NCBI GenBank assembly: GCA_023395255.1
Contig: JAEWZN010000018.1
Span: forward strand, 4,865 to 68,864
Source of the DNA: Deferribacteres bacterium
Lineage (GTDB): Bacteria > Chrysiogenota > Deferribacteres > Deferribacterales > Geovibrionaceae
DNA: 64,000 bases
Reading direction: 5' to 3'
Part shown: one piece after another, positions 1 to 64,000 of the stretch
Layout of the letters: every line of letters starts with the position of its first letter
Position numbering within the stretch: the stretch's first letter is position 1
The notes under the pieces: model-generated
Seen by the model: only the letters and a program-made list of their open reading frames with translations
The model's database searches: none
Told to the model about the DNA's origin: nothing
Translations under genes and position numbers: made by a program

Positions 1-165
1 GCGAAGCCTTGTTTTGCAAGGCGCGAGCGTGTATTCAAAATTTCCATGGACGGTAAATTTTGAATTATCAGGACAAGATGTTGCGCCGTGCGGAGCGAAG
101 CCTTGCTTTGCAAGGCGCGAGCATGTATTCAAAATTTCCATGGACGGTAAATTTTGAATTATCAG
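1..165 (+). repeat. GHE element, two tandem copies
   Basis: GHE is a name used here for a dispersed element. Reading order is hairpin C, core GCGCCGTGCGNAGCGAAG, hairpin B, core GCGCGAGCGTGT, hairpin A. This site has two copies with a 94-bp period (the core tail starts at 1 and 95); the first is cut by the window edge. Hairpin B is CCTTG/CAAGG. Hairpin A has an 11-bp stem (33-43 with 55-65; 127-137 with 149-159) and a loop containing ATGGAC. Hairpin C is not evident here. No gene is seen between 1 and 391. Confidence 0.75.
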
Positions 166-175
166 GACAAATGTA

Positions 176-252
176 TGAGATTGCTTCACTTTGTTCGCAA
201 TGACAGCAAATTATGTCACTGCGAGGAGCGGGAGCGACGCGGCAGTCTGAGT
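176..252. repeat. CATTGCGAAC-type dispersed repeat
   Basis: An imperfect inverted repeat built from a 'gagattgcttcac...gttcgcaatgac' half and a 'gtcactgcgaggagcg...gacgcggcagtctga' half. Related copies lie near 11125, 17578, 34600, 36655, 49462 and 55066. Similar short palindromic repeats are common between genes in many bacteria. No coding potential is seen. Confidence 0.6.
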
Positions 253-267
253 TTTTTGCCTTTTCAT

Positions 268-363
268 AAATCCTCCCCCGCCCTCCTTTGTCAAAGAAGA
301 GTGTTTTGCTTTTAGCCGCAACAGCTTCCCCCTTTTATAAAGGGGAACCGGAGGGGGATTTAA
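268..363. repeat. CCCCCTTT-type dispersed inverted repeat
   Basis: Contains 'cttccccctttt' followed by 'ataaaggggaaccggaggggga', an inverted repeat flanked by a 'cccccgccctcctttg' stretch. Related blocks occur at 17418-17510 and 34470-34516. It sits just past the stop codon of the minus-strand gene at 392 and could also act as a transcription stop, but there is no clean U-tract. Confidence 0.5.
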
Positions 364-391
364 GACGCTCTGGGTCATGCCCCGCGGCAAG

Positions 392-2125
392 CTAAAACTT
401 CACAACCTTCGGCGCATTTTTCGCAAACTGCGGCATTGTCATGCCGATTGTAGCGTTAATATATGTCGGGTCGGTTACTGTGTAGCGTTTGCCCTCAAAG
501 GAAACATAGTCTCCTTTCACATTGGATTTAAAAGCCACTGCCGCCGCGATATGTCCCGGATAGTCCAGAAAAACCGTATCAAGCTTAAGAAGCTGTCTCA
601 CAAGGTACGTGAACAGTATGCTCCTGTCCTCGCAGTCGGAGTACGGGTAATAGATTGTCTCCATGGCAAAAAGGAACTTCTCCCGCCCGAACTGCTGGTC
701 GTCTGTGGCGTATTTGAAGGCTGTCTGCACAAATTTCAGGATGATGTTCACCGCCTCCTCATCGCTCTTGCCTTTGATAATCGGCGCAAGCTGAGCCAGA
801 AGCGGCTTGCCTGCCCAGTCAGGAAGCCCGGCCTCTCCGTAAAGGCTCACATCTGTCTGCGGGTGGTATTTCAGGTAAACTATATCATTCATGTTATAAG
901 GAACTTTAATATTGAAAGTCTGCCCGCCGTAAGTGAAGCTCAGGCTGCGCTCTGAAACTTTCCTGCCGAGGTCGGGGTAGTCGGTCATACGGAAATCCAT
1001 AGCCCTGTCTGCCTTCGGGTAGCTTTTTTCATAGGTGTACACACTGCCCAGATTATTTATAAATCCGTCTGCGGAGACAGCGTAATATCTTTTGTCGTTA
1101 AGCGTGAAGAACGAAACTCCGTAAAGTCTGGTATTTGCCGGAACAAGGAGGTAAACGTTCTCCTTGTCATAGGCGGTTCTTGTTTCATACCCGGCTTTGC
1201 TGAGTATGAACCATGTGAGCAGAACCTTGCCGTTTCTGTCGGCTGCTATTTTACCGGAGGCCTCACTGACAAGGAGAATGAAACCCCAGTCGGTCATTTT
1301 GAGCTCTTTTCTGTATTTAAGCAGGTTATTCATCAGGGGTTCGTAGTCAGCCAGAGCAGCCTTTTCCCAGAATTCGCCCAGTTTGCTGCCGCTGAGGGGG
1401 GCTTCCGCGCCAAGCTGGAGCTTGGTATCATAGCCGACTTTTATGGGGCTGCCGAAGAAGACAAACTCAAGAGCCCTACCCTTGATCGAAGGGGGAGCAA
1501 CAACCACAGGTGCAGGAACAGGAACCGGAACAGGCTGAGGGATTACTGCCACATCAGGCTGAGGTTTCACGACCGGTACAGGCACAGGTTCAGGTTTCGG
1601 TTCAGGCTTCACGACCGGTACAGGCACAGGTTCAGGTTTTGGTTCAGGCTTCACGATCGGTACAGGCACAGGTTCGGGCTTCGGTTCAGGCTTTACGATC
1701 GGTACAGGCACAGGTTCGGGCTTCGGCTCAGGTTTCACGATCGGTACAGGCACAGGTTCGGGCTTCGGTTCAGGCTTCGCCACAGGAGCCGGGGGAGCGG
1801 GAGGAACTGGTTTTGCAGGTTCAGGAACCTCAACAGGTCTGGGAGGAGTGGGTTTCACCACCGGAATGGGAGCTTTTTCCACATGCGGCGGTGCAACGGG
1901 TATTTTGATCGGCTTCGGCTCGTCAATCTGCTTGACGGGCTCCTCGGTCTCGACCCTGATCCACATCTCTTTCAGAAATGCAGTGAATTCCTTGTCCCTT
2001 TCATCCTTAAACTGCTGGAACTCATCCATCTGCGATTTCATGTATTCTTCAAAGGTCTCAGCTTTTATAACTGAAAAAGTGGAAAACACCGTAAGAACTA
2101 TTAAGGCTGTCCTGCCGAAATGCAT
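392..2125 (-). CDS. Secreted transglutaminase-like protein with a Pro-rich repeat linker
   Basis: 577 residues. Residues 1-22 look like a signal peptide, so the product is exported. Residues 25-60 are charged and probably helical. Residues 67-212 are proline-rich and hold five copies of the 14-mer KPEPKPEPVPVPIV (residues 117-186; 42-bp DNA units at 1568-1777). The C-terminal third carries a transglutaminase-like papain-fold triad: Cys498 (SDCEDRS), His525 (PGHIAAA) and Asp552 (TDPTY). The Pro/Lys/Glu linker resembles the stiff spacer of TonB-type proteins and could hold the catalytic domain away from a membrane or the cell wall. That role is inference and the substrate is unknown. The start has AGGAGG 5 bp upstream. 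It lies downstream of greA, behind a terminator, so it is probably a separate unit. Confidence 0.8.
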   Translation of the reverse strand: MHFGRTALIVLTVFSTFSVIKAETFEEYMKSQMDEFQQFKDERDKEFTAFLKEMWIRVETEEPVKQIDEPKPIKIPVAPPHVEKAPIPVVKPTPPRPVEVPEPAKPVPPAPPAPVAKPEPKPEPVPVPIVKPEPKPEPVPVPIVKPEPKPEPVPVPIVKPEPKPEPVPVPVVKPEPKPEPVPVPVVKPQPDVAVIPQPVPVPVPAPVVVAPPSIKGRALEFVFFGSPIKVGYDTKLQLGAEAPLSGSKLGEFWEKAALADYEPLMNNLLKYRKELKMTDWGFILLVSEASGKIAADRNGKVLLTWFILSKAGYETRTAYDKENVYLLVPANTRLYGVSFFTLNDKRYYAVSADGFINNLGSVYTYEKSYPKADRAMDFRMTDYPDLGRKVSERSLSFTYGGQTFNIKVPYNMNDIVYLKYHPQTDVSLYGEAGLPDWAGKPLLAQLAPIIKGKSDEEAVNIILKFVQTAFKYATDDQQFGREKFLFAMETIYYPYSDCEDRSILFTYLVRQLLKLDTVFLDYPGHIAAAVAFKSNVKGDYVSFEGKRYTVTDPTYINATIGMTMPQFAKNAPKVVKF

Positions 2126-2218
2126 AGTTTCCTCCTGACTGGTTAAGAAACCTGAATATAAAATATATTATACAGCTAAAATAGCCCACGGGTGATAGAA
2201 AAGTACAGGTAAAAGGAA

Positions 2219-2248
2219 CAAAAAACGCTCCCGGAAAACGGGAGCGCC
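2219..2248 (-). terminator. Rho-independent terminator after greA
   Basis: The stem CGCTCCCG/CGGGAGCG (2226-2233 with 2239-2246) has a 5-base loop and is followed on the minus strand by TTTTTTG. It ends the long accA-to-greA gene run. Confidence 0.85.
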
Positions 2249-2261
2249 TGATGCTGAGAAT

Positions 2262-2735
2262 TTATTTGAAGGATATTTCGATGATTTCGTATTCGATTTC
2301 GCCGCCGGGAGCCTGAACAATAGTCTCATCGCCGACTTTTTTATTCACAAGCGCTCTGGAGAGCGGAGAGAGGATAGAAATTGTTCCGCTGCTGATGTCC
2401 GCCTCGTCCGGCCCGACTATCTTGTAGGTTTTTCTTTCTTCTGTATCAACATTTTCTACTGTTACAGTAGCGCCGAAAATAACCTTATCGGAGGAGAGTG
2501 AAGATATATCTATAACGTCAAACCTGCCGATCTTGCCTTCCAGTTCGGCTATGCGCGCTTCTATCATACCCTGCCTTTCCTTGGCGGCATCATACTCGGC
2601 GTTTTCGCTTAAGTCACCGTGGCTTCTCGCCTCGGCTATAGCTTCAACAGCTTCCTTTCTTTCAATCGTCTTGAGCCTTTCCAGCTCTTTTTTGATCTTT
2701 TGAAACCCTTCTTTTGTTATCGGGATTCTTTCCAT
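2262..2735 (-). CDS. greA: Transcription elongation factor GreA
   Basis: 157 residues, the usual GreA length. It rescues backtracked RNA polymerase by stimulating transcript cleavage. The N-terminal coiled coil (ITKEGFQKIKKELERLKT, then an Ala/Glu-rich hairpin with SHGDLSENAEYDAAK) carries the acidic tip. The C-terminal FKBP-like globule ends in the family-typical EYEIIEISFK. The start at 2735 is chosen because GGAGG lies 6 bp upstream. An upstream ATG at 2741 touches the ribosome site, and a longer reading would only add residues that belong to xseA. Its first 24 codons overlap the 3' end of xseA in another frame. Confidence 0.93.
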   Translation of the reverse strand: MERIPITKEGFQKIKKELERLKTIERKEAVEAIAEARSHGDLSENAEYDAAKERQGMIEARIAELEGKIGRFDVIDISSLSSDKVIFGATVTVENVDTEERKTYKIVGPDEADISSGTISILSPLSRALVNKKVGDETIVQAPGGEIEYEIIEISFK

Positions 2736-4077
2736 TGCCATCCTCCGAAAGTTTCCTGCCGGTGACGAAGGTGTTAATATAGCCGTCATTGAATCTAATT
2801 TCAAGTTCATCTTCGAGATGGACGTCTTTTGCCTTCCTGACCAACCTGTTGTTTATGCTTACCAGCGCATAGCCTCTTTCCAGAGCCTTTTCGGGGCTGA
2901 CCCCGCCGAGCCTCGCGCTGAGGAGCTCAAGTTTCTGTTTATTTTCCTTTAATGCGTCCAGCGAGAGAGTTTTAAGCATCCTCAACGCGCTGTCCGTTCT
3001 GTTTTTCATTCTTTCCAGCCGTATGCCCGGATGGTGTTTTCTTATCACCCCGGCGCAGGTGTCCAGCTTTCTGGAAACGCCGAAAAGCCTTTCCTTCATC
3101 TTCGAGGTTATTTTCTGCTCACGCGCACCCAGCATATTCTTAAGAGAGGCTATCTTTGCCGCAGGGGAAGAAGCTCCCAGCCTGCGCCCCAGAAAGTCCA
3201 TCCGCTGATTTAAGCGGTTGAGCCTGTTCTCCATGAATGAGCCGAGCCTGCCCTGATAAACCGCAATCTCTTTTTCTCTGACAGCGTAGCCCTCAGAAAG
3301 TTTGACCGCTGCCGCGGTGGGTGTGGCGACCCTCAGATCCGCCGTGAAGTCGCATATGGAGAAATCTCTCTCATGCCCGACAGCGGAAATGCAGGGAACC
3401 TTCGTCGCCGCAACTGCCCTGGCTACGTTCTCCTCGCTGAAAACAGCCAAGTCCTCAAGCGAGCCGCCGCCGCGCATAAGCACAACTGCATCATAGACCT
3501 GCGTGAGGCTTCCCGCCGTGTTCAGCGCCTTAATAATAGGCAGCGCCGCTTCCTTGCCCTGCACAGGTACAGGCCATATATCAATCACAAACCTGCCGCC
3601 GGTCTTTTTTGCGGTGGTTATAAAATCCGTAACAGCCGCACCCGTGGGTGAGGTTATAAGAGCTATGCGCTCCGGCAGTTCGGGAATATTTTTTTTGCGG
3701 GCTTCGTCAAAAAGCCCTTCTGCCTCAAGCCTGCGCTTGGTTTCCTCAAACTTCTGCCAGAAGAGCCCCACGGAGTCGTACTCAATCTTCCGGGCGATGA
3801 TCTGGTATGCCCCGTCAGATTCGTAGAGCTTAAGCTCCCCGGTCACCTCAACGGAATCTCCGTTTTTGGGCGTGTATGAGCGGGCGGACACGGCGGCGTT
3901 TTTGAACATAGCCACCCTGATCTTCGCCTTGTCGTCTTTCAGTGAAAAATACAGATGCCCTCTGGGTGAAACAGAAAAACCTGTTATCTCCCCGCTGATG
4001 GTGACTGTGTCCCTGAAAGTGCCCTCAAGCAGATTTTTAATTGCTTCGGTTATCTCCGTTACTGTGAACCGCTTCAT
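2662..4077 (-). CDS. xseA: Exodeoxyribonuclease VII large subunit
   Basis: 471 residues. Large catalytic subunit of the nuclease that degrades single-stranded DNA from both ends. Residues 1-100 form the OB fold (VTISGEITGFSVSPRGHLYF). The central catalytic part includes ALITSPTGAAVTDF, MRGGGSLEDLAVF and SAVGHERDFSICDFTADLRV. A long coiled coil follows (about 260-400), then a beta segment with ALERGYALVS. The last 23 or so residues are a charged tail encoded on top of greA. No small subunit gene (xseB) is adjacent. It overlaps the 3' end of the ftsB-like gene by 41 bp, so translation is probably coupled. Confidence 0.93.
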   Translation of the reverse strand: MKRFTVTEITEAIKNLLEGTFRDTVTISGEITGFSVSPRGHLYFSLKDDKAKIRVAMFKNAAVSARSYTPKNGDSVEVTGELKLYESDGAYQIIARKIEYDSVGLFWQKFEETKRRLEAEGLFDEARKKNIPELPERIALITSPTGAAVTDFITTAKKTGGRFVIDIWPVPVQGKEAALPIIKALNTAGSLTQVYDAVVLMRGGGSLEDLAVFSEENVARAVAATKVPCISAVGHERDFSICDFTADLRVATPTAAAVKLSEGYAVREKEIAVYQGRLGSFMENRLNRLNQRMDFLGRRLGASSPAAKIASLKNMLGAREQKITSKMKERLFGVSRKLDTCAGVIRKHHPGIRLERMKNRTDSALRMLKTLSLDALKENKQKLELLSARLGGVSPEKALERGYALVSINNRLVRKAKDVHLEDELEIRFNDGYINTFVTGRKLSEDGNGKNPDNKRRVSKDQKRAGKAQDD

Positions 4078-4339
4078 TGCCTATAATATAAATGTCCTCA
4101 TCCGGTGAGCGCATGTTAAGCTCCTTTCTGATGAGAAGCTCCAGATATTCCTTATCTTTTTTTATTGCTTCAAGCTCTTTCTGAAGGCTCCTGATCTTGG
4201 AATCCATCTCCATAATCTGAGCTTCATAAGTGTTTTTGAGCCCCACGAGCTCCCTGTATTTCAGCACGCCGTTGTGGCCGAAAAAAAGGTAAAGCACAAG
4301 TCCCGCTATCAGTGCAAAGTAAATTAAGCCTGCTTTCAT
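4037..4339 (-). CDS. ftsB: FtsB/DivIC-type septum formation initiator
   Basis: 100 residues. Small bitopic cell-division protein with a short cytoplasmic start, one membrane span (about residues 4-21), then a leucine-zipper-like coiled coil (about 28-72) with the family motif KELEAIKKDKEYLELLIRKEL. Such proteins form the FtsQ/FtsB/FtsL-type complex at the septum. The start is set by the ATGA overlap (4336-4339) with the upstream gene and by the membrane span, which begins almost at once. The family is clear; the symbol rests on domain layout rather than on synteny. Confidence 0.8.
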   Translation of the reverse strand: MKAGLIYFALIAGLVLYLFFGHNGVLKYRELVGLKNTYEAQIMEMDSKIRSLQKELEAIKKDKEYLELLIRKELNMRSPDEDIYIIGNEAVHSNGDNRSN

Positions 4340-5247
4340 GGTTTTTTCGCCTTCTGCTCCACAATTCTCGCCGCAGCCTGTCTCAGTGTGGCGGGTACTT
4401 CCTTTGAACGGGAAATATACTCGACATCCTGAAACATAAGCCTGCCCACCAGCCCCATTGTTATATCCAGAGGGGTTTTGGGGTTTCTGACTATGGCGCT
4501 GATGATAGTATAACTTTTCATCCATTCCTTGTTCAAGGCAACTTCGCGGAAAATATGCTCCGACGTGCTTTTGTTTTTCACAAGGAACTCAACCTCTTCC
4601 TCGGTCATTCTGGGATTGCGCATAACGGCAGATGAAATCTGCTTGTTAGGACTGCGAACCAGCAGCCCGCGCGCCTGTTTGTTCCCTTTGGAGGCAAGTT
4701 TTATCTTCTGGGCAATGCTCATTTTCTGAATCTGCCCGTAGAGGTTTTCCTCAAGCTCTTTTTTGGTCTCAAAATCCGGCTGCCAGCCGGATATGCCCGT
4801 CACTCTCGCCGCTGTATTATCGCTGAGAAACGGGTTTTTCAAAAGAAGCACCGCCAGAGACGGTTCATCCACCAGAATATCAGCATCCGCCAAATTCTCC
4901 AGAATCTCTTCCTCCGCGGACTGGGCAAATGCAGTGAAAATATCCGTCCGCAGACCCTTGTTCGTCGCAGCAGCCGCGAAAAACTCCGGCGAATTTTTCA
5001 TCATCCGGCAAAGGAAAATGAACAGATCACCGCTGAGTGAAGGCTCCGTGCAGAGCGCTCCGTAGAGATCCGCTCTGTCCTTAAGCCATTCAAACATAGG
5101 CTTTGCAAGGGTTCTCCGCTTCTCCAGAACGCACTTCACCCACAGAGGCTCGTCCCCTGCGGGTACTCGGTTTTCCGCAAAAATTATTGATGCAGTGCCG
5201 TCATCCGTTTCCGAAGTGAGAAACGAAGAAGTGGAAATCTCCATCAT
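4336..5247 (-). CDS. Helical-repeat protein of unknown function
   Basis: About 303 residues, soluble, no signal peptide. The sequence is mostly alpha-helical with imperfect leucine-rich or HEAT-like units, for example RGLLVRSPNKQISSAVMRNP followed by RMTEEEVEFLVKNKS, and later IISAIVRNPKTPLDITMGLV. The recurring '(V/L)xRNPxx(T/I)' phrase resembles bacterial leucine-rich-repeat-variant proteins. No catalytic motif is seen. It sits between DUF4416 and the ftsB-like gene with overlapping or short junctions, so it is co-transcribed. Two ATGs in tandem (5247 and 5244) follow an AGAGGG site; the second has the better spacing. Confidence 0.65.
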   Translation of the reverse strand: MMEISTSSFLTSETDDGTASIIFAENRVPAGDEPLWVKCVLEKRRTLAKPMFEWLKDRADLYGALCTEPSLSGDLFIFLCRMMKNSPEFFAAAATNKGLRTDIFTAFAQSAEEEILENLADADILVDEPSLAVLLLKNPFLSDNTAARVTGISGWQPDFETKKELEENLYGQIQKMSIAQKIKLASKGNKQARGLLVRSPNKQISSAVMRNPRMTEEEVEFLVKNKSTSEHIFREVALNKEWMKSYTIISAIVRNPKTPLDITMGLVGRLMFQDVEYISRSKEVPATLRQAAARIVEQKAKKP

Positions 5248-5266
5248 GCCCTCTGCCGCAATATAT

Positions 5267-5812
5267 CTATTCAGATGAACCAGCCGCTGCAGTCTCTGCG
5301 ATCAGGTGGTTTCGCATTTTCTCAAAAAACTCCAGCGCCTGCGGAAATGTGTAGTCCTGAAAGGTCCACGGCAGAGGCTGATAGGCGTTTTTTCTTCTCT
5401 GAAGCTGAAGGTCGGCATAAATTCTGCCGCCTATGTATATTCTGTGGGTAAAATTCTTTGTGCTGGCAGCGACAACTTTTTCAAGCGCCACATAACCGGG
5501 ATCTACGTTTATAAATCTTTTTCCGTCCGTCATAAGGCTGTTTTCAAGCTCCACAGCCTTAATCTTGAACTCCGCCAGTCTCTCCGGCGAATCTATAACT
5601 TCATACCCTGCGAAATATTTCGACTGTGGTCTGCCCATTTCCGGGGTGTAGTATTCCGTATGGCTGAAATCAAACTCAGGAGACTTAAATAAGGGCTTCC
5701 CGAAGATACTGACGATGGCGGTATCAGGCTCAGGGAAATATTCCCTGTTGTACAGAACCGCGTTAAAATAAATAACCCTTAAAGGTTCTCTGAAACCGCC
5801 GCCGAAAACCAT
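5267..5812 (-). CDS. DUF4416 family protein
   Basis: 181 residues, soluble. Matches the DUF4416 pattern: an N-terminal strand with IYFNAVLYNREYF, the phrase FDFSHTEYYTPEMG, then RFINVDPGYVALEKVVAASTK and the end motif YPLPWTFQDY-like QPLPWTFQDYTFPQ. The biochemical function of this family is not established. The start codon overlaps the hfq stop (TGATG), which indicates translational coupling to hfq. Confidence 0.75.
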   Translation of the reverse strand: MVFGGGFREPLRVIYFNAVLYNREYFPEPDTAIVSIFGKPLFKSPEFDFSHTEYYTPEMGRPQSKYFAGYEVIDSPERLAEFKIKAVELENSLMTDGKRFINVDPGYVALEKVVAASTKNFTHRIYIGGRIYADLQLQRRKNAYQPLPWTFQDYTFPQALEFFEKMRNHLIAETAAAGSSE

Positions 5813-6036
5813 CAGGCCATTTCAATTTCGTCGATTTCCTCGGAAGGCTCGATAGTTGACACTGCGTGTTTGTAGATCATTTTCTGGGAATCGTCCTTCA
5901 AAATGATCACAAAGTTGTCGAACCCCTTTATAAGTCCTTCTATCTTGACTCCGTTAACCAAATAAATAGTCACAGCGATGCGTCTTTTCCTGATATGGTT
6001 AAGAAAAACATCCTGAATGTTGACTTTTTTGCTCAT
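5812..6036 (-). CDS. hfq: RNA chaperone Hfq
   Basis: 74 residues. Ring-forming Sm-like protein that pairs small RNAs with mRNAs. The Sm1 motif spans residues 7-45 ([20 protein letters not shown], then [12 protein letters not shown]) and Sm2 follows with [10 protein letters not shown]. The YKHA of the RNA-binding pore is intact. The C-terminal tail is short and acidic ([12 protein letters not shown]). It lies downstream of miaA, the same miaA-hfq order known from proteobacteria. A GGGGG ribosome site lies 4 bp before the start. Confidence 0.95.
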
Positions 6037-6096
6037 AATACCCCCAGGAGTAATAATAACGTTAATTCACAAGTATAAGTCAGGGTTAATTTTTTT

Positions 6097-7011
6097 TCAA
6101 GTCCAATAATCGCGTATGAATGCGGAAAGCTGGTCTGCGTTTTTGTCATCCCCTGCGCGGAGTTCAGTCAGCCCGTCCATATGCCCGAACCATGTGACCT
6201 GCCGCTTGGCGAAGTTGCGGGTCTTCTGCTGAACGGCTGCCAGAACCGAAGGAAAATCAGCCTTTCCCTTCACAAGTGCCGCAGTTTCGCGGTAGCCTAT
6301 CGCCTTAAAGGACTGCATGTTCTCGTTATAACCACAGCCCAGCAGGTTTTTCACCTCATTCGCCCAGCCCGCATCAAACATCTTCACAACACGTTCGTTT
6401 ATGCGGGCATACATCCGCTCACGTTCATCCGTTATAAGAAAGACGGAATATTTATGCTTCGGGTTAACATGAAAAACTCTCTGCGCCTCACGAACATTCA
6501 TTTTGCACAGAGCATTTATCTCAAGCCCGCGGATTATCCTTGTTTTATCGGATGGAGGGATGGATGCGGCAAATTCAGGGTCAACTGATTTAAGCCTTTC
6601 ATGCAGAAGGGTAAAGCCGTGCTTTCCCCCCTCTTCTTCCAGTGCGGCTCTGAGATTTTCATCCCGCTCCGGTGCACTGAAAATCCCTTTTATGAGAGTT
6701 TCCGCATAGAGCCCTGTTCCGCCTGCGATGACAGGCAGCCTGCCCCGTGAGATTATATCATCAATCAGCTTTTCCGCATGCTCAAAAAAATCACCTGCGG
6801 AGTAGGTCTGGTCAGGGTCAAGAATGTTTATGAGGTGATGGGGAACCGCCGCAAGCTCCTCACCGGAGGGTTTGGCAGTGCCTATGTCCATGCCTCTGTA
6901 AACCTGATAAGCATCAGCGCTTATTATCTCTGCATTATGGCGGAGCGCAAGCTCTATGGCCAGTGCGGTTTTACCCGTGCCTGTTGCCCCTGTTATTATG
7001 GGAATAATCAT
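6097..7011 (-). CDS. miaA: tRNA dimethylallyltransferase MiaA
   Basis: 304 residues. Adds a dimethylallyl group to A37 of tRNAs that read codons starting with U. The P-loop GATGTGKT is at residues 7-14; SADAYQVYRGMDIGTAKP follows, then HHLINILDP, AGGTGLYAETLIKG and RIIRGLEI. The start at 7011 puts the P-loop near the N-terminus as in the family and makes an ATGA overlap with the mutL stop. A longer reading would add 22 residues encoded inside mutL. Confidence 0.94.
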   Translation of the reverse strand: MIIPIITGATGTGKTALAIELALRHNAEIISADAYQVYRGMDIGTAKPSGEELAAVPHHLINILDPDQTYSAGDFFEHAEKLIDDIISRGRLPVIAGGTGLYAETLIKGIFSAPERDENLRAALEEEGGKHGFTLLHERLKSVDPEFAASIPPSDKTRIIRGLEINALCKMNVREAQRVFHVNPKHKYSVFLITDERERMYARINERVVKMFDAGWANEVKNLLGCGYNENMQSFKAIGYRETAALVKGKADFPSVLAAVQQKTRNFAKRQVTWFGHMDGLTELRAGDDKNADQLSAFIRDYWT

Positions 7012-8750
7012 CTGTTGAATTTCCTGAACAGGGTTTCCTTGTCCAGTGAGTAGGTTATAGGCCTTCCGTGCGGACATGTATGCGGGTTGGAGGTTTTCAG
7101 CAGGTCAGCCATTATCCTGTCCATTTCGGGAAATGTGAGCTTTTCCCCCGCCTTGACCGCGCATTTGCATGACATGGTGAGAATTCTGGAATCCTCCTGT
7201 CTGCCCTTGGCGCACTCTGCCATTTCGGTGAGCATCTCCCTTATCTCCTTCTCTATGTTGCGTTTGAGAATATCCGCCGGAACACGGACAATTTTCAGGC
7301 TGTCAGTACCGAAAACTTCAAGCCCGAAGCCGAAAGCAGCCAGATCCTCCGCATTCTCCTCAGCGGCTCTGAGTTCTTCCGCATCCGCCTCCATAACCAT
7401 AGGTTCAAACAGGACGATGGAAGGTATGTTCACGTTTTTTTCGTTGAGAAACTTCTCATAAAGCACACGCTCATGCGCCACATGCTGATCAACGAAGAAC
7501 ACGCTGCCGTTCATCTCGCAGATTATCAGCGAGTCAAACGCCTGACCGATTATGCGGTAGGGGCGTTCTTCGTATACTGGCTTCTGAGCCTGAGGATGTT
7601 CTCTGTATGTATTTGAATAACTTGGTTTTTCCTGAACTGTCTCCATAACGGAGGTTATGTCGAAGGAGGGTCTGGCTTCCGCCACAAAATATTCCTTCGG
7701 ATCTGAGGGTTCCGCACCGAACCAGTCGGGCATGACATTCACGGCGGTTTCGTCCTGCCCGGCGGGCGTATTTTTCTTATTATCGAGAGTTTCCTTAACG
7801 CAGTCGTGAACCATGCCGAAAATATCCCGCGAGTTCAACATCTTAACAACAGCTTTGGCAGGATGCACATTCACGTCCACATCCTCCGGGCGCACCTTTA
7901 TCTCCACTGCGCAGGCAGGGTATCTGTTTTCGGGAATGAGCCTGTGGTAAGCCTGAACAACCGCCTGAACAACTGCGGCATCCTTCACCACGCGACCGTT
8001 AACGGCGACTATCATCGCGTCTCTTCTGTATCTCTGTACTGTGGGCAGACTGGCTGCCATGCGCACGAAAACGCCGCTGTACTCTTTCTCTCCGTAAATA
8101 AGTTCATCCACACCCAGAGCGGTTTTTGCCTTAAGGAGAAAGCTTTCATCCCGCCCTGCGGAAAACACTTCCTTTGAATTGCTTTTAACACGAACGGACA
8201 CACCGTCGGTAAAAACAGCGAACTGTTTAACAAACCTGATTATTTCACGTTCAAGCCCCTGCGGGCTGCCGAAAAATTTCAGCCTTGCGGGAACATTGCG
8301 GAAAAGCTCCTTCACTGCCACGCATGTGCCCTGAACGGACGGAGCGGGACGCAAGGGTTCCACAGCGCCGAACTTCACGCGGAGCTCGTTCCCCTCGCCT
8401 TCTCTGGCACTCATTATGGAAAAATCGCTTACGGATGATATGGCGGCAAGGGCTTCGCCCCTGAAACCGTAGGAATGTATGTTCCAGATGTCGTCGATGT
8501 CTCTGATTTTGCTGGTGGCGAACCTTTCAACGGCGGCGGGCAGATCCTCCTTAAGGATTCCCCGCCCGTTGTCGGTTATGCGGATGAGGGACAGCCCCCC
8601 CTCCTCTATTTCAACGGAAATGCTGTCTGCGCCTGCGTCAACTGAGTTTTCCATCAGTTCCTTCACGGCATTCAGCGGCTTTTCCACCACCTCGCCCGCC
8701 GCAACTTTATTCGAAACGCTTTCGGGGAGGCGGATGATCTCTTTCATCAT
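7008..8750 (-). CDS. mutL: DNA mismatch repair protein MutL (endonuclease type)
   Basis: 580 residues. GHKL ATPase that links mismatch recognition to strand removal. N-terminal motifs: NKVAAGEVVEKP, MENSVDAGA, ITDNGRGI and RFATSKI. The C-terminal part carries DQHVAHERVLYE, which fits the DQHA(x)2E(x)4E nuclease motif with Val for Ala, plus SCKCAVKAGE and the CPHGRP metal motif near the end. This suggests a nicking MutL of the kind found in bacteria without MutH. Two ATGs (8750 and 8747) follow GGAG; the first overlaps the accA stop by one base. Confidence 0.95.
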   Translation of the reverse strand: MMKEIIRLPESVSNKVAAGEVVEKPLNAVKELMENSVDAGADSISVEIEEGGLSLIRITDNGRGILKEDLPAAVERFATSKIRDIDDIWNIHSYGFRGEALAAISSVSDFSIMSAREGEGNELRVKFGAVEPLRPAPSVQGTCVAVKELFRNVPARLKFFGSPQGLEREIIRFVKQFAVFTDGVSVRVKSNSKEVFSAGRDESFLLKAKTALGVDELIYGEKEYSGVFVRMAASLPTVQRYRRDAMIVAVNGRVVKDAAVVQAVVQAYHRLIPENRYPACAVEIKVRPEDVDVNVHPAKAVVKMLNSRDIFGMVHDCVKETLDNKKNTPAGQDETAVNVMPDWFGAEPSDPKEYFVAEARPSFDITSVMETVQEKPSYSNTYREHPQAQKPVYEERPYRIIGQAFDSLIICEMNGSVFFVDQHVAHERVLYEKFLNEKNVNIPSIVLFEPMVMEADAEELRAAEENAEDLAAFGFGLEVFGTDSLKIVRVPADILKRNIEKEIREMLTEMAECAKGRQEDSRILTMSCKCAVKAGEKLTFPEMDRIMADLLKTSNPHTCPHGRPITYSLDKETLFRKFNR

Positions 8751-9703
8751 TACTCCGCGAAAACACCCATGTTGCGGAATTTTTCGTATCTCTGCTCAAA
8801 AACCTGTTTAGGCGAGAGAGACTTAATCTCTTTAAGATGGCGGGCTATCACACCTTTGAGGGTATGAGCCGTCTGGTGATGATTTCTGTGGGCCCCGCCG
8901 AGGGGTTCGTTTACTATTTCATCAATCACTTCAAGCTCTTTGAGATCCTGAGCGGTTAGTTTCAGAGCCTCAGCCGCACGCCCGGCGTAGGAGGCATCCT
9001 TCCAGAGGATAGACGCGCAGCCTTCGGGGCTGATGACTGAATATGTGGAGTGCTCAAGCATGAGAACACGGTTGCCCATAGCTATCGCCAGCGCCCCGCC
9101 TGAGCCGCCTTCACCCGTGATTACGGTAATCATGGGTACTGTAAGCTCAGCCATAACCATAAGGCTTTTGGCTATCGCCTCAGCCTGTCCTCTTTCTTCC
9201 GCCTCTATTCCGGGATAAGCTCCGGGTGTATCAACAAATGTTATTACCGGTCTGCCGAATCTCTCAGCCATATCAAACATCCTCTGCGCCTTGCGGTAGC
9301 CTTCGGGACTTGCCATACCGAAGTTCCTGCGGATGTTCTCCTTTGTGTTGCGCCCCTTCTGGTGGCCTATTACCATCACAGGAGCATCATTAAAATTCGC
9401 CATGCCGCACACTATAGCCTGATCATCCCTGAACAGCCTGTCGCCGTGAAGCTCCAGAAAGTCGGTAAACATAAGCTTGATGAAGTCAAGGGTATAGGGG
9501 CGTTCGGGGTGGCGCGCCACCATAAGCTTCTGTGACGGCGTAAGACGCTGGTATATATTTGCTTTTACTCTCTCAAGCCTTTTCTGGAGAGAGTCCATCT
9601 CCTTCTGCATCTCATTGTCGGAGAGGGAGGACATATTCTTTATTTCGGCTATCTTATTTTCTATCTCAATAATCGGGGCTTCAAAATCCAAGGGCGCTGC
9701 CAT
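8750..9703 (-). CDS. accA: Acetyl-CoA carboxylase carboxyltransferase subunit alpha
   Basis: 317 residues. Alpha half of the carboxyltransferase that moves CO2 from biotin to acetyl-CoA in the first step of fatty acid synthesis. Family motifs: RLTPSQKLMVARHPERPY, LELHGDRLFRDDQAIV, GHQKGRNTKENIRRNFGM, FVDTPGAYPGIEAEERGQ, GEGGSGGALA and SPEGCASILWKD. The start at 9703 has AAGGAAGGTG upstream and matches the family N-terminus; the longer open frame reads into the promoter region. It leads the accA-mutL-miaA-hfq run. accD is not in the window. Confidence 0.95.
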   Translation of the reverse strand: MAAPLDFEAPIIEIENKIAEIKNMSSLSDNEMQKEMDSLQKRLERVKANIYQRLTPSQKLMVARHPERPYTLDFIKLMFTDFLELHGDRLFRDDQAIVCGMANFNDAPVMVIGHQKGRNTKENIRRNFGMASPEGYRKAQRMFDMAERFGRPVITFVDTPGAYPGIEAEERGQAEAIAKSLMVMAELTVPMITVITGEGGSGGALAIAMGNRVLMLEHSTYSVISPEGCASILWKDASYAGRAAEALKLTAQDLKELEVIDEIVNEPLGGAHRNHHQTAHTLKGVIARHLKEIKSLSPKQVFEQRYEKFRNMGVFAE

Positions 9704-9929
9704 TACTACACCTTCCTTAAAATATTGCGGACTGTGCCTGTCCGTATTTGAATTTTTGTATATTTCTTTGCTATGCTGAACCTTTATAACTCCATAACAG
9801 TTCAGCATAAAAAAGATAACTTACATACAAATCAGTTTTGCCTATCCGCAGTATCGACTGTTTATATAAGCGTTAAACCTGACAACTGCAAGACAAATTT
9901 ATCGGGTCATAATTCGCCCCGCAACAAGG

Positions 9930-9962
9930 AAATCCTGCGGAAGTGCTTCTCCCGCAGGATTT
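9930..9962. terminator. Hairpin after the thioredoxin-fold lipoprotein gene
   Basis: The inverted repeat AAATCCTGCGG/CCGCAGGATTT (9930-9940 with 9952-9962) lies 18 bp past the stop of the minus-strand gene at 9980 and before accA. The U-tract is short on both strands, so termination strength is uncertain. Confidence 0.5.
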
Positions 9963-9979
9963 TATATTCAAGGCCTTCT

Positions 9980-10828
9980 CTATTTGAATGTTTCGATGGC
10001 AAGGTCAAACATAGGGGGTTTAAATCCGCCTATAAGCTTGCCATTGAAGTAAAGCGCAGGTGTTCCGCTGACGCCCATAGCCTGTGCGGCCTGCATCTGC
10101 TCAGCGACTTTTCCGACTGTTGCATTGTCATTTACAAGTGCTTTGAAAGCAGCAGCATCAGCAGTTTTAGCAGCAAAGAAATCTATAATTTCCGCATCTG
10201 TTTTCGCATCGAAATCAGGGGTTGTGCTGTAGAGATCATCATAGAAATTGGCGTTCTGAGCCATTCCCGCTTCAAACACTCTCGCGTAAAGCTCTGCTTT
10301 CGGGTGGAAAGCGAGGGGGAAGTGCATAAAGTATATTGCGACATCCTTTCCTGCGAGCTTTTCTTTCAGGTACTCATGTGTCCTTCTGCAGTAGGGGCAC
10401 TGAAAGTCGCTTACTTCTACAATGTAGTTTTTAGCGTCTTTATTGCCGTATGCGAGGGTCAGCTTGCTGAGGTCAATGTTTGCGGGGGGAGTGTTTTTGA
10501 AAACAAGCTTATCTTTAATCCCTGTGCCTGTAGCAACTTCTGTAATGTCGGGAATGATGTATTTTCCATCGGTAAATACATACTGCTCCTGGCTTCTTTC
10601 AGCATCTTTGAACGTAAGCTTAACAAATTTGAGCGCCTCAACACCTTCCACAGGTTCGATAACTTCAACTTCGTAGGTAACATCGTTCATGTTTTTGGAA
10701 GTGAAAAATTTGCCGAGATTTTCCTTCATAACTGCGGAAACGTCCGCCTCAGGCTTCGCGGTTTCCTTCTGTGCGCCGCATGCTGCGAGTGAAACAAGCA
10801 GAAGAACGGCCAAAATGCACTTTTTCAT
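9980..10828 (-). CDS. Thioredoxin-fold (DsbA/DsbC-like) lipoprotein
   Basis: 282 residues. Residues 1-17 are a lipoprotein signal peptide with lipobox LAAC (Cys17), so the protein is anchored in the envelope. An N-terminal domain (about 28-120) resembles the dimerisation part of DsbC-type proteins. The C-terminal thioredoxin fold starts at YIVEVSDFQCPYCRRTHEYL, with active site CPYC, and later has the cis-Pro motif GVSGTPALYFNG. It is likely a thiol oxidase or isomerase acting on periplasmic proteins, perhaps helping cytochrome c or other cysteine-rich proteins; that partner role is inference. The start has an 'aaggagc' site. A GHE hairpin lies about 90 bp upstream. Confidence 0.85.
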   Translation of the reverse strand: MKKCILAVLLLVSLAACGAQKETAKPEADVSAVMKENLGKFFTSKNMNDVTYEVEVIEPVEGVEALKFVKLTFKDAERSQEQYVFTDGKYIIPDITEVATGTGIKDKLVFKNTPPANIDLSKLTLAYGNKDAKNYIVEVSDFQCPYCRRTHEYLKEKLAGKDVAIYFMHFPLAFHPKAELYARVFEAGMAQNANFYDDLYSTTPDFDAKTDAEIIDFFAAKTADAAAFKALVNDNATVGKVAEQMQAAQAMGVSGTPALYFNGKLIGGFKPPMFDLAIETFK

Positions 10829-10917
10829 AATTCAAAGCTCCTTTTAATATAGATTAGTAAAACTAATCCTAAAGACAGCAAAAGTTACCACAGGTTCCGA
10901 AAAAAGTCTAATTAATA

Positions 10918-11105
10918 ACAAAAATCCCGCATCCTGCGGGATTTTTGTACACGCTCGCGGTTTGCAAAGCAAACCTTCGCTACGCACGGCGCATTGTCTT
11001 GCCTTAATAATCCAAAATTTACCATCCATGGAAATTTTGGATACACGCTCGCGGTTTGCAAAGCAAACCTTCGCTACGCACGGCGCAACTCCATCCTTGG
11101 AGTTG
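10918..11105 (-). repeat. GHE element, two tandem copies
   Basis: Read on the minus strand. The copy next to the lipoprotein gene has hairpin A with stem AAAAATCCCGC (10920-10946), loop AGGAT and a following T-run, so it can also work as a terminator for transcription arriving from the glycosyltransferase. The other copy has hairpin A at 11010-11042 (loop ATGGAT), hairpin B GGTTTGC/GCAAACC (11053-11069) and hairpin C CAACTCC/GGAGTTG (11086-11105, loop AAGGAT). The cores are intact in both. This fills most of the 440-bp gap between the two genes. Confidence 0.8.
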
Positions 11106-11124
11106 CCAGAGTCTTTTTTTTTTC

Positions 11125-11212
11125 AGCCACAGGTCACTCTGAGCGAAGCGAAGAGTCTCAGCATATATCAAATAAGAGATTCTTCACTACGTTCAGAATG
11201 ACTGAAACAGAG
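11125..11212. repeat. CATTGCGAAC-type dispersed repeat (CATTCTGA variant)
   Basis: An inverted repeat of 'cactctgagcgaagcgaagagtctc' against 'gagattcttcactacgttcagaatg'. It is the CATTCTGA variant of the repeat family at 176. No gene is seen here. Confidence 0.55.
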
Positions 11213-11270
11213 CATCAAAGGAGAGCGGGGGAGAATTTGCTGCACTACGCACGGCGGGCTTTATCCTGCG

Positions 11271-12356
11271 TCACATCCCCTTTATTATTTCCTCAATCTG
11301 CCGTGCCGATTTCTCCCAGCCGAAGCGCCGGATATTTTCATACCCTTTATTTATCAATCCGGCGCGCAGTTCCGCGGAATTACGCACACTCAGAACCTTT
11401 TCCGCTATATCCGCCGGGTTCAGAGGGTCGCAGTAAACAACGCTCTCCGCGCAGACTTCCCTCAGGCTCGCAGCAGGGGATGAAACAACAGGGCATCCGC
11501 TTGCCTGCGCCTCAAGGGGCGGAATGCCGAAACCTTCATAAAGGGAGGGGAAGACAAATACCGACGCTGCGGCATACACAGAAGGGATGTCCGCATCATC
11601 TATATAGCCGGTGAAAAACACACGGCTTTTCAGGTTTTCAGATCCGTTTACCATAGAAGCCACTGTGGAATCACCCGTGATGAACCCGTCCTTTTTACCC
11701 GCTATGACCAGATTCACACCGTCCATCAGCTCCATAGCCCTCAGCAGCGTGATCAGATTCTTGTTCGGCTTCACATTGCCGACAAAGAGAATGTAGTCAT
11801 CCGGCAGGGAATACTTTTTTATAACATCAGTGTTCCTAGCTCCGCTGAAAAGTTTTTCGTCCACTGCATTGTGGACAACCTTTATCTTTGCCGCATCCGC
11901 AGGACAGTATTTCAGAATCTCCGTTTTAGAAAATTCCGAAACAGTGAGCACAATATCAGACAATGTGACGGCGCGGCGCATGACAAACTTCGCATATCCC
12001 CTCTGCACTGCGGAGAATATGCCGCTTTCCGCCGCCAGATGGTAAGCATCATGCACCGTCACAAGCCTTTTCCCAGCCCGCAGGGGCAGAAGCGGAACAT
12101 TGTAGTGCGGCGACCAGAATACATCACAGCGCGGAACCTTCCTGAAAAGCTCGGCCTGCTCCCTGACAGAATATATCCCTGATGATGTTTCTATAAGCTT
12201 CACTCTGTCTGCCCAAGGGAATGCCCTTATCTCCTCCGGATTGCCGAGAAGGGTTATATCAAATGAATCAATAAGGAACGGCACAATATTTCTTATGTAT
12301 GTCCCGATGCCCGATGCTCTGCACATACGGAAATCAACTGCGAGAACGGTTTTCAT
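11271..12356 (-). CDS. Glycosyltransferase, GT4 family
   Basis: 361 residues, GT-B fold. N-terminal acceptor half: AVDFRMCRASGIGTYIRN with the Gly-rich turn, and VTVHDAYHL. C-terminal nucleotide-sugar half: ILFVGNVKPNKNLITLLRAM, VFFTGYIDDADIPSVYAAAS and the GT4 signature PSLYEGFGIPPLEAQASGCP with the two catalytic-site glutamates. It probably adds a sugar to a lipopolysaccharide core or other surface glycan. The donor and acceptor cannot be read from sequence. It stands alone, divergent from ileS, with no other glycan genes nearby. Confidence 0.87.
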   Translation of the reverse strand: MKTVLAVDFRMCRASGIGTYIRNIVPFLIDSFDITLLGNPEEIRAFPWADRVKLIETSSGIYSVREQAELFRKVPRCDVFWSPHYNVPLLPLRAGKRLVTVHDAYHLAAESGIFSAVQRGYAKFVMRRAVTLSDIVLTVSEFSKTEILKYCPADAAKIKVVHNAVDEKLFSGARNTDVIKKYSLPDDYILFVGNVKPNKNLITLLRAMELMDGVNLVIAGKKDGFITGDSTVASMVNGSENLKSRVFFTGYIDDADIPSVYAAASVFVFPSLYEGFGIPPLEAQASGCPVVSSPAASLREVCAESVVYCDPLNPADIAEKVLSVRNSAELRAGLINKGYENIRRFGWEKSARQIEEIIKGM

Positions 12357-12485
12357 ATAATTTAAAAACTCCGTGAGCTTTCTGAGGGGGTATTATCACA
12401 CATTTCTTCCAATCTTTATACCCGTTTGTGTTTTATCTGCCATAATAAAACAGCCGTCTGACAACGCCAAAACACCATCCCTCTC

Positions 12486-12514
12486 TTGATTAATGCTCTT
12501 TTTAGTGATATGTA
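12486..12514 (+). promoter_or_regulatory. Possible sigma70-type promoter for ileS
   Basis: TTGATT, 17 bp, TATGTA, about 40 bp before the ileS start. It lies in the divergent gap between the glycosyltransferase and ileS. No T-box or other leader structure is seen upstream of ileS. Confidence 0.35.
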
Positions 12515-12552
12515 TTTTCTCCCCCAATAAATCATAAAGGAGTGCTGTCGCG

Positions 12553-15354
12553 ATGGATTACAAAAGCACGCTGAATCTCCCGGAAACCGGATTTCCCATG
12601 AAAGCCAACCTCTCCGTGAGAGAGCCGGAACGCATAAAAAAATGGGACGAAGAGAACGCATATTCCAAAATAATGAAAAAAAGGGAAAACTGCGAAAAAT
12701 ACATTCTCCATGACGGCCCTCCATATGCAAACGGCCATATCCACATCGGACACGCACTGAACAAAATTCTTAAAGATTTCGTGGTGAAGGTAAAATCATT
12801 TGAAGGCCGTCAGGCGCCCTACATCCCCGGATGGGACTGCCACGGTCTGCCCATTGAACATCAGGTGGACAAAAAGCTCGGCAGCAAGAAGCATGAGCTC
12901 TCAAAATCTCAGATAAGAAAGCTCTGCCGTGAATACGCAACAGAGTTCATAAACATACAGAGGGAAGAGTTCAAGCGTCTCGGCGGTTTCGGCGACTGGG
13001 ACAACCCTTACATAACCATGGATCATGTTTACGAAGCCAAAACCCTTGAGGAGCTTTACAGATTCTTCAACAACGGCGGAGTTTACAAAGGTTCAAAGCC
13101 CGTTTACTGGTGTACAAGCTGCGTTACAGCCCTCGCCGAGGCGGAGGTGGAGTACGATAACCACACATCACACTCCATATATGTCAAATTCCCCGTCCGT
13201 GACGCTGACAAGGCAAAGCTCGGACTTGCGGCATCAGATAAGGTGTCATCCGTAATCTGGACAACCACGCCATGGACACTCCCCGCGAACCTTGCCGTCT
13301 GCGTTCATCCCGATTTTGTTTACGCTCTCGTAAAAGTCACTGAGGCGGATAATAAAAATCTCGACGGCGAATACATAGTCGTTGCTGAAGAGCTTCTTGA
13401 AAAGCTTCTCGGCGAGTTTAAAATAACCGCTTACGAAAAAACGGCAACCTTCAAAGGGGCGGATCTCGAAGGTATAAAAAACAAGCACCCCTTCTATGAC
13501 AGGGATTCAGCAATAATACTCGGCGTTCACGTAACCCTCGAAGCGGGCACGGGACTTGTCCACACAGCCCCCGGCCACGGTCAGGAGGACTATGTTGTCG
13601 GTCTCAGATACGGCCTTGAGGTGCTTAACCCTGTGGACGATTACGGCGTGTTTAAAAAGGACACGGAAATATTCGCAGGAGAGCACATAAACAAAGCCAA
13701 CCCCAAGATAGTTGAACTCCTTGATGAAACCGGCGTTCTCCTCTCCCACGGGAAAATAGAGCACTCCTACCCCCACTGCTGGCGCTGCAAAAACCCCGTA
13801 ATATTCCGCGCCACCCCACAGTGGTTTATATCCATGGAAACCAATGACCTGCGCAAAAAGGCGCTGGACGAGATAAAAAGGGTTCAGTGGGTTCCCGCAT
13901 GGGGACAGAACAGAATCAACGCTATGATAGAGCACAGACCGGACTGGTGCATCAGCCGCCAGAGGACATGGGGCGTACCCATAGCCGTTTTCACCTGCCA
14001 AGACTGCGATGAGGTATATATACCTAAGGATGTTCAGGAAAAAGTTCTCACCTCTTTCCGTGAGCACGGCGCGGACGCATGGTTCGACATGGAAGCCGAA
14101 GAGTTTATCGGCAAGGATGCCAAATGCCCGAAATGCGGCGGCGCAAGGCTGAAAAAAGAGACGGACATCCTTGATGTATGGTTCGATTCCGGCGTTTCTC
14201 ACTCCGCCGTGTGCGAGGAGAGAAAAGAGCTCGGCTGGCCTGTGAACATGTACCTTGAAGGGAGCGACCAGCACAGGGGCTGGTTCCACAGCACACTCCT
14301 TGAGTCAGTCGGCACAAGGGGAAGAGCACCGTATGACGAGATACTCACCCACGGCTTTGTTGTGGACGGCAAAGGGCGCAAAATGTCCAAATCTTCCGGC
14401 AATGTTGTGGCTCCTGATGAAATTATAAAGAAATACGGCGCAGAGGTTCTCCGCCTCTGGGTTTCCGCGGAAGACTACTCGGAAGACATAAGAATCTCCG
14501 ATGACATAATAAGCCGCCTTGTGGAATCCTACAGGAAGATCCGCAACACGGCCAGATACCTCCTCGGCGTAATATCCGACTTCAACCCCGATACAGACGC
14601 AGTTGAATACGATAAGCTGCTTGATCTGGACAAATATGCCCTGATCCGCTGGCAGGCTGTGAAGGAGCGCATCTACAACGCATACGACAGATACCAGTTC
14701 CACGTGTTTTACCACACGTTCCTGAACTTCTGCATAAACGACCTCAGCTCCTTCTATCTTGATATAATAAAGGACAGGGTTTACGCATACAGAAAGGATT
14801 CGCACCAGCGCAGATCAGCGCAGACAGCGCTTTTCACCATAACAAGAGAGATGAGCATAGTAATGGCTCCCATTCTCTCCTTCACTGCGGACGAGATATG
14901 GGAGTTCATCCCCGGCTGGAGCGGCAAAAGCGAACTTGTTTTCGAGGAACTTTTCCCCAAGGTTCTCCCTCTGAAAGATGAAAAACTTGAAGCGAAATGG
15001 AACAGAATCATAGAGATCAGAAGAGAAGTCAACAAAGCCCTTGAACTTGCCAGAACGGAAAAAGTTATAGGGCATTCTCTCGGTGCGAAGGTTATCGTCG
15101 GACTCTCAGAAGCCGACAGAGAAATCATGGCAGCAGATGAGGGGATAGAGAAAATCTTCATAGTCTCAGAACTTGAGCTTACAGACATAAACACCCTTGA
15201 AGGTGCTTACACCTCCGAGGACAAAACTGTGAAGGTAATAGCAAGCGCATCCGCAAACCAGAAGTGCGAGAGATGCTGGTGTCAGGTTCCCACAGTGGGG
15301 GCTGACCCCGCTCACCCGACAATCTGCTCAAGATGCGCCGAGGCGATAAGCTGA
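12553..15354 (+). CDS. ileS: Isoleucine--tRNA ligase
   Basis: 933 residues, full length. Class I synthetase that charges tRNA-Ile and edits Val. HIGH signature at PPYANGHIHIGHALNK (about residue 57), CP1 editing domain in the middle with TTPWTLPANLA, and DQHRGWFHSTLLE followed by the KMSKS signature (GRKMSKSSGN). The C-terminus keeps the zinc-binding CERCW...CSRC knuckle, which marks the bacterial type. An AAAGGAG site lies 10 bp before the ATG. lspA starts one base after its stop. Confidence 0.97.
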   Translation: MDYKSTLNLPETGFPMKANLSVREPERIKKWDEENAYSKIMKKRENCEKYILHDGPPYANGHIHIGHALNKILKDFVVKVKSFEGRQAPYIPGWDCHGLPIEHQVDKKLGSKKHELSKSQIRKLCREYATEFINIQREEFKRLGGFGDWDNPYITMDHVYEAKTLEELYRFFNNGGVYKGSKPVYWCTSCVTALAEAEVEYDNHTSHSIYVKFPVRDADKAKLGLAASDKVSSVIWTTTPWTLPANLAVCVHPDFVYALVKVTEADNKNLDGEYIVVAEELLEKLLGEFKITAYEKTATFKGADLEGIKNKHPFYDRDSAIILGVHVTLEAGTGLVHTAPGHGQEDYVVGLRYGLEVLNPVDDYGVFKKDTEIFAGEHINKANPKIVELLDETGVLLSHGKIEHSYPHCWRCKNPVIFRATPQWFISMETNDLRKKALDEIKRVQWVPAWGQNRINAMIEHRPDWCISRQRTWGVPIAVFTCQDCDEVYIPKDVQEKVLTSFREHGADAWFDMEAEEFIGKDAKCPKCGGARLKKETDILDVWFDSGVSHSAVCEERKELGWPVNMYLEGSDQHRGWFHSTLLESVGTRGRAPYDEILTHGFVVDGKGRKMSKSSGNVVAPDEIIKKYGAEVLRLWVSAEDYSEDIRISDDIISRLVESYRKIRNTARYLLGVISDFNPDTDAVEYDKLLDLDKYALIRWQAVKERIYNAYDRYQFHVFYHTFLNFCINDLSSFYLDIIKDRVYAYRKDSHQRRSAQTALFTITREMSIVMAPILSFTADEIWEFIPGWSGKSELVFEELFPKVLPLKDEKLEAKWNRIIEIRREVNKALELARTEKVIGHSLGAKVIVGLSEADREIMAADEGIEKIFIVSELELTDINTLEGAYTSEDKTVKVIASASANQKCERCWCQVPTVGADPAHPTICSRCAEAIS

Positions 15355-15355
15355 T

Positions 15356-15832
15356 ATGAAAAAAGTCCTTATCCCTCTTTTCGCCGTCCTGCTCATTGTT
15401 GATCAGGCTACGAAGATCATAGTCAAAAACACGTTCATGCTCCATGAAACCCGTGAGGTCATACCCGGATTCTTCAACCTGACCTACATACTGAATCCGG
15501 GCGCAGCTTTCGGTTTTCTGGCTAAAATGAACGAAAGCTACCGTCAGCTTTTCTTTGTTCTGGTTACTCTCATAGCGATAGCCGCTGTGGCTTATCTGCT
15601 TTACAAAGAGCACGAGATGAAGCTGAGGGCGTTCTCTTACACGCTTATTATTGCCGGAGCGGTCGGCAATTTTATAGATAGGGTTTACATCGGAAAAGTG
15701 GTGGATTTTCTGGATTTTTATGTATCAGATTACCACTGGCCTGCCTTCAACGTGGCGGACAGTGCTATATCCGTAGGGGTCTGCTTGCTTATGCTTGACC
15801 TTTTTCTTCATAAAAGGAGTGAGAAGAAATGA
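15356..15832 (+). CDS. lspA: Lipoprotein signal peptidase LspA
   Basis: 158 residues, four membrane spans. Removes the signal peptide of prolipoproteins in the inner membrane after lipid attachment. Family motifs: VDQATK near the start, NLTYILNPGAAFGF, the first catalytic Asp in GAVGNFIDRV and the second in FNVADSAIS. It follows ileS as in many bacteria. The stop overlaps the purH start (ATGA, 15829-15832). Confidence 0.95.
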   Translation: MKKVLIPLFAVLLIVDQATKIIVKNTFMLHETREVIPGFFNLTYILNPGAAFGFLAKMNESYRQLFFVLVTLIAIAAVAYLLYKEHEMKLRAFSYTLIIAGAVGNFIDRVYIGKVVDFLDFYVSDYHWPAFNVADSAISVGVCLLMLDLFLHKRSEKK

Positions 15833-17382
15833 TAGTAAAACCTGAAAGAGCGCTGATCAGCGTTTCCAAGAAAGAAGGCGTAGCCGAATTCGCAAAAGAG
15901 CTTGCCGCAAGAGGGGTTGAAATAATCTCCACAGGCGGGACAGCCAAACTTCTGAAAGAAAGCGGAATCAGAATCACCGAAATAGGTGAGTTCACCGGAT
16001 TTCCCGAAATGCTGGACGGCAGGGTAAAAACCCTTCACCCCAGAGTGCACGGCGGCATCCTTAACGTCCGTGACGATGCGGAACACCAGAAAACCATGAA
16101 GGAGCACGGTCTCAAAAACATTGATATTGTTGCCGTCAACCTTTACCCTTTTGAGGAAACTGTCTGTAAAGCTGGCGTAAGCCTTGACGAAATAATCGAA
16201 AACATAGACATAGGCGGCCCGTCCATGGTGAGAAGCGCCGCTAAAAACCACAAGTTCGTCACCATCATAGTGGACGGAGCGGATTACAAACGCGTTATAG
16301 CCGAAATGGACGCACAGGGCGGAACCACCCTTGAAACCAGACGCGATCTGGCAAGAAAGGCATACGGACACACTGCGCTGTATGACAGCATCATCGCAGG
16401 TTTCTTCAACAACCTGCTGGGTGTTAAGTTCCCCGATGAATACACCCTCCCCGCGCGCAAGAAACAGGGTATGCGCTACGGCGAAAACCCTCATCAGGAC
16501 TCAGCTTTCTACGTTCAGCCCCTTATTAAGGAGCCGGGCGTTTCCACCGGGGTTCAGCTCCACGGAAAAGAGCTTTCCTTCAATAACATAGTAGACATCA
16601 GCGCCGCTGCTGAGATCATTAAGGACTTCTGCGGAGAACCGGCTATCACAATCATAAAACACACCAACCCCTGCGGCACAGCCACAGGCTCAACCCTCCT
16701 TGAGGCTTACGAGCGCGCCCTTGAGTGCGACCCCGTGAGCGCATTCGGCGGCATAGTCGGCGCTAACAGGGAGGTGGACAAGACCACTGCGGAAAAACTC
16801 GCCGAGCTTTTCCTTGAGGTCATAGTCGCACCCTCCTTCAGCAAAGAGGCAAAAGAGATCCTTGAACAGAAAAAGAACCTCCGCCTCATAGAGATAGGCG
16901 ATCTCTCCGGCGCGAGGGACAACGAGCTTGATGTTAAAAAGGTCACAGGTGGCGTTCTGCTTCAGGACAGAGACCTTCACTCCTTTGACGACATAGCCGC
17001 CCTCCCCTCACCCTCCAAACGCAAACCCACCGAAGGCGAGCTTAAGGCCATGGCTTTTTCGTGGAAAGTTGCTAAACACGTTAAATCAAACGCGATAATA
17101 TACGCCAACGAATATCAGTCCATAGGTGTGGGCGCAGGGCAGATGAGCCGTGTTGACTCCGCCAGAATAGCCGCTTTCAAGGCTAAAAAACCCCTTCAGG
17201 GATGCGTAATGGCAAGCGATGCGTTCTTCCCCTTCCGCGACAGCGTGGATCAGGCGGCAGAACAGGGCATAACTGCCATAATCTCCCCCGGCGGCTCAAT
17301 CAGAGATGAGGAAGTCATTCAGGCTGCGGATGAGCACGGCATAGCCATGATCTTCACCGGCATCCGTCACTTTAAACATTAA
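15829..17382 (+). CDS. purH: Bifunctional AICAR formyltransferase/IMP cyclohydrolase
   Basis: 517 residues. Catalyses the last two steps to IMP. The N-terminal IMP cyclohydrolase domain (about 1-195) starts with RALISVSKKEGVAEFAKEL and has STGGTAKLL, DGRVKTLHPRVHGGIL and VAVNLYPFE. The C-terminal formyltransferase has RYGENPHQ, IIKHTNPCG, AFGGIVGANREVD and the end block DAFFPFRDSVDQAAEQGITA. It is joined to ileS-lspA by a 4-bp overlap. The other window purine genes, purD and purE, follow after a 400-bp repeat-filled gap. Confidence 0.96.
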   Translation: MIVKPERALISVSKKEGVAEFAKELAARGVEIISTGGTAKLLKESGIRITEIGEFTGFPEMLDGRVKTLHPRVHGGILNVRDDAEHQKTMKEHGLKNIDIVAVNLYPFEETVCKAGVSLDEIIENIDIGGPSMVRSAAKNHKFVTIIVDGADYKRVIAEMDAQGGTTLETRRDLARKAYGHTALYDSIIAGFFNNLLGVKFPDEYTLPARKKQGMRYGENPHQDSAFYVQPLIKEPGVSTGVQLHGKELSFNNIVDISAAAEIIKDFCGEPAITIIKHTNPCGTATGSTLLEAYERALECDPVSAFGGIVGANREVDKTTAEKLAELFLEVIVAPSFSKEAKEILEQKKNLRLIEIGDLSGARDNELDVKKVTGGVLLQDRDLHSFDDIAALPSPSKRKPTEGELKAMAFSWKVAKHVKSNAIIYANEYQSIGVGAGQMSRVDSARIAAFKAKKPLQGCVMASDAFFPFRDSVDQAAEQGITAIISPGGSIRDEEVIQAADEHGIAMIFTGIRHFKH

Positions 17383-17417
17383 AATTGGCGGCAAGCAGGA
17401 AAACAAACTTAAGTTCA

Positions 17418-17510
17418 CCTACAAAATCCCCCTCTATCCCCCTTTAAAAAAGGGGGAAGCAGATAAGAACACCCCTCTTTCATAAAGAGGGGCAGGGGGA
17501 GATTTTAATG
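17418..17510. repeat. CCCCCTTT-type dispersed inverted repeat
   Basis: Two nested inverted repeats: 'tccccctttaaaaaaggggga' and 'cccctctttcataaagagggg', flanked by 'aatccccctc' and 'gaggggga...gattt' arms. It may stop transcription after purH. Same family as 268-363. Confidence 0.55.
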
Positions 17511-17577
17511 AATAAATCACACATTGCCTGACCGCGAATGCGTGAGCAGCAAACTGACTGGACGACGTATTACAGTG

Positions 17578-17660
17578 TCACTGCGAGAAGCGAAAGGGCG
17601 CGAGTCTCTGAAATATACAGAGAGATTGCTTCACCCTTTCAGGGTTCGCAATGACGCATT
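17578..17660. repeat. CATTGCGAAC-type dispersed repeat
   Basis: The inverted repeat 'gtcactgcgagaagcgaaag...gagtctct' against 'agagattgcttcacccttt...gttcgcaatgac'. It is a full-length copy of the family at 176. Confidence 0.6.
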
Positions 17661-17661
17661 A

Positions 17662-17753
17662 CAATTCCATGGATGGAATTGCGCCGTGCGAAGTGAAGCC
17701 GAACCGAGTTCGGCGCGAATGTGTGAGCAGCAGGACAGGATGTACCTGCCTGC
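17662..17753 (+). repeat. GHE element, complete copy in front of purD
   Basis: Hairpin C CAATTCC/GGAATTG (17662-17681, loop ATGGAT), core, hairpin B GCCGAA/TTCGGC (17698-17714), core, hairpin A GCAGCAGG/CCTGC+CTGC (17727-17753, loop ACAGGATGTA). It is in the sense orientation, and hairpin A ends 26 bp before the purD start. If purD is transcribed from upstream, the GGA loops are in its 5' leader; a second GGA lies in the purD ribosome site. Confidence 0.8.
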
Positions 17754-17779
17754 GAACTATCATCAGATAAGGATTAGCA

Positions 17780-19066
17780 ATGAAAATACTTGTTGTAGGC
17801 AGCGGGGGCAGGGAACACGCCCTCGCATGGAAACTGGCTCAGAATCCAAAGGTTGAGGAAATCTTCGTTGCTCCCGGCAACGGCGGAACCGCTCTGGAGA
17901 ACAAAGTTACCAACATCCGCATAAAAGCCACCGACCTTAAGGAGCTTGCGGATTTTGCAAAAACAAATAACGTGGCACTCACCGTTGTCGGCCCGGAAGA
18001 TCCCCTCGCCGCAGGCATAGTGGACTACTTTCAGGAACGCGGGCTGCGCGTCTTCGGCCCATGCAAGGCAGCAGCACAGATTGAGGCAAGCAAAGCCTTC
18101 GCAAAGGAGATGATGGTTGCGGCGGGAATACCCACAGCATTTTACAGGGAGTTCACCGATTTTGAAGCGGCGAACACCTATGTGCATGAGAAAGGCGCAC
18201 CCATCGTTATAAAAGCGGACGGACTGGCTGCAGGCAAAGGTGTTACAGTTGCCTTCACTGCGAAGGAAGCGGAAGCCGCACTGAAAGAGATCTTCATAGA
18301 CAATATCTTCGGCGAGGCCGGAAACAGAGTGGTGGTTGAGGAATTCCTCAACGGAGAGGAAGCCTCGTACCTTGCTTTTTCCGACGGGGAAACTGTGCTG
18401 CCCATGGTTTCAAGTCAGGATCACAAGGCTGTTTACGACGATGACAAAGGCCCCAATACAGGCGGAATGGGCGCTTACTCCCCCGCACCCGTGGTTACGG
18501 ATGAAATATTCGATTTCGCAACGCAGAAAATAGCCTACCCCCTGATAAACGAGTTTAAAAAGCGCGGCATAAAATATGTCGGCATAATTTACGCAGGGCT
18601 GATGATCACAGCAGACGGCGTAAAGGTGCTTGAGTTCAACGCCCGCTTCGGCGACCCGGAGACTCAGCCGGTGCTGACAAGGCTCAATTCCGACCTGCTT
18701 GAAATTTTCGAGGCATGCATAGACGGTAGGCTTAAGGAAATCAGCGCAGACTGGAGTACAGAGCCCGCTGTGTGCGTTGTCATGGCCTCAGGCGGCTACC
18801 CCAAAGACTATGAAAAAGGCTATGAGATAAACGGCATAGCAGATGCAGATAAAATCAAAGGCGTAAAGGTATTCCACGCGGGAACCGCAACTGTGGATAA
18901 AACAACCGTAAACACCGGAGGACGCGTTCTGGGAGTTACCGCAAGGGGAAAAGACCTTGAGGAAACCATAGAGCGTGCCTACGAAGCGGTGAAAAAAATA
19001 TACTGGACAAACGCCCACTTCCGTAAAGACATCGGAGCTAAGGCGCTCAGGAGGCTTAAGAAATGA
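17780..19066 (+). CDS. purD: Phosphoribosylamine--glycine ligase
   Basis: 428 residues. ATP-grasp enzyme that makes glycinamide ribonucleotide in the second step of purine synthesis. Motifs: VVGSGGREHALAWKLAQNPK at the start, GPEDPLAAGIVD, IKADGLAAGKGV (ATP-grasp), VVEEFLNGEEASYLAFSDG, DDDKGPNTGGMGAYSPAP and EFNARFGDPETQ. Start set by TAAGGATT upstream. purE follows with a 4-bp overlap. A GHE element lies directly upstream. Confidence 0.97.
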   Translation: MKILVVGSGGREHALAWKLAQNPKVEEIFVAPGNGGTALENKVTNIRIKATDLKELADFAKTNNVALTVVGPEDPLAAGIVDYFQERGLRVFGPCKAAAQIEASKAFAKEMMVAAGIPTAFYREFTDFEAANTYVHEKGAPIVIKADGLAAGKGVTVAFTAKEAEAALKEIFIDNIFGEAGNRVVVEEFLNGEEASYLAFSDGETVLPMVSSQDHKAVYDDDKGPNTGGMGAYSPAPVVTDEIFDFATQKIAYPLINEFKKRGIKYVGIIYAGLMITADGVKVLEFNARFGDPETQPVLTRLNSDLLEIFEACIDGRLKEISADWSTEPAVCVVMASGGYPKDYEKGYEINGIADADKIKGVKVFHAGTATVDKTTVNTGGRVLGVTARGKDLEETIERAYEAVKKIYWTNAHFRKDIGAKALRRLKK

Positions 19067-19569
19067 GTAAAGTCGGTATCATAATGGGCAGCAAGTCAGA
19101 CCTCGGTATAGCCGAAGCTGCCATTAAGGTTCTTAAAGACTTCAATGTGCCCTGCGAAGTTATTGTTTCCAGCGCGCACAGAACCCCCGAACGCACAGGA
19201 GAATGGGCAAGAAATGCCGAGAATAACGGCTTCTCCGTGATAATAGCTCTGGCGGGCGCAGCAGCGCACCTTGCAGGTGTTGTGGCCAGCGAAACCAACC
19301 TTCCCGTTGTGGCTGTCCCTGTTTCCGCTACAACCTTAGGCGGTCTTGATGCCCTGCTCTCAATGGTGCAGATGCCCGGCGGCATACCTGTTGCCACAAT
19401 GGCAATCGGCAGCGCAGGAGCAAAAAACGCAGCTCTTTTCGCATGTCAGATAATAGCCAGATCAGACGCTGCGCTTAATGCAAAACTGAAAACCTACCGC
19501 GAAAACATGAAACAGGAAGTCTACAAGGCTAACAAAGAAGTACAGGCAATGCTGAACGGCGCACAATAA
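19063..19569 (+). CDS. purE: N5-carboxyaminoimidazole ribonucleotide mutase, class I PurE
   Basis: 168 residues. Moves the carboxyl group to make CAIR. Motifs: IIMGSKSDLGIAEAA, VSSAHRTPERTGEW with the catalytic His, ALAGAAAHLAGVVA and MVQMPGGIPVATMAIG. The class I assignment rests on these motifs. No purK is adjacent; it may be elsewhere in the genome. Overlaps purD by 4 bp and is followed by tsaC one base after its stop. Confidence 0.95.
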   Translation: MSKVGIIMGSKSDLGIAEAAIKVLKDFNVPCEVIVSSAHRTPERTGEWARNAENNGFSVIIALAGAAAHLAGVVASETNLPVVAVPVSATTLGGLDALLSMVQMPGGIPVATMAIGSAGAKNAALFACQIIARSDAALNAKLKTYRENMKQEVYKANKEVQAMLNGAQ

Positions 19570-19570
19570 A

Positions 19571-20182
19571 ATGCTTATAATGAAGGCGGATTCGTCCGCA
19601 TTCGAAAAAATATTCTCTCTGGCGGGCTCACTAAACGAGCCCGTCATCTTTCCTACAGATACAATCTACGGCATAGGCGCGTCCGTGCGGGACTTAGCCG
19701 CTAATGAGAAAATTTACGAAATCAAAGGCAGGGAAGTGAACAAACCCTTTCCCGTGCTTGTCGGATCAATAAAACAGGTTGAGGAGATAGCAGAACCATC
19801 TTCTGCAGCTCTGAATCTGCTGAAAAACTGTCCGTTTCCGTGCACACTGGTTCTTAAGGCAAAGGAAAATCTGCATCCATTAATGACGCTGAACGGAAAT
19901 GTTGCGGTCCGACTGCCGAAGACCGAGCCTCTGGCGGGCTTCTTACGGGAATACGGCGCAGTTACCGCCACAAGCGCCAACCTGTCCGGCATTCCATATG
20001 AAGGCGGGATAGAGAATATGGTCAAAACTTTTTGCACAAAGGTAAATTTCTATTTATACCAAAATAATACGGACACTTCACCGTCCGCCATTGTGGATTT
20101 TACCTTTTCTTTACCGCAAATTATACGTAAATCAGACATAATCAGCCTTGACATTATAATGTCATATGCTAATTTATGCTGA
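19571..20182 (+). CDS. tsaC: L-threonylcarbamoyladenylate synthase (TsaC/YrdC/Sua5 family)
   Basis: 203 residues. Makes threonylcarbamoyl-AMP for the t6A37 modification of tRNA. Motifs: VIFPTDTIYGIGASV, IYEIKGREVNKPFPVLV (basic KxR pocket), CTLVLKA, VAVRLPK and VTATSANLSG. There is no Sua5 C-terminal domain, so it is the short form. No clear ribosome site precedes ATG 19571; ATG 19580 is an alternative. Coupled to purE by a one-base gap. Confidence 0.88.
   Translation: MLIMKADSSAFEKIFSLAGSLNEPVIFPTDTIYGIGASVRDLAANEKIYEIKGREVNKPFPVLVGSIKQVEEIAEPSSAALNLLKNCPFPCTLVLKAKENLHPLMTLNGNVAVRLPKTEPLAGFLREYGAVTATSANLSGIPYEGGIENMVKTFCTKVNFYLYQNNTDTSPSAIVDFTFSLPQIIRKSDIISLDIIMSYANLC
20148..20169 (+). promoter_or_regulatory. 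Promoter with perfect 16-bp palindrome before the cytochrome gene
   Basis: TTGACA (20148-20153), 16 bp, TAATTT. The -35 box overlaps the perfect palindrome TGACATTATAATGTCA (20149-20164), a likely operator. It lies inside the last codons of tsaC. The regulator is unknown. Confidence 0.45.
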
Positions 20183-20205
20183 TAGATTTCATAAAGGAGA
20201 AGATT

Positions 20206-20556
20206 ATGAAAAAACTCATAGTTGCAATGGTTGTCGTCTGTTTTGCAGTTGCTGCGGCAATCGCGGCTGGTCCCGCAAAAATCGACCTTAAAACATGGGT
20301 AGCAGGCGAACCCTCCAAAGCTGCTGTTCAGTTCCCCCACGATGTACACCAGGCTAAAAACGAATGTACTGACTGCCACGTTAAAGCAGACGGCGGCGCG
20401 CTTAAAAACCTTAAAGCAGGCGGAGAAGTTAACTTCAAAGGCGCTATCAAAGTTAAAGCGACTAAAAACGAAGCTCACGATAACTTCTGCTGGGAATGCC
20501 ACGTAGCGAAAAAAGTTCCTCAGGGCAAATCCTGCAACAAATGCCACGCAAAATAA
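20206..20556 (+). CDS. Periplasmic three-haem cytochrome, c7/class III type
   Basis: 116 residues. Signal peptide about residues 1-20 (ending AAAIAAG). The mature part has three CxxCH haem sites: CTDCH, CWECH and CNKCH. The block FPHDVHQ-AKNECTDCH supplies His ligands as in c7 and c3 cytochromes. c7 proteins have three haems and about 70-75 residues; this one is somewhat longer. Such cytochromes carry electrons across the periplasm, for example to metal or sulfur reductases. The exact partner is unknown. The start at 20206 has AAGGAG upstream and begins the signal peptide. Confidence 0.92.
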   Translation: MKKLIVAMVVVCFAVAAAIAAGPAKIDLKTWVAGEPSKAAVQFPHDVHQAKNECTDCHVKADGGALKNLKAGGEVNFKGAIKVKATKNEAHDNFCWECHVAKKVPQGKSCNKCHAK

Positions 20557-20583
20557 CAGCGGCATAACTCTCTAAAAAACAAC

Positions 20584-20613
20584 AGCCCCGAACGGCATAC
20601 GCCGTTCGGGGCT
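20584..20613. terminator. Strong bidirectional terminator
   Basis: A 13-bp perfect stem AGCCCCGAACGGC/GCCGTTCGGGGCT (20584-20596 with 20601-20613), followed by TTTCTTATTTC on the plus strand. It separates the cytochrome gene from the convergent GGDEF gene. Confidence 0.85.
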
Positions 20614-20639
20614 TTCTTATTTCTATAAGGCAGTAAGAG

Positions 20640-21940
20640 CTACTTCACCACAGTTTCGTTGCCTACCACAAGGTTCCTGCCCATATTTTTTGCCTGATAC
20701 AGCCTTTCATCAGCCAGATTAACCAGTTTCTCGCTGCATCTGGTTTCAGAAATGCATGCAACGCCGAAGCTGCTTGTAATGCGGGCGCTGATCCCTTTGA
20801 ACACTGTTGATTCAATGGTTTTACGCAGCTTTTCTGCCAGAGTGTATGCTCCGCCGCAGTCTGTTTCAGGGAGGAGGATGATAAACTCCTCACCGCCGTA
20901 GCGGGCAACACTGTCTGAATCTCTCGTGAGTGAGCGGGCATAGAGGCTATCTCTCTGATCACTTCGTCACCCAGTATATGCCCGAACCTGTCGTTTATTC
21001 TTTTGAAATGGTCAATATCGAACAGTATCACTGAATATGGCTCTTTTGTGCGGCGGAATCTGCTGTCTTCCTTGCTGAGTGTTTCATAAAAGTAGCGTCT
21101 GTTGTATATGCCTGTGAGTCCGTCTGTAATGGCCTGAAGCTGGAGAAGCTTGTTTGTCTTCTCCATGTCGTCCAGCAGAATTTTATTGAGAAGGTGAGCC
21201 CTCAGACGCAGATAAAACTCCTCCACATCAAAAGGCTTATGAAAAAAGTCATTAACTCCCGTATAAAACAGGCTGTTGCGGACTTCCCTGTCGTCAGAGA
21301 CGGTCATGGCGATAATAGGAATATTTTTGAAGTTGTAGTCCTTTTTAAGAAACTTGACAAATTCGGCACTGGTTTTGCCCGAACCGAAGAAGTAATCGAT
21401 CAGAACAATATCCGGCACATAGCTGCCGCTTTTCAGCAGATCCATTGCGCTGTCAATATTTTCCATACATATGGGACTCACGCCGGATTTTTTCAGAAGA
21501 CCGCTGATAAAGTTTCTCTGGAGCTTGCTGTCCTCAACGAGAAGAGCTTTCATTCCGCCGAAACAGCAGGTTCCCACAAAATCTTTGACATTCTGCAGAA
21601 AGACACCTAGGCCTTCTCTCACTGAGTTTTTCAGAAAATATCCGAACGCTCCGTTCTGGAAGCATTGTATACGCACGGCATCATCAATCAGGGAGGTTAT
21701 GATGATCACTGTCGTCTGTTCAAATCTCTGTTCATACTTCATTTCCCTGCACAGATCCAGGCCTTTGCCGTCCGGCAGAACCATGTCCAGCGTCACTACA
21801 TCGTAATCATTTTCTGCCAGTTTTTTTCTTGCCTCAGCAATATCAGCCGCCTCTTCAACCTTGTAGCTGAATTTTTCCAGCTCGGTTCTGATGCTTTTAC
21901 GGATGAGTCTGCTGTCATCGACAACTAATGCTTTTTCCAT
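20640..21940 (-). pseudogene. REC-REC-GGDEF response regulator with a frameshift
   Basis: Two receiver domains (about residues 1-120 with VVTLDMVLPDG, and 130-250 with IVLIDYFFGSG), then a GGDEF domain beginning at AITDGLTGIYNRRYFYETLS with FDIDHFKRINDRFGH. In the open frame the sequence turns to nonsense after GDEVIREIAS. In the next frame it continues sensibly as YARSLTRDSDSVARYGGEEF and on to the stop at 20640. One base appears to be missing near 20940-20950. The open frame would end at 20663 without the GGEEF catalytic loop. If genuine, diguanylate cyclase activity is lost while both receivers remain; it could also be a sequencing error. Start at 21940 because the receiver fold begins there. 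Confidence 0.75.
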
Positions 21941-22105
21941 ACCAAACCTATATCGATTCAATCAGTGAATAATAATTATACAATAATTACCGGAACGAAT
22001 AATATCACCTGATTTAAATATTTCACAGTGAAAAAAATGCTGAACAGTGCCAGGAAGGCGTTTTGTGCGTTTAACTGATTCGGAATGAACGGATAAAAAA
22101 ATTAA

Positions 22106-23008
22106 TTATTTTGCTTTCGGATGGGTCTGATCGTACACTCTCAGGAGATCGCTGAGGTTCAGGTGAGTATATTTCTGCGTTGTGGATAGGGATTCATGCC
22201 CCAGAAGCTCCTGAATGGTGCGGAGGTCTGCCCCGCCCTCAAGAAGATGTGTGGCGAAGGAATGCCTGAACGAGTGCGGAGAGAAATCCAGCGGAAGCCC
22301 CGCCTCTTTCAGATACTTCTCCACAATGCGCCCGACAGAGCGTTCGGTCAGTCTTGTGCCGTATTTATTGAGGAACACAGCATCATCCTTCGGGTAATGC
22401 CCCTCAGCAGGCACATCGACACGCACACGCATATATTCCGTTATAAGTTCACCCAGTATATCACCAAGGGGGATTATGCGTTCCTTCTTCCCCTTTCCGC
22501 GCACACGCATGCGCATTCCGCGGAGGTCAACATCGGAAATATTCAGCCCGGTTAGCTCTGAAACACGCACACCAGTTCCGTACATAAGCTCCAGTATCAG
22601 CGCATCGCGCATTCCGGCGGCTTCTGTTTTATCAGGGAGTTCAAGGAGGCTCAGGAGATCGTCTATATTAAAGACATTAAAGGCTTTTTTCTCTTTTTTC
22701 GGAAATTTAAGCATACGGGCGTGGTTGTCATCGGTGATCCCTTTTTTATGCAGAAATTTGAAGAATGATTTCAGGCAGGCTATCTTCCGCTCCGCTGTGG
22801 ATTTCGAAATGTCCCTGTCAAAAAGTGAGGCGGCAAACCCCCGCAGAATAAAGAAATCCACAGATTCCACATCGTTTATTTTTTCAGTTTCCAGATATTC
22901 TGCCAACTCGGTCAGATCACCGGAATACGCCTTTATTGTATGCTCTGAGGCGTTTTTTTCGTTTTTCAGGTACAAAATGAAATCGGCGATCGCACGGTCT
23001 GAGTTCAT
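22106..23008 (-). CDS. xerC: Tyrosine recombinase XerC/XerD
   Basis: 300 residues. Resolves chromosome dimers at dif. N-terminal SAM-like core-binding domain (about 1-95), then the catalytic domain with GTGVRVSELTGL (first Arg), a Lys in the beta hairpin (RGKGKKERIIPLG), HSFRHSFATHLLEGG (HxxR), LGHESLSTTQKYTH (His and Tyr nucleophile). It follows trmFO, as in the topA-trmFO-xerC order of many bacteria. XerC versus XerD cannot be decided from sequence alone. The start at 23008 follows the family; there is no good ribosome site, and a GHE hairpin sits 6 bp upstream. Confidence 0.9.
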   Translation of the reverse strand: MNSDRAIADFILYLKNEKNASEHTIKAYSGDLTELAEYLETEKINDVESVDFFILRGFAASLFDRDISKSTAERKIACLKSFFKFLHKKGITDDNHARMLKFPKKEKKAFNVFNIDDLLSLLELPDKTEAAGMRDALILELMYGTGVRVSELTGLNISDVDLRGMRMRVRGKGKKERIIPLGDILGELITEYMRVRVDVPAEGHYPKDDAVFLNKYGTRLTERSVGRIVEKYLKEAGLPLDFSPHSFRHSFATHLLEGGADLRTIQELLGHESLSTTQKYTHLNLSDLLRVYDQTHPKAK

Positions 23009-23014
23009 AATAGT

Positions 23015-23152
23015 AATCCGCACATCCTGTCGGATTAAGATACACGCTCGCGCCATGAAAAACCCGCCGCTTAGTTTCGGCGTGGTTTCTGCACCGAGCT
23101 TGCTTAAAAACCCGGCTTCTCTGCGCACGGCGCAGTTCCGTCCATGGAACTG
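23015..23152 (-). repeat. GHE element with an enlarged B arm
   Basis: Minus-strand reading: hairpin C CAGTTCC/GGAACTG (23133-23152, loop ATGGAC), core, an enlarged B segment of about 60 bp with its own 'cccgccgc...gcggcg'-type pairing, core, hairpin A AATCCG/CGGATT (23015-23036, loop ACAGGATGTG). It fills the gap between trmFO and xerC, in the sense orientation for xerC. Confidence 0.75.
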
Positions 23153-23174
23153 TACTGCTAATCGTAATCCGATT

Positions 23175-24485
23175 TTATATTTCAGTTTTATCCAGGAAAG
23201 CCTTCAAAGCGCTGACAGCCTTTTCCGCCATCATGCTTTTTTTCAGCTTTTTGTCCTTTATCCGCTCTTCCGGAGCGGGCAGCATACCGAAGTGAAAATT
23301 GCTCGGCACGTATTTTTTCCGTGTTGCCTCGTATTTGTCTGTAACAAACAGACCCAGCGAACCGAGGGCGGTTTCCCTCGGAAATGCCCTGCTTTCACCT
23401 CCGGTGAGCCTCAGTGCGAGGTCATACCCGGCGATGAGCCCGGATGCTATGGATTCCAGATAGCCTTCCACGCCTGTTATCTGCCCTGCGAAGTATAAGC
23501 CGTCCTCATATCTGAATCTGTCGTCCAGCTTAGAGGGGGAATTGATATATGTGTTGCGGTGAACAGAGCCGTAACGGAGAAATTCCGCGTTTTCGAGCCC
23601 CGGAATCATCCGGAACACCCTTTTCTGCTCGCCGGTCTTCATTTTGGTCTGACATCCCACAAGATTATAGGCAGTGCCCTCCTCATTCTCCTTACGGAGC
23701 TGGAGAACGGCGTAGTATCTCTTATCTGTTTCAGGATGCTCAAGCCCCACAGGCTTCAAAGGGCCGAATGCAAGGGTTTTGCGGCCTCTGGCAGCCATTT
23801 CCTCAATGGGCATGCACCCTTCAAACACGTTCATCTTCTCGAAGTCCTCAAAGGCAACCTTTTCAGAATCCATGAGCGCATCATAAAATGCATCGTATTC
23901 ATCCTTTGTCATGGGACAGTTGAGATAATCGGGATCGCCTTTTCCGTAGCGGCTTTTGAAGTAGCACTTGGTCATGTCCACTGAGTCGAAATCTATAATG
24001 GGCGATATGGCATCAAAGAAATACAGTCCTCCGCCCATCAGGTTCTTTATTTTATCTGCCAGAATATCCGATGTCAGAGGGCCGCTTGCGATAATCAGCG
24101 GCCTCTCAGCGGGAATCTCCCTGACCTCACCGCGCACTATGCGCACGTTCTCCATTGCGGAAAGCGTTTCGGTGACTCTGGCGGAGAACATCTCCCTGTC
24201 CACAGCGAGTGAGCCGCCCGCAGGAACCCTGCACTCTTTTGCAATACGGATAAGAAGACTGTCCATAAGCTCCAGTTCCGCCTTGAGGAGACCTGAGCCC
24301 GTGTCTGTCGCCTCCGCCTTGAGGGAGTTGGAGCATACAAGCTCTGCAAAACCGCCGCCGGAGTGGGCGGGAGTCATTACGTCAGGGCGCATCTCATAAA
24401 TAATCACAGGAATATTGCGTTTGGCAAGCTGATAAGCGGCCTCGCTCCCTGCGAGACCGCCGCCTATTATATGAACGGGATTCAT
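23175..24485 (-). CDS. trmFO: Methylenetetrahydrofolate--tRNA-(uracil-54) methyltransferase TrmFO
   Basis: 436 residues. Folate- and FAD-dependent enzyme that makes m5U54 in the T-loop of tRNA. The FAD-binding motif VHIIGGGLAGSEAAYQLAKR is at the N-terminus. CSNSLKAEATDTGSGLLKAE, DAISPIIDFDSVDM, NCPMTKDEYDAFYDAL, FEGCMPIEEMAARG and TGVEGYLESIASGLIAG are TrmFO hallmarks. It follows topA by 7 bp. Confidence 0.96.
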   Translation of the reverse strand: MNPVHIIGGGLAGSEAAYQLAKRNIPVIIYEMRPDVMTPAHSGGGFAELVCSNSLKAEATDTGSGLLKAELELMDSLLIRIAKECRVPAGGSLAVDREMFSARVTETLSAMENVRIVRGEVREIPAERPLIIASGPLTSDILADKIKNLMGGGLYFFDAISPIIDFDSVDMTKCYFKSRYGKGDPDYLNCPMTKDEYDAFYDALMDSEKVAFEDFEKMNVFEGCMPIEEMAARGRKTLAFGPLKPVGLEHPETDKRYYAVLQLRKENEEGTAYNLVGCQTKMKTGEQKRVFRMIPGLENAEFLRYGSVHRNTYINSPSKLDDRFRYEDGLYFAGQITGVEGYLESIASGLIAGYDLALRLTGGESRAFPRETALGSLGLFVTDKYEATRKKYVPSNFHFGMLPAPEERIKDKKLKKSMMAEKAVSALKAFLDKTEI

Positions 24486-24492
24486 GAAAAGA

Positions 24493-26853
24493 CTATTCCT
24501 TAACGGTTATTGTACCGTCTTCCAGAGTCTGAATCGGTTTGGCGTTTTTGCATTTGGGATATGCTGTGCAGGCAAAGAAGCGGCCTCTGGGGCCTTTCTT
24601 GAGTGCCATCGGGCTGCCGCATTTCTCGCATTTGACATTTTCGTCAACCTTGAGAATCTCAGGGGAAATATTCCCCTTGGCATCCGTGGTGATGTTAGCG
24701 GTAAAGCTGCATTCCGGATAGCCGGAGCAGGCTATGAAGTTGCCCCTTCTGCCTTTTTTAACGGCAAGCTTGCCGCCGCATTTCGGGCATGGGGTGCTGA
24801 TCTCCGCCGTCATCTCCTCCACAAGCTTCACCTTGCCTTCCTCATCACGCACATACTGCTTGATGTTCTTGCATTCCGGATAGCCGGAGCAGGCAAGCAT
24901 TTCGCCGAAGCGGGACTTTTTGATAACCATCTCGCTTCCGCATTTATCGCACTCTATGCCTGTGGATTCGTTTTTGGGCTTCTCTATAAGCTTTATGCTT
25001 CCGTCCTCCTGCCTTTCGTAATCGGAGGAGAAATCACACTCAGGATATTTTGAGCAGGCTGCGAATGAGCCGTTTTTTCCGTATTTTATAACCAGTCCGC
25101 CGCCGCATTTCGGGCATTCGGAATCAAGGGTCAAATTAACGCTGAACTGCTTTTCCGCAACATCAAGAACAGGCTTGAAGCTTCTGAAAAATTCATCCAG
25201 AACCTCATCCCACTTAACTGCGCCTTCTGCAACCTTATCCAGATCGGTTTCAAGACCTGCGGTAAATTTTATTTCAAAGATACTGGGAAAATTGCTGACA
25301 AGGAGCCTGTTCACTATGCGGCCAAGCTCTGTGGGGCGGAGTTTTTTCTCCGCTGTTTCAACATATTCCCTTTCCTGTATGGTTGAGATGATGGAAGCGT
25401 ATGTACTTGGGCGGCCTATTCCTTCCTGTTCAAGGGTTTTGATTATGCTCGCCTCAGTGTACCTTGCGGGGGGCTGAGTAAAGTTCTGTTTGGGGTCAAA
25501 GCTTTCCGCTTTTGCGGGAGTGTTCTCTTTTATATCGAAGAGGATAGCCTCGGCATCCTTCTGCGCCTCTTCGTCCCCTTCTATATAAAGCTTTCTGAAA
25601 CCGGGAAATTTAAGGATTTTGCCCTGAGTTTTGAACTCATAGGCTCCGCCTGTGATTGTTATCGTGCTCTGGTCATATTCGGCATCGGCCATCTGGCTTG
25701 CCACAAAACGTTCCCAGATCAGCTTGTACAGCTTATACTGCTCTGCTGTAAGAAACTTCTCCACTGATTCAGGAGTACGCTCAACAGATGTGGGGCGTAT
25801 GGCCTCGTGAGCGTCCTGAGTTTTCACTTTTGTCTCTTTTGCCTTTCTTACGCCTTTTGTGAGGAAGTCCGAGCCGAACTCCTTTTTGATGTAGTCCGCC
25901 GCTTCCTTAGCCGCCTCATCGGATATTCTCACCGAGTCGGTACGCATATAGGTGATAAGACCCGCAGGCCCCTGAGCGCCGAGATCCATACCCTCATAAA
26001 GCTTCTGGGCATTGACCATTGTCCGCTTTGCGGAGTAGCCCAGCTTGCGGCTGGCCTCCTGCTGAAGCATTGAGGTGGAGAAAGGCAGAGGCGCTTTCTG
26101 CATTACGGTTTTTCTCGCGACATCAGTCACGGAGAATGAGGCTTTTTTAAGATCGGAGAGAACCTTGTCCGCCTCTTCCTTCTTACCGACTTTTATCTTT
26201 TTGCCGTCCTTTTTTTCAAGTCTGGCTTTGAGTTTTCTGTTTTCGTCATTATCCAGAAGGAACATGCCGTCTATTGTCCAGTATTCCTCCGGCTTAAACT
26301 TCTCTATCTCCTCCTCGCGCTCACAGATGAGGCGGAGAGCCACGGACTGCACCCTTCCGGCGGATAAGCCGAACTTAAGCGGCTTCCACAGAAGCGGGCT
26401 GACCAGATAGCCCACGAGCCTGTCCAGCACACGGCGGGACTGCTGAGCCATTGCCATGTCCATGTTTATATCAACAGGGTTCTCTATCCCTTCATGAATA
26501 CCTTTCTTGGTAATCTCGTTGAAATAGACCCTTTTCACTTTTTCCATGTTCTTTTTGCCGAGTTCGCCGGCTATATGCCATGCGATGGCCTCCCCTTCAC
26601 GGTCGGGGTCGGGAGCGAGGAAGATTTTTTCCGCAGTCTGAGCCTCTTTCTTGAGGTCATCCAGCACCTTTTTCTTCCCTCTGATTGTGATGTACTCAGG
26701 CTGAAAGCCGTTTTCTATATCTACCCCCAGCTTGTTTGAGGGAAGATCTTTAACATGTCCCACACTTGCAAGAACCTTATAACTTCTGCCCAGATATTTT
26801 TCTATGGTTTTGGCTTTCGCCGGAGACTCAACAATAACAAGGTTTTTAGCCAT
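24493..26853 (-). CDS. topA: DNA topoisomerase I
   Basis: 786 residues. Type IA enzyme that relaxes negative supercoils. The Toprim domain starts with LVIVESPAKAKTIEKYLG and has APDPDREGEAIAWH. The active-site tyrosine is in ITYMRTDSVRIS. The C-terminus has four Cys4 zinc ribbons of the topoisomerase DNA-binding type: CPKCGGGLVIK, CDKCGSEMVIK, CPKCGGKLAVK and CEKCGSPMALK, each closed by a (Y)PxC pair. It stands between smg and trmFO in the dprA-smg-topA-trmFO-xerC run. Confidence 0.96.
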   Translation of the reverse strand: MAKNLVIVESPAKAKTIEKYLGRSYKVLASVGHVKDLPSNKLGVDIENGFQPEYITIRGKKKVLDDLKKEAQTAEKIFLAPDPDREGEAIAWHIAGELGKKNMEKVKRVYFNEITKKGIHEGIENPVDINMDMAMAQQSRRVLDRLVGYLVSPLLWKPLKFGLSAGRVQSVALRLICEREEEIEKFKPEEYWTIDGMFLLDNDENRKLKARLEKKDGKKIKVGKKEEADKVLSDLKKASFSVTDVARKTVMQKAPLPFSTSMLQQEASRKLGYSAKRTMVNAQKLYEGMDLGAQGPAGLITYMRTDSVRISDEAAKEAADYIKKEFGSDFLTKGVRKAKETKVKTQDAHEAIRPTSVERTPESVEKFLTAEQYKLYKLIWERFVASQMADAEYDQSTITITGGAYEFKTQGKILKFPGFRKLYIEGDEEAQKDAEAILFDIKENTPAKAESFDPKQNFTQPPARYTEASIIKTLEQEGIGRPSTYASIISTIQEREYVETAEKKLRPTELGRIVNRLLVSNFPSIFEIKFTAGLETDLDKVAEGAVKWDEVLDEFFRSFKPVLDVAEKQFSVNLTLDSECPKCGGGLVIKYGKNGSFAACSKYPECDFSSDYERQEDGSIKLIEKPKNESTGIECDKCGSEMVIKKSRFGEMLACSGYPECKNIKQYVRDEEGKVKLVEEMTAEISTPCPKCGGKLAVKKGRRGNFIACSGYPECSFTANITTDAKGNISPEILKVDENVKCEKCGSPMALKKGPRGRFFACTAYPKCKNAKPIQTLEDGTITVKE

Positions 26854-26867
26854 ACACCCGCACCTGC

Positions 26868-27284
26868 TTAGTGATCGTATTCCTCGTAATCCCCTGCGCT
26901 TTCGGCAAAAAGGGACTTTTTCTCCATGAGGTTAAAGAGAACATGGTTTTTCACCTGCTCAACCCCTATGCGGTAGTTATCCGTATCAAGGAGCGATTCT
27001 ATAACAGTTTCCAGCGACACCATGTCCATAACCCCTGTGATATTGAGTTTCTGGAGATAGTTCATCGCCTCGTCGGTGAAAATATTTTTCTCTTTTCTGG
27101 AGAAGTATCTGTAGCCCGCAAAAGGGGCAAAGCTGTTCATGTCAAGAACGGCAAGCACCTGTCTTATCTCGTTGTCCTCAAACCCTGTGGACTGGAGATA
27201 GTCGGCAAGGTCCTTTTCGCTGACCTTGTCAGAGGAGTCGATGTAATCGATTACCAGGTTAAGTGCAATCACAAACTTTTCCAC
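26868..27284 (-). CDS. smg: Smg/DUF494 family protein
   Basis: 138 residues, soluble, helical. Matches the Smg (DUF494) family: start EKFVIALNLVIDYI, middle LADYLQSTGFEDNEIRQVLAVLD, then YRYFSRKEKNIFTDEAMNYL and an end rich in acidic residues. The family's role is not settled; it lies next to dprA in proteobacteria, as here. The start codon is GTG at 27284 with GGAGG 5 bp upstream, so the gene begins 26 bp inside the 3' end of dprA. Confidence 0.85.
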   Translation of the reverse strand: MEKFVIALNLVIDYIDSSDKVSEKDLADYLQSTGFEDNEIRQVLAVLDMNSFAPFAGYRYFSRKEKNIFTDEAMNYLQKLNITGVMDMVSLETVIESLLDTDNYRIGVEQVKNHVLFNLMEKKSLFAESAGDYEEYDH

Positions 27285-28386
27285 CTGCGCCTCCGTTTAT
27301 TCTGTATTTGCCGTCAATGTCGCAAATTATAACGCCTTCAAGCTCAAGCTCGCTGAGGATTACCATCATATCACCGACTTTCATTGCTGCCGTGATGCAA
27401 AGTTCGTCTCTGTTCAGGGGGCCTTTTGCAAGGAGGTTATAGATTTTGTGCTTTTCAGGACTGTCAAAGACTATATTACTCTCTTCTTGTTTGTCAATGA
27501 ATTTTCCCCTCGGCAGAAGGCGGCTGAACTCCTCCACAACGTCGTAGTAGCTCTCTATGAGCCGTGCCCCGTTCCTGATCAGGTCGTTGGTCGCCCGGTT
27601 TCTGCTGTCCGGCGAGGCGGGTACTGCGAACACCTCCCTGCCCTGCTCATTTGCGTATCTGGCGGTGATGAGTGAGCCGCTTTTTGTGGAAGCTTCCACA
27701 ACAACAACACCGTGGGAAACTCCGCTTATTATCCTGTTGCGTATGGGAAAGTTGCGCGCGTGAGGCGGCTCGTCCAAGGGAAATTCGCTTAAAAAACAGC
27801 CGGATTCACAGACCTTGTCCGCGTATCTGACATTGGCTTCCGGGTAAAGGCTCATCAGCCCGTTGCCGAGAACCGCCGTTGTATACCCCTTCTTAAGTGC
27901 TCCCCTGTGGGCGTGAATGTCTATTCCGGCGGCAAAGCCGCTTACTACATTGAACCCGACCTCAGCCAGATCCTCTGACAGTTTTTCGGTGTAAGCCATG
28001 GATGTGCGGGAGGCATTTCTGGAACCCACAACAGCTATGCAGGGCATGCGCAGGGGCTCAAGCCTCCCCCTGCTGAAAAGCACCGCGGGCGGGGAATGAA
28101 TCTCCCTGAGCATGGGCGGATAGCCGCCCTCCTCTATTGTTGTTATGTCTATATTATGTTTCCGTGCGAGATTTATCTGGTCTTCTACAAATTTCCTGTC
28201 CACATTGCGGCTTATCACCGCCTGCGCCTGACGCTGATTGAATCCGGCTTCGGCAAGCTCAGTCACTCCGAGGTCAAACACGCCGTCCAGTGTGCCCAGC
28301 CTCCCCAGAACTTTTGAAACTGTCTCATCGCTTATCCCTTTAACGGATTTCAGCGCAAGGTAAGTATAAGCCAGACGGAAATTCAA
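27259..28386 (-). CDS. dprA: DNA-processing protein DprA
   Basis: 375 residues. Loads RecA on incoming single-stranded DNA during natural transformation and is conserved in many non-competent bacteria too. An N-terminal HhH-like or SAM segment (about 1-75), then the Rossmann-like core with IAVVGSRNASRTSMAYTEKL, VVSGFAAGIDIHAHRGAL and SLITARYANEQGREVFAVPA. A C-terminal winged-helix segment (about 305-360) ends in LELEGVIICDIDGKYRI. Overlaps smg. Confidence 0.94.
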   Translation of the reverse strand: MNFRLAYTYLALKSVKGISDETVSKVLGRLGTLDGVFDLGVTELAEAGFNQRQAQAVISRNVDRKFVEDQINLARKHNIDITTIEEGGYPPMLREIHSPPAVLFSRGRLEPLRMPCIAVVGSRNASRTSMAYTEKLSEDLAEVGFNVVSGFAAGIDIHAHRGALKKGYTTAVLGNGLMSLYPEANVRYADKVCESGCFLSEFPLDEPPHARNFPIRNRIISGVSHGVVVVEASTKSGSLITARYANEQGREVFAVPASPDSRNRATNDLIRNGARLIESYYDVVEEFSRLLPRGKFIDKQEESNIVFDSPEKHKIYNLLAKGPLNRDELCITAAMKVGDMMVILSELELEGVIICDIDGKYRINGGAGGKVCDCT

Positions 28387-28398
28387 TATACCTTTCCT

Positions 28399-29535
28399 TT
28401 ATTCGAAATACTTGTGTATGCCGTAAGCAAGGCTGATCCACATATTCGCAGAAGCTGTAACAGTGGGCATCGGCACATAGAAATCCCCGCTGTGCAGCGG
28501 CGGATGGTTCCCCTTTTCATTTGCCCCGGTCCAGAGGAAAACCCCTTTAACAAGCCTCACATACTCGGAAAAGTCCTCCCCGCCGAGGGTGAGCTTATCA
28601 TAGAGTATGTGCGGAAGGTTTTCAGCGTCAGCAAGTTCGCAAATAAACGCAGCAAGGGAAGGATCATTATTCACCGGGTGCGTGCCGTCCTTTATATCAA
28701 GCTCAATCTTAACTCCGTAAAGCTCTTCAATGCTCAGTGCGAGGGATTTCAGCCCCTTTTCGATAACCGCCTTAACTTCCGGGTGAAAATAACGGAAAGT
28801 GCCTTTCAGCTCGACCTTATCAGGGATAACGTTGTCTGCGCTTCCTCCGTGTATGCTCCCGAAGGATATGAGACCGGGGAGTGTCGGGTCTTTCAGACGG
28901 CTGACAATCATCTGCGCCTTTGTCACATAGTCCGCGGCGGCGGTGATTGTGTCATTGCCGAGGTGAGGCATGGCGGCGTGGGTTGCTCTGCCTGTGAAGG
29001 TGAGCGCTATATGGTGGGAACCGGCCATGCAGGGGCCCGATTTAACGGCGGATTTCCCCATGGGGATCTCGTTTTCGGCGTGGGCGGCGAAGATACAGTC
29101 CACACCGTCAAGGCAGCCCTGCTCTATCATAAACTTAGCGCCGCTGACTATCTCTTCTGCGGGTTGAAAAATGTAGCGTATGTTTATCTTCGGTTTGGTT
29201 TTGCTCCTCTGCACAGCTTCCAGAAGCAGGAGAAGGGCAGTCATATTATGGTGATGTCCGCAGAGGTGTTTATATTCGGTTTTTTCGGGATTGGCAGGCA
29301 GCGCGTCAATATCCGCCCTGAAAGCGACTGTTTTTTCAGCGCCGAAATCCAGAGTGCCGTAGCAGCCTGTATCAAAAATATGGGAAGGAGTTATCCCGTT
29401 TTTCTCCAGAAATGACACTATGTATTTTGTTGTCTGATACTCTTTGAATGACGGTTCCGCAAGAACAGCCAGATCGTCCATTAGCCTTACGGCGAGCCCC
29501 TGATCGGGCTGAATTCGGTCTGCCGGCATGAGCAT
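28399..29535 (-). CDS. M20D-family amidohydrolase/peptidase
   Basis: 378 residues, cytoplasmic. Zinc-type hydrolase of the kind that splits N-acyl amino acids or small amides. Metal ligands appear in HLCGHHHNMTALLLL, FQPAEEIVSGA and FAAHAENEIP, and in the closing LTLGGEDFSEY. The lid domain in the middle has HAAMPHLGNDTITAAADYV. The substrate cannot be told. It ends 12 bp before dprA starts and may share its transcript. Two ATGs (29535 and 29529) follow GGTGAGGAGG. Confidence 0.85.
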   Translation of the reverse strand: MLMPADRIQPDQGLAVRLMDDLAVLAEPSFKEYQTTKYIVSFLEKNGITPSHIFDTGCYGTLDFGAEKTVAFRADIDALPANPEKTEYKHLCGHHHNMTALLLLLEAVQRSKTKPKINIRYIFQPAEEIVSGAKFMIEQGCLDGVDCIFAAHAENEIPMGKSAVKSGPCMAGSHHIALTFTGRATHAAMPHLGNDTITAAADYVTKAQMIVSRLKDPTLPGLISFGSIHGGSADNVIPDKVELKGTFRYFHPEVKAVIEKGLKSLALSIEELYGVKIELDIKDGTHPVNNDPSLAAFICELADAENLPHILYDKLTLGGEDFSEYVRLVKGVFLWTGANEKGNHPPLHSGDFYVPMPTVTASANMWISLAYGIHKYFE

Positions 29536-29630
29536 ATCCTCCTCACCTTTTGCTAATTTACTTACTGAAAAACATTAAGGTCAAGGGAAAAAACAAAAAA
29601 GGCTGCGTACGCTGACTGATGACAAATACA

Positions 29631-29662
29631 AAAAGCCCTCCTTTGTGTCACAAAGGAGGGCT
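29631..29662 (-). terminator. Terminator after lolA
   Basis: A 12-bp perfect stem AGCCCTCCTTTG/CAAAGGAGGGCT (29634-29645 with 29651-29662), followed on the minus strand by TTTTTG. The flank 'ctggggaggattta' links it to the CCCCCTTT-type repeats. Confidence 0.8.
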
Positions 29663-29697
29663 GGGGAGGATTTATGTTATTCAGTCAGAAATATACG

Positions 29698-30297
29698 TTA
29701 ATTGTATTCAAAAACCTCGGTTCCGGGAGGAACTGTCGGTTCGAATACCTTTTTATCTATGTCTGCGTTAAGCTGGATGTTGGTGAAGGTCACCTCGGTT
29801 TTGTTGCCTGTGGGGTCCTCGCTGATCACTTTTGTTATCCTGCTGCCGTCTGTCTCAACTTTTATATATCTCACGCCTATGTCGCTCAGGGGCACAAGGT
29901 TAAGAACATTGTTCCCGCCCAGCGTCACATGGAAATTTTTGCGGATGTTGCCTATGTCAAGCATAAGCCTTGTGATCGCATTCTGATTGCCTTCGGCATT
30001 TTTCTGGCGGACAAGCTGGCGTATCTCGCTGTCGTAGTAGTCCACCCTGTCGGATGTGAAAAGATAATACTGTCTGTAAGGGTAGCTGTAGTCCCACAGG
30101 GCACGGTATTTGTTGATAACGTAAATCCTGCCCACATATTCGTCCTTGCCGAAGTTCTCTATCTCGGTAATCTGCCTGAAATCAGCCCTGTAGCTTTGCA
30201 GGTTGCTGAACGAACCGAGTATTTCGTCTATTGTTGCGCCGAAAGCGCCGGTACTTATACAAAGCACCGTTAAAAGCATTATGATCTTCTTCTTCAT
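29698..30297 (-). CDS. lolA: Outer-membrane lipoprotein carrier protein LolA
   Basis: 199 residues. Periplasmic chaperone that carries lipoproteins from LolCDE to the outer membrane. Signal peptide residues 1-20 (ending AFGA). The mature part has the family pattern SYRADFRQITEIENFGKDEYVGRIYVINKYRALWDYSYPYRQYYL, written here only as landmarks: ADFRQ at about 39, a Trp-centred strand, and FVT-type end strands. It implies a two-membrane envelope. Preceded by an AT-rich gap that must carry its promoter. Confidence 0.85.
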   Translation of the reverse strand: MKKKIIMLLTVLCISTGAFGATIDEILGSFSNLQSYRADFRQITEIENFGKDEYVGRIYVINKYRALWDYSYPYRQYYLFTSDRVDYYDSEIRQLVRQKNAEGNQNAITRLMLDIGNIRKNFHVTLGGNNVLNLVPLSDIGVRYIKVETDGSRITKVISEDPTGNKTEVTFTNIQLNADIDKKVFEPTVPPGTEVFEYN

Positions 30298-30624
30298 TCA
30301 AACCTCCGCCTGAATCAGCCGTATCATATTCTGACATTTCTAAGTGTCAAAGGTTTTATTGAACATTAAGGAAAAAGCCGAAAAGGTATCTTTTGTAAAA
30401 TAAATTTTATCAATTGACTTTATCAAGCATGTACAATAACTAACATGTATCTAATAATATACCTCTGTTTAATTATTGACTATACCTATAAATATTCAGC
30501 CTATGCCTTAAAAAATAACAAAAACACCCCCTATGTTCCATTTTTTATTATCCATGCCTATTTATACACCGTTTCAATATTAATATAGTAACCAAATACT
30601 CCGTATACCCTTATACTTTAGGGC
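30298..30624. other. AT-rich divergent intergenic region
   Basis: Between lolA (minus) and pyc (plus). It is strongly AT-rich compared with the rest of the window and free of the three repeat families. No open frame of note is seen. It should hold the lolA promoter and any upstream control sites for pyc. Confidence 0.6.
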
Positions 30625-30653
30625 TTGACATCAATAATACATTATTTTATTAT
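30625..30653 (+). promoter_or_regulatory. Sigma70-type promoter for pyc
   Basis: TTGACA, 17 bp, TATTAT. It ends 30 bp before the pyc start codon, which has AGAGGA as ribosome site. Confidence 0.7.
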
Positions 30654-30683
30654 CGAATACTTTCAAGATACAGAGGATAAGTT

Positions 30684-33600
30684 ATGCGAATTAAGAAGCT
30701 TATGTCCGCAAACAGGGGCGAAATCGCCATCAGAACCTTCCGTGCCTGTACAGAGCTTGGAATACGCACAGTTGCTGTGTACTCCACAGAAGACCGCTAC
30801 TCACTCCACAGATATAAAGCGGACGAGGCTTATCATATAGGACGCGGGCTTGACCCGGTGGCCGCCTACCTCAATATTGACGAAATTGTCGAACTCGCCG
30901 TGCGCGAAAATATAGATGCCATACACCCCGGCTACGGCTTTCTTGCCGAAAACGCAGACTTCGCCGCTGCCTGTGAGGACAAGGGAATTATTTTCGTCGG
31001 CCCCTCCCCTGAAACAATAAAAATTTTCGGTGACAAGAAAAGCGCCAAGGATCTCGCCGTTTCCTGCGGTGTACCCGTAATCAGGGGCTCAAAAGGCGTG
31101 GTGCAGGATCTCACGACAGCGAAAAAAGCAGCGGCTGACATCGGCTTTCCTGTACTGCTCAAAGCCATTGCAGGCGGAGGAGGAAGAGGAATCCGCATCG
31201 CAAGGGACGACAGGGAGCTCGCAGACAACTTTGACTCTGCCAAAAGCGAAGCCCTCAAAGCCTTTGGCAACGGCGATATTATAATTGAGAAATATATCGA
31301 AAAACCCAAACATATAGAGGTTCAGCTTCTGGGTGACAGGGGCGGAAACGTAATTCACCTTTTCGAACGTGACTGTTCGGTTCAGCGCAGACATCAGAAA
31401 CTCATAGAGATAGCCCCCTCCATCAACGTTCCGCAGGCAACCCTTGATAAAATGTACGAAGCCTCCATAGCCATAGGCAAAGCATCCGGACTGAAAAACG
31501 CCGCCACTGTCGAATTTCTTGTGGATAAACATAATGACTTCTACTTTCTGGAGGTCAACCCCCGCATTCAGGTTGAACACACAGTCACAGAGCTCATAAC
31601 CGGGATAGACATAGTGCAGAGCCAGATATTCATAAGCGCAGGCGAACTCATGTCCGGCGAAAACATCGATATAAAATCACAGGAAGCCGTAACAAAATCA
31701 GGCTACGCCATCCAGTGCCGCGTCACAACGGAAGACCCCCGGAACAACTTCATGCCGGATACGGGCGAAATCGAAGCTTACAGGATAGCCACAGGCTTCG
31801 GTGTGCGTCTTGATGCGGGCAACGGCTTTACAAACGCAAAAATAACTCCCCACTACGACTCACTGCTGGTGAAGGTTTCCACTCACTCGCTCCAGTTTCA
31901 CCGCGCAGCAAGCAAAATGCTCCGCTCCCTGAGCGAATTCAGAATAAGAGGGGTGAAAACCAATATCCCCTTCCTTGAAAAAGTCATAAACCACAAGGAT
32001 TTCCTTGAGGGTAACATATGCACAACCTTCGTGGACAACACTCCGGAGCTTTTTCAGTTTCCCGCACCGAAGGACAGAGCAACCAAGGCGCTTATGTTCC
32101 TTGCCAATAACATTGTGAACAACCCGTCCGGAGTTAAGCTCACCCCTGAGCGCATACTGCCCAAGACCGATGCGCCGCTGATCCCCTACGGAGAAAAAAT
32201 TCCCTCCGGCACAAGGGATATACTCATGCGCAGCGGTGTACAGGGAGTGATGGATCACATCCGCAACTCAAAAGAAATTCTTTTCACGGATACAACATTC
32301 AGGGATGCCCACCAGTCGCTCCTTGCTACCAGAGTGCGCACAAACGACATGCTGAAAATCTCCGATGCATACGCAAGACACCTCAGCCAGCTTTTTTCAC
32401 TGGAGATGTGGGGAGGTGCAACATTCGATGTGGCATACAGATTCCTCAAGGAATCGCCGTGGGACAGGCTCCGTCTGCTCCGTGAGCGCATACCGAATGT
32501 ACTTTTCCAGATGCTTCTGCGCGCCTCAAACGCAGTGGGTTACACCAATTATCCCGATAACGTGGTGAAGGCTTTCATCAAACAGGCCTCCGAATCCGGC
32601 ATTGACGTATTCAGAATCTTCGACTGCTTCAACTGGACAGATCAGATGATCCCCGCCATTGAGGAAGTTAAGAAGAACGGCCGCATAGCAGAGGCGGCAA
32701 TCTGTTATACCGGGGACATAGAAAACCCCGCAAAAAGCAAATACTCCCTTAAATACTATACAGGACTGGTAAAAGAGCTCGCAGACGCTGGAACCGACAT
32801 AATAGGCATAAAGGATATGGCGGGGCTGCTTAAACCTTACGCCGCGAAAACCCTTGTGAAGGCTATCAAGGAGGAGACGGGGCTTCCCGTTCACTTCCAC
32901 ACCCACGACACAAGCGGAAACGGCGAGGCCGCAGTGCTCATGGCAATAGAGGGCGGAGCAGACATAGTTGACGCAGCCATAAGCTCCATGAGCGGGCTTA
33001 CCAGCCAGCCGAACCTGAACTCCGTACTCGCAGCCACGGCCTTCACCAGAAAAGCGTCCTCGGTAGATGCGGAGTGGAGCCAGAAAGTTTCCGACTATTT
33101 TGAGCGTGTGCGCCGATACTACTTCCCGTTTGAAAGCGGGCTCAAATCCGCAACCGCAGAGGTCTACAAGCATGAGATCCCCGGCGGGCAGTACTCAAAC
33201 CTCATTGTGCAGGTGGAGGCCATGGGCCTTATCGACCGCTGGGAAGAGGTGCGCAATATGTACGCCCATGTAAATGCCGAACTGGGCGATATAATCAAGG
33301 TTACCCCATCATCCAAGGTGGTCGGAGATTTTGCACTATTTCTCGTTAGAAACAATCTTTCAGTTGACGATATATACGATAAGAGTGATACACTGTCATA
33401 TCCGGACTCTGTTGTGTCATTTTTCAAAGGAATGCTCGGCCAGCCTTACGGCGGCTTCCCTTACAGACTTCAAAAAGCTGTTCTGAAAGATGAAAAACCC
33501 ATAACCGAACGTCCGGGAGATGCTCTGGCTCCCTATGACTTCGAGGCGGCACATGCTGAGCTCAAAAACACTTTCGGGCGTGATTTTAACAATGAAGAAG

Positions 33601-34118
33601 TTTTAGCATATGCTCTCTATCCGGCAGTATTTAAGGATTTCGTAAAATTCACAGCCGAATACGGAGATCCGTCAGTGTTCGATACCAAATCCTTCTTCTA
33701 CCCTCTCCGCAAGGAAGAAGAGATAGAGGTGAGGATAGAACAGGGGAAAACACTGATAATCAAATACCTCGGCGAGAGCATGCCCGACGAGAAAGGCTTC
33801 CGCAAGGTTTACTTTGAGTTAAACGGAACCCCGCGTACAGTTAAAATTAAAGATAACACATTGACAGACATTATAAAGTCAAATATTAAAGGTGAACTGG
33901 GCAATCCGCAGGATATATGCGCCACAATGCCCGGAGCAATCACCAAAATAAACGTGAAAAAAGGTGATAAGGTCAGCAAGGGCGATCTTCTTGCAGTGAC
34001 CGAAGCCATGAAAATCGAGACCAAGATTTCCGCCGCATCCGGCGGTGAAGTTGCAGAAGTCCTCTTAAACCAAGGGGATAAGATTGAGGCGGGCGACCTC
34101 ATAATAAAACTGAGCTGA
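30684..34118 (+). CDS. pyc: Pyruvate carboxylase
   Basis: 1144 residues, single-chain form. Makes oxaloacetate from pyruvate and bicarbonate. N-terminal biotin carboxylase (about 1-455) with NRGEIAIRTFRACTELGI, HPGYGFLAENADFA, AIAGGGGRGIR and EVNPRIQVEHTVTE. Carboxyltransferase (about 530-805) with DTTFRDAHQSLLATRVRTND, EMWGGATFDVAYRFL and DAAISSMSGLTSQPN. Then the PYC/OADA conserved domain and a C-terminal biotinyl domain with AMKIE, where Ile replaces the usual Met after the biotinylated Lys. It stands alone with its own promoter and likely feeds the TCA cycle or gluconeogenesis. Confidence 0.96.
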   Translation: MRIKKLMSANRGEIAIRTFRACTELGIRTVAVYSTEDRYSLHRYKADEAYHIGRGLDPVAAYLNIDEIVELAVRENIDAIHPGYGFLAENADFAAACEDKGIIFVGPSPETIKIFGDKKSAKDLAVSCGVPVIRGSKGVVQDLTTAKKAAADIGFPVLLKAIAGGGGRGIRIARDDRELADNFDSAKSEALKAFGNGDIIIEKYIEKPKHIEVQLLGDRGGNVIHLFERDCSVQRRHQKLIEIAPSINVPQATLDKMYEASIAIGKASGLKNAATVEFLVDKHNDFYFLEVNPRIQVEHTVTELITGIDIVQSQIFISAGELMSGENIDIKSQEAVTKSGYAIQCRVTTEDPRNNFMPDTGEIEAYRIATGFGVRLDAGNGFTNAKITPHYDSLLVKVSTHSLQFHRAASKMLRSLSEFRIRGVKTNIPFLEKVINHKDFLEGNICTTFVDNTPELFQFPAPKDRATKALMFLANNIVNNPSGVKLTPERILPKTDAPLIPYGEKIPSGTRDILMRSGVQGVMDHIRNSKEILFTDTTFRDAHQSLLATRVRTNDMLKISDAYARHLSQLFSLEMWGGATFDVAYRFLKESPWDRLRLLRERIPNVLFQMLLRASNAVGYTNYPDNVVKAFIKQASESGIDVFRIFDCFNWTDQMIPAIEEVKKNGRIAEAAICYTGDIENPAKSKYSLKYYTGLVKELADAGTDIIGIKDMAGLLKPYAAKTLVKAIKEETGLPVHFHTHDTSGNGEAAVLMAIEGGADIVDAAISSMSGLTSQPNLNSVLAATAFTRKASSVDAEWSQKVSDYFERVRRYYFPFESGLKSATAEVYKHEIPGGQYSNLIVQVEAMGLIDRWEEVRNMYAHVNAELGDIIKVTPSSKVVGDFALFLVRNNLSVDDIYDKSDTLSYPDSVVSFFKGMLGQPYGGFPYRLQKAVLKDEKPITERPGDALAPYDFEAAHAELKNTFGRDFNNEEVLAYALYPAVFKDFVKFTAEYGDPSVFDTKSFFYPLRKEEEIEVRIEQGKTLIIKYLGESMPDEKGFRKVYFELNGTPRTVKIKDNTLTDIIKSNIKGELGNPQDICATMPGAITKINVKKGDKVSKGDLLAVTEAMKIETKISAASGGEVAEVLLNQGDKIEAGDLIIKLS

Positions 34119-34359
34119 CAAGGGCTTTTTACGGAAGTCCCCCTTCACTGACGAAAAGTCCGTCAGCTCACGGCGTAGTCTGAATTGGGCGATTCAGGCT
34201 AAGTTCCTTCCAGCTTGAGGGTTAAGGCGGCTCCGGTTTTCCGGGGTCGCCTCCCCTCTTTACCTTATATCGCCAAACACACGTCCTGTGGTTTGGCTGA
34301 ATTCCTTCGGCTAATGGAACATTAGCCGAACTCAGGTTCCGCTGAAATCTCCGCAATAA
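34119..34359 (-). ncRNA. Candidate structured RNA, GGA-rich on the minus strand
   Basis: No open frame fits. At least five hairpins follow each other: 34148-34166 (CTGACG), 34180-34197 (CTGAAT), 34225-34252 (AGGCG with inner CCGG), 34273-34296 (CCAAAC, minus loop AGGAC) and 34306-34330 (11-bp perfect stem TTCGGCTAATG). By hand count the minus strand from 34131 to 34440 has about 16 GGA triplets against about 4 on the plus strand. That bias fits a Csr/Rsm-type RNA on the minus strand, but no promoter or clear terminator was found. It could also be decayed repeat sequence. Confidence 0.35.
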
Positions 34360-34433
34360 ATTGCTCCGATTCGCTCCACGGACACCTCCATGTGTCTGTT
34401 GCTACGCACGGCGCAGTTCCATCCTTGGAACTG
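34360..34433 (-). repeat. GHE element, partial copy
   Basis: Minus-strand reading: hairpin C CAGTTCC/GGAACTG (34414-34433, loop AAGGAT), core GCGCCGTGCGTAGC, a short B hairpin GACAC/GTGTC. The second core and hairpin A are degenerate, passing into the structured stretch to the left. Confidence 0.6.
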
Positions 34434-34469
34434 TGAGGCTATTTCAAATGGAAGTATTTACCTTAAACG

Positions 34470-34516
34470 GCAACAACTTCCCCCTTTGACAAAGGGGGAT
34501 TGAGGGGGATTTCCAT
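34470..34516. repeat. CCCCCTTT-type dispersed inverted repeat
   Basis: 'cttccccctttgac' against 'aaagggggattgaggggga'. Same family as 268-363 and 17418-17510. Confidence 0.55.
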
Positions 34517-34599
34517 AGTTCTGAACAGGTCTCTGCTGTGTTTTTATCAAACGAAAACAAAACCTTCGCTTCGCATTGCTGTTTCACCGCCGCACTCCC

Positions 34600-34660
34600 C
34601 GCAGTGACACAGCAGCGCGTCATTGCGAACTCCGCAGGAGTGAAGCAATCTCTCACTTCC
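34600..34660. repeat. CATTGCGAAC-type dispersed repeat
   Basis: 'gcagtgacacagcagcgc' then 'gtcattgcgaactccgcagg' and 'agtgaagcaatctctc'. A shortened copy of the family at 176. Confidence 0.55.
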
Positions 34661-34666
34661 CGCTCC

Positions 34667-34756
34667 AAAAACTACATCCTGTGTTTTTTACACACACGCT
34701 CGCGCCGTGGTAAACACGGCTTCGCTTCGCACGGCGCAGTTCCATCCTTGGAACTG
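34667..34756 (-). repeat. GHE element, complete copy
   Basis: Minus-strand reading: hairpin C CAGTTCC/GGAACTG (34737-34756, loop AAGGAT), core, hairpin B GCCGTG/CACGGC with loop, core, hairpin A AAAAAC/GTTTTT (34667-34688, loop ACAGGATGTA). It lies just past the uvrC stop, in the 3' region of that transcript. Confidence 0.8.
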
Positions 34757-34777
34757 TCTGAGACTCTGTAGTGAAGT

Positions 34778-36577
34778 TCAGACAGTTCTGAGATACTCCG
34801 CCACACGCAGGCAGACATCAAGGGGAATACCCGTTTCGATGTTGATCTCCTCCGCGGTGATCCCTTTGCGGGCATATATATCAGGCATGGTTTCAAGGAG
34901 TTTTCTCAGTCGCTTTTCGCCCAGCCCTTCAATCTCCAGCATCGGCGATTTGGTGAGGTTTTTCAGCGCAAGACTGCGGGAATAAGCGATTGCGAACCTG
35001 TGCGCCTCGTCCCTCATCCTCTGAACAGACATCAGAAGCGGATCATTTTTCTTGAGATTAACCGGATTTTTACGTCCGTAAAGATGTATGGACTCTATGG
35101 ATTCCGCACCTTCGTGCTTCATGAATTTTATACTCCGCCCTTTGGAGATGGAAATGAACAGCGAGTCAGACCCCGCCTCTTCCGCCGCCCGCACAGCGGA
35201 GTTTAGCTGCCCTATGCCGCCGTCTATTATATACAAGTCCGCCGCAGTTTCAGAGCCTTCGGCTATGTTCTCCATCTTTCTGCTAAAAAGCTCATAGATA
35301 GATGTAAAATCGTCATTTTCCGCGGATTTTATTTTATATTTCCTGTATTCGCCCTTTGCAAAGTGTCCGTCTATGCTTGTAACCGCAACACCGACAGTAT
35401 GGTTTCCGCCAAGGTGGGAAATATCTATACACTCTATGCGGCGGATGTCCCTGTCTGTTTTCAGCAGGCTTTTCAGCCTCTCCCCGACATCCTTCCTTCT
35501 GCCGAGCTGGCGGATGTGCGTTTCCGTCTGGATGCGGGCATTCTCCAGCGCTGTTTCATGCAGTTTTTTAAACCCTCTGGTGATGACGGTTTTCTTTTTC
35601 CCTGCCATTTTGCTCAGTGCATCAGCCAGACGTGAGTTGTCATCCAGACCGAAGGGAACCACAACATCGGGAAACTGGCGCACCTGCCCGTAAAACTGCA
35701 TAATGTATGATTCCAGAATGTTTTCAGCATCTTCATCCTCAAAGAATACCGTCTCGCTCCCTATGAGCTTGCCGTTTCTGATGAACTGCATGGTGATTCC
35801 GGGAAGATTTTCAAAGGTGTGAGGAATGAACACATCCACCGCGCGATGCTCATCGGTGAAGACCACAGTCTGGCGGTAAAACAGCTTTTCCATTGAGCGC
35901 AGCCTGTCCCTGATGAAAGCGGCCTTCTCATACTCCATCCGTTCGGAATAGACCGCCATATCTGCCTTAAGGCGTTCTTTAACGCCGTCAGTATCACCTT
36001 TGAAGAAGGTGCGGATCTGCTCCACCATCTTCATGTACTCTTCCTCGGTTATGGTTCCTTCGCAGGGGCCAAGGCATTTTTTTATCTGAAATTTCAGACA
36101 GTGCTTTTTTTCGGAAAATTTGCGGTCATTGCACGAGCGCAGGGGGAAAACCCGCAGAATCTCCGCCAGAATGCCGCGCAGCTCACTGGCGTTTACAAAA
36201 GGACCGAAGTATGAAGAGTTTTCATCCGATGTGTTTCTGGTTACGGCCAGTTTGGGGAAACGTTCGCCTGTGATCTTTATGTACGGGTAGCTTTTGGAAT
36301 CCTTAAGCCTGATATTGTATCTGGGCTGTTCGGTTTTAATAAAATTGGCTTCCAGCAGAAGGGCTTCCGCCTCATTGTCGGTCACAACAAACCTGAGAGA
36401 GACCGCCGCCTGAACCATACGGAGCACTTTGACAGGCTTATCGGTATCGGCAAAATATGACGACACACGGGAGCGAAGGTTTTTGGCCTTGCCCACGTAT
36501 AAAATTTCGCCTTTTTTGCCTGTAAAAAGGTAAACGCCGGGATATTCGGGTATTTCGTGAAGCGGGTATTTGTCCAT
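34778..36577 (-). CDS. uvrC: Excinuclease ABC subunit C
   Basis: 599 residues. Makes both incisions in nucleotide excision repair. GIY-YIG domain (about 1-95) with YPGVYLFTGKKGEILYVGKA. The Cys-rich segment CLKFQIKKCLGPCEG follows at about 160, then a UVR coiled coil (YSERMEYEKAAFIRDRL), the RNase H-like nuclease core with ECIDISHLGG and IDGGIGQLNSA, and a C-terminal HhH pair with IEGLGEKRLRKLL. Full length. Convergent with pyc; the gap between them is filled with repeats and a candidate RNA. Confidence 0.96.
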   Translation of the reverse strand: MDKYPLHEIPEYPGVYLFTGKKGEILYVGKAKNLRSRVSSYFADTDKPVKVLRMVQAAVSLRFVVTDNEAEALLLEANFIKTEQPRYNIRLKDSKSYPYIKITGERFPKLAVTRNTSDENSSYFGPFVNASELRGILAEILRVFPLRSCNDRKFSEKKHCLKFQIKKCLGPCEGTITEEEYMKMVEQIRTFFKGDTDGVKERLKADMAVYSERMEYEKAAFIRDRLRSMEKLFYRQTVVFTDEHRAVDVFIPHTFENLPGITMQFIRNGKLIGSETVFFEDEDAENILESYIMQFYGQVRQFPDVVVPFGLDDNSRLADALSKMAGKKKTVITRGFKKLHETALENARIQTETHIRQLGRRKDVGERLKSLLKTDRDIRRIECIDISHLGGNHTVGVAVTSIDGHFAKGEYRKYKIKSAENDDFTSIYELFSRKMENIAEGSETAADLYIIDGGIGQLNSAVRAAEEAGSDSLFISISKGRSIKFMKHEGAESIESIHLYGRKNPVNLKKNDPLLMSVQRMRDEAHRFAIAYSRSLALKNLTKSPMLEIEGLGEKRLRKLLETMPDIYARKGITAEEINIETGIPLDVCLRVAEYLRTV

Positions 36578-36654
36578 CAGGGTTATTATAATAAATAAAT
36601 CATTTTTGTGGAGTGGATAATTTAATCAGACCTAGAGCGTGAACTCAAATACAA

Positions 36655-36732
36655 AAAGAGCTTGCTTCACTTCGTTCGCAATGACAGTTATTTACGTCAC
36701 AACGGGGAGCAAGGTGACGCGGCAGTCCAAGG
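36655..36732. repeat. CATTGCGAAC-type dispersed repeat
   Basis: 'gcttgcttcacttcgttcgcaatgac' against 'gtcacaacggggagcaaggtgacgcggcagtc'. Lies between the chemoreceptor and uvrC. The adjacent 'aagggggcattgccccct' forms a short hairpin that could end the chemoreceptor transcript. Confidence 0.55.
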
Positions 36733-36774
36733 GGGCATTGCCCCCTCCTGCTTTTCGCATACTCAAAAAAAGTC

Positions 36775-38421
36775 TTAAGTCCTGAACCTGCCCACAAGCT
36801 CCTCCAGACCTTCGGCCTGTTTGCTGAGCTCGCTGACTGTGGTGGCTATCTCATCAATCGACATGGAACTGCGCTCAATATTGCCGGAGATAACCTGTGT
36901 GTTCTGGTTTATGTTCTGGATAGCCGTTACCTGCTCCTCCACACTGGCCGCAATAATTCCGCTGGTGGTGTCTATCAGCTTGACTGATTCCACTATGCGG
37001 TCAAAGAAGCTCTGCGTTTCCTCAATAATCTCAACTCCGCCTTCGACTTTGCCCCTGGCTTTTGACATGCTTTCAGAAGCCACGTCAGCCTCATTCTGGA
37101 GCGCGGTTATTATGCTGTCGATCTCTTTGATTGCGCTCTGGGAACGTTCTGCAAGCTTACGGACTTCATCAGCCACAACAGCGAATCCGCGCCCGTGTTC
37201 TCCCGCCCTTGCCGCCTCTATTGCAGCATTAAGAGCCAGAAGGTTGGTCTGATCGGCTATATCATTAATAACATTAAGTATATTACCGATACGGCGGGAT
37301 GACTGCGAAAGGTTGTCAACCGTAGCACCCAGATTATCCACATTGCTTTTTATATCGGTTATCTCTTTAACAGCGGAAAGAAGCTTCGCTCTGCCTGCTG
37401 TTATGTTTTTATCCGCGGTTTCCGTTTTGTCCTTCATCTCATCCAGCGAGCGCAGAACCTCTTCTGAGGAAACGCTTATCTCTTCCGTGGCGGAAGCGGT
37501 GGCAACTATCTGCGAGGACTGGTCGCCGAAGCTCACCGCAAGCTGCTCTGAGGTTGCGGAAAGCTGTGTGCTGCCCGCCGCCACCTGCCGCGCTGAATCC
37601 TTGACTGTATTTATAATCTCATTGAGCTTTTTAACAAACCTGTTGAAATGCCCTGCCATTTCCCCTATTTCGTCATTGCCTTTCACAGGGAGGGAAACAG
37701 TAAGGTCGCCCTCACCTTCGGAGATCTGCTTAAGAACGTCATTAGCACTCTTTATACCGCTGAGGAGTGCCCGTGCGATAACAACAGAAACCACAAGACC
37801 GAAAAGCAAACCGACAACAACGAAGGCAATGAGTTCATATCCCGCGCGCTTCTCAACCGCGTTGGATCTTGTTTCAAGCTCTTCTATTAATTTGTCATTC
37901 ACTTCCGTGAGCGCATCTATCTGGTCTCTCATAGCCTGAAACGCAGCAGCACCCTCATTGAGCGTGAGCATAAGCGCAGTCGCCCTGCCTTCACTCGTAT
38001 CTGCTTTTCTGGCTTCCACAATTTTTAATGAAACTGTCTCCCACTCCCTTCTCTGGCGGTCATACTCCGCCAAAAGAGCTTTTTCCTCAGGAGTGGTTGC
38101 CGTTTCCCTGTATTTGTTCATTCTGTCGCGGGACTGCTGGGCGTTTTCATTGTAATCTTTCAGCAGTTTCTGGAAGTTATCGCTTTCCGCATTGGAAAAA
38201 ATCATAGTTCTCTCAGCAATAAGAAGCTGATGGAGATCCCTGTCAGCCTCAAGGAGAAGCTGTACGGCAGGCATACGGACTCTGAGAGCCTCAGCGAGAA
38301 GATCGTCAATGCTCTGGGTGCTTTTATGCCCCACAAAACCACTGACGGCAAGGAGCGCGAGCAGTATTCCGAAGCTGATAAAAAGTTTGGTCTTTATCCT
38401 GATATTATTTAACAATGACAT
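36775..38421 (-). CDS. Methyl-accepting chemotaxis protein
   Basis: 548 residues. TM1 at about 11-28, a periplasmic four-helix-bundle sensor (about 30-185, 4HB_MCP-like with the internal phrase [20 protein letters not shown]), TM2 at about 193-213, HAMP at about 215-267, then the long signalling hairpin. The hairpin tip [19 protein letters not shown] is intact, so it can couple to CheA/CheW. It lacks a C-terminal receptor-docking pentapeptide. The ligand is unknown. It stands alone. Confidence 0.92.
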
Positions 38422-38525
38422 AGAAAGCCTCTCAAAACAAGAATTTGGTTCTTTCGCAGCTACATAAACAATTATACGATCGAGTGACTAATTATCAAGC
38501 TAAAGTGATTTGAAATAAACTTTGA

Positions 38526-38552
38526 CTCCCCGCCGGAATACCCGGCGGGGTA
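38526..38552 (-). terminator. Hairpin at the end of the trp operon
   Basis: Stem CCCCGCCGG/CCGGCGGGG (38528-38536 with 38542-38550), 11 bp past the trpA stop. The minus-strand tail is AGTCAAAGTTTATTT, T-rich but broken, so it may be a weak intrinsic terminator. Confidence 0.6.
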
Positions 38553-38560
38553 AAATATGA

Positions 38561-39262
38561 CTAAAGAAGAGAATTTACAAATTCTGAATATTCCGCAGCA
38601 TTTTTCTGGAGCTTAACAGCCGCAGTGCCCACCACAAAGCCGTCCGCAACCTTAAGCGCCTTGTCGGCATCGGTTTTGTCCTTTATGCCGAAGCCCATAA
38701 CTATTTTTTTATCGGTAAACGCTTTTATCTGCTGTATGCGTTCAGATATTTCAGGGGAAGACAAGTCCACACTGCCCCCGGTTATGCCCCTTATCCCTAT
38801 GAAGTATATGAAATCACCCTTCATCACAGCGGCTTTCTTTATATCCTCTTCGCGGGATTCGGGAGTAACGAACGGAATCAGAGGAATCTCAAACCCCTGA
38901 TCATAGAAATAGCTGTGAAGCATGTTCGGCACATCGGGGATAATGAGCCCTGAGAGCACATCCTTGAAATCGTCCGAAAATTTCTTTATTCCGTAGTTAT
39001 ATATAATATTCGCATATGTCATTACGTACAGTTTCGCTTTCCCTTTGCTGAGGGTCTTAATCCCTGCGAGAACATCCCCTGCCTTCACACCTGAGCCCAG
39101 CGCCTCCTGCACGGCAGAGGCTATCACGGGGCCGTCCGCCACCGGCTCGCTGAAGGGAACGCCTATTTCCACAAATTCGTATCCGGCGCTTATTACAGCA
39201 TCAAAACATTTAACGAAGCTCTCCCTGTCAGGATAGTTGCCTACAATGTATATACCTCTCAT
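38561..39262 (-). CDS. trpA: Tryptophan synthase alpha chain
   Basis: 233 residues. Splits indole-3-glycerol phosphate to indole and GAP. TIM barrel. Catalytic Glu in [18 protein letters not shown] with the catalytic Asp of [22 protein letters not shown] and [16 protein letters not shown] follow. It is about 30 residues shorter than the E. coli protein: the usual N-terminal helix before the first strand is missing, since [16 protein letters not shown] starts directly at strand one. Catalytic residues are all present. Last gene of the operon, overlapping trpB by 4 bp. Confidence 0.94.
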
Positions 39263-40401
39263 ATATCCCTCTCTGAATCCTTGTCTCCCCTGCCGGAGAG
39301 GTTGATAAGCACCTTTCTGCCCTTGAACTTATCCTTATTTTTCAGCACATAGGCTATGGCGTGGCTCGATTCCACAGCAGGAACTATCCCTTCCCTGCGG
39401 GCAAGCTCACGGAAGGCGAAAACAGCGTCCTCATCCCTGACCTGATCATATATAACCCTGCCTGTTTTGTGCAGGTATGAGTGTTCAGGCCCTATACCCG
39501 GATAATCCAGCCCCGCAGCGATTGAGTGCACATCCGCGACCTGCCCGTCCGCGGTCTGTACAAGGTAGGTCACGCATCCGTGGAGAATCCCCGCCCTGCC
39601 CTTTCCTATGGCCATGGCGTGATCCCCTTCGTCATCCGAGAGACCGCCCGCCTCTATGCCGTAAAGCTCACAGGGGGTGTCAAGAAAGCCTTTGAATATG
39701 CCTATGGCGTTGCTGCCGCCGCCCACACAGGCCACCACAGCATCAGGGAGAAAGCCCATCTCCTCGAAGCTTGCCCTTGCCTCCCTGCCGATTACGCTCT
39801 GAAAGTGCGCAACCATCTCAGGAAACGGGTGAGGCCCTATGACGGAGCCGATTATGTAATGAGTGTCCTCAACGTTTTTAACCCAGTCACGCATGGCGGC
39901 GTTCGTGGCATCTTTCAGGGTTTTTGAGCCATCATGGACAAGCTCAAGCTTAGCTCCCAGAAGCTTCATTCTGTCCACATTGGGCTTCTGCCTCGCAGCA
40001 TCCACCGAACCCATGTACACTGTGCAGTCCAGCCCGAAGAGTGCTGCAACCGTGGCAGTCGCCACGCCGTGCTGTCCGGCTCCTGTTTCGGCGATTATCC
40101 TTTTCTTGCCCATGTAGCGGGTAAGGAGTGCCTGAGCTATAGTATTATTTATCTTATGGGAGCCTGTGTGGTTAAGGTCTTCCCTTTTAAGGTAAATCTC
40201 AACTCCATATTCCTCGGACATCCTTGAGGCATAGTAAACCGGAGAGGGTCTGCCTATGTAGGTTGTGCTGTATCTGGCGAGATCCGTCTTAAACTCCGGA
40301 TCGTCTTTAAGCCTGTTAAAATCTCTTTCAAGCTGTTCCAGCGCAGGAACAAGTGTTTCGGGAACGAACATTCCGCCGAAATCACCGAAAAATCCTTTCA
40401 T
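39259..40401 (-). CDS. trpB: Tryptophan synthase beta chain (TrpB1)
   Basis: 380 residues. PLP enzyme that joins indole and serine. [16 protein letters not shown] at the start, [20 protein letters not shown] with the PLP lysine, [29 protein letters not shown] (phosphate loop) and NLSGRGDKD at the end. This is the standard type-1 form that pairs with TrpA. A type-2 paralogue lies at 53538. Confidence 0.97.
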
Positions 40402-40937
40402 ATATCCGCTCCTCTTACTGCATCTATAAATTTTTTCATAAGTTCATAGTCCTTTACGCCGTCTTTCTCCACTCCGGAGGAAACATCGGCCCCGAACGGG
40501 CGCACAGCTTTCACAGCATCCGCAACGTTTCCGGGGTTCAGGCCGCCTGAGATCAAAAGCTTGTTTCTGTAGGCGCTGAGCCATTCGGGAAAGCCTTTGT
40601 ATATGCCTGAGCCTCTGCTTGCGTCATAAACGAACAGAGCGCATTCAGTGTCCCGCTCGTCTCTGTCCGACGCATAGGCGAGATTGGGGATTTCCACCGC
40701 CTCGGACACCTGAACATAGTCCGCCAGATGCGCCGCCTCCTTCACCTCAGCAAAACTTACGCCAACAACGAACGTTTTTATCCTTCCCTGAGCGTATGTT
40801 ATAAGCCTAGCCGCATCTTCGGCGTTCACGTATCTTCTGCTGGGTTTATGCATCACGAAACCCGCGGCATCGTACCCCAGCTCGACCGCCTTATCTATCT
40901 GCTCAAATGTTTTTAAACCGCAGACTTTTACAAACAT
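40398..40937 (-). CDS. trpF: Phosphoribosylanthranilate isomerase
   Basis: 179 residues, short for a TrpF (usually about 200). [35 protein letters not shown] is the family start in pieces: catalytic Cys in VCGL, then [28 protein letters not shown] and [19 protein letters not shown] hold the phosphate and catalytic Asp segments. Overlaps trpC by 10 bp and trpB by 4 bp. Confidence 0.93.
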
Positions 40938-41677
40938 GCAGCCGCCATCATCTCAGCGAAAAGCTCCTCTATTCTGTCGGAAGCCATAAGCCCTGAGCCT
41001 ATAAGGAACGCATCCGCCCCTGCCCCGCGCATCATGGCCACATCCATCGGCTTTTTCATGCCGCTTTCCGCCACCTTCATATAGTCGCCGTTCAGAATAT
41101 CCAGCATGTGCGCACCGTAACCCATGTTTATCTCAAGGGTTTTCAGGTTGCGGTTGTTCACACCCAGAAGCTTGGGTTCGCAGGCCAGAACTGTCTCTAT
41201 CTCCTCAAGGGCGTGTACCTCAAAGAGTACCTCCAGCCCAAGAATCCGTGCCTTTTTAGCGAGATAAAGCATCTCATCCTTATTCAGCACAGATGCCATG
41301 AGCAGAACACAGTCCGCCCCTGCGGAGTAGGCGTTTGTTATCTGCTTTTCATCAATGATAAAATCCTTGCAGAGAACGGGAATCTTAATCTCCGCCGCAA
41401 CCGCCGCCAGATCGTTTATGCTCCCCTTGAAGTATTTTTCATCACAGAGAACACTCACCGCACCTGCGCCGAGGCGTTCGTAGGTTTTTGCCTGAACAAC
41501 CGGATCAGCCGCCGTGTTTATATCACCCAGAGAAGGGGAGGCCTTCTTGACCTCCGCTATTATCGGCTTTGTCCTGAGCGATTCCCTGAAATTCAGCACA
41601 GGCTTTGTCCGCCTGCCCGGAAAGGTTTTCAGGGTTTCCATCTCTCTGCGTTTATTGGCTATTATTTCATCCAGCAT
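40928..41677 (-). CDS. trpC: Indole-3-glycerol phosphate synthase
   Basis: 249 residues. Closes the indole ring. Starts MLDEIIANKRREME; then PIIAEVKKASPSLGDI with the catalytic Lys, LCKDFIIDEKQI, ADCVLLMASVL, LGVNNRNLKTLEI and VAESGMKKPMDV. The start at 41677 is preferred over 41707: it has GAGGG upstream, lies one base after the trpD stop and matches the family start. Confidence 0.94.
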   Translation of the reverse strand: MLDEIIANKRREMETLKTFPGRRTKPVLNFRESLRTKPIIAEVKKASPSLGDINTAADPVVQAKTYERLGAGAVSVLCDEKYFKGSINDLAAVAAEIKIPVLCKDFIIDEKQITNAYSAGADCVLLMASVLNKDEMLYLAKKARILGLEVLFEVHALEEIETVLACEPKLLGVNNRNLKTLEINMGYGAHMLDILNGDYMKVAESGMKKPMDVAMMRGAGADAFLIGSGLMASDRIEELFAEMMAAACL

Positions 41678-41678
41678 T

Positions 41679-42662
41679 TCACCCTCTGAGGCTTTCGAGT
41701 TTTTCAACCACTTTTCCGCTTTTTATCACGGATTTCGCCTTTTCAAAACCATCTTTCATGTCAGCGCAGATTCCGCTCACATAAAAAGCCAGAGCCGTGT
41801 TCAGGGCGATGAGATCCGTGAGCTGTTCATCCTCTCCGGCTATGGCTCTGAGAAATTTGGACTTTGCATCCTCTCCGTCTGTTACCACGGGCATCTCAAA
41901 GGGTGTGAAGAAGTCAGCCGGATTAACGCTGAATTTCTCGACTCCGCCGGATGTTATCCTGTAGCAGAGTGTGGGGGCGCTGCTTGAAACCTCGTCATAT
42001 CCGTCTTCGGAACTGTAGAGGATTACCCCTGTTCTGCCCATTTTTTCAATGGCTTTTGCCAGTTTTTCAAGCTTGTCTATGTTGCTGATCCCTATGAGCT
42101 GGTAATCAGGGTCGCAGGGGTTTGAGAGAGGGCCGAGGAAATTGAACACTGTGGGAACCTTGATAGCTCTTCTCACCGGACCAGCGTACTTCATTGCGGG
42201 GTGGAACTTCGGCGCGAAGAGGAAAACATAACCGTGCTTCTCGAAATATTCCCTGTCCATCCCCTCGTCAAACTCAATGGGAACGCCGAGATGACGCAGA
42301 ATATCCGCGGAGCCAACCTTGCCGCTCTGTGCGACATTTCCGTGTTTGACTATGTTTACGCCCGCCGCCGCCAGCACGAGGGAGACCGCAGTGGAGACAT
42401 TGATTGTGGATTTGCCGTCACCGCCTGTTCCGCAGGTGTCTATGACTATTCTGTCACCCTTGTCCAAACGTATCTTCTTCTTGTTCATGGCGTTTGCCGC
42501 ACCGGCTATTTCGTCCGGAGTTTCACCCCGAAGGCGCATAGCCACCAGAACGGCCGCTATCTCCGCCTCGGTGAGTTCCCCCGCCATTATCGCGTCAAAA
42601 AGTTCGCTTGCCTCTTCAAAGCTCAGTTCATGCCCCATAGCGGTTTTCTGTACCAGCGTCAT
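41679..42662 (-). CDS. trpD: Anthranilate phosphoribosyltransferase
   Basis: 327 residues. Moves phosphoribose from PRPP to anthranilate. SFEEASELFDAIMAGELTEA, DTCGTGGDGKSTINVSTAVS (PRPP loop), KHGNVAQSGKVGSADILRHLG, FAPKFHPAMKYAGPVR and FNFLGPLSNPCDP are all family signatures. ATGA overlap with trpG. Confidence 0.96.
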   Translation of the reverse strand: MTLVQKTAMGHELSFEEASELFDAIMAGELTEAEIAAVLVAMRLRGETPDEIAGAANAMNKKKIRLDKGDRIVIDTCGTGGDGKSTINVSTAVSLVLAAAGVNIVKHGNVAQSGKVGSADILRHLGVPIEFDEGMDREYFEKHGYVFLFAPKFHPAMKYAGPVRRAIKVPTVFNFLGPLSNPCDPDYQLIGISNIDKLEKLAKAIEKMGRTGVILYSSEDGYDEVSSSAPTLCYRITSGGVEKFSVNPADFFTPFEMPVVTDGEDAKSKFLRAIAGEDEQLTDLIALNTALAFYVSGICADMKDGFEKAKSVIKSGKVVEKLESLRG

Positions 42663-43213
42663 TTTATCCCCCTTGCGAAATTTATGAAATTAGTGACCAT
42701 TTTCGCGCCCTCTTCACTGCGCACGGACTCAGGATGAAACTGAACGCCGAAGAGCATTTTTTCCTTATCTTCCATAGCCATAACCTCGCCGTCGCTTTTT
42801 GCTCTGGCTGTCACGAGATGATCCGCACCTTTTACGGCAAGGGAGTGGTAGCGCACAGCGTCAAACTCGTTTATCCCTTCGAAAATAACGCTTTTCTCCG
42901 CCTTCACCCTGTCTATCTTTCCGTGCATAACAGACTTCGCCCTGCCCACCTCATAACCCAGATGATAGCCTATCGCCTGCATTCCGAGGCAGACACCGAA
43001 GATCGGTTTTTTTCCTGCGTATTCTTTAAGGTAGTGCAGGCTTGTGCCTGAGTTTGCGGGGTGCGAAGGGCCGGGGGATATTATAATCCCTTCGTATTTA
43101 TCGGCATTAACCGTTTCGTTATTCTTTATAAGCTCAACCTCCGCGCCGTTCAGTCTGAACAGGGCATACAGGTTGTATGTGAATGAATCGTAGTTATCAA
43201 CGAGCAAAAACAT
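42659..43213 (-). CDS. trpG: Anthranilate synthase glutamine amidotransferase subunit
   Basis: 184 residues. Supplies ammonia to TrpE. LLVDNYDSFTYNLYALF at the start, IISPGPSHPANSG, GVCLGMQAIGYHLG with the nucleophile Cys, HGKIDRV, RYHSLAVKG and GVQFHPESVRSEEG with catalytic His and Glu. Starts 17 bp inside trpE. Confidence 0.96.
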   Translation of the reverse strand: MFLLVDNYDSFTYNLYALFRLNGAEVELIKNNETVNADKYEGIIISPGPSHPANSGTSLHYLKEYAGKKPIFGVCLGMQAIGYHLGYEVGRAKSVMHGKIDRVKAEKSVIFEGINEFDAVRYHSLAVKGADHLVTARAKSDGEVMAMEDKEKMLFGVQFHPESVRSEEGAKMVTNFINFARGIK

Positions 43214-44681
43214 TGCTGTCCTCCAGATTTTTCAGTCTTTCGCATGCAGCGAACATTGCGTTGAGCTTGTTATTTACCTCTTTAAATTCGTTTTCCGGCT
43301 TGCTGTCGTAAACTATGCCCGCTCCGGCGCGGAGTATCATTTTATCCGGCTTAACAAGCGCGCTTCTGATAGTTATGCATGTATCTAGGTTGCCACTGTA
43401 GCCGAAGTAGCCTACGCATCCTGCGTAAAAGCCTCTGGTTGTGGTTTCGTATTTGCTGATAAGCTCCATAGCCCGCACCTTCGGCGCGCCGCTTACTGTG
43501 CCCGCAGGGAAGGTTTTCATAAATGCATTCAGGGGCGAAAAGCCTTCCTTAAGCTTTCCGGAGACAGATGAAACTATGTGAACCACATGGGAATAAACCT
43601 CCGCCTGAAAGCATTCGTCAACATTCACGCTCTCAGGTTCGCACCCGGCGTAAAGGTCGTTGCGGGCAAGGTCAAGGAGCATGAGGTGCTCTGAAATCTC
43701 TTTCGGGTCATTCAAAAGAGCGTTCTTTATTCCTTCTATGTCATCGCCTATGGGGTAAGTTCCCGCTATGGGCTTGAGTACCGCCTTTTTGCCAACCACT
43801 TTCAGGTGTATTTCGGGGGACGAACCGCAGAGAACATCTTTTCCGAACTTGAGATAAAACATATAAGGAGAAGGGTTTACATTGCGCAGCGCCCTGTAGA
43901 AACTCACAGGGTTTACCTTAGCCTTAATCTCGAACCTGTTGGAGAGAACAACCTGAATGGCCTCGCCTTCGATTATCTCTCCCCTGAGCTTTTCCACAAG
44001 CTCCATATATTCAGGCTGCTCAAACTCCTTAACAGGGTCAGCCATACCGGAATCGTGGGAGTCAAAGTTAAGTCCGTGAAGTTCCCCGGCCATAGCCTCA
44101 GTGCGTTTTACCGCCTTGGCGTATGCCTCTTCCGCATCCCCTTTAAGCGAAACGGAGCATGCGGCGTAAATCCTTCCCATGCGGTTGTCAAACACATAGA
44201 ACTCATCCACTTCGAAAAAGCCTATGAGGTTCTCATCTGAAGGTTCAGGGAGAAGCTCGCGGAGTGTGCCCATATAGTTTGCTGATTCGTAGCCGAAATA
44301 GCCCACAAAACCGCCCGCGAAATCGCCGAAGCGTCCGTCGTTATACCCTTTGCTTTTGAAAAACTCCTGCCCTAGGTAGTCCATGGGGTTCATCATGAAG
44401 GTGTTCTTCTTGCCCCCTTTCTCTTCTGTGATGGTTCCGCCCTTAAAGGTTATCACCCTCTTGGGCTTGCGGCCGAAGAAAGAGAACCTTGAAAAAGTCT
44501 TATCGAGATTCGCACTCTCCAGAAGAAAAACATGCTTCTCATTTGAAAAATTGCGGAGAAGGGCAATGGGCGTTAGCGTGTCCCCGGCTATCTCCCTGTA
44601 AACCGTAGCCCGGTCATACTTCGCTCCGTCTGCCTTGCCTTCCGCTATGTCTTTGAACACGCTGAGTTCGGGATAGATCAT
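43197..44681 (-). CDS. trpE: Anthranilate synthase component I
   Basis: 494 residues. Makes anthranilate from chorismate. LLESANLDKTFSRFSFFGRKP carries the Ser of the Trp feedback pocket (LLES). C-terminal chorismate-binding part: GEAIQVVLSNRFEI, LCGSSPEIHLKV, KPIAGTYPIGDD, LLDLARNDLYAGCEPESVNV, FPAGTVSGAPKVRAMEL and RAGAGIVYDSKPENEF. Start at 44681 with AGGAG 8 bp upstream; a GTG at 44690 is less likely. Behind the attenuator and a GHE insertion. Confidence 0.96.
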   Translation of the reverse strand: MIYPELSVFKDIAEGKADGAKYDRATVYREIAGDTLTPIALLRNFSNEKHVFLLESANLDKTFSRFSFFGRKPKRVITFKGGTITEEKGGKKNTFMMNPMDYLGQEFFKSKGYNDGRFGDFAGGFVGYFGYESANYMGTLRELLPEPSDENLIGFFEVDEFYVFDNRMGRIYAACSVSLKGDAEEAYAKAVKRTEAMAGELHGLNFDSHDSGMADPVKEFEQPEYMELVEKLRGEIIEGEAIQVVLSNRFEIKAKVNPVSFYRALRNVNPSPYMFYLKFGKDVLCGSSPEIHLKVVGKKAVLKPIAGTYPIGDDIEGIKNALLNDPKEISEHLMLLDLARNDLYAGCEPESVNVDECFQAEVYSHVVHIVSSVSGKLKEGFSPLNAFMKTFPAGTVSGAPKVRAMELISKYETTTRGFYAGCVGYFGYSGNLDTCITIRSALVKPDKMILRAGAGIVYDSKPENEFKEVNNKLNAMFAACERLKNLEDSNVFAR

Positions 44682-44775
44682 GTTATTCACTCCTATTTAT
44701 ATTTTTACGTTTTTTATCTTTATTCTCGGAGGGAACCTTTCTTTAAAGAAACTGTACCCTTCACTTTCTTTCCCT

Positions 44776-44904
44776 GACTGCACAGGATGTCGGCAGTCGG
44801 ACTATAAAACGGCTCCACGGATGGAGCCGCGCCGTGCGAAGCGAAGACGCATTCACTGCGGCGCGAGCGTGTGTCCTGACTGCACAGGATGTGGCAGTCA
44901 GGAC
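44776..44904 (+). repeat. GHE element inside the trp leader region
   Basis: Plus-strand reading: an extra A-like hairpin GACTGC/GCAGTC (44776-44798, loop ACAGGATGTCG), hairpin C CGGCTCC/GGAGCCG (44810-44829, loop ACGGAT), core, hairpin B around 44846-44860, core, hairpin A GTCCTGACTGC/GCAGTCAGGAC (44873-44904, loop ACAGGATGTG). It lies between the second terminator and trpE and is antisense to the trp transcript, lengthening the leader by about 130 bp. Confidence 0.8.
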
Positions 44905-44914
44905 TATAAAAACA

Positions 44915-44946
44915 GAAAGGGGGTCGCTGTTTTCACAACGACCCCC
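44915..44946 (-). terminator. Second terminator in the trp leader
   Basis: Stem GGGGGTCG/CGACCCCC (44919-44926 with 44939-44946), followed on the minus strand by TTTTCTGTTTTTATAG. It lies 20 bp past the attenuator hairpin, so the leader has two stops in a row. Confidence 0.75.
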
Positions 44947-44965
44947 TCTTAAATTCGGTTAAACC

Positions 44966-44999
44966 AAAAAGAGCCGCGCGGCATGTACCGCGCGGCTCT
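44966..44999 (-). terminator. trp attenuator terminator
   Basis: An 11-bp GC stem GAGCCGCGCGG/CCGCGCGGCTC (44971-44981 with 44988-44998) followed by TTTTT on the minus strand. The competing antiterminator can form between GTCCGC (45017-45022) and GCGGTAC (44985-44991, one bulged U), which uses the 5' arm of the terminator. GGA/CAG of the Trp-codon segment can instead pair with CUG/UCC next to that strand. These are the four regions of a classical trp attenuator. Confidence 0.88.
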
Positions 45000-45028
45000 G
45001 TATTATCACAGTATCAGCGGACAGCCTC

Positions 45029-45094
45029 CTATTCTGAAAGCGTCCACCACCAAAAATTAGCTGTAAAGTTGAAACCTTTAAATGCCATTTCCAT
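45029..45094 (-). CDS. trpL: trp leader peptide with three consecutive Trp codons
   Basis: 21 residues: MEMAFKGFNF, then TANFWWWTLSE, stop TAG. The three TGG codons are at 45044-45052. When charged tRNA-Trp is short, the ribosome would stall there and leave region 2 free to pair with region 3, so transcription proceeds into trpE. No ribosome binding site is seen. The predicted transcription start is only a few bases before the ATG, so the peptide may be made from a leaderless mRNA. Confidence 0.88.
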   Translation of the reverse strand: MEMAFKGFNFTANFWWWTLSE

Positions 45095-45102
45095 AATCAG
45101 TG

Positions 45103-45130
45103 ATTATAAGTATCTGTATAAAGAAGTCAA
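45103..45130 (-). promoter_or_regulatory. trp operon promoter
   Basis: TTGACT (45125-45130), 16 bp, TATAAT (45103-45108). The -35 box overlaps the stop codon of the upstream MFS gene. A transcription start near 45096 is expected. No obvious TrpR-type operator palindrome overlaps it. Confidence 0.8.
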
Positions 45131-46275
45131 GCGGAAATTTTCCGCCTTTCCTGCATGAACCATGCAGCGGCGATGGAAACAGAAACCACAGAACCGATCA
45201 GAAGCAGAAAAGCATTCCACCCGAACCTGCTGTAAACAAACCCCGGAAGGAATGAACCGAAGGTTCCGCCGCCGTAATAGAAGGAAACATACAGTCCGTT
45301 GGTTATCCCTTTTTTATCTTCCGCTATCTTGTTGACATAGCCGGATGCCACTGAGTGCGCCAGAAACATGCCGCAGCAGAAAAGGAACATGCCGAAAAAC
45401 ATAACGTAAAGGCTCGGATAGGTAAACAGAAACAGTGTGCAGGCATAAAACACGAGAGCCGTGAAAACCGTGTTCATCTCTCCGCCGAAAATCTTAATTA
45501 TCCTCAGCGCGTTCAGCGACATGACTATACCCATGATATAGCCCATGTACATGATGCCTATGGTGAAGGAGGACGAACCCGCGCTTATCTCCCTCACCCT
45601 GAAAGGTATGAAGTTCAGAATTGCGGCAAAAGTAAAGAAAGTAGCGAAAATAAGCAGATAGATTGTGGCGAACTGCCTTTTTTTAAGCACATCCAGAACA
45701 GAGCGGACGCTGAATTTTGAAATCTGTATCTCCGCCTCGTGGAGGCTGCGGATAAGCACAAATGCAAGCGAAAGGCTGAAAGCGAGTATGAGAAACGTCC
45801 AGCGCCAGCCAAAGTATGAGGCGATAAGCCCTGAAAAAAATCTGCCCGCAAAACCGCCGAGGATAGTGGAGGAGATGTAGTAGGCCATCTGCTTCTGCAC
45901 TGTTTCCCGTTTGGTGACGGTGGAGATATAGGTCATTATGGAAGTGAGCACCGCAGGAATAGCCATGCCGACAAAAAAACGTATGACTATCAGCAGGTGG
46001 AAATTATCCGTAAAAAAGAACGCAAGCTGGAGAAGAGCCAATGCGCCTATACCTATTGAAAAAAGCTTTTTTGAGGAAAACGATTCCAGCATATAGCCGT
46101 AAACAATCGGCGCAATGCCAAGGGGAATCATGGTGACGGTGGTGAGAAGAGCCGCCTGCTCCTTGCTTACGCCGAATTCGCTCATCAATATGGGCTGCAG
46201 CGGCTGGGGGGCATACAGGGCGGAAAATGTCATGACCGTGGCATACACCATGATCAGTGTATGGTAAGTTCGCAC
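45127..46275 (-). CDS. MFS transporter
   Basis: 382 residues, 12 membrane spans. Drug/proton-antiporter-like efflux family: MTFSALYAPQPLQPILMSEF at the start (the 'YAPQPLLP' type of the YnfM/arabinose-efflux group), and FFVGMAIPAVLTSIMTYIS. The substrate is unknown. Last gene of the cytochrome-to-MFS run, 2 bp after DUF1461. Its stop lies inside the trp promoter. Confidence 0.85.
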   Translation of the reverse strand: MRTYHTLIMVYATVMTFSALYAPQPLQPILMSEFGVSKEQAALLTTVTMIPLGIAPIVYGYMLESFSSKKLFSIGIGALALLQLAFFFTDNFHLLIVIRFFVGMAIPAVLTSIMTYISTVTKRETVQKQMAYYISSTILGGFAGRFFSGLIASYFGWRWTFLILAFSLSLAFVLIRSLHEAEIQISKFSVRSVLDVLKKRQFATIYLLIFATFFTFAAILNFIPFRVREISAGSSSFTIGIMYMGYIMGIVMSLNALRIIKIFGGEMNTVFTALVFYACTLFLFTYPSLYVMFFGMFLFCCGMFLAHSVASGYVNKIAEDKKGITNGLYVSFYYGGGTFGSFLPGFVYSRFGWNAFLLLIGSVVSVSIAAAWFMQERRKISA

Positions 46276-46277
46276 TT

Positions 46278-47018
46278 CTAGTTTATCCCTCTGTTCAGGC
46301 TGAAAAGTACACCTGCTATAAACATAAGTGCAGTATAAAAAACAAATGCTAATATGACAAGCATTAAGGCTATATAACCGAAAATATCCGGAGCATGCAT
46401 CAGAACGGTCATCAGGGATTCTTCATAATAAAAAAACCACTGGTGCTCCTTAAAAACCACTTCATGAAGGAAGTAGAAAACCTCTTTTACACCGAAAGCA
46501 TAGATCAATAACCCGCTCAGGCAAAGAACACCCAGAGTCACCGGAACGGCAATAATCGGTCTCGCAGGACGGATCTTCTGGTTCGCCATGGCGATAATGC
46601 AGAAAAGGGAAGCCACAATGAAAAAGTATGAGCTTATCTTAAACCAGAAAACAACATCCGAAACATCCATAAGATGCTGAATTTCAGGTGTTGTGAGGAG
46701 CTTGTATGACTGCTCGGTCATCATTGGCCTGAACTCGATATTCTCAAGCCCTTCACCCGCGCTGTTTATTGCCCTGCTTATTTCACCGAAGAGCCTTTCA
46801 TGCTCCTCCTTATCGGTGAGGACAAACAGTTTTTTCTCGCTGTCAGCGTTTTTCGGGGCGTATTTCCGCACCATGCCGTCAATATCAAGCATTTTGTACA
46901 TGGAGGAATAGCCGAAGTCAAATTTTGACATAGCTGTCCAGGAAAAAAAGGCGGAAGTGTAAAAAAGGCATACGCCGAAGAGTATGTTAAGCAGAATACC
47001 TGCCGTTTTTTTGTTCAT
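46278..47018 (-). CDS. DUF1461 family integral membrane protein
   Basis: 246 residues. TM near the N-terminus (10-30), an extracytoplasmic loop of about 90 residues, then three or four more spans. The segment FLHEVVFKEHQWFFYYEESLM fits the conserved 'H..FF....W' region of DUF1461. Function not known. Lies between HD-GYP and MFS with gaps of 2-4 bp. Confidence 0.7.
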   Translation of the reverse strand: MNKKTAGILLNILFGVCLFYTSAFFSWTAMSKFDFGYSSMYKMLDIDGMVRKYAPKNADSEKKLFVLTDKEEHERLFGEISRAINSAGEGLENIEFRPMMTEQSYKLLTTPEIQHLMDVSDVVFWFKISSYFFIVASLFCIIAMANQKIRPARPIIAVPVTLGVLCLSGLLIYAFGVKEVFYFLHEVVFKEHQWFFYYEESLMTVLMHAPDIFGYIALMLVILAFVFYTALMFIAGVLFSLNRGIN

Positions 47019-47022
47019 AATT

Positions 47023-48168
47023 TCAAAGCCCCTCGTCGGGCGTATCCTTGTAGGTATCTCTTACGGTGATAAATTTATCAAGATTATCAAAAAATACTTT
47101 AACCAGAGCAGGGTCAAAATGCTCTCCGCTCTCTTCCCTGAGAAGGTTCAGAATCCGTTCCATTTCCCATGCTTTTTTATACACTCTGTCGCTTCCGAGG
47201 GCATCAAAAACGTCTGCAATGGCGGTTATGCGGCCGAAAATATGTATATTCTCGCCGGAAAGGCCGTAAGGGTAGCCCTTTCCGTTCCATTTTTCATGAT
47301 GGGTGAGAGCCACCGTTGCCGCGGCTTTCAGTATTTTCCTTTCGGAATGCCTGAGTATGTTGTAGCCCATAACTGCGTGGCTGCGCATAACTTCCCATTC
47401 CTCATCAGTAAGCTTGCCGGGTTTTAAAAGTATGGCATCAGGAATGGCAACCTTCCCTATGTCATGCATGGGGGAAGCCATTTTCAGGAGTTCAGCCTCT
47501 TTTTCGTTCATGCCGCTGCCGATAGCCAGAATGTAGGAGTATTCGGCAACCCTTTTCACATGGTAGCCCGTCTCCTTTGAGCGCATCTCTCCGGCTTCCG
47601 CCATGGTAAAGATAATCTCCTTCTGCGTGTGCTCTATCTCCTGCTGCATAAGCACTGTGGAAAGCTCCTTCCCCGTGTAGGTTGCGGCCAGCATCAGCCT
47701 GCGCACATCCTCCTCAGTGAATTTACCTTCCTCAGTCATTTTATTTATAGCCTGAAAAACCCCTATGACGTTTCCTTCCGGGTCGTGGTAGGGGATTGCG
47801 ATCATGTTTCTTGTGCGGTAGCCTGTCTGCATGTCCACGGTTTTGTCAAAACGCGGATCGCTGTAGGCATCGTTTATGATAATCACCTCATCATTCTCCG
47901 CTGCTTTTCCCGCAATGCCGCTTCCCAGAGGAATGCTTATCCTGTCCAGCCCGTGGGCAACTTTTGTCCAGAGGATGTCCCAGCGCCTGTCTATCAGCCA
48001 GACTGTACACCTGTCCGCCACGACAAGATCACGCCCCATATCAGCCAGAATCACAAGCATCTGATCCAGACGGTGTTCGTTTGCAATCAGTCCTATGTAG
48101 CTGAAAATAGATGCTACAAGCTCTTCTGCCGTGGGCTCCGGTTTGGGGATGTACAGCTTTTCAGACAT
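47023..48168 (-). CDS. GAF-HD-GYP domain protein
   Basis: 381 residues, cytoplasmic. GAF sensor at about 30-175 (LVVADRCTVWLIDRRWDILW, GVFQAINKM). HD-GYP phosphodiesterase at about 190-370 with GYHVKRVAEYSYILA, MHDIGKVAIPDAIL, THHEKWNGKGYPYGLSGE and ADVFDALGSDRVYKKAW. The HD and GYP motifs are intact, so it should degrade cyclic di-GMP. The GAF ligand is unknown. The start lies 1 bp after the stop of a 53-residue membrane protein; AAGGAAG serves as ribosome site. Confidence 0.92.
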   Translation of the reverse strand: MSEKLYIPKPEPTAEELVASIFSYIGLIANEHRLDQMLVILADMGRDLVVADRCTVWLIDRRWDILWTKVAHGLDRISIPLGSGIAGKAAENDEVIIINDAYSDPRFDKTVDMQTGYRTRNMIAIPYHDPEGNVIGVFQAINKMTEEGKFTEEDVRRLMLAATYTGKELSTVLMQQEIEHTQKEIIFTMAEAGEMRSKETGYHVKRVAEYSYILAIGSGMNEKEAELLKMASPMHDIGKVAIPDAILLKPGKLTDEEWEVMRSHAVMGYNILRHSERKILKAAATVALTHHEKWNGKGYPYGLSGENIHIFGRITAIADVFDALGSDRVYKKAWEMERILNLLREESGEHFDPALVKVFFDNLDKFITVRDTYKDTPDEGL

Positions 48169-48169
48169 A

Positions 48170-48331
48170 TCATTTCTTCCTTGATTCTAAAAACATATGC
48201 ACAAACACAATTACTACCATAATAGCAGCTGTTGCAAGCAAAATCATTTTTCCGTCGGTCATGGCCGACTGGAAATGCTTCTGGGCTGAGGCCACCCTTT
48301 CAGGCAGCTGGCTGTGATAAATAAGGTTCAT
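48170..48331 (-). CDS. 53-residue single-span membrane protein
   Basis: Reads MNLIYHSQLPERVASAQKHF, then QSAMTDGKMILLATAAIMVV, then IVFVHMFLESRKK. A GGAG site lies 5 bp before the ATG. It starts 2 bp after the flavin reductase stop and ends 1 bp before the HD-GYP start, so the reading is framed by its neighbours. One membrane span at about residues 29-47, N-terminus amphipathic, positive C-terminus. No family recognised. It may anchor or signal to the HD-GYP protein, which is inference. Confidence 0.7.
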   Translation of the reverse strand: MNLIYHSQLPERVASAQKHFQSAMTDGKMILLATAAIMVVIVFVHMFLESRKK

Positions 48332-48333
48332 CG

Positions 48334-48837
48334 CTACTCCCTGAATATTTTCAATACTTCTCCTATATAGATTCGGTGATAATCCTTAGCCGGATAAAAT
48401 TTTTCTGCACCTTCGTCCAGAAAATTACGGCTGTCCATATCCTGAAAATATATCTTTTTGCAGAGAAGCACCAGTCTTGCCTGCTCAAATGCTGTTGAAC
48501 CGCCTATGGGAATGGCAGTGAGCCCGGTTTCCAGCGCCTTGTCATAATCCCTGCCTGACTTTGAGCCGCAGAAATTAAGCGCCGGGCGGAACTCCTCACT
48601 GAAAAAAGAGAGGGTAAATTCATCATTCTTTTCCATAAAGCCGTAAGTGTGTCTGGTGGGGCGCACATAAACAGTTGCGGCGGGCTTGTTCCAGAGAATA
48701 CCGAGGCCGCCCCAGCTTGCGGTCATGGTGTTGTAAGAATCGGGTGTGCCCGCCGTGATCAGCGTCCAGTCTTTGCCGATCAGCCTGAAAGGGTTGTCGC
48801 TGAGTTCTTCAGGCTTAATAATATCAAAATGCTTCAT
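48334..48837 (-). CDS. Flavin reductase family protein
   Basis: 167 residues. FMN-binding split barrel. KDWTLITAGTPDSYNTMTASWGGLG is the flavin-pocket start, split here as landmarks: an N-terminal strand, then NTMTASWGGLGILWNKP, then TVYVRPTRHTYGFMEKNDEF. The group reduces or binds FMN. The partner is not known. The ATG overlaps the cytochrome c stop (ATGA); AAGGAG lies just upstream. Confidence 0.87.
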   Translation of the reverse strand: MKHFDIIKPEELSDNPFRLIGKDWTLITAGTPDSYNTMTASWGGLGILWNKPAATVYVRPTRHTYGFMEKNDEFTLSFFSEEFRPALNFCGSKSGRDYDKALETGLTAIPIGGSTAFEQARLVLLCKKIYFQDMDSRNFLDEGAEKFYPAKDYHRIYIGEVLKIFRE

Positions 48838-49103
48838 TTATTCTCCTTTGATGCGAGAAATTCCGCCACTGCAGAGGCTTCGCTCCCGGTTATTTTAAGC
48901 CCGAAGCCCTTCATTCTGTCAATGGTGGAAGCCCACTTCTTCTGATCGTACTGTTTTTTCAAAGCAAGCTCAAGGCTGTGGCATCCGGCGCATTTAGAAG
49001 TAAAAACCTTTTCACCGTCAGCCGCTTTTGCGTTTACGGTTATCAGTATACAGACAGAAATTACAACGATTAGAAAGATAATAAAAGATTTTAAAGATTT
49101 CAT
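48834..49103 (-). CDS. Small monohaem cytochrome c
   Basis: 89 residues. Signal peptide about 1-27 (ending NAKAAD). One haem site CAGCH at FTSKCAGCHSLELALK; the distal ligand is probably the Met in IDRMKGFGLKI. The start at 49103 has AAGGAGG upstream. First gene of a six-gene run (cytochrome, flavin reductase, 53-residue protein, HD-GYP, DUF1461, MFS). A GHE hairpin A lies about 25 bp before the start, in the sense orientation. Confidence 0.9.
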   Translation of the reverse strand: MKSLKSFIIFLIVVISVCILITVNAKAADGEKVFTSKCAGCHSLELALKKQYDQKKWASTIDRMKGFGLKITGSEASAVAEFLASKENK

Positions 49104-49119
49104 GACTTGCCTCCTTGAT

Positions 49120-49425
49120 CTGATAATAAAAATCCGTACATCCTGTCGGATTTTTATACACGCTCGCGCCGTGGTAAACACGGCTTCGCTGCGCACGGCG
49201 TCGGCACTTCCTGTGCCTCATTCACCTGAGACCTGATAATAAAAATCCGCACATCCTGTCGGATTTTTATACACGCTCGCGCCGTGGTAAACACGGCTTC
49301 GCTGCGCACGGCATCGGCACTTCCTGTGCCTCATTCACCTGAGACTTGATAATAAAAATCCGCACATCCTGTCGGATTTTTATACACGCTCGCGCCGTGA
49401 TAAACACGGCTTCGCTGCGCACGCC
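49120..49425 (-). repeat. Three GHE elements in a 113-bp tandem array
   Basis: Units start at 49120, 49233 and 49346, nearly identical; the third is cut short. Each has hairpin A AAAAATCCG/CGGATTTTT (first at 49128-49155, minus loop ACAGGATGTA), hairpin B GCCGTG/CACGGC. The first two units also have hairpin C GGCAC/GTGCC (first at 49203-49217, minus loop AGGAA). Sense orientation for the cytochrome gene at 49103. No gene is seen here. Confidence 0.85.
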
Positions 49426-49461
49426 AAATTAGCGAGACCGCCGCGCCGCTGAAGCTCCCCG

Positions 49462-49565
49462 CAGTGACACAGTTTACCGTCATTGCGAACGAAGTGAAGC
49501 AATCTCACTTAAACAGCATCGTCGTCCCTTCTCAGCGTCATTCTGAACGCAGTGAAGAATCCCAA
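49462..49565. repeat. CATTGCGAAC-type dispersed repeats, two variants
   Basis: 'gtcattgcgaacgaagtgaagcaatctc' followed by 'gtcattctgaacgcagtgaagaatccc'. Both variants of the family stand side by side. The rest to 49641 holds nothing recognisable. Confidence 0.6.
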
Positions 49566-49641
49566 TGCGCCGTTTCCCTTCACACACATGGTTCAGGAGC
49601 ATCACAGAAGCGGCTGTCGCTCATACCTAATTTTATCACAG

Positions 49642-50334
49642 CTATGACAGGATCAAAGTCAGATAATCATAAATCGGAGTGATAAAAATAGCAGGAAGCA
49701 TGTTTGCCGTGCGGAATCTGGCAATGCCTGCCATCCCTATTCCGATGCTGAGAATGATAACTCCGCCCGTGACGGAAATAGCGCTGACGTACATAGGCTC
49801 GCTGAGGAGAAACCTCAGATTAAACGCCAGAAGGCTCAAAATGCCCTGATAAATAAAAACACTGACGGCGGAAAAGATTACGCCTATTCCCAGTGTCGAG
49901 GCGAGGATAACCGATATTATGCCGTCAAGAAGGCTTTTCACATACAAAAGGCTCGGATCATTCATAAGCCCGTCCTTTATACTGCCCAGTATGGCGAAGG
50001 AACCCACGCAGTAGATAACCGATGCAGTCACAAACCCGTTTACAAAGTTCTCCGACTTGCTCTTGATCGCTTTTCTCAGGGTTTCCCCAAGCTGTTCCAG
50101 CCTGCCCTCTATGTTCAGAAGCTCGCCTATTACCGTTCCGATAACAAGGGAGACTATAACAGGAAAAAAGTCATGATCCTCAAAAGCCATTTTAATGCCG
50201 AGAACTGCCACGGCAAGCCCCACAACCTTTACCACCGAGTCCTTAACCGATTCGCTCAGCCTCTTGCCAAAGAGAAGCCCGGCCACGCTTCCGGCCACTA
50301 TGGCCGCGCTGTTTACCACTGTTCCGATGATCAC
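49642..50334 (-). CDS. DUF554 family membrane protein
   Basis: 230 residues, about seven membrane spans. IIGTVVNSAAIVAGSVAGLL at the start and VGSFAILGSIKDGL in the middle are DUF554 landmarks, with LEQLGETLRKAIKSKSENFV between. The function of the family is unknown. Overlaps the PLD-family gene by 4 bp. Confidence 0.82.
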   Translation of the reverse strand: MIIGTVVNSAAIVAGSVAGLLFGKRLSESVKDSVVKVVGLAVAVLGIKMAFEDHDFFPVIVSLVIGTVIGELLNIEGRLEQLGETLRKAIKSKSENFVNGFVTASVIYCVGSFAILGSIKDGLMNDPSLLYVKSLLDGIISVILASTLGIGVIFSAVSVFIYQGILSLLAFNLRFLLSEPMYVSAISVTGGVIILSIGIGMAGIARFRTANMLPAIFITPIYDYLTLILS

Positions 50335-50903
50335 CTGAAAAACCTCTCCACATATTCAGTGGCTTCCGCCGCCAGAGATTCCGACTCAAGGCGCATGGTC
50401 ACTTCATCATTATAATTAAACGCGCTGTAAGTGTAGTTATGGCTGCCGGAATAGACTATCCGCCCGTCAATAACTGTCATTTTTGTATGAAGGCGCTTTT
50501 TCGGGCTGTCGTAAATAACAACCGCACCGGCCCCAGCCAGTGCTGCGCCTGTTTCCCTGTTTGCCTTAGTGAGAAAGGATTTTTCATCCTCCTCAACATC
50601 AAACACCACCCTGACCTTCACGCCTCTTTTGGCGGCATTTTCAAGGGAAAGGAGCAAAAGCTCCGTATCGGCGGGCTTGTCCCTGTCCGCTTTGAACATA
50701 TAAATTGTCATGTCTATTGAGCGTTCCGCGGAAGTAATATCTTCAATCAGCGGCACGATGAGCCTTTTTCCGTCCAGAAAGGCAACCTCCGCCGTGTGCG
50801 TGTTCAGACGCGCGGAAAGGTTGGAATATACGAAAAAGACTATAAAAACAAATGCGATTAATAGTTTAAAGACCCGCGACCGAGCGGAGCGCTTCCCAGA
50901 CAT
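50331..50903 (-). CDS. Phospholipase D-like protein, single HKD motif
   Basis: About 190 residues. Short basic N-terminus, one membrane span or uncleaved signal (about 12-30), then a PLD-type domain with IEDITSAERSIDMTIYMF and the HKD motif HTKMTVIDGRIVYSGSHNYT. One HKD means it should work as a dimer, like Nuc-type nucleases. It may be a membrane-bound or periplasmic nuclease; lipid activity is possible. Start chosen at 50903 because the longer frame lies inside engB. Confidence 0.78.
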   Translation of the reverse strand: MSGKRSARSRVFKLLIAFVFIVFFVYSNLSARLNTHTAEVAFLDGKRLIVPLIEDITSAERSIDMTIYMFKADRDKPADTELLLLSLENAAKRGVKVRVVFDVEEDEKSFLTKANRETGAALAGAGAVVIYDSPKKRLHTKMTVIDGRIVYSGSHNYTYSAFNYNDEVTMRLESESLAAEATEYVERFFR

Positions 50904-51441
50904 TATCTTTACCGTGTCCCGTAAGAGACGAGTAAAGAAAGAAATGTTCCTTATCAATTCCCACTTCCTCTGCAATAAGGCGAACCTGTTTTGCAATCTG
51001 ATTGTTTGAAAGTTTATCTGTTTTTGTGAGTATCACCAAAGTGTGGGTTTCCGTCTCGGAAAGCCAGCTCAGCATGTCCATATCCTCTTCGGACGGGAGG
51101 CGACGTATGTCCAGAATCAGCACACATGCTTTCAGGTTGTCCCTTTTGGTGAGATAAGTCTCTATACACTTTGCCCACGATGCCCTTTCCGACTTGGAGA
51201 CGGCGGCAAAGCCGTATCCGGGCAGATCCACAAACATTATTTCATTATCAATATTGAAAAAATTAAGCGTTCTGGTCTTGCCTGGTTTGGCGCTGACCTT
51301 AACCAGCTTTTTACGTCCGAGAAGCGAGTTTATCATGGACGATTTGCCCACATTGCTTCGCCCCACAAAGGCTATTTCCGGCAACGCGCTTTCGGGGTAG
51401 TCCTTCTCGAATACTGCCGATTTCACAAATTCCGCCTTCAC
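50866..51441 (-). CDS. engB: Ribosome biogenesis GTPase EngB/YsxC
   Basis: 191 residues. GTPase needed for large-subunit assembly. G1 GRSNVGKSSMIN, G2 PGKTRTLNFF, G3 VDLPGYGFA, G4 LTKTDKLS, G5 near YSSLTGHG. Overlaps the DHH gene by 4 bp and the PLD gene by 38 bp. Confidence 0.94.
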   Translation of the reverse strand: MKAEFVKSAVFEKDYPESALPEIAFVGRSNVGKSSMINSLLGRKKLVKVSAKPGKTRTLNFFNIDNEIMFVDLPGYGFAAVSKSERASWAKCIETYLTKRDNLKACVLILDIRRLPSEEDMDMLSWLSETETHTLVILTKTDKLSNNQIAKQVRLIAEEVGIDKEHFFLYSSLTGHGKDNVWEALRSVAGL

Positions 51442-52283
51442 TCAAAAACCCCCATGTCACGGAGCAGACACTTCATGCCGAAGCCGAACTCCACACTGAA
51501 TCCCGCTGCGTTCTTATGTCCGCCGCCGCCGTTTCTCACTGCGATTTCAGCCACATCAACCTCCGGGATTGAGCGCAGCGAGACTTTCTTCTTCTGAGCA
51601 TTGACTATCACCACGTAATCCACGCCGAGTTCATTTGTGATGTAGTTGCCCACTTCGGAGTTGTATTCCTCGCAGAAAACGGCATATGCGCTGCGCCCCT
51701 GCGTATCCGTAAACTGAAAGCCGGACTTGGCGGAGTTGCGGATATATCTGTCGCGCCTGTCTTCTTCTATTTCGATAATGAGCGATTCGCTCTCGCCGAA
51801 TTCGGCGGAGGGCACGGCGAGAAACCTTGCCTCGAACCTGTCTATACCCAGCTTCATAAAGAGGATGTTCATCTGGAGACTGTCAGTACGTTTCATGTGC
51901 CACATGTCAAAGTCATTCACGCAGTCCACAAAGTCCGCATATGGGGAAACATCATACCCCTGCGCCTCAAGCCATTCGTAGGTGAGCTTTGTGGCTGATT
52001 TCGTGGTGTCATGCACCACACCGTGGTTCCCCTTGAGCCATGAGGATGTGGGGTGATGGTCTATGAAGGTTATTTCCGTTTCGCCCAGCACGCTCTCATA
52101 AGCCCTTTTGGAGGGGGAAACATCCGTGATAATCACGCCGTCATAGCCGCCGCTCTCTTCCTCAAGCGCCTGATCAACATCATTATAGTTGAGGTACAGC
52201 GTGTTCACGTTTTTCAGGTATTTCTTGATCAGTATGCCGCAGCCTACCCCGTCAAGATCGTTGTGTGATATATGAAGATGCAA
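51438..52283 (-). CDS. DHH-family phosphoesterase
   Basis: 281 residues. Manganese-type phosphoesterase fold: HISHNDLDGVGCGIL (first Asp pair), GVIITDVSPSKRAY, FIDHHPTSSWL (DHH) and CVNDFDMWH. The DHHA1 end has RNGGGGHKNAAGFSVEF. It resembles small oligoribonuclease or pAp phosphatase (NrnA) proteins, but the substrate cannot be read. Cytoplasmic. Confidence 0.85.
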   Translation of the reverse strand: MHLHISHNDLDGVGCGILIKKYLKNVNTLYLNYNDVDQALEEESGGYDGVIITDVSPSKRAYESVLGETEITFIDHHPTSSWLKGNHGVVHDTTKSATKLTYEWLEAQGYDVSPYADFVDCVNDFDMWHMKRTDSLQMNILFMKLGIDRFEARFLAVPSAEFGESESLIIEIEEDRRDRYIRNSAKSGFQFTDTQGRSAYAVFCEEYNSEVGNYITNELGVDYVVIVNAQKKKVSLRSIPEVDVAEIAVRNGGGGHKNAAGFSVEFGFGMKCLLRDMGVFE

Positions 52284-52306
52284 AATACACTCCTTGTTTT
52301 AATTAT

Positions 52307-52330
52307 CAAAACCGGCATTGAAGGCCGGAC
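52307..52330 (-). terminator. Terminator after yjbQ
   Basis: Stem CCGGC/GCCGG (52312-52316 with 52324-52328) followed by TTTTG on the minus strand. A short stem; moderate support. Confidence 0.45.
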
Positions 52331-52339
52331 TTTCAGGCA

Positions 52340-52759
52340 TTACTCGCCTATTATTTTCACAAGCACCCGCTTACGCCGTCTGCCGTCAAACTCGCCGTAG
52401 AATATCTGTTCCCAAGTGCCGAAGTCAAGCCTCCCTTCGGTAACGGCGACAACAACCTCCCTGCCCATTATCTGGCGCTTGTGGTGTGCGTCCCCGTTGT
52501 CCTCCCCTGTGAGGTTGTGTCTGTAGCGGGTGAGCGGTTCATGGGGCGCGAGTTCCTCCAGCCATTTTGCGTAATCGGTGAGAAGCCCGTCCTCATCGTC
52601 ATTTATAAAAACAGAGGCTGTTATGTGCATGGCATTAACCAGACACAGCCCCTCCTGTATGCCGCTTTCAGCCAGAGCCCTCTCCACATCACGGGTGATG
52701 TTTATGAACTCCATGCGCTTTGTGGTGTTAAAGAAAAGCTCTCTGCGGAATGATTTCAA
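52340..52759 (-). CDS. yjbQ: YjbQ/UPF0047 family protein
   Basis: 139 residues. Family signatures [19 protein letters not shown] (variant of the H-T-(S/A)-A motif), [20 protein letters not shown] and [19 protein letters not shown]. The family has weak thiamine phosphate synthase activity in some members; the true role is not settled. Ends the run that begins with trpB2. Confidence 0.88.
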
Positions 52760-52761
52760 GT

Positions 52762-52974
52762 TTATCTCCTGAAAAAAATATTCAGAATAACAGTGAGGAC
52801 AATGCTCACTATGATGGAGGTAACTATAGGGAAATGAAAGGAAAAGTTCTTCCCTTTAAAGGCTATGTCACCGGGCAGGCGACCGAGGCCGAACTTCCCA
52901 CCCACAGTGAATATCACTCCTGCTATAACAATGACAATGCCCGTAATAATCAGCATTCTGCCAATTCCGCCCAT
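52762..52974 (-). CDS. DUF2905 family small membrane protein
   Basis: 70 residues, two membrane spans (about 5-25 and 48-67) joined by [20 protein letters not shown], the DUF2905 hallmark with GRLPGD. Function unknown. Fits exactly between queH and yjbQ (0-2 bp gaps). Confidence 0.85.
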
Positions 52975-53541
52975 CTAAAGTCCCTCTTTCAGTCCGGCGA
53001 ATTTCTTAGCCAGCCGCCCCTTGAAGGCACCCTCTTCACTGTATATGCAGCCGCAGTATTTCTGGCGATACATCTCAAGACGCTTTGATTCGTCTATGCC
53101 GTGCTGCCAGCCTTCCCGCCAGTCTTCATAGTGAAACGGCACGCCATATTTCTTCGCTGCCGCCTCGCACATTTCGATAATAAGTTCATGCTTCTGGTAT
53201 CTGCTGTAAAGCAGTGTGGTGGAGAAGCAGTCAAATCCCTTCTCCGCCGCAGTCTGCGCCGCTTTCTCCATACGTGATGAATAGCAGTATGCGCAGCGCA
53301 TATTCTCACGGTAGGCGGCGTTTCTTGCGAAATCCGTCAGGCCGTAAGTATCATCCGCAATCATTTCAATCCCCTGTGCCCTGTTGAACAGGACAGCCTG
53401 CTCAAAGCGGGCATAAAGCTCCGTGAGCGGGTGTATGTTCGGGTTGAAAAAATATGCGCATATATCGTGCCCGCCCTCTTTCAGTTCCCTTACGGGATAA
53501 ACCGAACAGGGGGCGCAGCACTGATGAAGGAGTATTCTCAT
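52975..53541 (-). CDS. queH: Epoxyqueuosine reductase QueH
   Basis: 188 residues. Last step of queuosine synthesis; the iron-sulfur type that replaces QueG. Cysteine motifs LLHQCCAPCSVYPV, CAYCYSSRMEK and QKYCGCIYSEEG are present. Its start overlaps the trpB2 stop by 4 bp. Confidence 0.9.
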   Translation of the reverse strand: MRILLHQCCAPCSVYPVRELKEGGHDICAYFFNPNIHPLTELYARFEQAVLFNRAQGIEMIADDTYGLTDFARNAAYRENMRCAYCYSSRMEKAAQTAAEKGFDCFSTTLLYSRYQKHELIIEMCEAAAKKYGVPFHYEDWREGWQHGIDESKRLEMYRQKYCGCIYSEEGAFKGRLAKKFAGLKEGL

Positions 53542-54893
53542 TTCACTTCCGGCAGATGTTTCAGAGATTCTGCAATCGCCGCTTCGGGGTATGCGTAGTC
53601 CTCAAGCTTGCCGTCGGTGAACGCCTCATATGACATCATGTCGAAATGTCCGTGTCCGCTGAGGCAGAAAAGCAGGGTTTTGGCCTCTCCGCTCTCTTTG
53701 CATTTCAGGGCTTCCTTGATTGTGGCGGCTATGGCATGGGAGGATTCCGGAGCAGGAACCACACCCTCTTCCTTCGCGAACATAAGCGCGCTGTTGAAAA
53801 CCTCAAGCTGGGGAACGCTCTGCGCTGTGATAAGCCCCTGATTGTAAAGCGCGCTCACCAGAGGAGACTCCCCGTGATAACGCAGACCGCCGGAGTGGAT
53901 CGCGGGCGGCTCAAAGTCATGTCCGAGGGTGTACATCTGCATAATGGGCGTAAGCTTCGCCACATCGCCGTAATCGTAGGTGTAGATGCCTTTGGTCAGC
54001 GTGGGACAGCTTGCGGGCTCCACGGCAACGGCCGTGACGTTTTTGCCGTTCATTTTATCCAGAACAAAGGGGAAGGCTATTCCCGCAAAGTTCGAGCCGC
54101 CGCCGCATGATGCGAATATCATGTCAGGATAAGCGCCGATCTTGGCAAACTGCTTCTGCGCCTCAAGACCAATTACGGTCTGATGAAGGCAGACATGGTT
54201 GAGCACGGAGCCGAGGGCATAGTTAGTGTCCTTGCGTCCTGCCGCTTCCTCCACAGCCTCGCTTATGGCAAGACCCAGACTTCCCGGCATATCGGGATTT
54301 CGTTTCAGAGCTTCACGCCCTGCGTTTGTGAGTTCAGACGGACTGGGGAAAATCTCAGCGCCGAACATTTTCATAAAGGCTTTTCTGTAGGGTTTCTGGA
54401 AGTAGCTGACCTTAACCATGTAAACCCTGCACTCCATGCCGAACTGTGCGCAGGAGAAGCTGAGCGCACTGCCCCACTGTCCTGCTCCTGTTTCGGTGGT
54501 GAGCCTTTTTATTCCCGCCTCTTTGTTGTAGTAGGCCTGAGCCACGGCAGTATTTGTCTTATGACTGCCTGCGGGGGAAAGCCCTTCGTATTTATAATAT
54601 ATTTTTGCTGGTGTACCGAGGGCTTTTTCCAGTCTTCTCGCCCTTATAAGGGGCGACGGCCGCCACAGGGATATTATTTCGCGAACCTCATCGGGGATGT
54701 CGATCCATCTTTTATCTGTCATTTCCTGCTCAAGCAGAGCAGGGGGAAAAATCGCAAGAAGCTCTTCGGGCGCAACAGGCTTGCCCGTTGCGGGGCTTAT
54801 TGGGGGTGCGGGAAGCTTAGGCATATCCGCCATAATGTTGTACCACTGCTTGGGAACTTCGCTTTTATCCAGATACACTCTGTCTTTATCCAT
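53538..54893 (-). CDS. TrpB2-type tryptophan synthase beta homologue
   Basis: 451 residues, longer than TrpB1. PLP lysine in YYKYEGLSPAGSHKTNTAVA, then ETGAGQWGSALSFSCAQFGM, SCGGGSNFAGIAFP and LSGHGHFDMM. These match the TrpB2 family, which can make Trp from indole and serine without TrpA and is common as a second copy. It lies outside the trp operon, at the head of trpB2-queH-DUF2905-yjbQ. No Trp attenuator is seen upstream. It may salvage indole. Confidence 0.9.
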   Translation of the reverse strand: MDKDRVYLDKSEVPKQWYNIMADMPKLPAPPISPATGKPVAPEELLAIFPPALLEQEMTDKRWIDIPDEVREIISLWRPSPLIRARRLEKALGTPAKIYYKYEGLSPAGSHKTNTAVAQAYYNKEAGIKRLTTETGAGQWGSALSFSCAQFGMECRVYMVKVSYFQKPYRKAFMKMFGAEIFPSPSELTNAGREALKRNPDMPGSLGLAISEAVEEAAGRKDTNYALGSVLNHVCLHQTVIGLEAQKQFAKIGAYPDMIFASCGGGSNFAGIAFPFVLDKMNGKNVTAVAVEPASCPTLTKGIYTYDYGDVAKLTPIMQMYTLGHDFEPPAIHSGGLRYHGESPLVSALYNQGLITAQSVPQLEVFNSALMFAKEEGVVPAPESSHAIAATIKEALKCKESGEAKTLLFCLSGHGHFDMMSYEAFTDGKLEDYAYPEAAIAESLKHLPEVK

Positions 54894-55065
54894 GATTGTT
54901 ACGCCCTCCGTAAAAACTGATATACCCGCTCATTTTAGGTGAACTTAAACGAGTTTTCAATATATTATAGGTAAAACGGTAAAGGCGGCATAAAATGGTA
55001 TCGGGAATCCTGCCGCACATAGAAAATCGCTGCTCCGCAAGGTGCTGACCATGAGAAAAAACAAT

Positions 55066-55190
55066 TGTCATTCTGAGGCAGAGCCGAAGAATCCCTGACT
55101 TTTGAGACTGCTTCGTCATTTTACTCCTCGCAGTGACTTATTGATAACGTCATTGCGAACCCTGAAAGGGTGAAGCAATCTCAGGCTTCC
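55066..55190. repeat. CATTGCGAAC-type dispersed repeats, two variants
   Basis: 'gtcattctgaggcagagccgaagaatccctga' then 'cagtgacttattgataacgtcattgcgaaccctgaaagggtgaagcaatctc', quoted only as landmarks at 55069 and 55150-55185. The rest of 54894-55065 is AT-rich and should carry the trpB2 promoter. Confidence 0.55.
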
Positions 55191-55251
55191 CCTGCAAGAT
55201 ACGGGAACCGCAGGACGTAGTTTTTACCGTAATAAACCAAAGGAGGAACAA

Positions 55252-55365
55252 ATGGCAAAAATAGCATTAATCCTTGCAGACGGATTTGAAGAGATAGAGG
55301 CACTGGATGTGCCGACGCCGTGCGCAGCGAAGCCGTGTTTAACACGGCGCGAGTGTACACGGTAA
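55252..55365 (+). pseudogene. Truncated 5' copy of the DJ-1 family gene
   Basis: Begins MAKIALILADGFEEIEALDV, the same as the intact gene but for Thr2 to Ala and the last residues, then runs into GHE sequence and stops after 37 codons. It keeps a good ribosome site, so a short peptide could be made, but no domain remains. Arose by duplication of the gene start. Confidence 0.85.
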
Positions 55366-55390
55366 AAACACAGGACGTAGTTTTTACCGT
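55316..55390 (+). repeat. GHE element within the duplication
   Basis: Core GCCGTGCGCAGCGAAG, hairpin B GCCGTG/CACGGC, core GCGCGAGTGTAC, hairpin A ACGGTAAAAAC/GTTTTTACCGT (55359-55390, loop ACAGGACGTA). Hairpin C is missing; the broken reading frame joins the core at 55316. A degraded hairpin A lies before the first copy (55201-55230). Confidence 0.8.
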
Positions 55391-55411
55391 AATAAACCAA
55401 AGGAGGAACAA

Positions 55412-55963
55412 ATGACAAAAATCGCATTAATCCTTGCAGACGGATTTGAAGAGATAGAAGCACTGGGAACGGCGGATATTCTCCGCAGGGCAAAGGCAGA
55501 TGTTTTCATAGCGGGGCTCAGGGAAGGAGCGGTTTCTTCCAGCAGAGGAGTGAGAGTTCTGCCCGATGGGCTTATTGACAGCGTAAACGCTGATGACTTT
55601 GATGCGATAGTCCTCCCCGGCGGTCAGCCCGGAGCGGATAACCTCAACGCCGACAGGCGGGTGATCGACCTGCTATACAGCTTCAATGAAAAGGGAAAGC
55701 TCATCTGCGCCATATGCGCGGCACCTTACATTCTGGCGGAAAAAGGACTTCTTAAAGGGAAAAAGGCAACCTGCTTCCCTTCATACGCCGAAGTGCTTGG
55801 CGAAAGCTACATTGAGAAAAAGGTTGTGGAGGACGGCAACATAATAACCAGCAGAGGTCCCGCCACAGCGCCGGATTTCGCATTCGCCATTGTTGACAGG
55901 TTGATAGATAAGAGAATTACAGATACGTTAAAAAAAGCCATGCTTTACTACTGCGGCTGTTAA
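55412..55963 (+). CDS. DJ-1/PfpI (YajL/ThiJ-like) family protein
   Basis: 183 residues. Class I glutamine-amidotransferase-like fold. KIALILADGFEEIEALG with the conserved Glu, AIVLPGGQPGADNL, and the nucleophile-elbow Cys in LICAICAAPYILAE. The end TSRGPATAPDFAFAIVD is typical of the YajL/DJ-1 branch, which acts in stress protection and has been assigned deglycase or glyoxalase activity (debated). Preceded by AAAGGAGG. A GHE hairpin A lies in its leader. Confidence 0.92.
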   Translation: MTKIALILADGFEEIEALGTADILRRAKADVFIAGLREGAVSSSRGVRVLPDGLIDSVNADDFDAIVLPGGQPGADNLNADRRVIDLLYSFNEKGKLICAICAAPYILAEKGLLKGKKATCFPSYAEVLGESYIEKKVVEDGNIITSRGPATAPDFAFAIVDRLIDKRITDTLKKAMLYYCGC

Positions 55964-56292
55964 ATACTAAGCAGCCGTTTTTCAAGAAGCGAACGCATAT
56001 CTCTGCGTCCGTCTGCTATGAGAAGAATAAAAACATTTTGTTCATCAGCATGATAGATTATACGGTATGGTTTAAAATATATCTCCCTGAAACTTTTCAT
56101 GCCTAGTGCGGCAAGCTCAGCGGGGAAAGTGCCTCTATGCGGCATTTCGCTCAGATTTCTGATGTTTTTAGTAATGGAATCAATGACATATTCTGCGTTC
56201 TTTCTACCGTCATGTTTTTCAATATACGAAAATATATCCGCAAGGTCATCTTTCGCTGAGCCCGTAAAAAAGATTTTATGCACGGAAATCAC
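55960..56292 (-). CDS. ParE/RelE-family toxin
   Basis: 110 residues. Matches the ParE/RelE fold: FTGSAKDDLADIFSYIEKHD at the N-terminus, MPHRGTFPAELAALGMKSFR in the middle and the strands YRIIYHADEQNVFILLIADGRRD. Whether it hits gyrase (ParE) or mRNA (RelE) cannot be decided. Start is GTG at 56292 (or GTG at 56283) just after GAGGG, overlapping the antitoxin stop. Convergent with DJ-1, overlapping its stop by 4 bp. Confidence 0.87.
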   Translation of the reverse strand: MISVHKIFFTGSAKDDLADIFSYIEKHDGRKNAEYVIDSITKNIRNLSEMPHRGTFPAELAALGMKSFREIYFKPYRIIYHADEQNVFILLIADGRRDMRSLLEKRLLSI

Positions 56293-56543
56293 CCCTCACG
56301 GATTTCCCTGATAACATCATCAAGCGGAAAAACCCGCCCTTTCTCAATTTCACCCATGCCCACGGCAAGAATTTTCAGAAGCGCAATTGTTTCCTGCGTC
56401 TTCTCATAGTCCTCGATCGACTGGACAACCGCCTTTGCTTCTCCGTTCTGGGTGATAATCAGCGGTTCATCAATATTGCGTATGATTTCAGCGGCGTTGG
56501 ATTTAAGCCAGCTTATGGGTTTAATCTGTCCTGCAAGCTTCAT
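56289..56543 (-). CDS. Phd/YefM-family antitoxin
   Basis: 84 residues. KPISWLKSNAAEIIRNIDEP, then LIITQNGEAKAVVQSIEDYE: the DNA-binding part of the Phd/YefM family. The C-terminal half should wrap the toxin. Antitoxin first, toxin second, with overlapping codons, is the classical order. Confidence 0.9.
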   Translation of the reverse strand: MKLAGQIKPISWLKSNAAEIIRNIDEPLIITQNGEAKAVVQSIEDYEKTQETIALLKILAVGMGEIEKGRVFPLDDVIREIREG

Positions 56544-56557
56544 AAATTCACCTCATA

Positions 56558-56591
56558 GACTGAATATAGTCCTTATTCAGTCATAAGTCAA
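56558..56591 (-). promoter_or_regulatory. Toxin-antitoxin promoter and operator
   Basis: TTGACT (56586-56591), 17 bp, TATATT (56563-56568). The palindrome GACTGAAT/ATTCAGTC (56558-56565 with 56575-56582) covers the -10 box and part of the spacer, where the antitoxin or complex would repress. It lies at the end of the tgpA-like gene. Confidence 0.75.
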
Positions 56592-58498
56592 CGAAGTCCC
56601 TTCATCACCCGCAGGAGTTCGGCAAGCCGCTTCTTTTCATCTCTTGTCAGGCTCCTGCCTCTGTAATAAGCGCCGTGAAAAACTGCGGCAAATTCATCCG
56701 CCAGTTTTTTGAGCTCCGGATCTTTTATATCAATCTCGGTGAGCCCGGCGGACGGGTTCACGTCATAGCCCTTTCTTTTCATAAGCTTACGGAAAGCATG
56801 GGCGTAGCTCTCATCCCCTTTTGTCCTGAATACACCCCTGAAACGCCAGACTGCAAAAAAGAGCGCAGGAACAAGCAGATAGAGCAATACTGCCAATGCC
56901 CTGAGTGCAATCGCCCTGTAATCGGTTTTCAGTTTTTCAGCAGCATTCCGCACGGAGCGCACCGCCTTAACCTGTTTGGAGAAATCATAATTTATTACAA
57001 ACGCATTCCAGTAAAAATTCACTGTGTCCGCCAGAAGACGCATGCGGAATGCGAAGGTTCTTTCGCCGCCGCTGAACGCGGAAGGAGCCGCAGGCGTGGG
57101 GTCTATGCGCCGCCACCCTTTCCCGTCAATATACGCCTCCACCCAGACATGGGCGTTTCTCTGCGGAACGGCGTAGTAGCCACCTGCGCCGTTGTAGTAT
57201 CCGCCCGCGTAGCCGCCCACGAGCCTTGCGGGGACACCGTTCCGCCGCAGTATAACCGCCGCCGCGGATGCGTAATATTCACAGTTGCCCAGCTTTGTTT
57301 TAAAGAGGAAGTCCTCCAGCGGAGTCCGGGAAACGGGCAGCCTGTCCAATGAATATCTGAAGCCGCTGCGGATGAAATACACCTGCATAAGCTCCGCCAG
57401 CCCTTCACCGGATGCTGTGTTTCTGAAATTGTCCGCGAATTCCGCAAGCTCCGCAGAAAGCTCAGGCAGTTCCAGAAACTGTTCATAACTATCGTATTCC
57501 TCGGTCAGATATTTTCCGGATGCGGAATAAGCCGTGTACTGAAGCCGCTTCTGCACCGGACGGTTCACGGAGTAGACAAACCCCCGCTCTCTTTCGCTGC
57601 CCCGCATATCCATGTGGAACGGAACATCCAGCCCGAACAGATACTTATCACCGTACGGCTCAAGATAAACAGTATGCTCAGTGAGGTTCTTTTCAGGGCG
57701 TATGCGCCATCTGATACCGGATTGTTTTGATGCGCTCCATGTTTTCCCGTCGAACCTGTCCATGACAATGCCACGCCAGTATGGAGAAGAACCGCTCATT
57801 TCAGGCATTTCCGCACGGAAAATCAGCCTCGCATCCTGCTGAATATCAGAGACATTGCCCAGTGCCACACTGTCCGAAAAGCCGGTCATTGTGCCGTCCT
57901 CCCTGTTCAGAAACTGGAAGACCGGATAATTTGTTCTGGGCAGAACGGCAAACAGCATAACCGCAACGGGAATAGACAGAAGCGGTATCGCAAGTGTTTT
58001 ATAAATGATACGTTTTATATGTTTAACAGGCATCACCGCCCGTTCGTCCTCCGTCATATATGTCAGAAGAACCATTGAAACGGAAATCAGCAGGAAAAGA
58101 GCAAAAACAAACGCCAGAAACCATATACTGAGGCTGATGAGCGCAGAACCCGCCGCCATGAACATGGCTATCATGTATATCTGCATAAAATCGCGGAATT
58201 TCTTATTCGGCTCGATAAATTTTACCGACTGAATAGCAAGCAGCGCCTCAAGGGCGGGAATGACCATATTCTCCATATTCATACGGGCTATGGTGAAAAG
58301 AATAATCAGAACAGACAGTATATTAAGCCACAAACGCGGCACACCGCCCCTTTTCCCCGCTTCCGCCCATGCTCCGTAGACAGTTGCGGCGAAAAACACC
58401 GCAGTGTAGACAACCCCTGTCTCCCCCACAAGGGGTATCACACCTATGAGCGCTATCAGGTATGTGAGGATGTTCACCACATTTCTAATCTCAGTCAT
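56588..58498 (-). CDS. TgpA-type transglutaminase with N-terminal membrane domain
   Basis: 636 residues. Several membrane spans in residues 1-190 (DUF3488 part), a periplasmic transglutaminase core with LGNCEYYASAAAVILRRNG (Cys), QRNAHVWVEAYID (His) and RIDPTP (Asp), then another span near 545-565 and a cytoplasmic tail. Start at 58498, overlapping the DUF58 gene by 8 bp; the longer frame reads into DUF58. The moxR-DUF58-tgpA order is widespread. Substrate unknown. Confidence 0.9.
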   Translation of the reverse strand: MTEIRNVVNILTYLIALIGVIPLVGETGVVYTAVFFAATVYGAWAEAGKRGGVPRLWLNILSVLIILFTIARMNMENMVIPALEALLAIQSVKFIEPNKKFRDFMQIYMIAMFMAAGSALISLSIWFLAFVFALFLLISVSMVLLTYMTEDERAVMPVKHIKRIIYKTLAIPLLSIPVAVMLFAVLPRTNYPVFQFLNREDGTMTGFSDSVALGNVSDIQQDARLIFRAEMPEMSGSSPYWRGIVMDRFDGKTWSASKQSGIRWRIRPEKNLTEHTVYLEPYGDKYLFGLDVPFHMDMRGSERERGFVYSVNRPVQKRLQYTAYSASGKYLTEEYDSYEQFLELPELSAELAEFADNFRNTASGEGLAELMQVYFIRSGFRYSLDRLPVSRTPLEDFLFKTKLGNCEYYASAAAVILRRNGVPARLVGGYAGGYYNGAGGYYAVPQRNAHVWVEAYIDGKGWRRIDPTPAAPSAFSGGERTFAFRMRLLADTVNFYWNAFVINYDFSKQVKAVRSVRNAAEKLKTDYRAIALRALAVLLYLLVPALFFAVWRFRGVFRTKGDESYAHAFRKLMKRKGYDVNPSAGLTEIDIKDPELKKLADEFAAVFHGAYYRGRSLTRDEKKRLAELLRVMKGLR

Positions 58499-59381
58499 AA
58501 AGTGCAAGCTCCCTGAGCATCTCAAGCCTGTGCACCGGAGTGACATCCGGCGGGAAGAGCTTTTCAGCCGTTTTCAGTCCCACGGGAGTGCCCTTATCCA
58601 TCAGGCTGATGATAAGCCATGCGGCGCAGGAAAGCCTCTGCTCCGCACCGCCGTTCAGCTTCTCCGGCTCAATAATCACCGGTTCCGCGCCGAGGGATGT
58701 CATCTCCTTCACTTTCAGGCTGCCTGTGCGGGCTGTTGCCTTCCAGTGGATCATGCGCATGGAATCCCCTGCGGTGTAGCTGCGGATGGACATCAGTTCA
58801 GAGTCAAAGCCTTTTCTGTCGGTTGCGTTTTCGCCCTGTCCGCCGGATTTTGCACCGGAATATCCCGAGATGCATGGAAGAGGAGCAGGGAACACAATTA
58901 CATCCACCGAGTCGGTAAGGTCTTTATAACGGGTGAAAAAGTTGAACGGAAAAACGGTCGAAACATACATTCCGCTTAAAATATGACGGCCCCTGGAGGG
59001 GAAAATTATTTCAGCGAACTTAACGCTCTGCCCGCCTGTGTCCGTGAAGGGGAAAAGCAGTTCCTGACTCTGAATATGCACCCGTATGAGGAAAGCCGGA
59101 AGAAACCGCCGCTCATTCACAAGCCGCACGCTCACAGGACAGACACGTCCGGCGTATATCTCATCCGGCAGACCGACCTCCACCCGCAGGCGGTTCATAT
59201 CCGCCACGCCGAAAAACCCCGAAACCGCCATGAACCCCAGCATCAGGGCAACAATGATATACACAAGGTTGTTGGCGGTGTTTACCGCGCCCACACCCAT
59301 AAAAATGCACAGGGCTATGTATATCCACCCCGCCTTTTTTATCCGTATGACTGACGGCGCGCCCTGCTTCTTCTTTTTCAT
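58491..59381 (-). CDS. DUF58 family protein
   Basis: 296 residues. Two membrane spans near the N-terminus (about 17-60), then a beta-rich part and the DUF58 signature FDSELMSIRSYTAGDSMRMI followed by HWKATARTGSLKVKEM. It partners with MoxR ATPases. Overlaps moxR and tgpA at its ends (4 and 8 bp). Confidence 0.9.
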   Translation of the reverse strand: MKKKKQGAPSVIRIKKAGWIYIALCIFMGVGAVNTANNLVYIIVALMLGFMAVSGFFGVADMNRLRVEVGLPDEIYAGRVCPVSVRLVNERRFLPAFLIRVHIQSQELLFPFTDTGGQSVKFAEIIFPSRGRHILSGMYVSTVFPFNFFTRYKDLTDSVDVIVFPAPLPCISGYSGAKSGGQGENATDRKGFDSELMSIRSYTAGDSMRMIHWKATARTGSLKVKEMTSLGAEPVIIEPEKLNGGAEQRLSCAAWLIISLMDKGTPVGLKTAEKLFPPDVTPVHRLEMLRELALYD

Positions 59382-60310
59382 GCGGGCATGTTCACTTCAT
59401 CTATGAGTGAGCGGATGTAGAAGTCCCTGTCAGTCCCCTGAAACTCTTCATTAAAAAGCACCCTGTGGGTGATGATATACTGCGAAAGCTCCTTAATATC
59501 CTCCGGGATAACATAATCGCGCCCTTTGAAATATGCGTTTGCCTTTCCGAGACGTATCATAAACAGCGTAGCTCTTGTGGAAAGCCCCGCGCGGAGGAAC
59601 CTGCTTGTTCTTGTTGCCTGTGCGATGTCCAGCACATAGTCTATAATTTTATCGGCTGCCTGAACGTCCTTTTCTATCTCTTTCTGAATATTTTCTATCT
59701 CCGTCAGCGAAAGAAGCGGCTCGATGTCATAAAGCTCACGCCTCCTGCTCCCGCCGCTCAGGATCATCCGTTCCGCCTCTCTGTTCGGGTAGCCGAGGCT
59801 TATCTTCATCATAAACCTGTCAAGCTGTGATTCGGGCAGAGGAAATGTCCCGAACTGATCTACCGGGTTCTGGGTGGCAATCACAAAAAAGGGGCGGTTG
59901 AGGTTATATGTATTCCCTTCCGCTGTGACCTGCTTCTCCCCCATCGCTTCGAGAAGGGCGCTCTGTGTCTTGGGAGTGGCGCGGTTAACCTCATCCACAA
60001 GAACAATGTTGTTGAACACAGGCCCCCGCTGAAACTCAAAGCGGTTGTCATCCTTATTATAAATGGAAAGTCCGGTGACATCGGTCGGCAGAAGGTCGTT
60101 AGTGCACTGAATACGCCCGAAGCTTAAGCCAAGAGCCTTGGCAAGTCCGATAGCGAGGGTTGTTTTCCCCAGCCCCGGCAGGTCTTCAATCAGGAGGTGT
60201 CCTTTTGTAAAAAAAGTGAGGAGTGCAAGCCTGAGCCCCTGATCCTTTCCGTGGAGAAACTCACCGAGAAAACTCATCATCTCTGTTATCTGTGTGTTTT
60301 TAACTTCCAT
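59378..60310 (-). CDS. MoxR-family AAA+ ATPase
   Basis: 310 residues. Walker A EDLPGLGKTTLAIGLA, Walker B NIVLVDEVNRATPKTQSALL, sensor motif VIATQNPVDQFGTFPLPESQ with DRFMMKI, and a C-terminal lid with RAGLSTRATLFMIRLGKA. Such ATPases act as chaperones with DUF58 and VWA proteins. Start at 60310 with AAGGAGG upstream. First gene of the moxR-DUF58-tgpA operon. Confidence 0.93.
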   Translation of the reverse strand: MEVKNTQITEMMSFLGEFLHGKDQGLRLALLTFFTKGHLLIEDLPGLGKTTLAIGLAKALGLSFGRIQCTNDLLPTDVTGLSIYNKDDNRFEFQRGPVFNNIVLVDEVNRATPKTQSALLEAMGEKQVTAEGNTYNLNRPFFVIATQNPVDQFGTFPLPESQLDRFMMKISLGYPNREAERMILSGGSRRRELYDIEPLLSLTEIENIQKEIEKDVQAADKIIDYVLDIAQATRTSRFLRAGLSTRATLFMIRLGKANAYFKGRDYVIPEDIKELSQYIITHRVLFNEEFQGTDRDFYIRSLIDEVNMPA

Positions 60311-60590
60311 AGCCCCCCTCCTTTGTTCTTTTATATATTCTACCCTAAAGATCATATTAATAAACAGTTTTTCTTTCGCTGCAGAAATCAGCAGTTTTAC
60401 TTAAAATTTACTTTCATACAAATAATGATTATCTCCGCCGATCAAAACAACCATCAACAGCAGAAAAGACAGCAATGATAAATCATATCAACTGAATATG
60501 ATTTACTATTAATTGACAAATACCCGATGAAAGGATTACCATTATTAAATTTTTTAAAGATGCTTCATTTACTATCAGGGGAGAGAATAG

Positions 60591-62093
60591 ATGAATCTGG
60601 TCACCTGCCTTTCTATACGGACAAAGTTTCACATTATGCTCGGACTGACCGTGCTGATGTTTTTAGCTGCGACATTCTACCATTCCTACATTTTTACATC
60701 AGTCTGCATTGTTTTGTTCCTGCTGTTCATGTACATCCTTTTCCGCTCGATAACCGCTAAGCTGAAAGAAATAAGCGATAAAATGGCATATCTCAGCGGA
60801 GGAAAAGGAGACCTGACAGCGAGAATGCCCCGGATGAAAACCGACTGTTCGTGCATGGTGGCTGATATGTCCCAGTCTCTGAACACATTTCTGGACTTTG
60901 TTGACAACGAGTTTGTGGACACCCTCTACCGTGTGGGTGACGCGGCGGAAAAAACAATGCCTGTTTCCATGGCAGTAATCAAGGTGCGGGAATCTGTGGA
61001 TGAAAATATGACAATGGCAACTCAGGTTGCCGCCGCCAGTGCCCAGATGCGCCTAGCCATTCATGATATAGCAATGAGCGTGAATGATTCCTCTGTGAAA
61101 GCCGCAGAAAGTGTAGAAATGGCTCAGCACGGCACACAGGCCATAGAGGAATCAAAAGCATCAATGGAAAGCATTAACAGCATAATACGCAACCTTGGCG
61201 GCGAAGTTGCCAAGCTCACTGATAACGCAAATAAAATAGGCGGAGTAATCTCTGTCATAAACGATATTTCCGATCAGACAAACCTTCTGGCGCTCAACGC
61301 CGCAATCGAAGCCGCCAGAGCGGGGGAAGCGGGCAGAGGCTTTGCCGTTGTTGCGGATGAGGTCCGCAAACTGGCTGAAAGAACGCAGAAGTCCACCAAA
61401 GAGATAGAAAACATGGTCAGTGAGATGCAGGCGAATATACGCATAGTCACCGCAGGTGCTCAGGGGGTTATAGAATCTGTTGATGTGCAGAAAAGCTGCA
61501 CCGAAAACGCTTTTTCAAGTTTCCATGCCATCAATGCCGCAGTAGAAGACCTCAACGCCGCAATAGGCAGTATTTCCGCCGCAATAGAGGAACAAAGCGC
61601 TACAACTGAGGAGATAGCCGGAAGTGTGGAAAACGTTGCAAAGGCCTCCGAACACACAAACGATGTGGTGATAGAGCTCATGGCGGATGCAAACCACCTC
61701 ACAGGCAGCCTCAACGGAATTGCGGATAAATACGCCAAGCTGACATACAGCAGCAAAGGCTTTTACTTCGTAACCGCAAAAATTGCCCATATAGCATTTA
61801 TGAAACGCATATTCGACTGCTTCCAGAACGGTACGACAATTCAGCTTCCGGATCACACAACATGCGGCTTCGGCAAATTTTACTTCGGCAGAGGGATGGA
61901 GCTTTTCGGCAAAGACCCGGACTTTCAGGCACTGGCAAAACCGCACGAGGGAGTGCATAAGCTGGGCAATGAGATAATGAGCAGGCTGAAATCAAACAAC
62001 AGAGCGGGCATAGAGGCTTCCATCAACGAACTGGACAGAAATGTGAAAAGCCTTGTTTCAAAACTCGACTCTCTGGCGGAAAAATACAGATAA
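60591..62093 (+). CDS. Chemoreceptor with C-terminal CZB zinc-binding domain
   Basis: 500 residues. Two spans close together (about 13-29 and 34-51) with almost no periplasmic part, a HAMP-like link, the signalling hairpin with [19 protein letters not shown], then a CZB domain (about 385-500): [28 protein letters not shown] and [11 protein letters not shown] supply the His3-Cys ligands. CZB receptors sense zinc or hypochlorous acid through the Cys. It therefore senses from the cytoplasm. GGGGAG lies before the start. Confidence 0.92.
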
Positions 62094-62103
62094 AGCCTTT
62101 GAC

Positions 62104-62151
62104 ATAACCCCCCTCTTTTTTTATAAATAGTTCTCTAAAGGGGGGTGTTAT
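62104..62151 (+). promoter_or_regulatory. Hairpin that hides a ribosome binding site
   Basis: ATAACCCCCC (62104-62113) can pair with GGGGGGTGTTAT (62140-62151, one bulged U), closing the ribosome site and the first two bases of the start codon of the 87-residue gene. It could be an on/off or temperature switch, or a simple terminator of the chemoreceptor gene (T-rich loop). Confidence 0.5.
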
Positions 62152-62413
62152 GGTTGTTGTTTTTCTTGCGTTGACATCTATATATGCATACTACAAAGTC
62201 GGGAGCTTCGCCCTTCTGGGGCTTACTGCCGCCGTATTTGTAATTAACAAGGCAGCCCGCTACAAAATGGATCACGACCGCAAAAAGAAAGCCCTCCCCT
62301 CTGACAAGGTTGACCCTTACTCCACGGACATAAATATCATTACATTCCTTATACTTGTGGCCATCTTCATCCACAGCATGTACCGCATGCTCACCTTCGG
62401 GGTTACCGCATAA
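62150..62413 (+). CDS. Small two-span membrane protein, unknown
   Basis: 87 residues. TM1 about 1-33 (VVVFLALTSIYAYY... and LLGLTAAVFVIN), a basic middle KAARYKMDHDRKKKALPSDK, TM2 about 60-78. No family recognised. GGGGGG lies before the ATG within a hairpin. Confidence 0.65.
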   Translation: MVVVFLALTSIYAYYKVGSFALLGLTAAVFVINKAARYKMDHDRKKKALPSDKVDPYSTDINIITFLILVAIFIHSMYRMLTFGVTA

Positions 62414-62502
62414 AAACCTCTTTCCGGTAAAATTCACTTGCGGCAAATTACGCCGTGTCTAACTTTATAATTAACAGTAAATTACAGGCAAAGGAGCCGT
62501 AT

Positions 62503-63117
62503 ATGCGCAAATTTCTCTTTATAGCATTGCTGGCGCTCGGTCTTTCAGGATGCGCAAGCTACACTGTTAATGTAACAGGTTACGGCGGTCTGGATAATTA
62601 TCCGGCCAAGACATATGATTTCATGCTTTCTCAGGATATAAGAACAGACCTTGAGGCGATGGGCTACGTCAGCATGCTGGAAAAACAGCTTGCCTGCATA
62701 GGCTGGGAAAGGGATGCAAAATCGCCTGAATACGTGATTGCCCCCGCCTTCGGCATCACAGGAAGCAGGGATAATGAACCCAAGGCTCGCTTCGGCGTGG
62801 GCATAGGGGCAGGAACCTTCGGCAGCGGGCTGTCACTCGGAACCTTCCTCGGCACATCCACAGGTTCATCCTCAAGGGATGACTACACCAAGTATCTGGA
62901 TGTAAAGCTTTTTACCAAGGGAAAAACAAGTGAGCAGCCTGTATGGCAGGGAAAAATCTTCATACAGGACAGAGAAGAGAAGCTCAGCGAGGTAATGCCT
63001 GTTCTTGTGAAATATGCCGTTGAAAACTTCGGTAAATCAACAGACGGCAGCAAGGAGTTCACCTTCAACGCCACAGGCAAAAACATGGAAGCTCTGGAAA
63101 CCTGCCCTGCGGAGTAG
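62503..63117 (+). CDS. DUF4136-like lipoprotein
   Basis: 204 residues. Lipoprotein signal with lipobox LSGC (about Cys17). NYPAKTYDFMLSQDIRTDLE and LEAMGYVSMLEKQLACIGWE recall the DUF4136 start, and the glycine/serine-rich middle (FGVGIGAGTFGSGLSLGTFL) fits that family. Function unknown; likely outer-membrane-anchored. Start at 62503 with AAAGGAG upstream. Confidence 0.75.
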   Translation: MRKFLFIALLALGLSGCASYTVNVTGYGGLDNYPAKTYDFMLSQDIRTDLEAMGYVSMLEKQLACIGWERDAKSPEYVIAPAFGITGSRDNEPKARFGVGIGAGTFGSGLSLGTFLGTSTGSSSRDDYTKYLDVKLFTKGKTSEQPVWQGKIFIQDREEKLSEVMPVLVKYAVENFGKSTDGSKEFTFNATGKNMEALETCPAE

Positions 63118-63143
63118 AAAACAAATAACGAATCAGACAGCAG

Positions 63144-63174
63144 CGGCATTTTTCCCAAAACGGGAAAAATGCCG
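63144..63174 (+). terminator. Terminator after the DUF4136-like gene
   Basis: A 13-bp perfect stem CGGCATTTTTCCC/GGGAAAAATGCCG (63144-63156 with 63162-63174). The T-run is short (TTGACA), and that sequence is also the -35 box of the next gene. Confidence 0.6.
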
Positions 63175-63203
63175 TTGACATATTCACAGCTACACTCTAT
63201 CTT
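63175..63203 (+). promoter_or_regulatory. higBA promoter
   Basis: TTGACA, 17 bp, TATCTT. The expected start of transcription coincides with the toxin ATG at 63209, and no ribosome site is present. Confidence 0.6.
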
Positions 63204-63208
63204 TATCT

Positions 63209-63502
63209 ATGAGAATAATTGCCCGGAAAACCTTAACAGAATTTTATACTCTGCATCCTGACAGCAGAAATGCTCTTGAAGCATGGTTTTATGAAGCAAA
63301 ACAGGCAAAATGGCAAAGCTTTAACTGCATAAAGGAAAAGTTCCGCAGTGTGAGCATTACCAGCGGGAACAGAGCAGTTTTCAATATATGCGGCAATAAA
63401 TACAGGCTGATAGTTAAACTACATTATACCGCCGGACTGGTTTATATACGCTTTATAGGAACGCACAAGGAATACGATAAAATTAACGCCGCAGAGGTGT
63501 AA
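63209..63502 (+). CDS. higB: HigB-type mRNA interferase toxin
   Basis: 97 residues. RIIARKTLTEFYTLHPDSRN, then WFYEAKQAKWQSFNCIKEKF and FNICGNKYRLIVKLHYTAGL, with RFIGTHKEYDKINA at the end: all typical of the HigB family (RelE fold, ribosome-dependent mRNA cleavage). Toxin first, antitoxin second, as in higBA. Appears leaderless. Confidence 0.92.
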   Translation: MRIIARKTLTEFYTLHPDSRNALEAWFYEAKQAKWQSFNCIKEKFRSVSITSGNRAVFNICGNKYRLIVKLHYTAGLVYIRFIGTHKEYDKINAAEV

Positions 63503-63503
63503 G

Positions 63504-63851
63504 ATGAAACCTATAAGAACAGAAAAAGACTACAACAATTACCTAAAAAGAATAGATGCTCTTATGGATATGCCTGAAACACAGGAAACTCTTGATGAAC
63601 TTGAAATACTTTCTATCCTTGCGGAGAAGTACGAGGAAGAGCAGTTCCCCATAAACACCCCTGACCCCGTTGAGGCAATAAAATTCCGCATGGAGCAGAT
63701 GGGGCTCTCCAACAGTGATATAGCTCCGTCACTTGGCGGACACAACAGGGTGAGCGAAGTTCTGAAAGGAAAAAGAGGACTGAGTATTAACATGATCAGA
63801 AACCTGCATAGGAATTTTAATATTCCGTACGAATCGCTTATAGGGGCATAA
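63504..63851 (+). CDS. higA: HigA-type antitoxin with HTH domain
   Basis: 115 residues. N-terminal acidic helical half (about 1-58), then a Xre-type helix-turn-helix: RMEQMGLSNSDIAPSLGGHN and RVSEVLKGKRGLSINMIRNL. Starts 1 bp after the toxin stop. Likely represses the promoter at 63175. Confidence 0.92.
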   Translation: MKPIRTEKDYNNYLKRIDALMDMPETQETLDELEILSILAEKYEEEQFPINTPDPVEAIKFRMEQMGLSNSDIAPSLGGHNRVSEVLKGKRGLSINMIRNLHRNFNIPYESLIGA

Positions 63852-63869
63852 AATATCTCTTTGTTGCAT

Positions 63870-64000
63870 ATGACGAGCCTGTAAATAGAAGTGTGTAAAC
63901 GTCGTATGTGTTAAACTAACATGCGAGGTTTATGATGAAATTCGACAAGGACAAACTGAAAGAGCTGCTTGCTGAAAGCGATGTAAAAACCACAGAAGAC
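63870..64000 (+). mobile_element. Probable left end of an IS256-family insertion sequence
   Basis: GAGCCTGTAAATAGAAGTGT, then GTAAAC, resembles the terminal repeat of IS256-type elements (a GTGTAAA-containing end). An open frame starting soon after resembles the N-terminus of their transposases. The other end lies outside the window, so this is a probable call. Confidence 0.5.
63932..64000 (+). CDS. Transposase N-terminus, partial (IS256-like)
   Basis: Reads MMKFDKDKLKELLAESDVKT, then TED at the window edge. 'KLKELL...DVKTTEDL' is a common start of IS256/mutator transposases. Two tandem ATGs (63932 and 63935) follow GAGG. Cut by the window end. Confidence 0.5.
   Translation, partial: MMKFDKDKLKELLAESDVKTTED

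Follow-up and report, generated by a model that had tools for sequence, protein, structure and literature searches.

The window, by which we mean the whole 64-kb stretch of DNA that was analysed (G+C content 49%), contains multiple copies of a non-coding, dispersed element of about 100 bases. Read on the strand of its two conserved cores, the element runs in the order hairpin C, core 1, hairpin B, core 2, hairpin A. In the window, 13 sites match core 1 with at most three mismatches (0.30 expected in shuffled sequence), and 10 sites match core 2 with at most one mismatch (0.35 expected); a core-1-like match on the minus strand near 42711 lies within a coding region and is regarded as chance. 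A covariance model of the C-core-B-core part finds 13 places, one of them truncated at the window start, which confirms the dispersed element of this order that a sequence-only reading of the DNA had described from about ten sites. The C stems quoted in that reading, such as CAACTCC/GGAGTTG at 11086, and its A stems are likewise present. No Rfam family of any kind matches the window at gathering score, and no description of such an element was found among the titles and abstract openings listed by searches of open-licence PMC papers. The copies and associated features are listed here.

1..32, plus strand: truncated copy (B and core 2), model positions 32-63, E 1e-8
33..65, plus strand: hairpin A of the 1..32 copy, loop ATGGAC, read directly
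74..126, plus strand: second copy of the array, with degenerate C, core 1, B and core 2, model E 2e-13
127..159, plus strand: hairpin A of the 74..126 copy, loop ATGGAC, read directly
10949..11012, minus strand: tandem second copy, degenerate C, found by the model; hairpin A (loop AGGAT) at about 10918-10948
11043..11105, minus strand: element with C at 11086-11105 (loop AAGGAT), core 1, B and core 2, model E 4e-22
17662..17724, plus strand: element 5' of the gene at 17780, C loop ATGGAT, found by the covariance model
about 17725-17755, plus strand: hairpin A of the 17662 element, GGA 42 nt 5' of the ATG (gene 17780)
23042..23152, minus strand: element with about 48 extra bases within hairpin B that are missing from genomes G001 and G003, found by the model
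34369..34433, minus strand: degenerate copy with intact C (loop AAGGAT), found by the model
34694..34756, minus strand: element in a convergent gap, scored highest in the window by the model (89.9 bits)
44810..44872, plus strand: element with C loop ACGGAT, found by the model; hairpin A at about 44873-44904 (loop AGGAT)
49158..49430, minus strand: tandem array of three copies with period 113, from model and core-1 matches
55211..55298, plus strand: 88-base direct repeat, upstream copy, which includes the start of the downstream gene
55297..55358, plus strand: element with C loop TGGAT, found by the model
55371..55458, plus strand: downstream copy of the 88-base direct repeat, 160 bases further on

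Two of the three copies in the array at 49158..49430 have a C hairpin of the type GGCAC-AGGAA-GTGCC, and the last GGA of this array lies 40 nt 5' of a start codon. Hairpin A of the element at 55297 reaches about 55392 (loop AGGAC), with its GGA 39 nt 5' of the ATG at 55412.

Occurrence in related genomes

The nearest genome compared is G001, in which 45% of the 31-letter words of the window are also found. Core 1, with at most one mismatch, occurs 131 times in G001, 105 times in G002 and 295 times in G003, which are three species from a single Deferribacterales genus; it occurs twice in G008, from a different genus of the same family, and not at all in the 17 other relatives scanned. When the covariance model was run against 50 genomes of the phylum, six gave matches, these being G001, G002 and G003 (at least 107 in each), G008 (6), and G004 and G046 with one weak match each. 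The G046 match has a different core, yet by eye both of its outer hairpins have GGA loops, so that the layout of the element may predate the present core. In genome_contigs, a search that may omit records very near the genome of the window, 36 of 37 matching stretches come from the single assembly LUZY01; the other (L057, from Variovorax) was set aside as chance, a judgement made without further check. A viral origin was rejected, as the element has no match in viral_contigs.

Anatomy and strand of the hairpins

Hairpin C has a 7-bp stem and an ANGGAN loop closed by a C-G pair, the most frequent loops being CATGGATG, CATGGAAG and CAAGGATG. Core 1 is composed of a CGC-CGT-GCG mini-hairpin, the 3-bp stem of which is compensated in two copies, and N-AGCGAAG, while core 2 is CGCGAGCGTGT. 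Hairpin B, with 5 bp and a variable loop, covaries and is under the same turnover but has no fixed loop. The loop of hairpin A (AGGAY or ANGGAN; mainly C-AGGAT-G, then C-ATGGAT-G and C-AGGAC-G) stands on 2 bp, a one-base 3' bulge and a long stem. Of 145 distinct hairpins, with the best of four registers chosen for each, 120 have this bulge, which may be any base, below the second pair from the loop.

After removal of 14 copies lacking core 2 and of those too close to a locus end, 187 two-core copies were available for comparison. A GGA hairpin is found at C in 149 and at A in 151 of them, a better TCC hairpin being found at neither site (149:0 and 151:0), and both GGA hairpins are present in 118, in which the two GGA motifs are 68 nt apart (quartiles 68-69, n=118). 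Similarly, the bare motif lies on the core strand in 138 cases and on the opposite strand in 4 at C, the corresponding counts at A being 164 and 0. The GGA loops are thus confined to one strand relative to the core, as the sequence-only reading had proposed, although its view that the loops are held is too strict for C, where 38 of the 187 copies have no GGA hairpin.

Constraint on GGA between orthologous copies

Comparison of the 3'-most hairpin A between orthologues (46 comparisons, which share four genomes and are non-independent, and in which the query had to carry the motif) reveals no change at any of the three GGA bases, whereas the next base, the last of the loop, has changed in 18 of 46. 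Moreover, 64 of 368 positions of the 5' arm have changed, and GGA is retained even where the whole stem has been replaced. Neither the second G nor the A of hairpin C has changed in any of 30 orthologue pairs, the first G has changed in 5, and the other loop positions have changed in 7, 9 and 7. GGA is the selected part of the element hairpins, and this constraint is stronger evidence than the covariation of the stems.

Covariation of the stems

The sequence-only reading had taken fixed loops with compensating stems as a mark of selection on single-strand or RNA structure. Covariation is indeed massive. Our alignment comprises 74 copies, with no cluster contributing more than one. To be included, a copy had to have GGA in place, five or more of the 7 C pairs and four or more of the 5 B pairs, although one G008 copy was admitted unfiltered; the 74 were drawn from 78 copies that passed the filter, four being removed by hand. 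In this set, which is skewed to pairing because of the filter and the hand removals, 98.6% of 1110 cells are paired compared to 74.7% after shuffling, and the cells include 257 two-sided changes, 5 one-sided changes and 16 that are unpaired. When no pairing filter is applied, 66-81 of the 91 GGA-anchored C sequences (out of 136 distinct C stretches) are paired at every one of the seven positions. Shuffling gives a mean of 38-64 of 91 at six of these, and the barely variable closing pair shows no gain (77 paired versus 76 shuffled). In hairpin A, 1243 of 1305 cells are Watson-Crick pairs (shuffled maximum 772), 19 are G-U and 43 are other combinations, the best-pairing register having been picked for each hairpin and kept in the shuffles.

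Changes between orthologous copies were followed in the first copies of 59 locus pairs. The 30 pairs in register at C contain 27 two-sided Watson-Crick changes, 3 changes to G-U, 17 breaking changes and 4 others, and the 44 in register at B contain 90, 3, 8 and 3, respectively. At the locus 5' of 17780, the B stems of the window and G001 are wholly different, even though they lie between identical rare core variants and in surroundings of 95-98% identity. The stem changes are nearly pure Watson-Crick, without G-U intermediates, and may arise as much from template switching as from selection on RNA. According to PMC8794818, template switching both creates and maintains perfect hairpins. Because it yields changes of this kind, the covariation implies that the hairpins matter to the element or to its copying, and not necessarily at the level of RNA. 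The fixed loops and compensating stems of the earlier interpretation are insufficient on their own to prove selection on RNA, since DNA template switching also makes two-sided Watson-Crick changes.

These data also bear on the idea that the element is a plain selfish REP/MITE-like repeat without RNA function, in which template switching would keep the stems and descent would keep GGA. The excess of two-sided over one-sided changes and unpaired cells in the alignment, the excess of Watson-Crick changes over changes to G-U between orthologues (27 to 3 at C, 90 to 3 at B), the reported capacity of template switching for perfect hairpins (PMC8794818) and the replication-fork bias described below are all consistent with such a repeat. 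Descent, however, leaves unexplained why GGA is constant in 46 of 46 comparisons beside a frequently changed neighbouring base and replaced stems, and it does not account for the strict strand and the sense bias. We therefore consider a purely selfish repeat to be quite unlikely.

Evidence for mobility

Direct repeats with a score of at least 21 flank 17 of 108 clusters, G008 contributing two, and 0 of 324 shuffled pairs, a few of the 17 being array units or members of another repeat family (L099, L113). The flanking repeats listed are 15-88 bases long, and about half of those outside arrays start, by eye, with GA after the 3' end of the element. In one clean case, a duplicated target is matched by an empty orthologous site; 43 bases that are single in G001 (L107) are doubled around the insert in G003 (L093). 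At L093, the outermost GGA hairpin takes its 5' arm from target DNA, and by eye the same seems to hold for the element at 55297 in the window and for L071 and L102. The element is present on both sides in 116 of 153 orthologous comparisons, and some of the remaining pairs listed are misplaced.

Since some copies have long flanking direct repeats, the element is or was mobile, as had been suggested from sequence alone. The term REP-like used in that suggestion fits only loosely because of the long duplications and because no Y1_Tnp domain (PF01797, RAYT/IS200-type) is found in G001, G002 or G003, so that the RAYT gene envisaged there was not found in these genomes, on which a transposase of the RAYT/IS200 type was rejected as the mover. 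The junctions hint at target-primed insertion by a reverse transcriptase, as in LINE/SINE-like movement, but PF00078 has no match in G001 or G003 and a single match in G002.

Genomic context and orientation

Both neighbours, taken from script-predicted genes, are known for 105 of 115 clusters. Sixty of these lie in sense and 16 in antisense orientation within codirectional gaps, with 24 in convergent and 5 in divergent gaps, and the orientation bias is significant (p 4e-7 and 6e-6); background gaps of at least 120 bp in the same DNA are codirectional in 203, divergent in 84 and convergent in 46 cases. The G001 and G002 stretches were chosen for holding copies, and the unselected part (window and systematic G003 samples) has 16 sense and 5 antisense clusters. 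Orientation relative to the replication fork was studied in 73 G003 clusters, some chosen by model score and at least one being a chance coding match (L123), with the origin at about 0 and the terminus at about 1.65 Mb assumed from the GC skew of the samples. Where genes run along the fork, 31 clusters are sense and 5 antisense, and where genes run against it, 7 are sense and 6 antisense; clusters in convergent gaps number 15 along the fork and 6 against it, and those in divergent gaps 2 and 1. A logistic fit gives both effects, with p 0.01 for gene sense and p 0.0012 for the fork. Copies are biased to the sense of transcription and to the direction of the replication fork, and the latter bias points to a process at the DNA level.

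This last finding is relevant to the possibility that a transposase recognises the two terminal GGA hairpins as single-stranded DNA, in which case the likeness to CsrA sites would be coincidental. Subterminal hairpins serve as the recognition sites of IS200/IS605 and RAYT enzymes, and it is C and A, at the ends, that have the same loop, while B, in the middle, is without it. In addition, a fork bias independent of gene sense fits insertion at forks, and nearly pure Watson-Crick stems are as expected of DNA hairpins. Nevertheless, G001-G003 have no PF01797 match, the gene-sense bias persists beside the fork bias (p 0.01), and the loops equal those of the flagellin-leader hairpin of the host position by position, as detailed below. 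Flanking duplications are also not known as a feature of IS200/IS605 elements. On balance we think that transposase recognition is an unlikely explanation of the loops.

Among 56 sense clusters, 18 have their last GGA, that of hairpin A, at a distance of 36-46 nt 5' of the predicted start, and GGA is present in the Shine-Dalgarno stretch of 16 of the 19 sense clusters with the last GGA 30-50 nt before the start, a few entries in these counts being one locus in two genomes. Because copies also sit close after stop codons, the peak at 36-46 nt may only reflect copies packed tightly against genes. Many copies close behind stop codons, together with those in convergent gaps, might suggest a transcription terminator or a module of mRNA-stability hairpins. 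A T-rich tail, however, follows only 14 of 145 distinct A hairpins, copies just 5' of the starts of operon genes would cut expression, and a fixed GGA would be unnecessary, making this function very improbable.

CsrA, FliW and flagellin leaders

A csrA gene (PF02599) is found in 17 of 21 relatives and FliW in 10 of 14 relatives tested, G001-G003 being among those positive for each and G046 also having FliW; the sequence-only reading had called for a check of both genes, with only its REP-like alternative left if no csrA-like gene were present. CsrA of G003 retains L4 and R44, counted from the second Met, which we take to be the RNA-contact residues in this numbering. Judged from the close relatives G001-G003, with the residues read in G003, the host is expected to have a CsrA with intact RNA-contact residues.

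An independent check is provided by the flagellin leaders of the group, for which 24 loci, a subset of all flagellin matches, were examined for a GGA hairpin that has a perfectly paired stem of at least 4 pairs. Such a hairpin is present in 20 of the 24, and in 18 of these 20 the loop begins 32-63 nt before the start codon taken, although a few loci may truly start at an ATG 6 bases further upstream. The other two hairpins (L278, L273) are at the Shine-Dalgarno sequence; if G-U pairs are permitted, L273 also has an upstream GGA hairpin. Among the loci negative in this strict test, L256 and L279 have, by eye, a GGA hairpin whose stem is either shorter or interrupted, the start codon of L269 was not found, and L274, from a relative without a csrA match (G016), has no GGA hairpin. 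Flagellin hairpins are present in G019, yet no csrA or fliW match was obtained there in the profile search; the absence of csrA is unsafe because a stretch beside its flgL reads N. The hairpin sequences are caggcAGGGAAgcctg at L257 (G001), gcgcAAGGAAgcgc at L276 (G001) and L259 (G002), and cggcAAGGATgccg at L275 (G003). The flagellin-leader hairpin and hairpin C of the element are alike in having an A-N-GGA-N loop, a closing C-G pair and free stems.

PMC7652899 gives the CsrB repeats as CAGGA(U/A/C)G and the SELEX consensus as RUACARGGAUGU, describes an ANGGAN hexaloop in RsmE complexes, and states that a CsrA dimer bridges two sites, over 10-63 nt for E. coli CsrA. The C-A spacing of the element, 68 nt when linear, is just beyond this range (PMC7652899) and would be less if B and the mini-hairpin fold; its stems are longer and more perfect than those of most SELEX ligands described there. 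The element has the features of a CsrA-binding hairpin that can be judged from sequence, spacing excepted, and binding is predicted. The loop consensus shared with the flagellin leaders agrees with the earlier reading of these loops as CsrA sites, an interpretation that is partly supported as a whole.

Comparing csrA-positive with csrA-negative relatives as a natural experiment was abandoned. A clear enrichment of GGA hairpins is seen only in genomes rich in the element, and this comparison therefore speaks neither for nor against CsrA. Relatives with csrA but few copies of the element show no clear excess of GGA hairpins (about 80-110 kb each), which indicates that CsrA itself does not generally call for them.

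Proposed function

We consider it probable that the element is a mobile one, formerly or still, and that hairpins C and A in its RNA are both binding sites of the CsrA type. These would be held 68 nt apart by the two conserved cores and hairpin B as a spacer, and CsrA would bind the GGA loops when the operon or untranslated region hosting a copy is transcribed in the sense direction. A hairpin A about 40 nt before a start would reproduce the flagellin-leader layout, in which a GGA hairpin is combined with GGA in the Shine-Dalgarno sequence, and because this layout is copied CsrA should repress such genes. Copies in 3' untranslated regions, convergent gaps and tandem arrays should act as CsrA sponges alongside FliW. 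Within the genus, the element would work like a portable double CsrA site.

A bolder proposition, to which we give slightly less than an even chance, is that a mobile element has spread hundreds of CsrA operators through the genus, as portable flagellin-leader switches, thereby placing new genes under CsrA-FliW control and creating a dispersed sponge. Its stems would be continually rewritten by template switching, partly from the 5'-junction sequence of the target, with GGA kept by selection. Eukaryotic transposable elements spread DNA operators; if our proposition is true, a bacterial repeat that spreads the operators of an RNA-binding regulator would be their counterpart, and in bacteria of the FliW type the sponge would be dispersed among untranslated regions and not encoded by a single sRNA gene. 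With the element, the growth of post-transcriptional networks can be tested directly. Moreover, because the loops and stems of one hairpin behave so differently, it is a clean case for separating RNA-structure selection from template switching.

Comparison with known systems

The element resembles REP sequences and REPINs, as described in PMC3733652 and PMC6006769, in being short, extragenic, palindromic, present in many copies and arranged in arrays. Unlike these, it has three hairpins with free stems, a transcription-sense bias and long flanking duplications, and it is without a conserved GTAG or CGTC tag or, in G001-G003, a RAYT. No such tag is conserved at the foot of a hairpin in the 74 aligned copies. 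The class was rejected for the element, as neither of the defining features tested (a Y1 transposase, in G001-G003, and a GTAG/CGTC tag) was found. GTAG does occur some bases 5' of hairpin B, limited to copies that have T as the free base N in core 1. MITE-like bcr1 and BOX are structured, dispersed, non-autonomous sequences of about 100 bases, as is the element, which differs from them in having fixed GGA loops and no terminal inverted repeats of fixed sequence.

The hairpins of CsrA/RsmA-controlled leaders (glgC, hag, hcnA) are like those of the element in their ANGGAN or AGGAY loop, C-G closure and free stem, and such leaders also have two sites per RNA, some of them beside the Shine-Dalgarno sequence. 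The element differs from these leaders as a dispersed repeat with conserved cores and hundreds of sites per genome. Several GGA hairpins per RNA, chiefly in the tandem arrays, recall the sponges CsrB, CsrC, RsmY and RsmZ, and would likewise titrate CsrA; unlike the single sRNA genes for these sponges, however, the copies of the element are scattered between genes, the relatives of its host have FliW, and the window has no Rfam match. The leader of Campylobacter jejuni flaA mRNA belongs to a single gene whereas the element is a repeat, but this leader, according to PMC4894983, has two ANGGA hairpins and titrates CsrA in an organism with FliW, as transcribed copies of the element are predicted to do.

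Sequence context of the element copies

The beginning of the gene at 55412 occurs twice in the window (55211-55458). The extra copy lies upstream of the element and comes with a Shine-Dalgarno sequence and an ATG of its own, which provide an additional reading start that is truncated. Comparison of this locus across genomes of the Deferribacterales genus in which the element is abundant shows the same duplicated start in G003, and a short gap with neither the duplicated start nor the element in G002. Elsewhere in the window, hairpin B of the element copy at 23042-23152 holds about 48 additional bases, and the longest frame of the ORF downstream of this copy begins within the element.

A second dispersed repeat, GAGATTGCTTCA...CGCAATGACG with its partner GCGAGGAGCG...GACGCGGCAGTCT, is placed between element copies:

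173-250, second dispersed repeat
55060-55182, second dispersed repeat

It is also found in many G003 arrays (e.g. loci L080, L094, and L096), and in some arrays has been multiplied together with element copies.

Related layouts and GGA hairpins in other genomes

A relative of the element with a different core is present in another family of the order (G046, L133, 1150-1600). Immediately upstream lies a second, degenerate copy, which seems to have additional sequence inside its hairpins. In G004, an unrelated-core stretch is located between two GGA hairpins with loops AAGGAT and AGGAT (L134, 1501-1720); core 1 was not found in the genus of this genome.

Within the family of the window's organism, G008, from another genus, has an element copy between two genes (L013/L146) that we take to be pta and ackA, a carbon pathway that is a plausible candidate for regulation by CsrA. 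In many flagellin leaders a conserved line, CCTCTATTGAAA(G/A)AATCAAGGAGGAT, follows the GGA hairpin and precedes the start of the gene:

L259, L263, L266, L272, and L276 (examples), flagellin leaders with the conserved line

This line may pair or may itself be bound.
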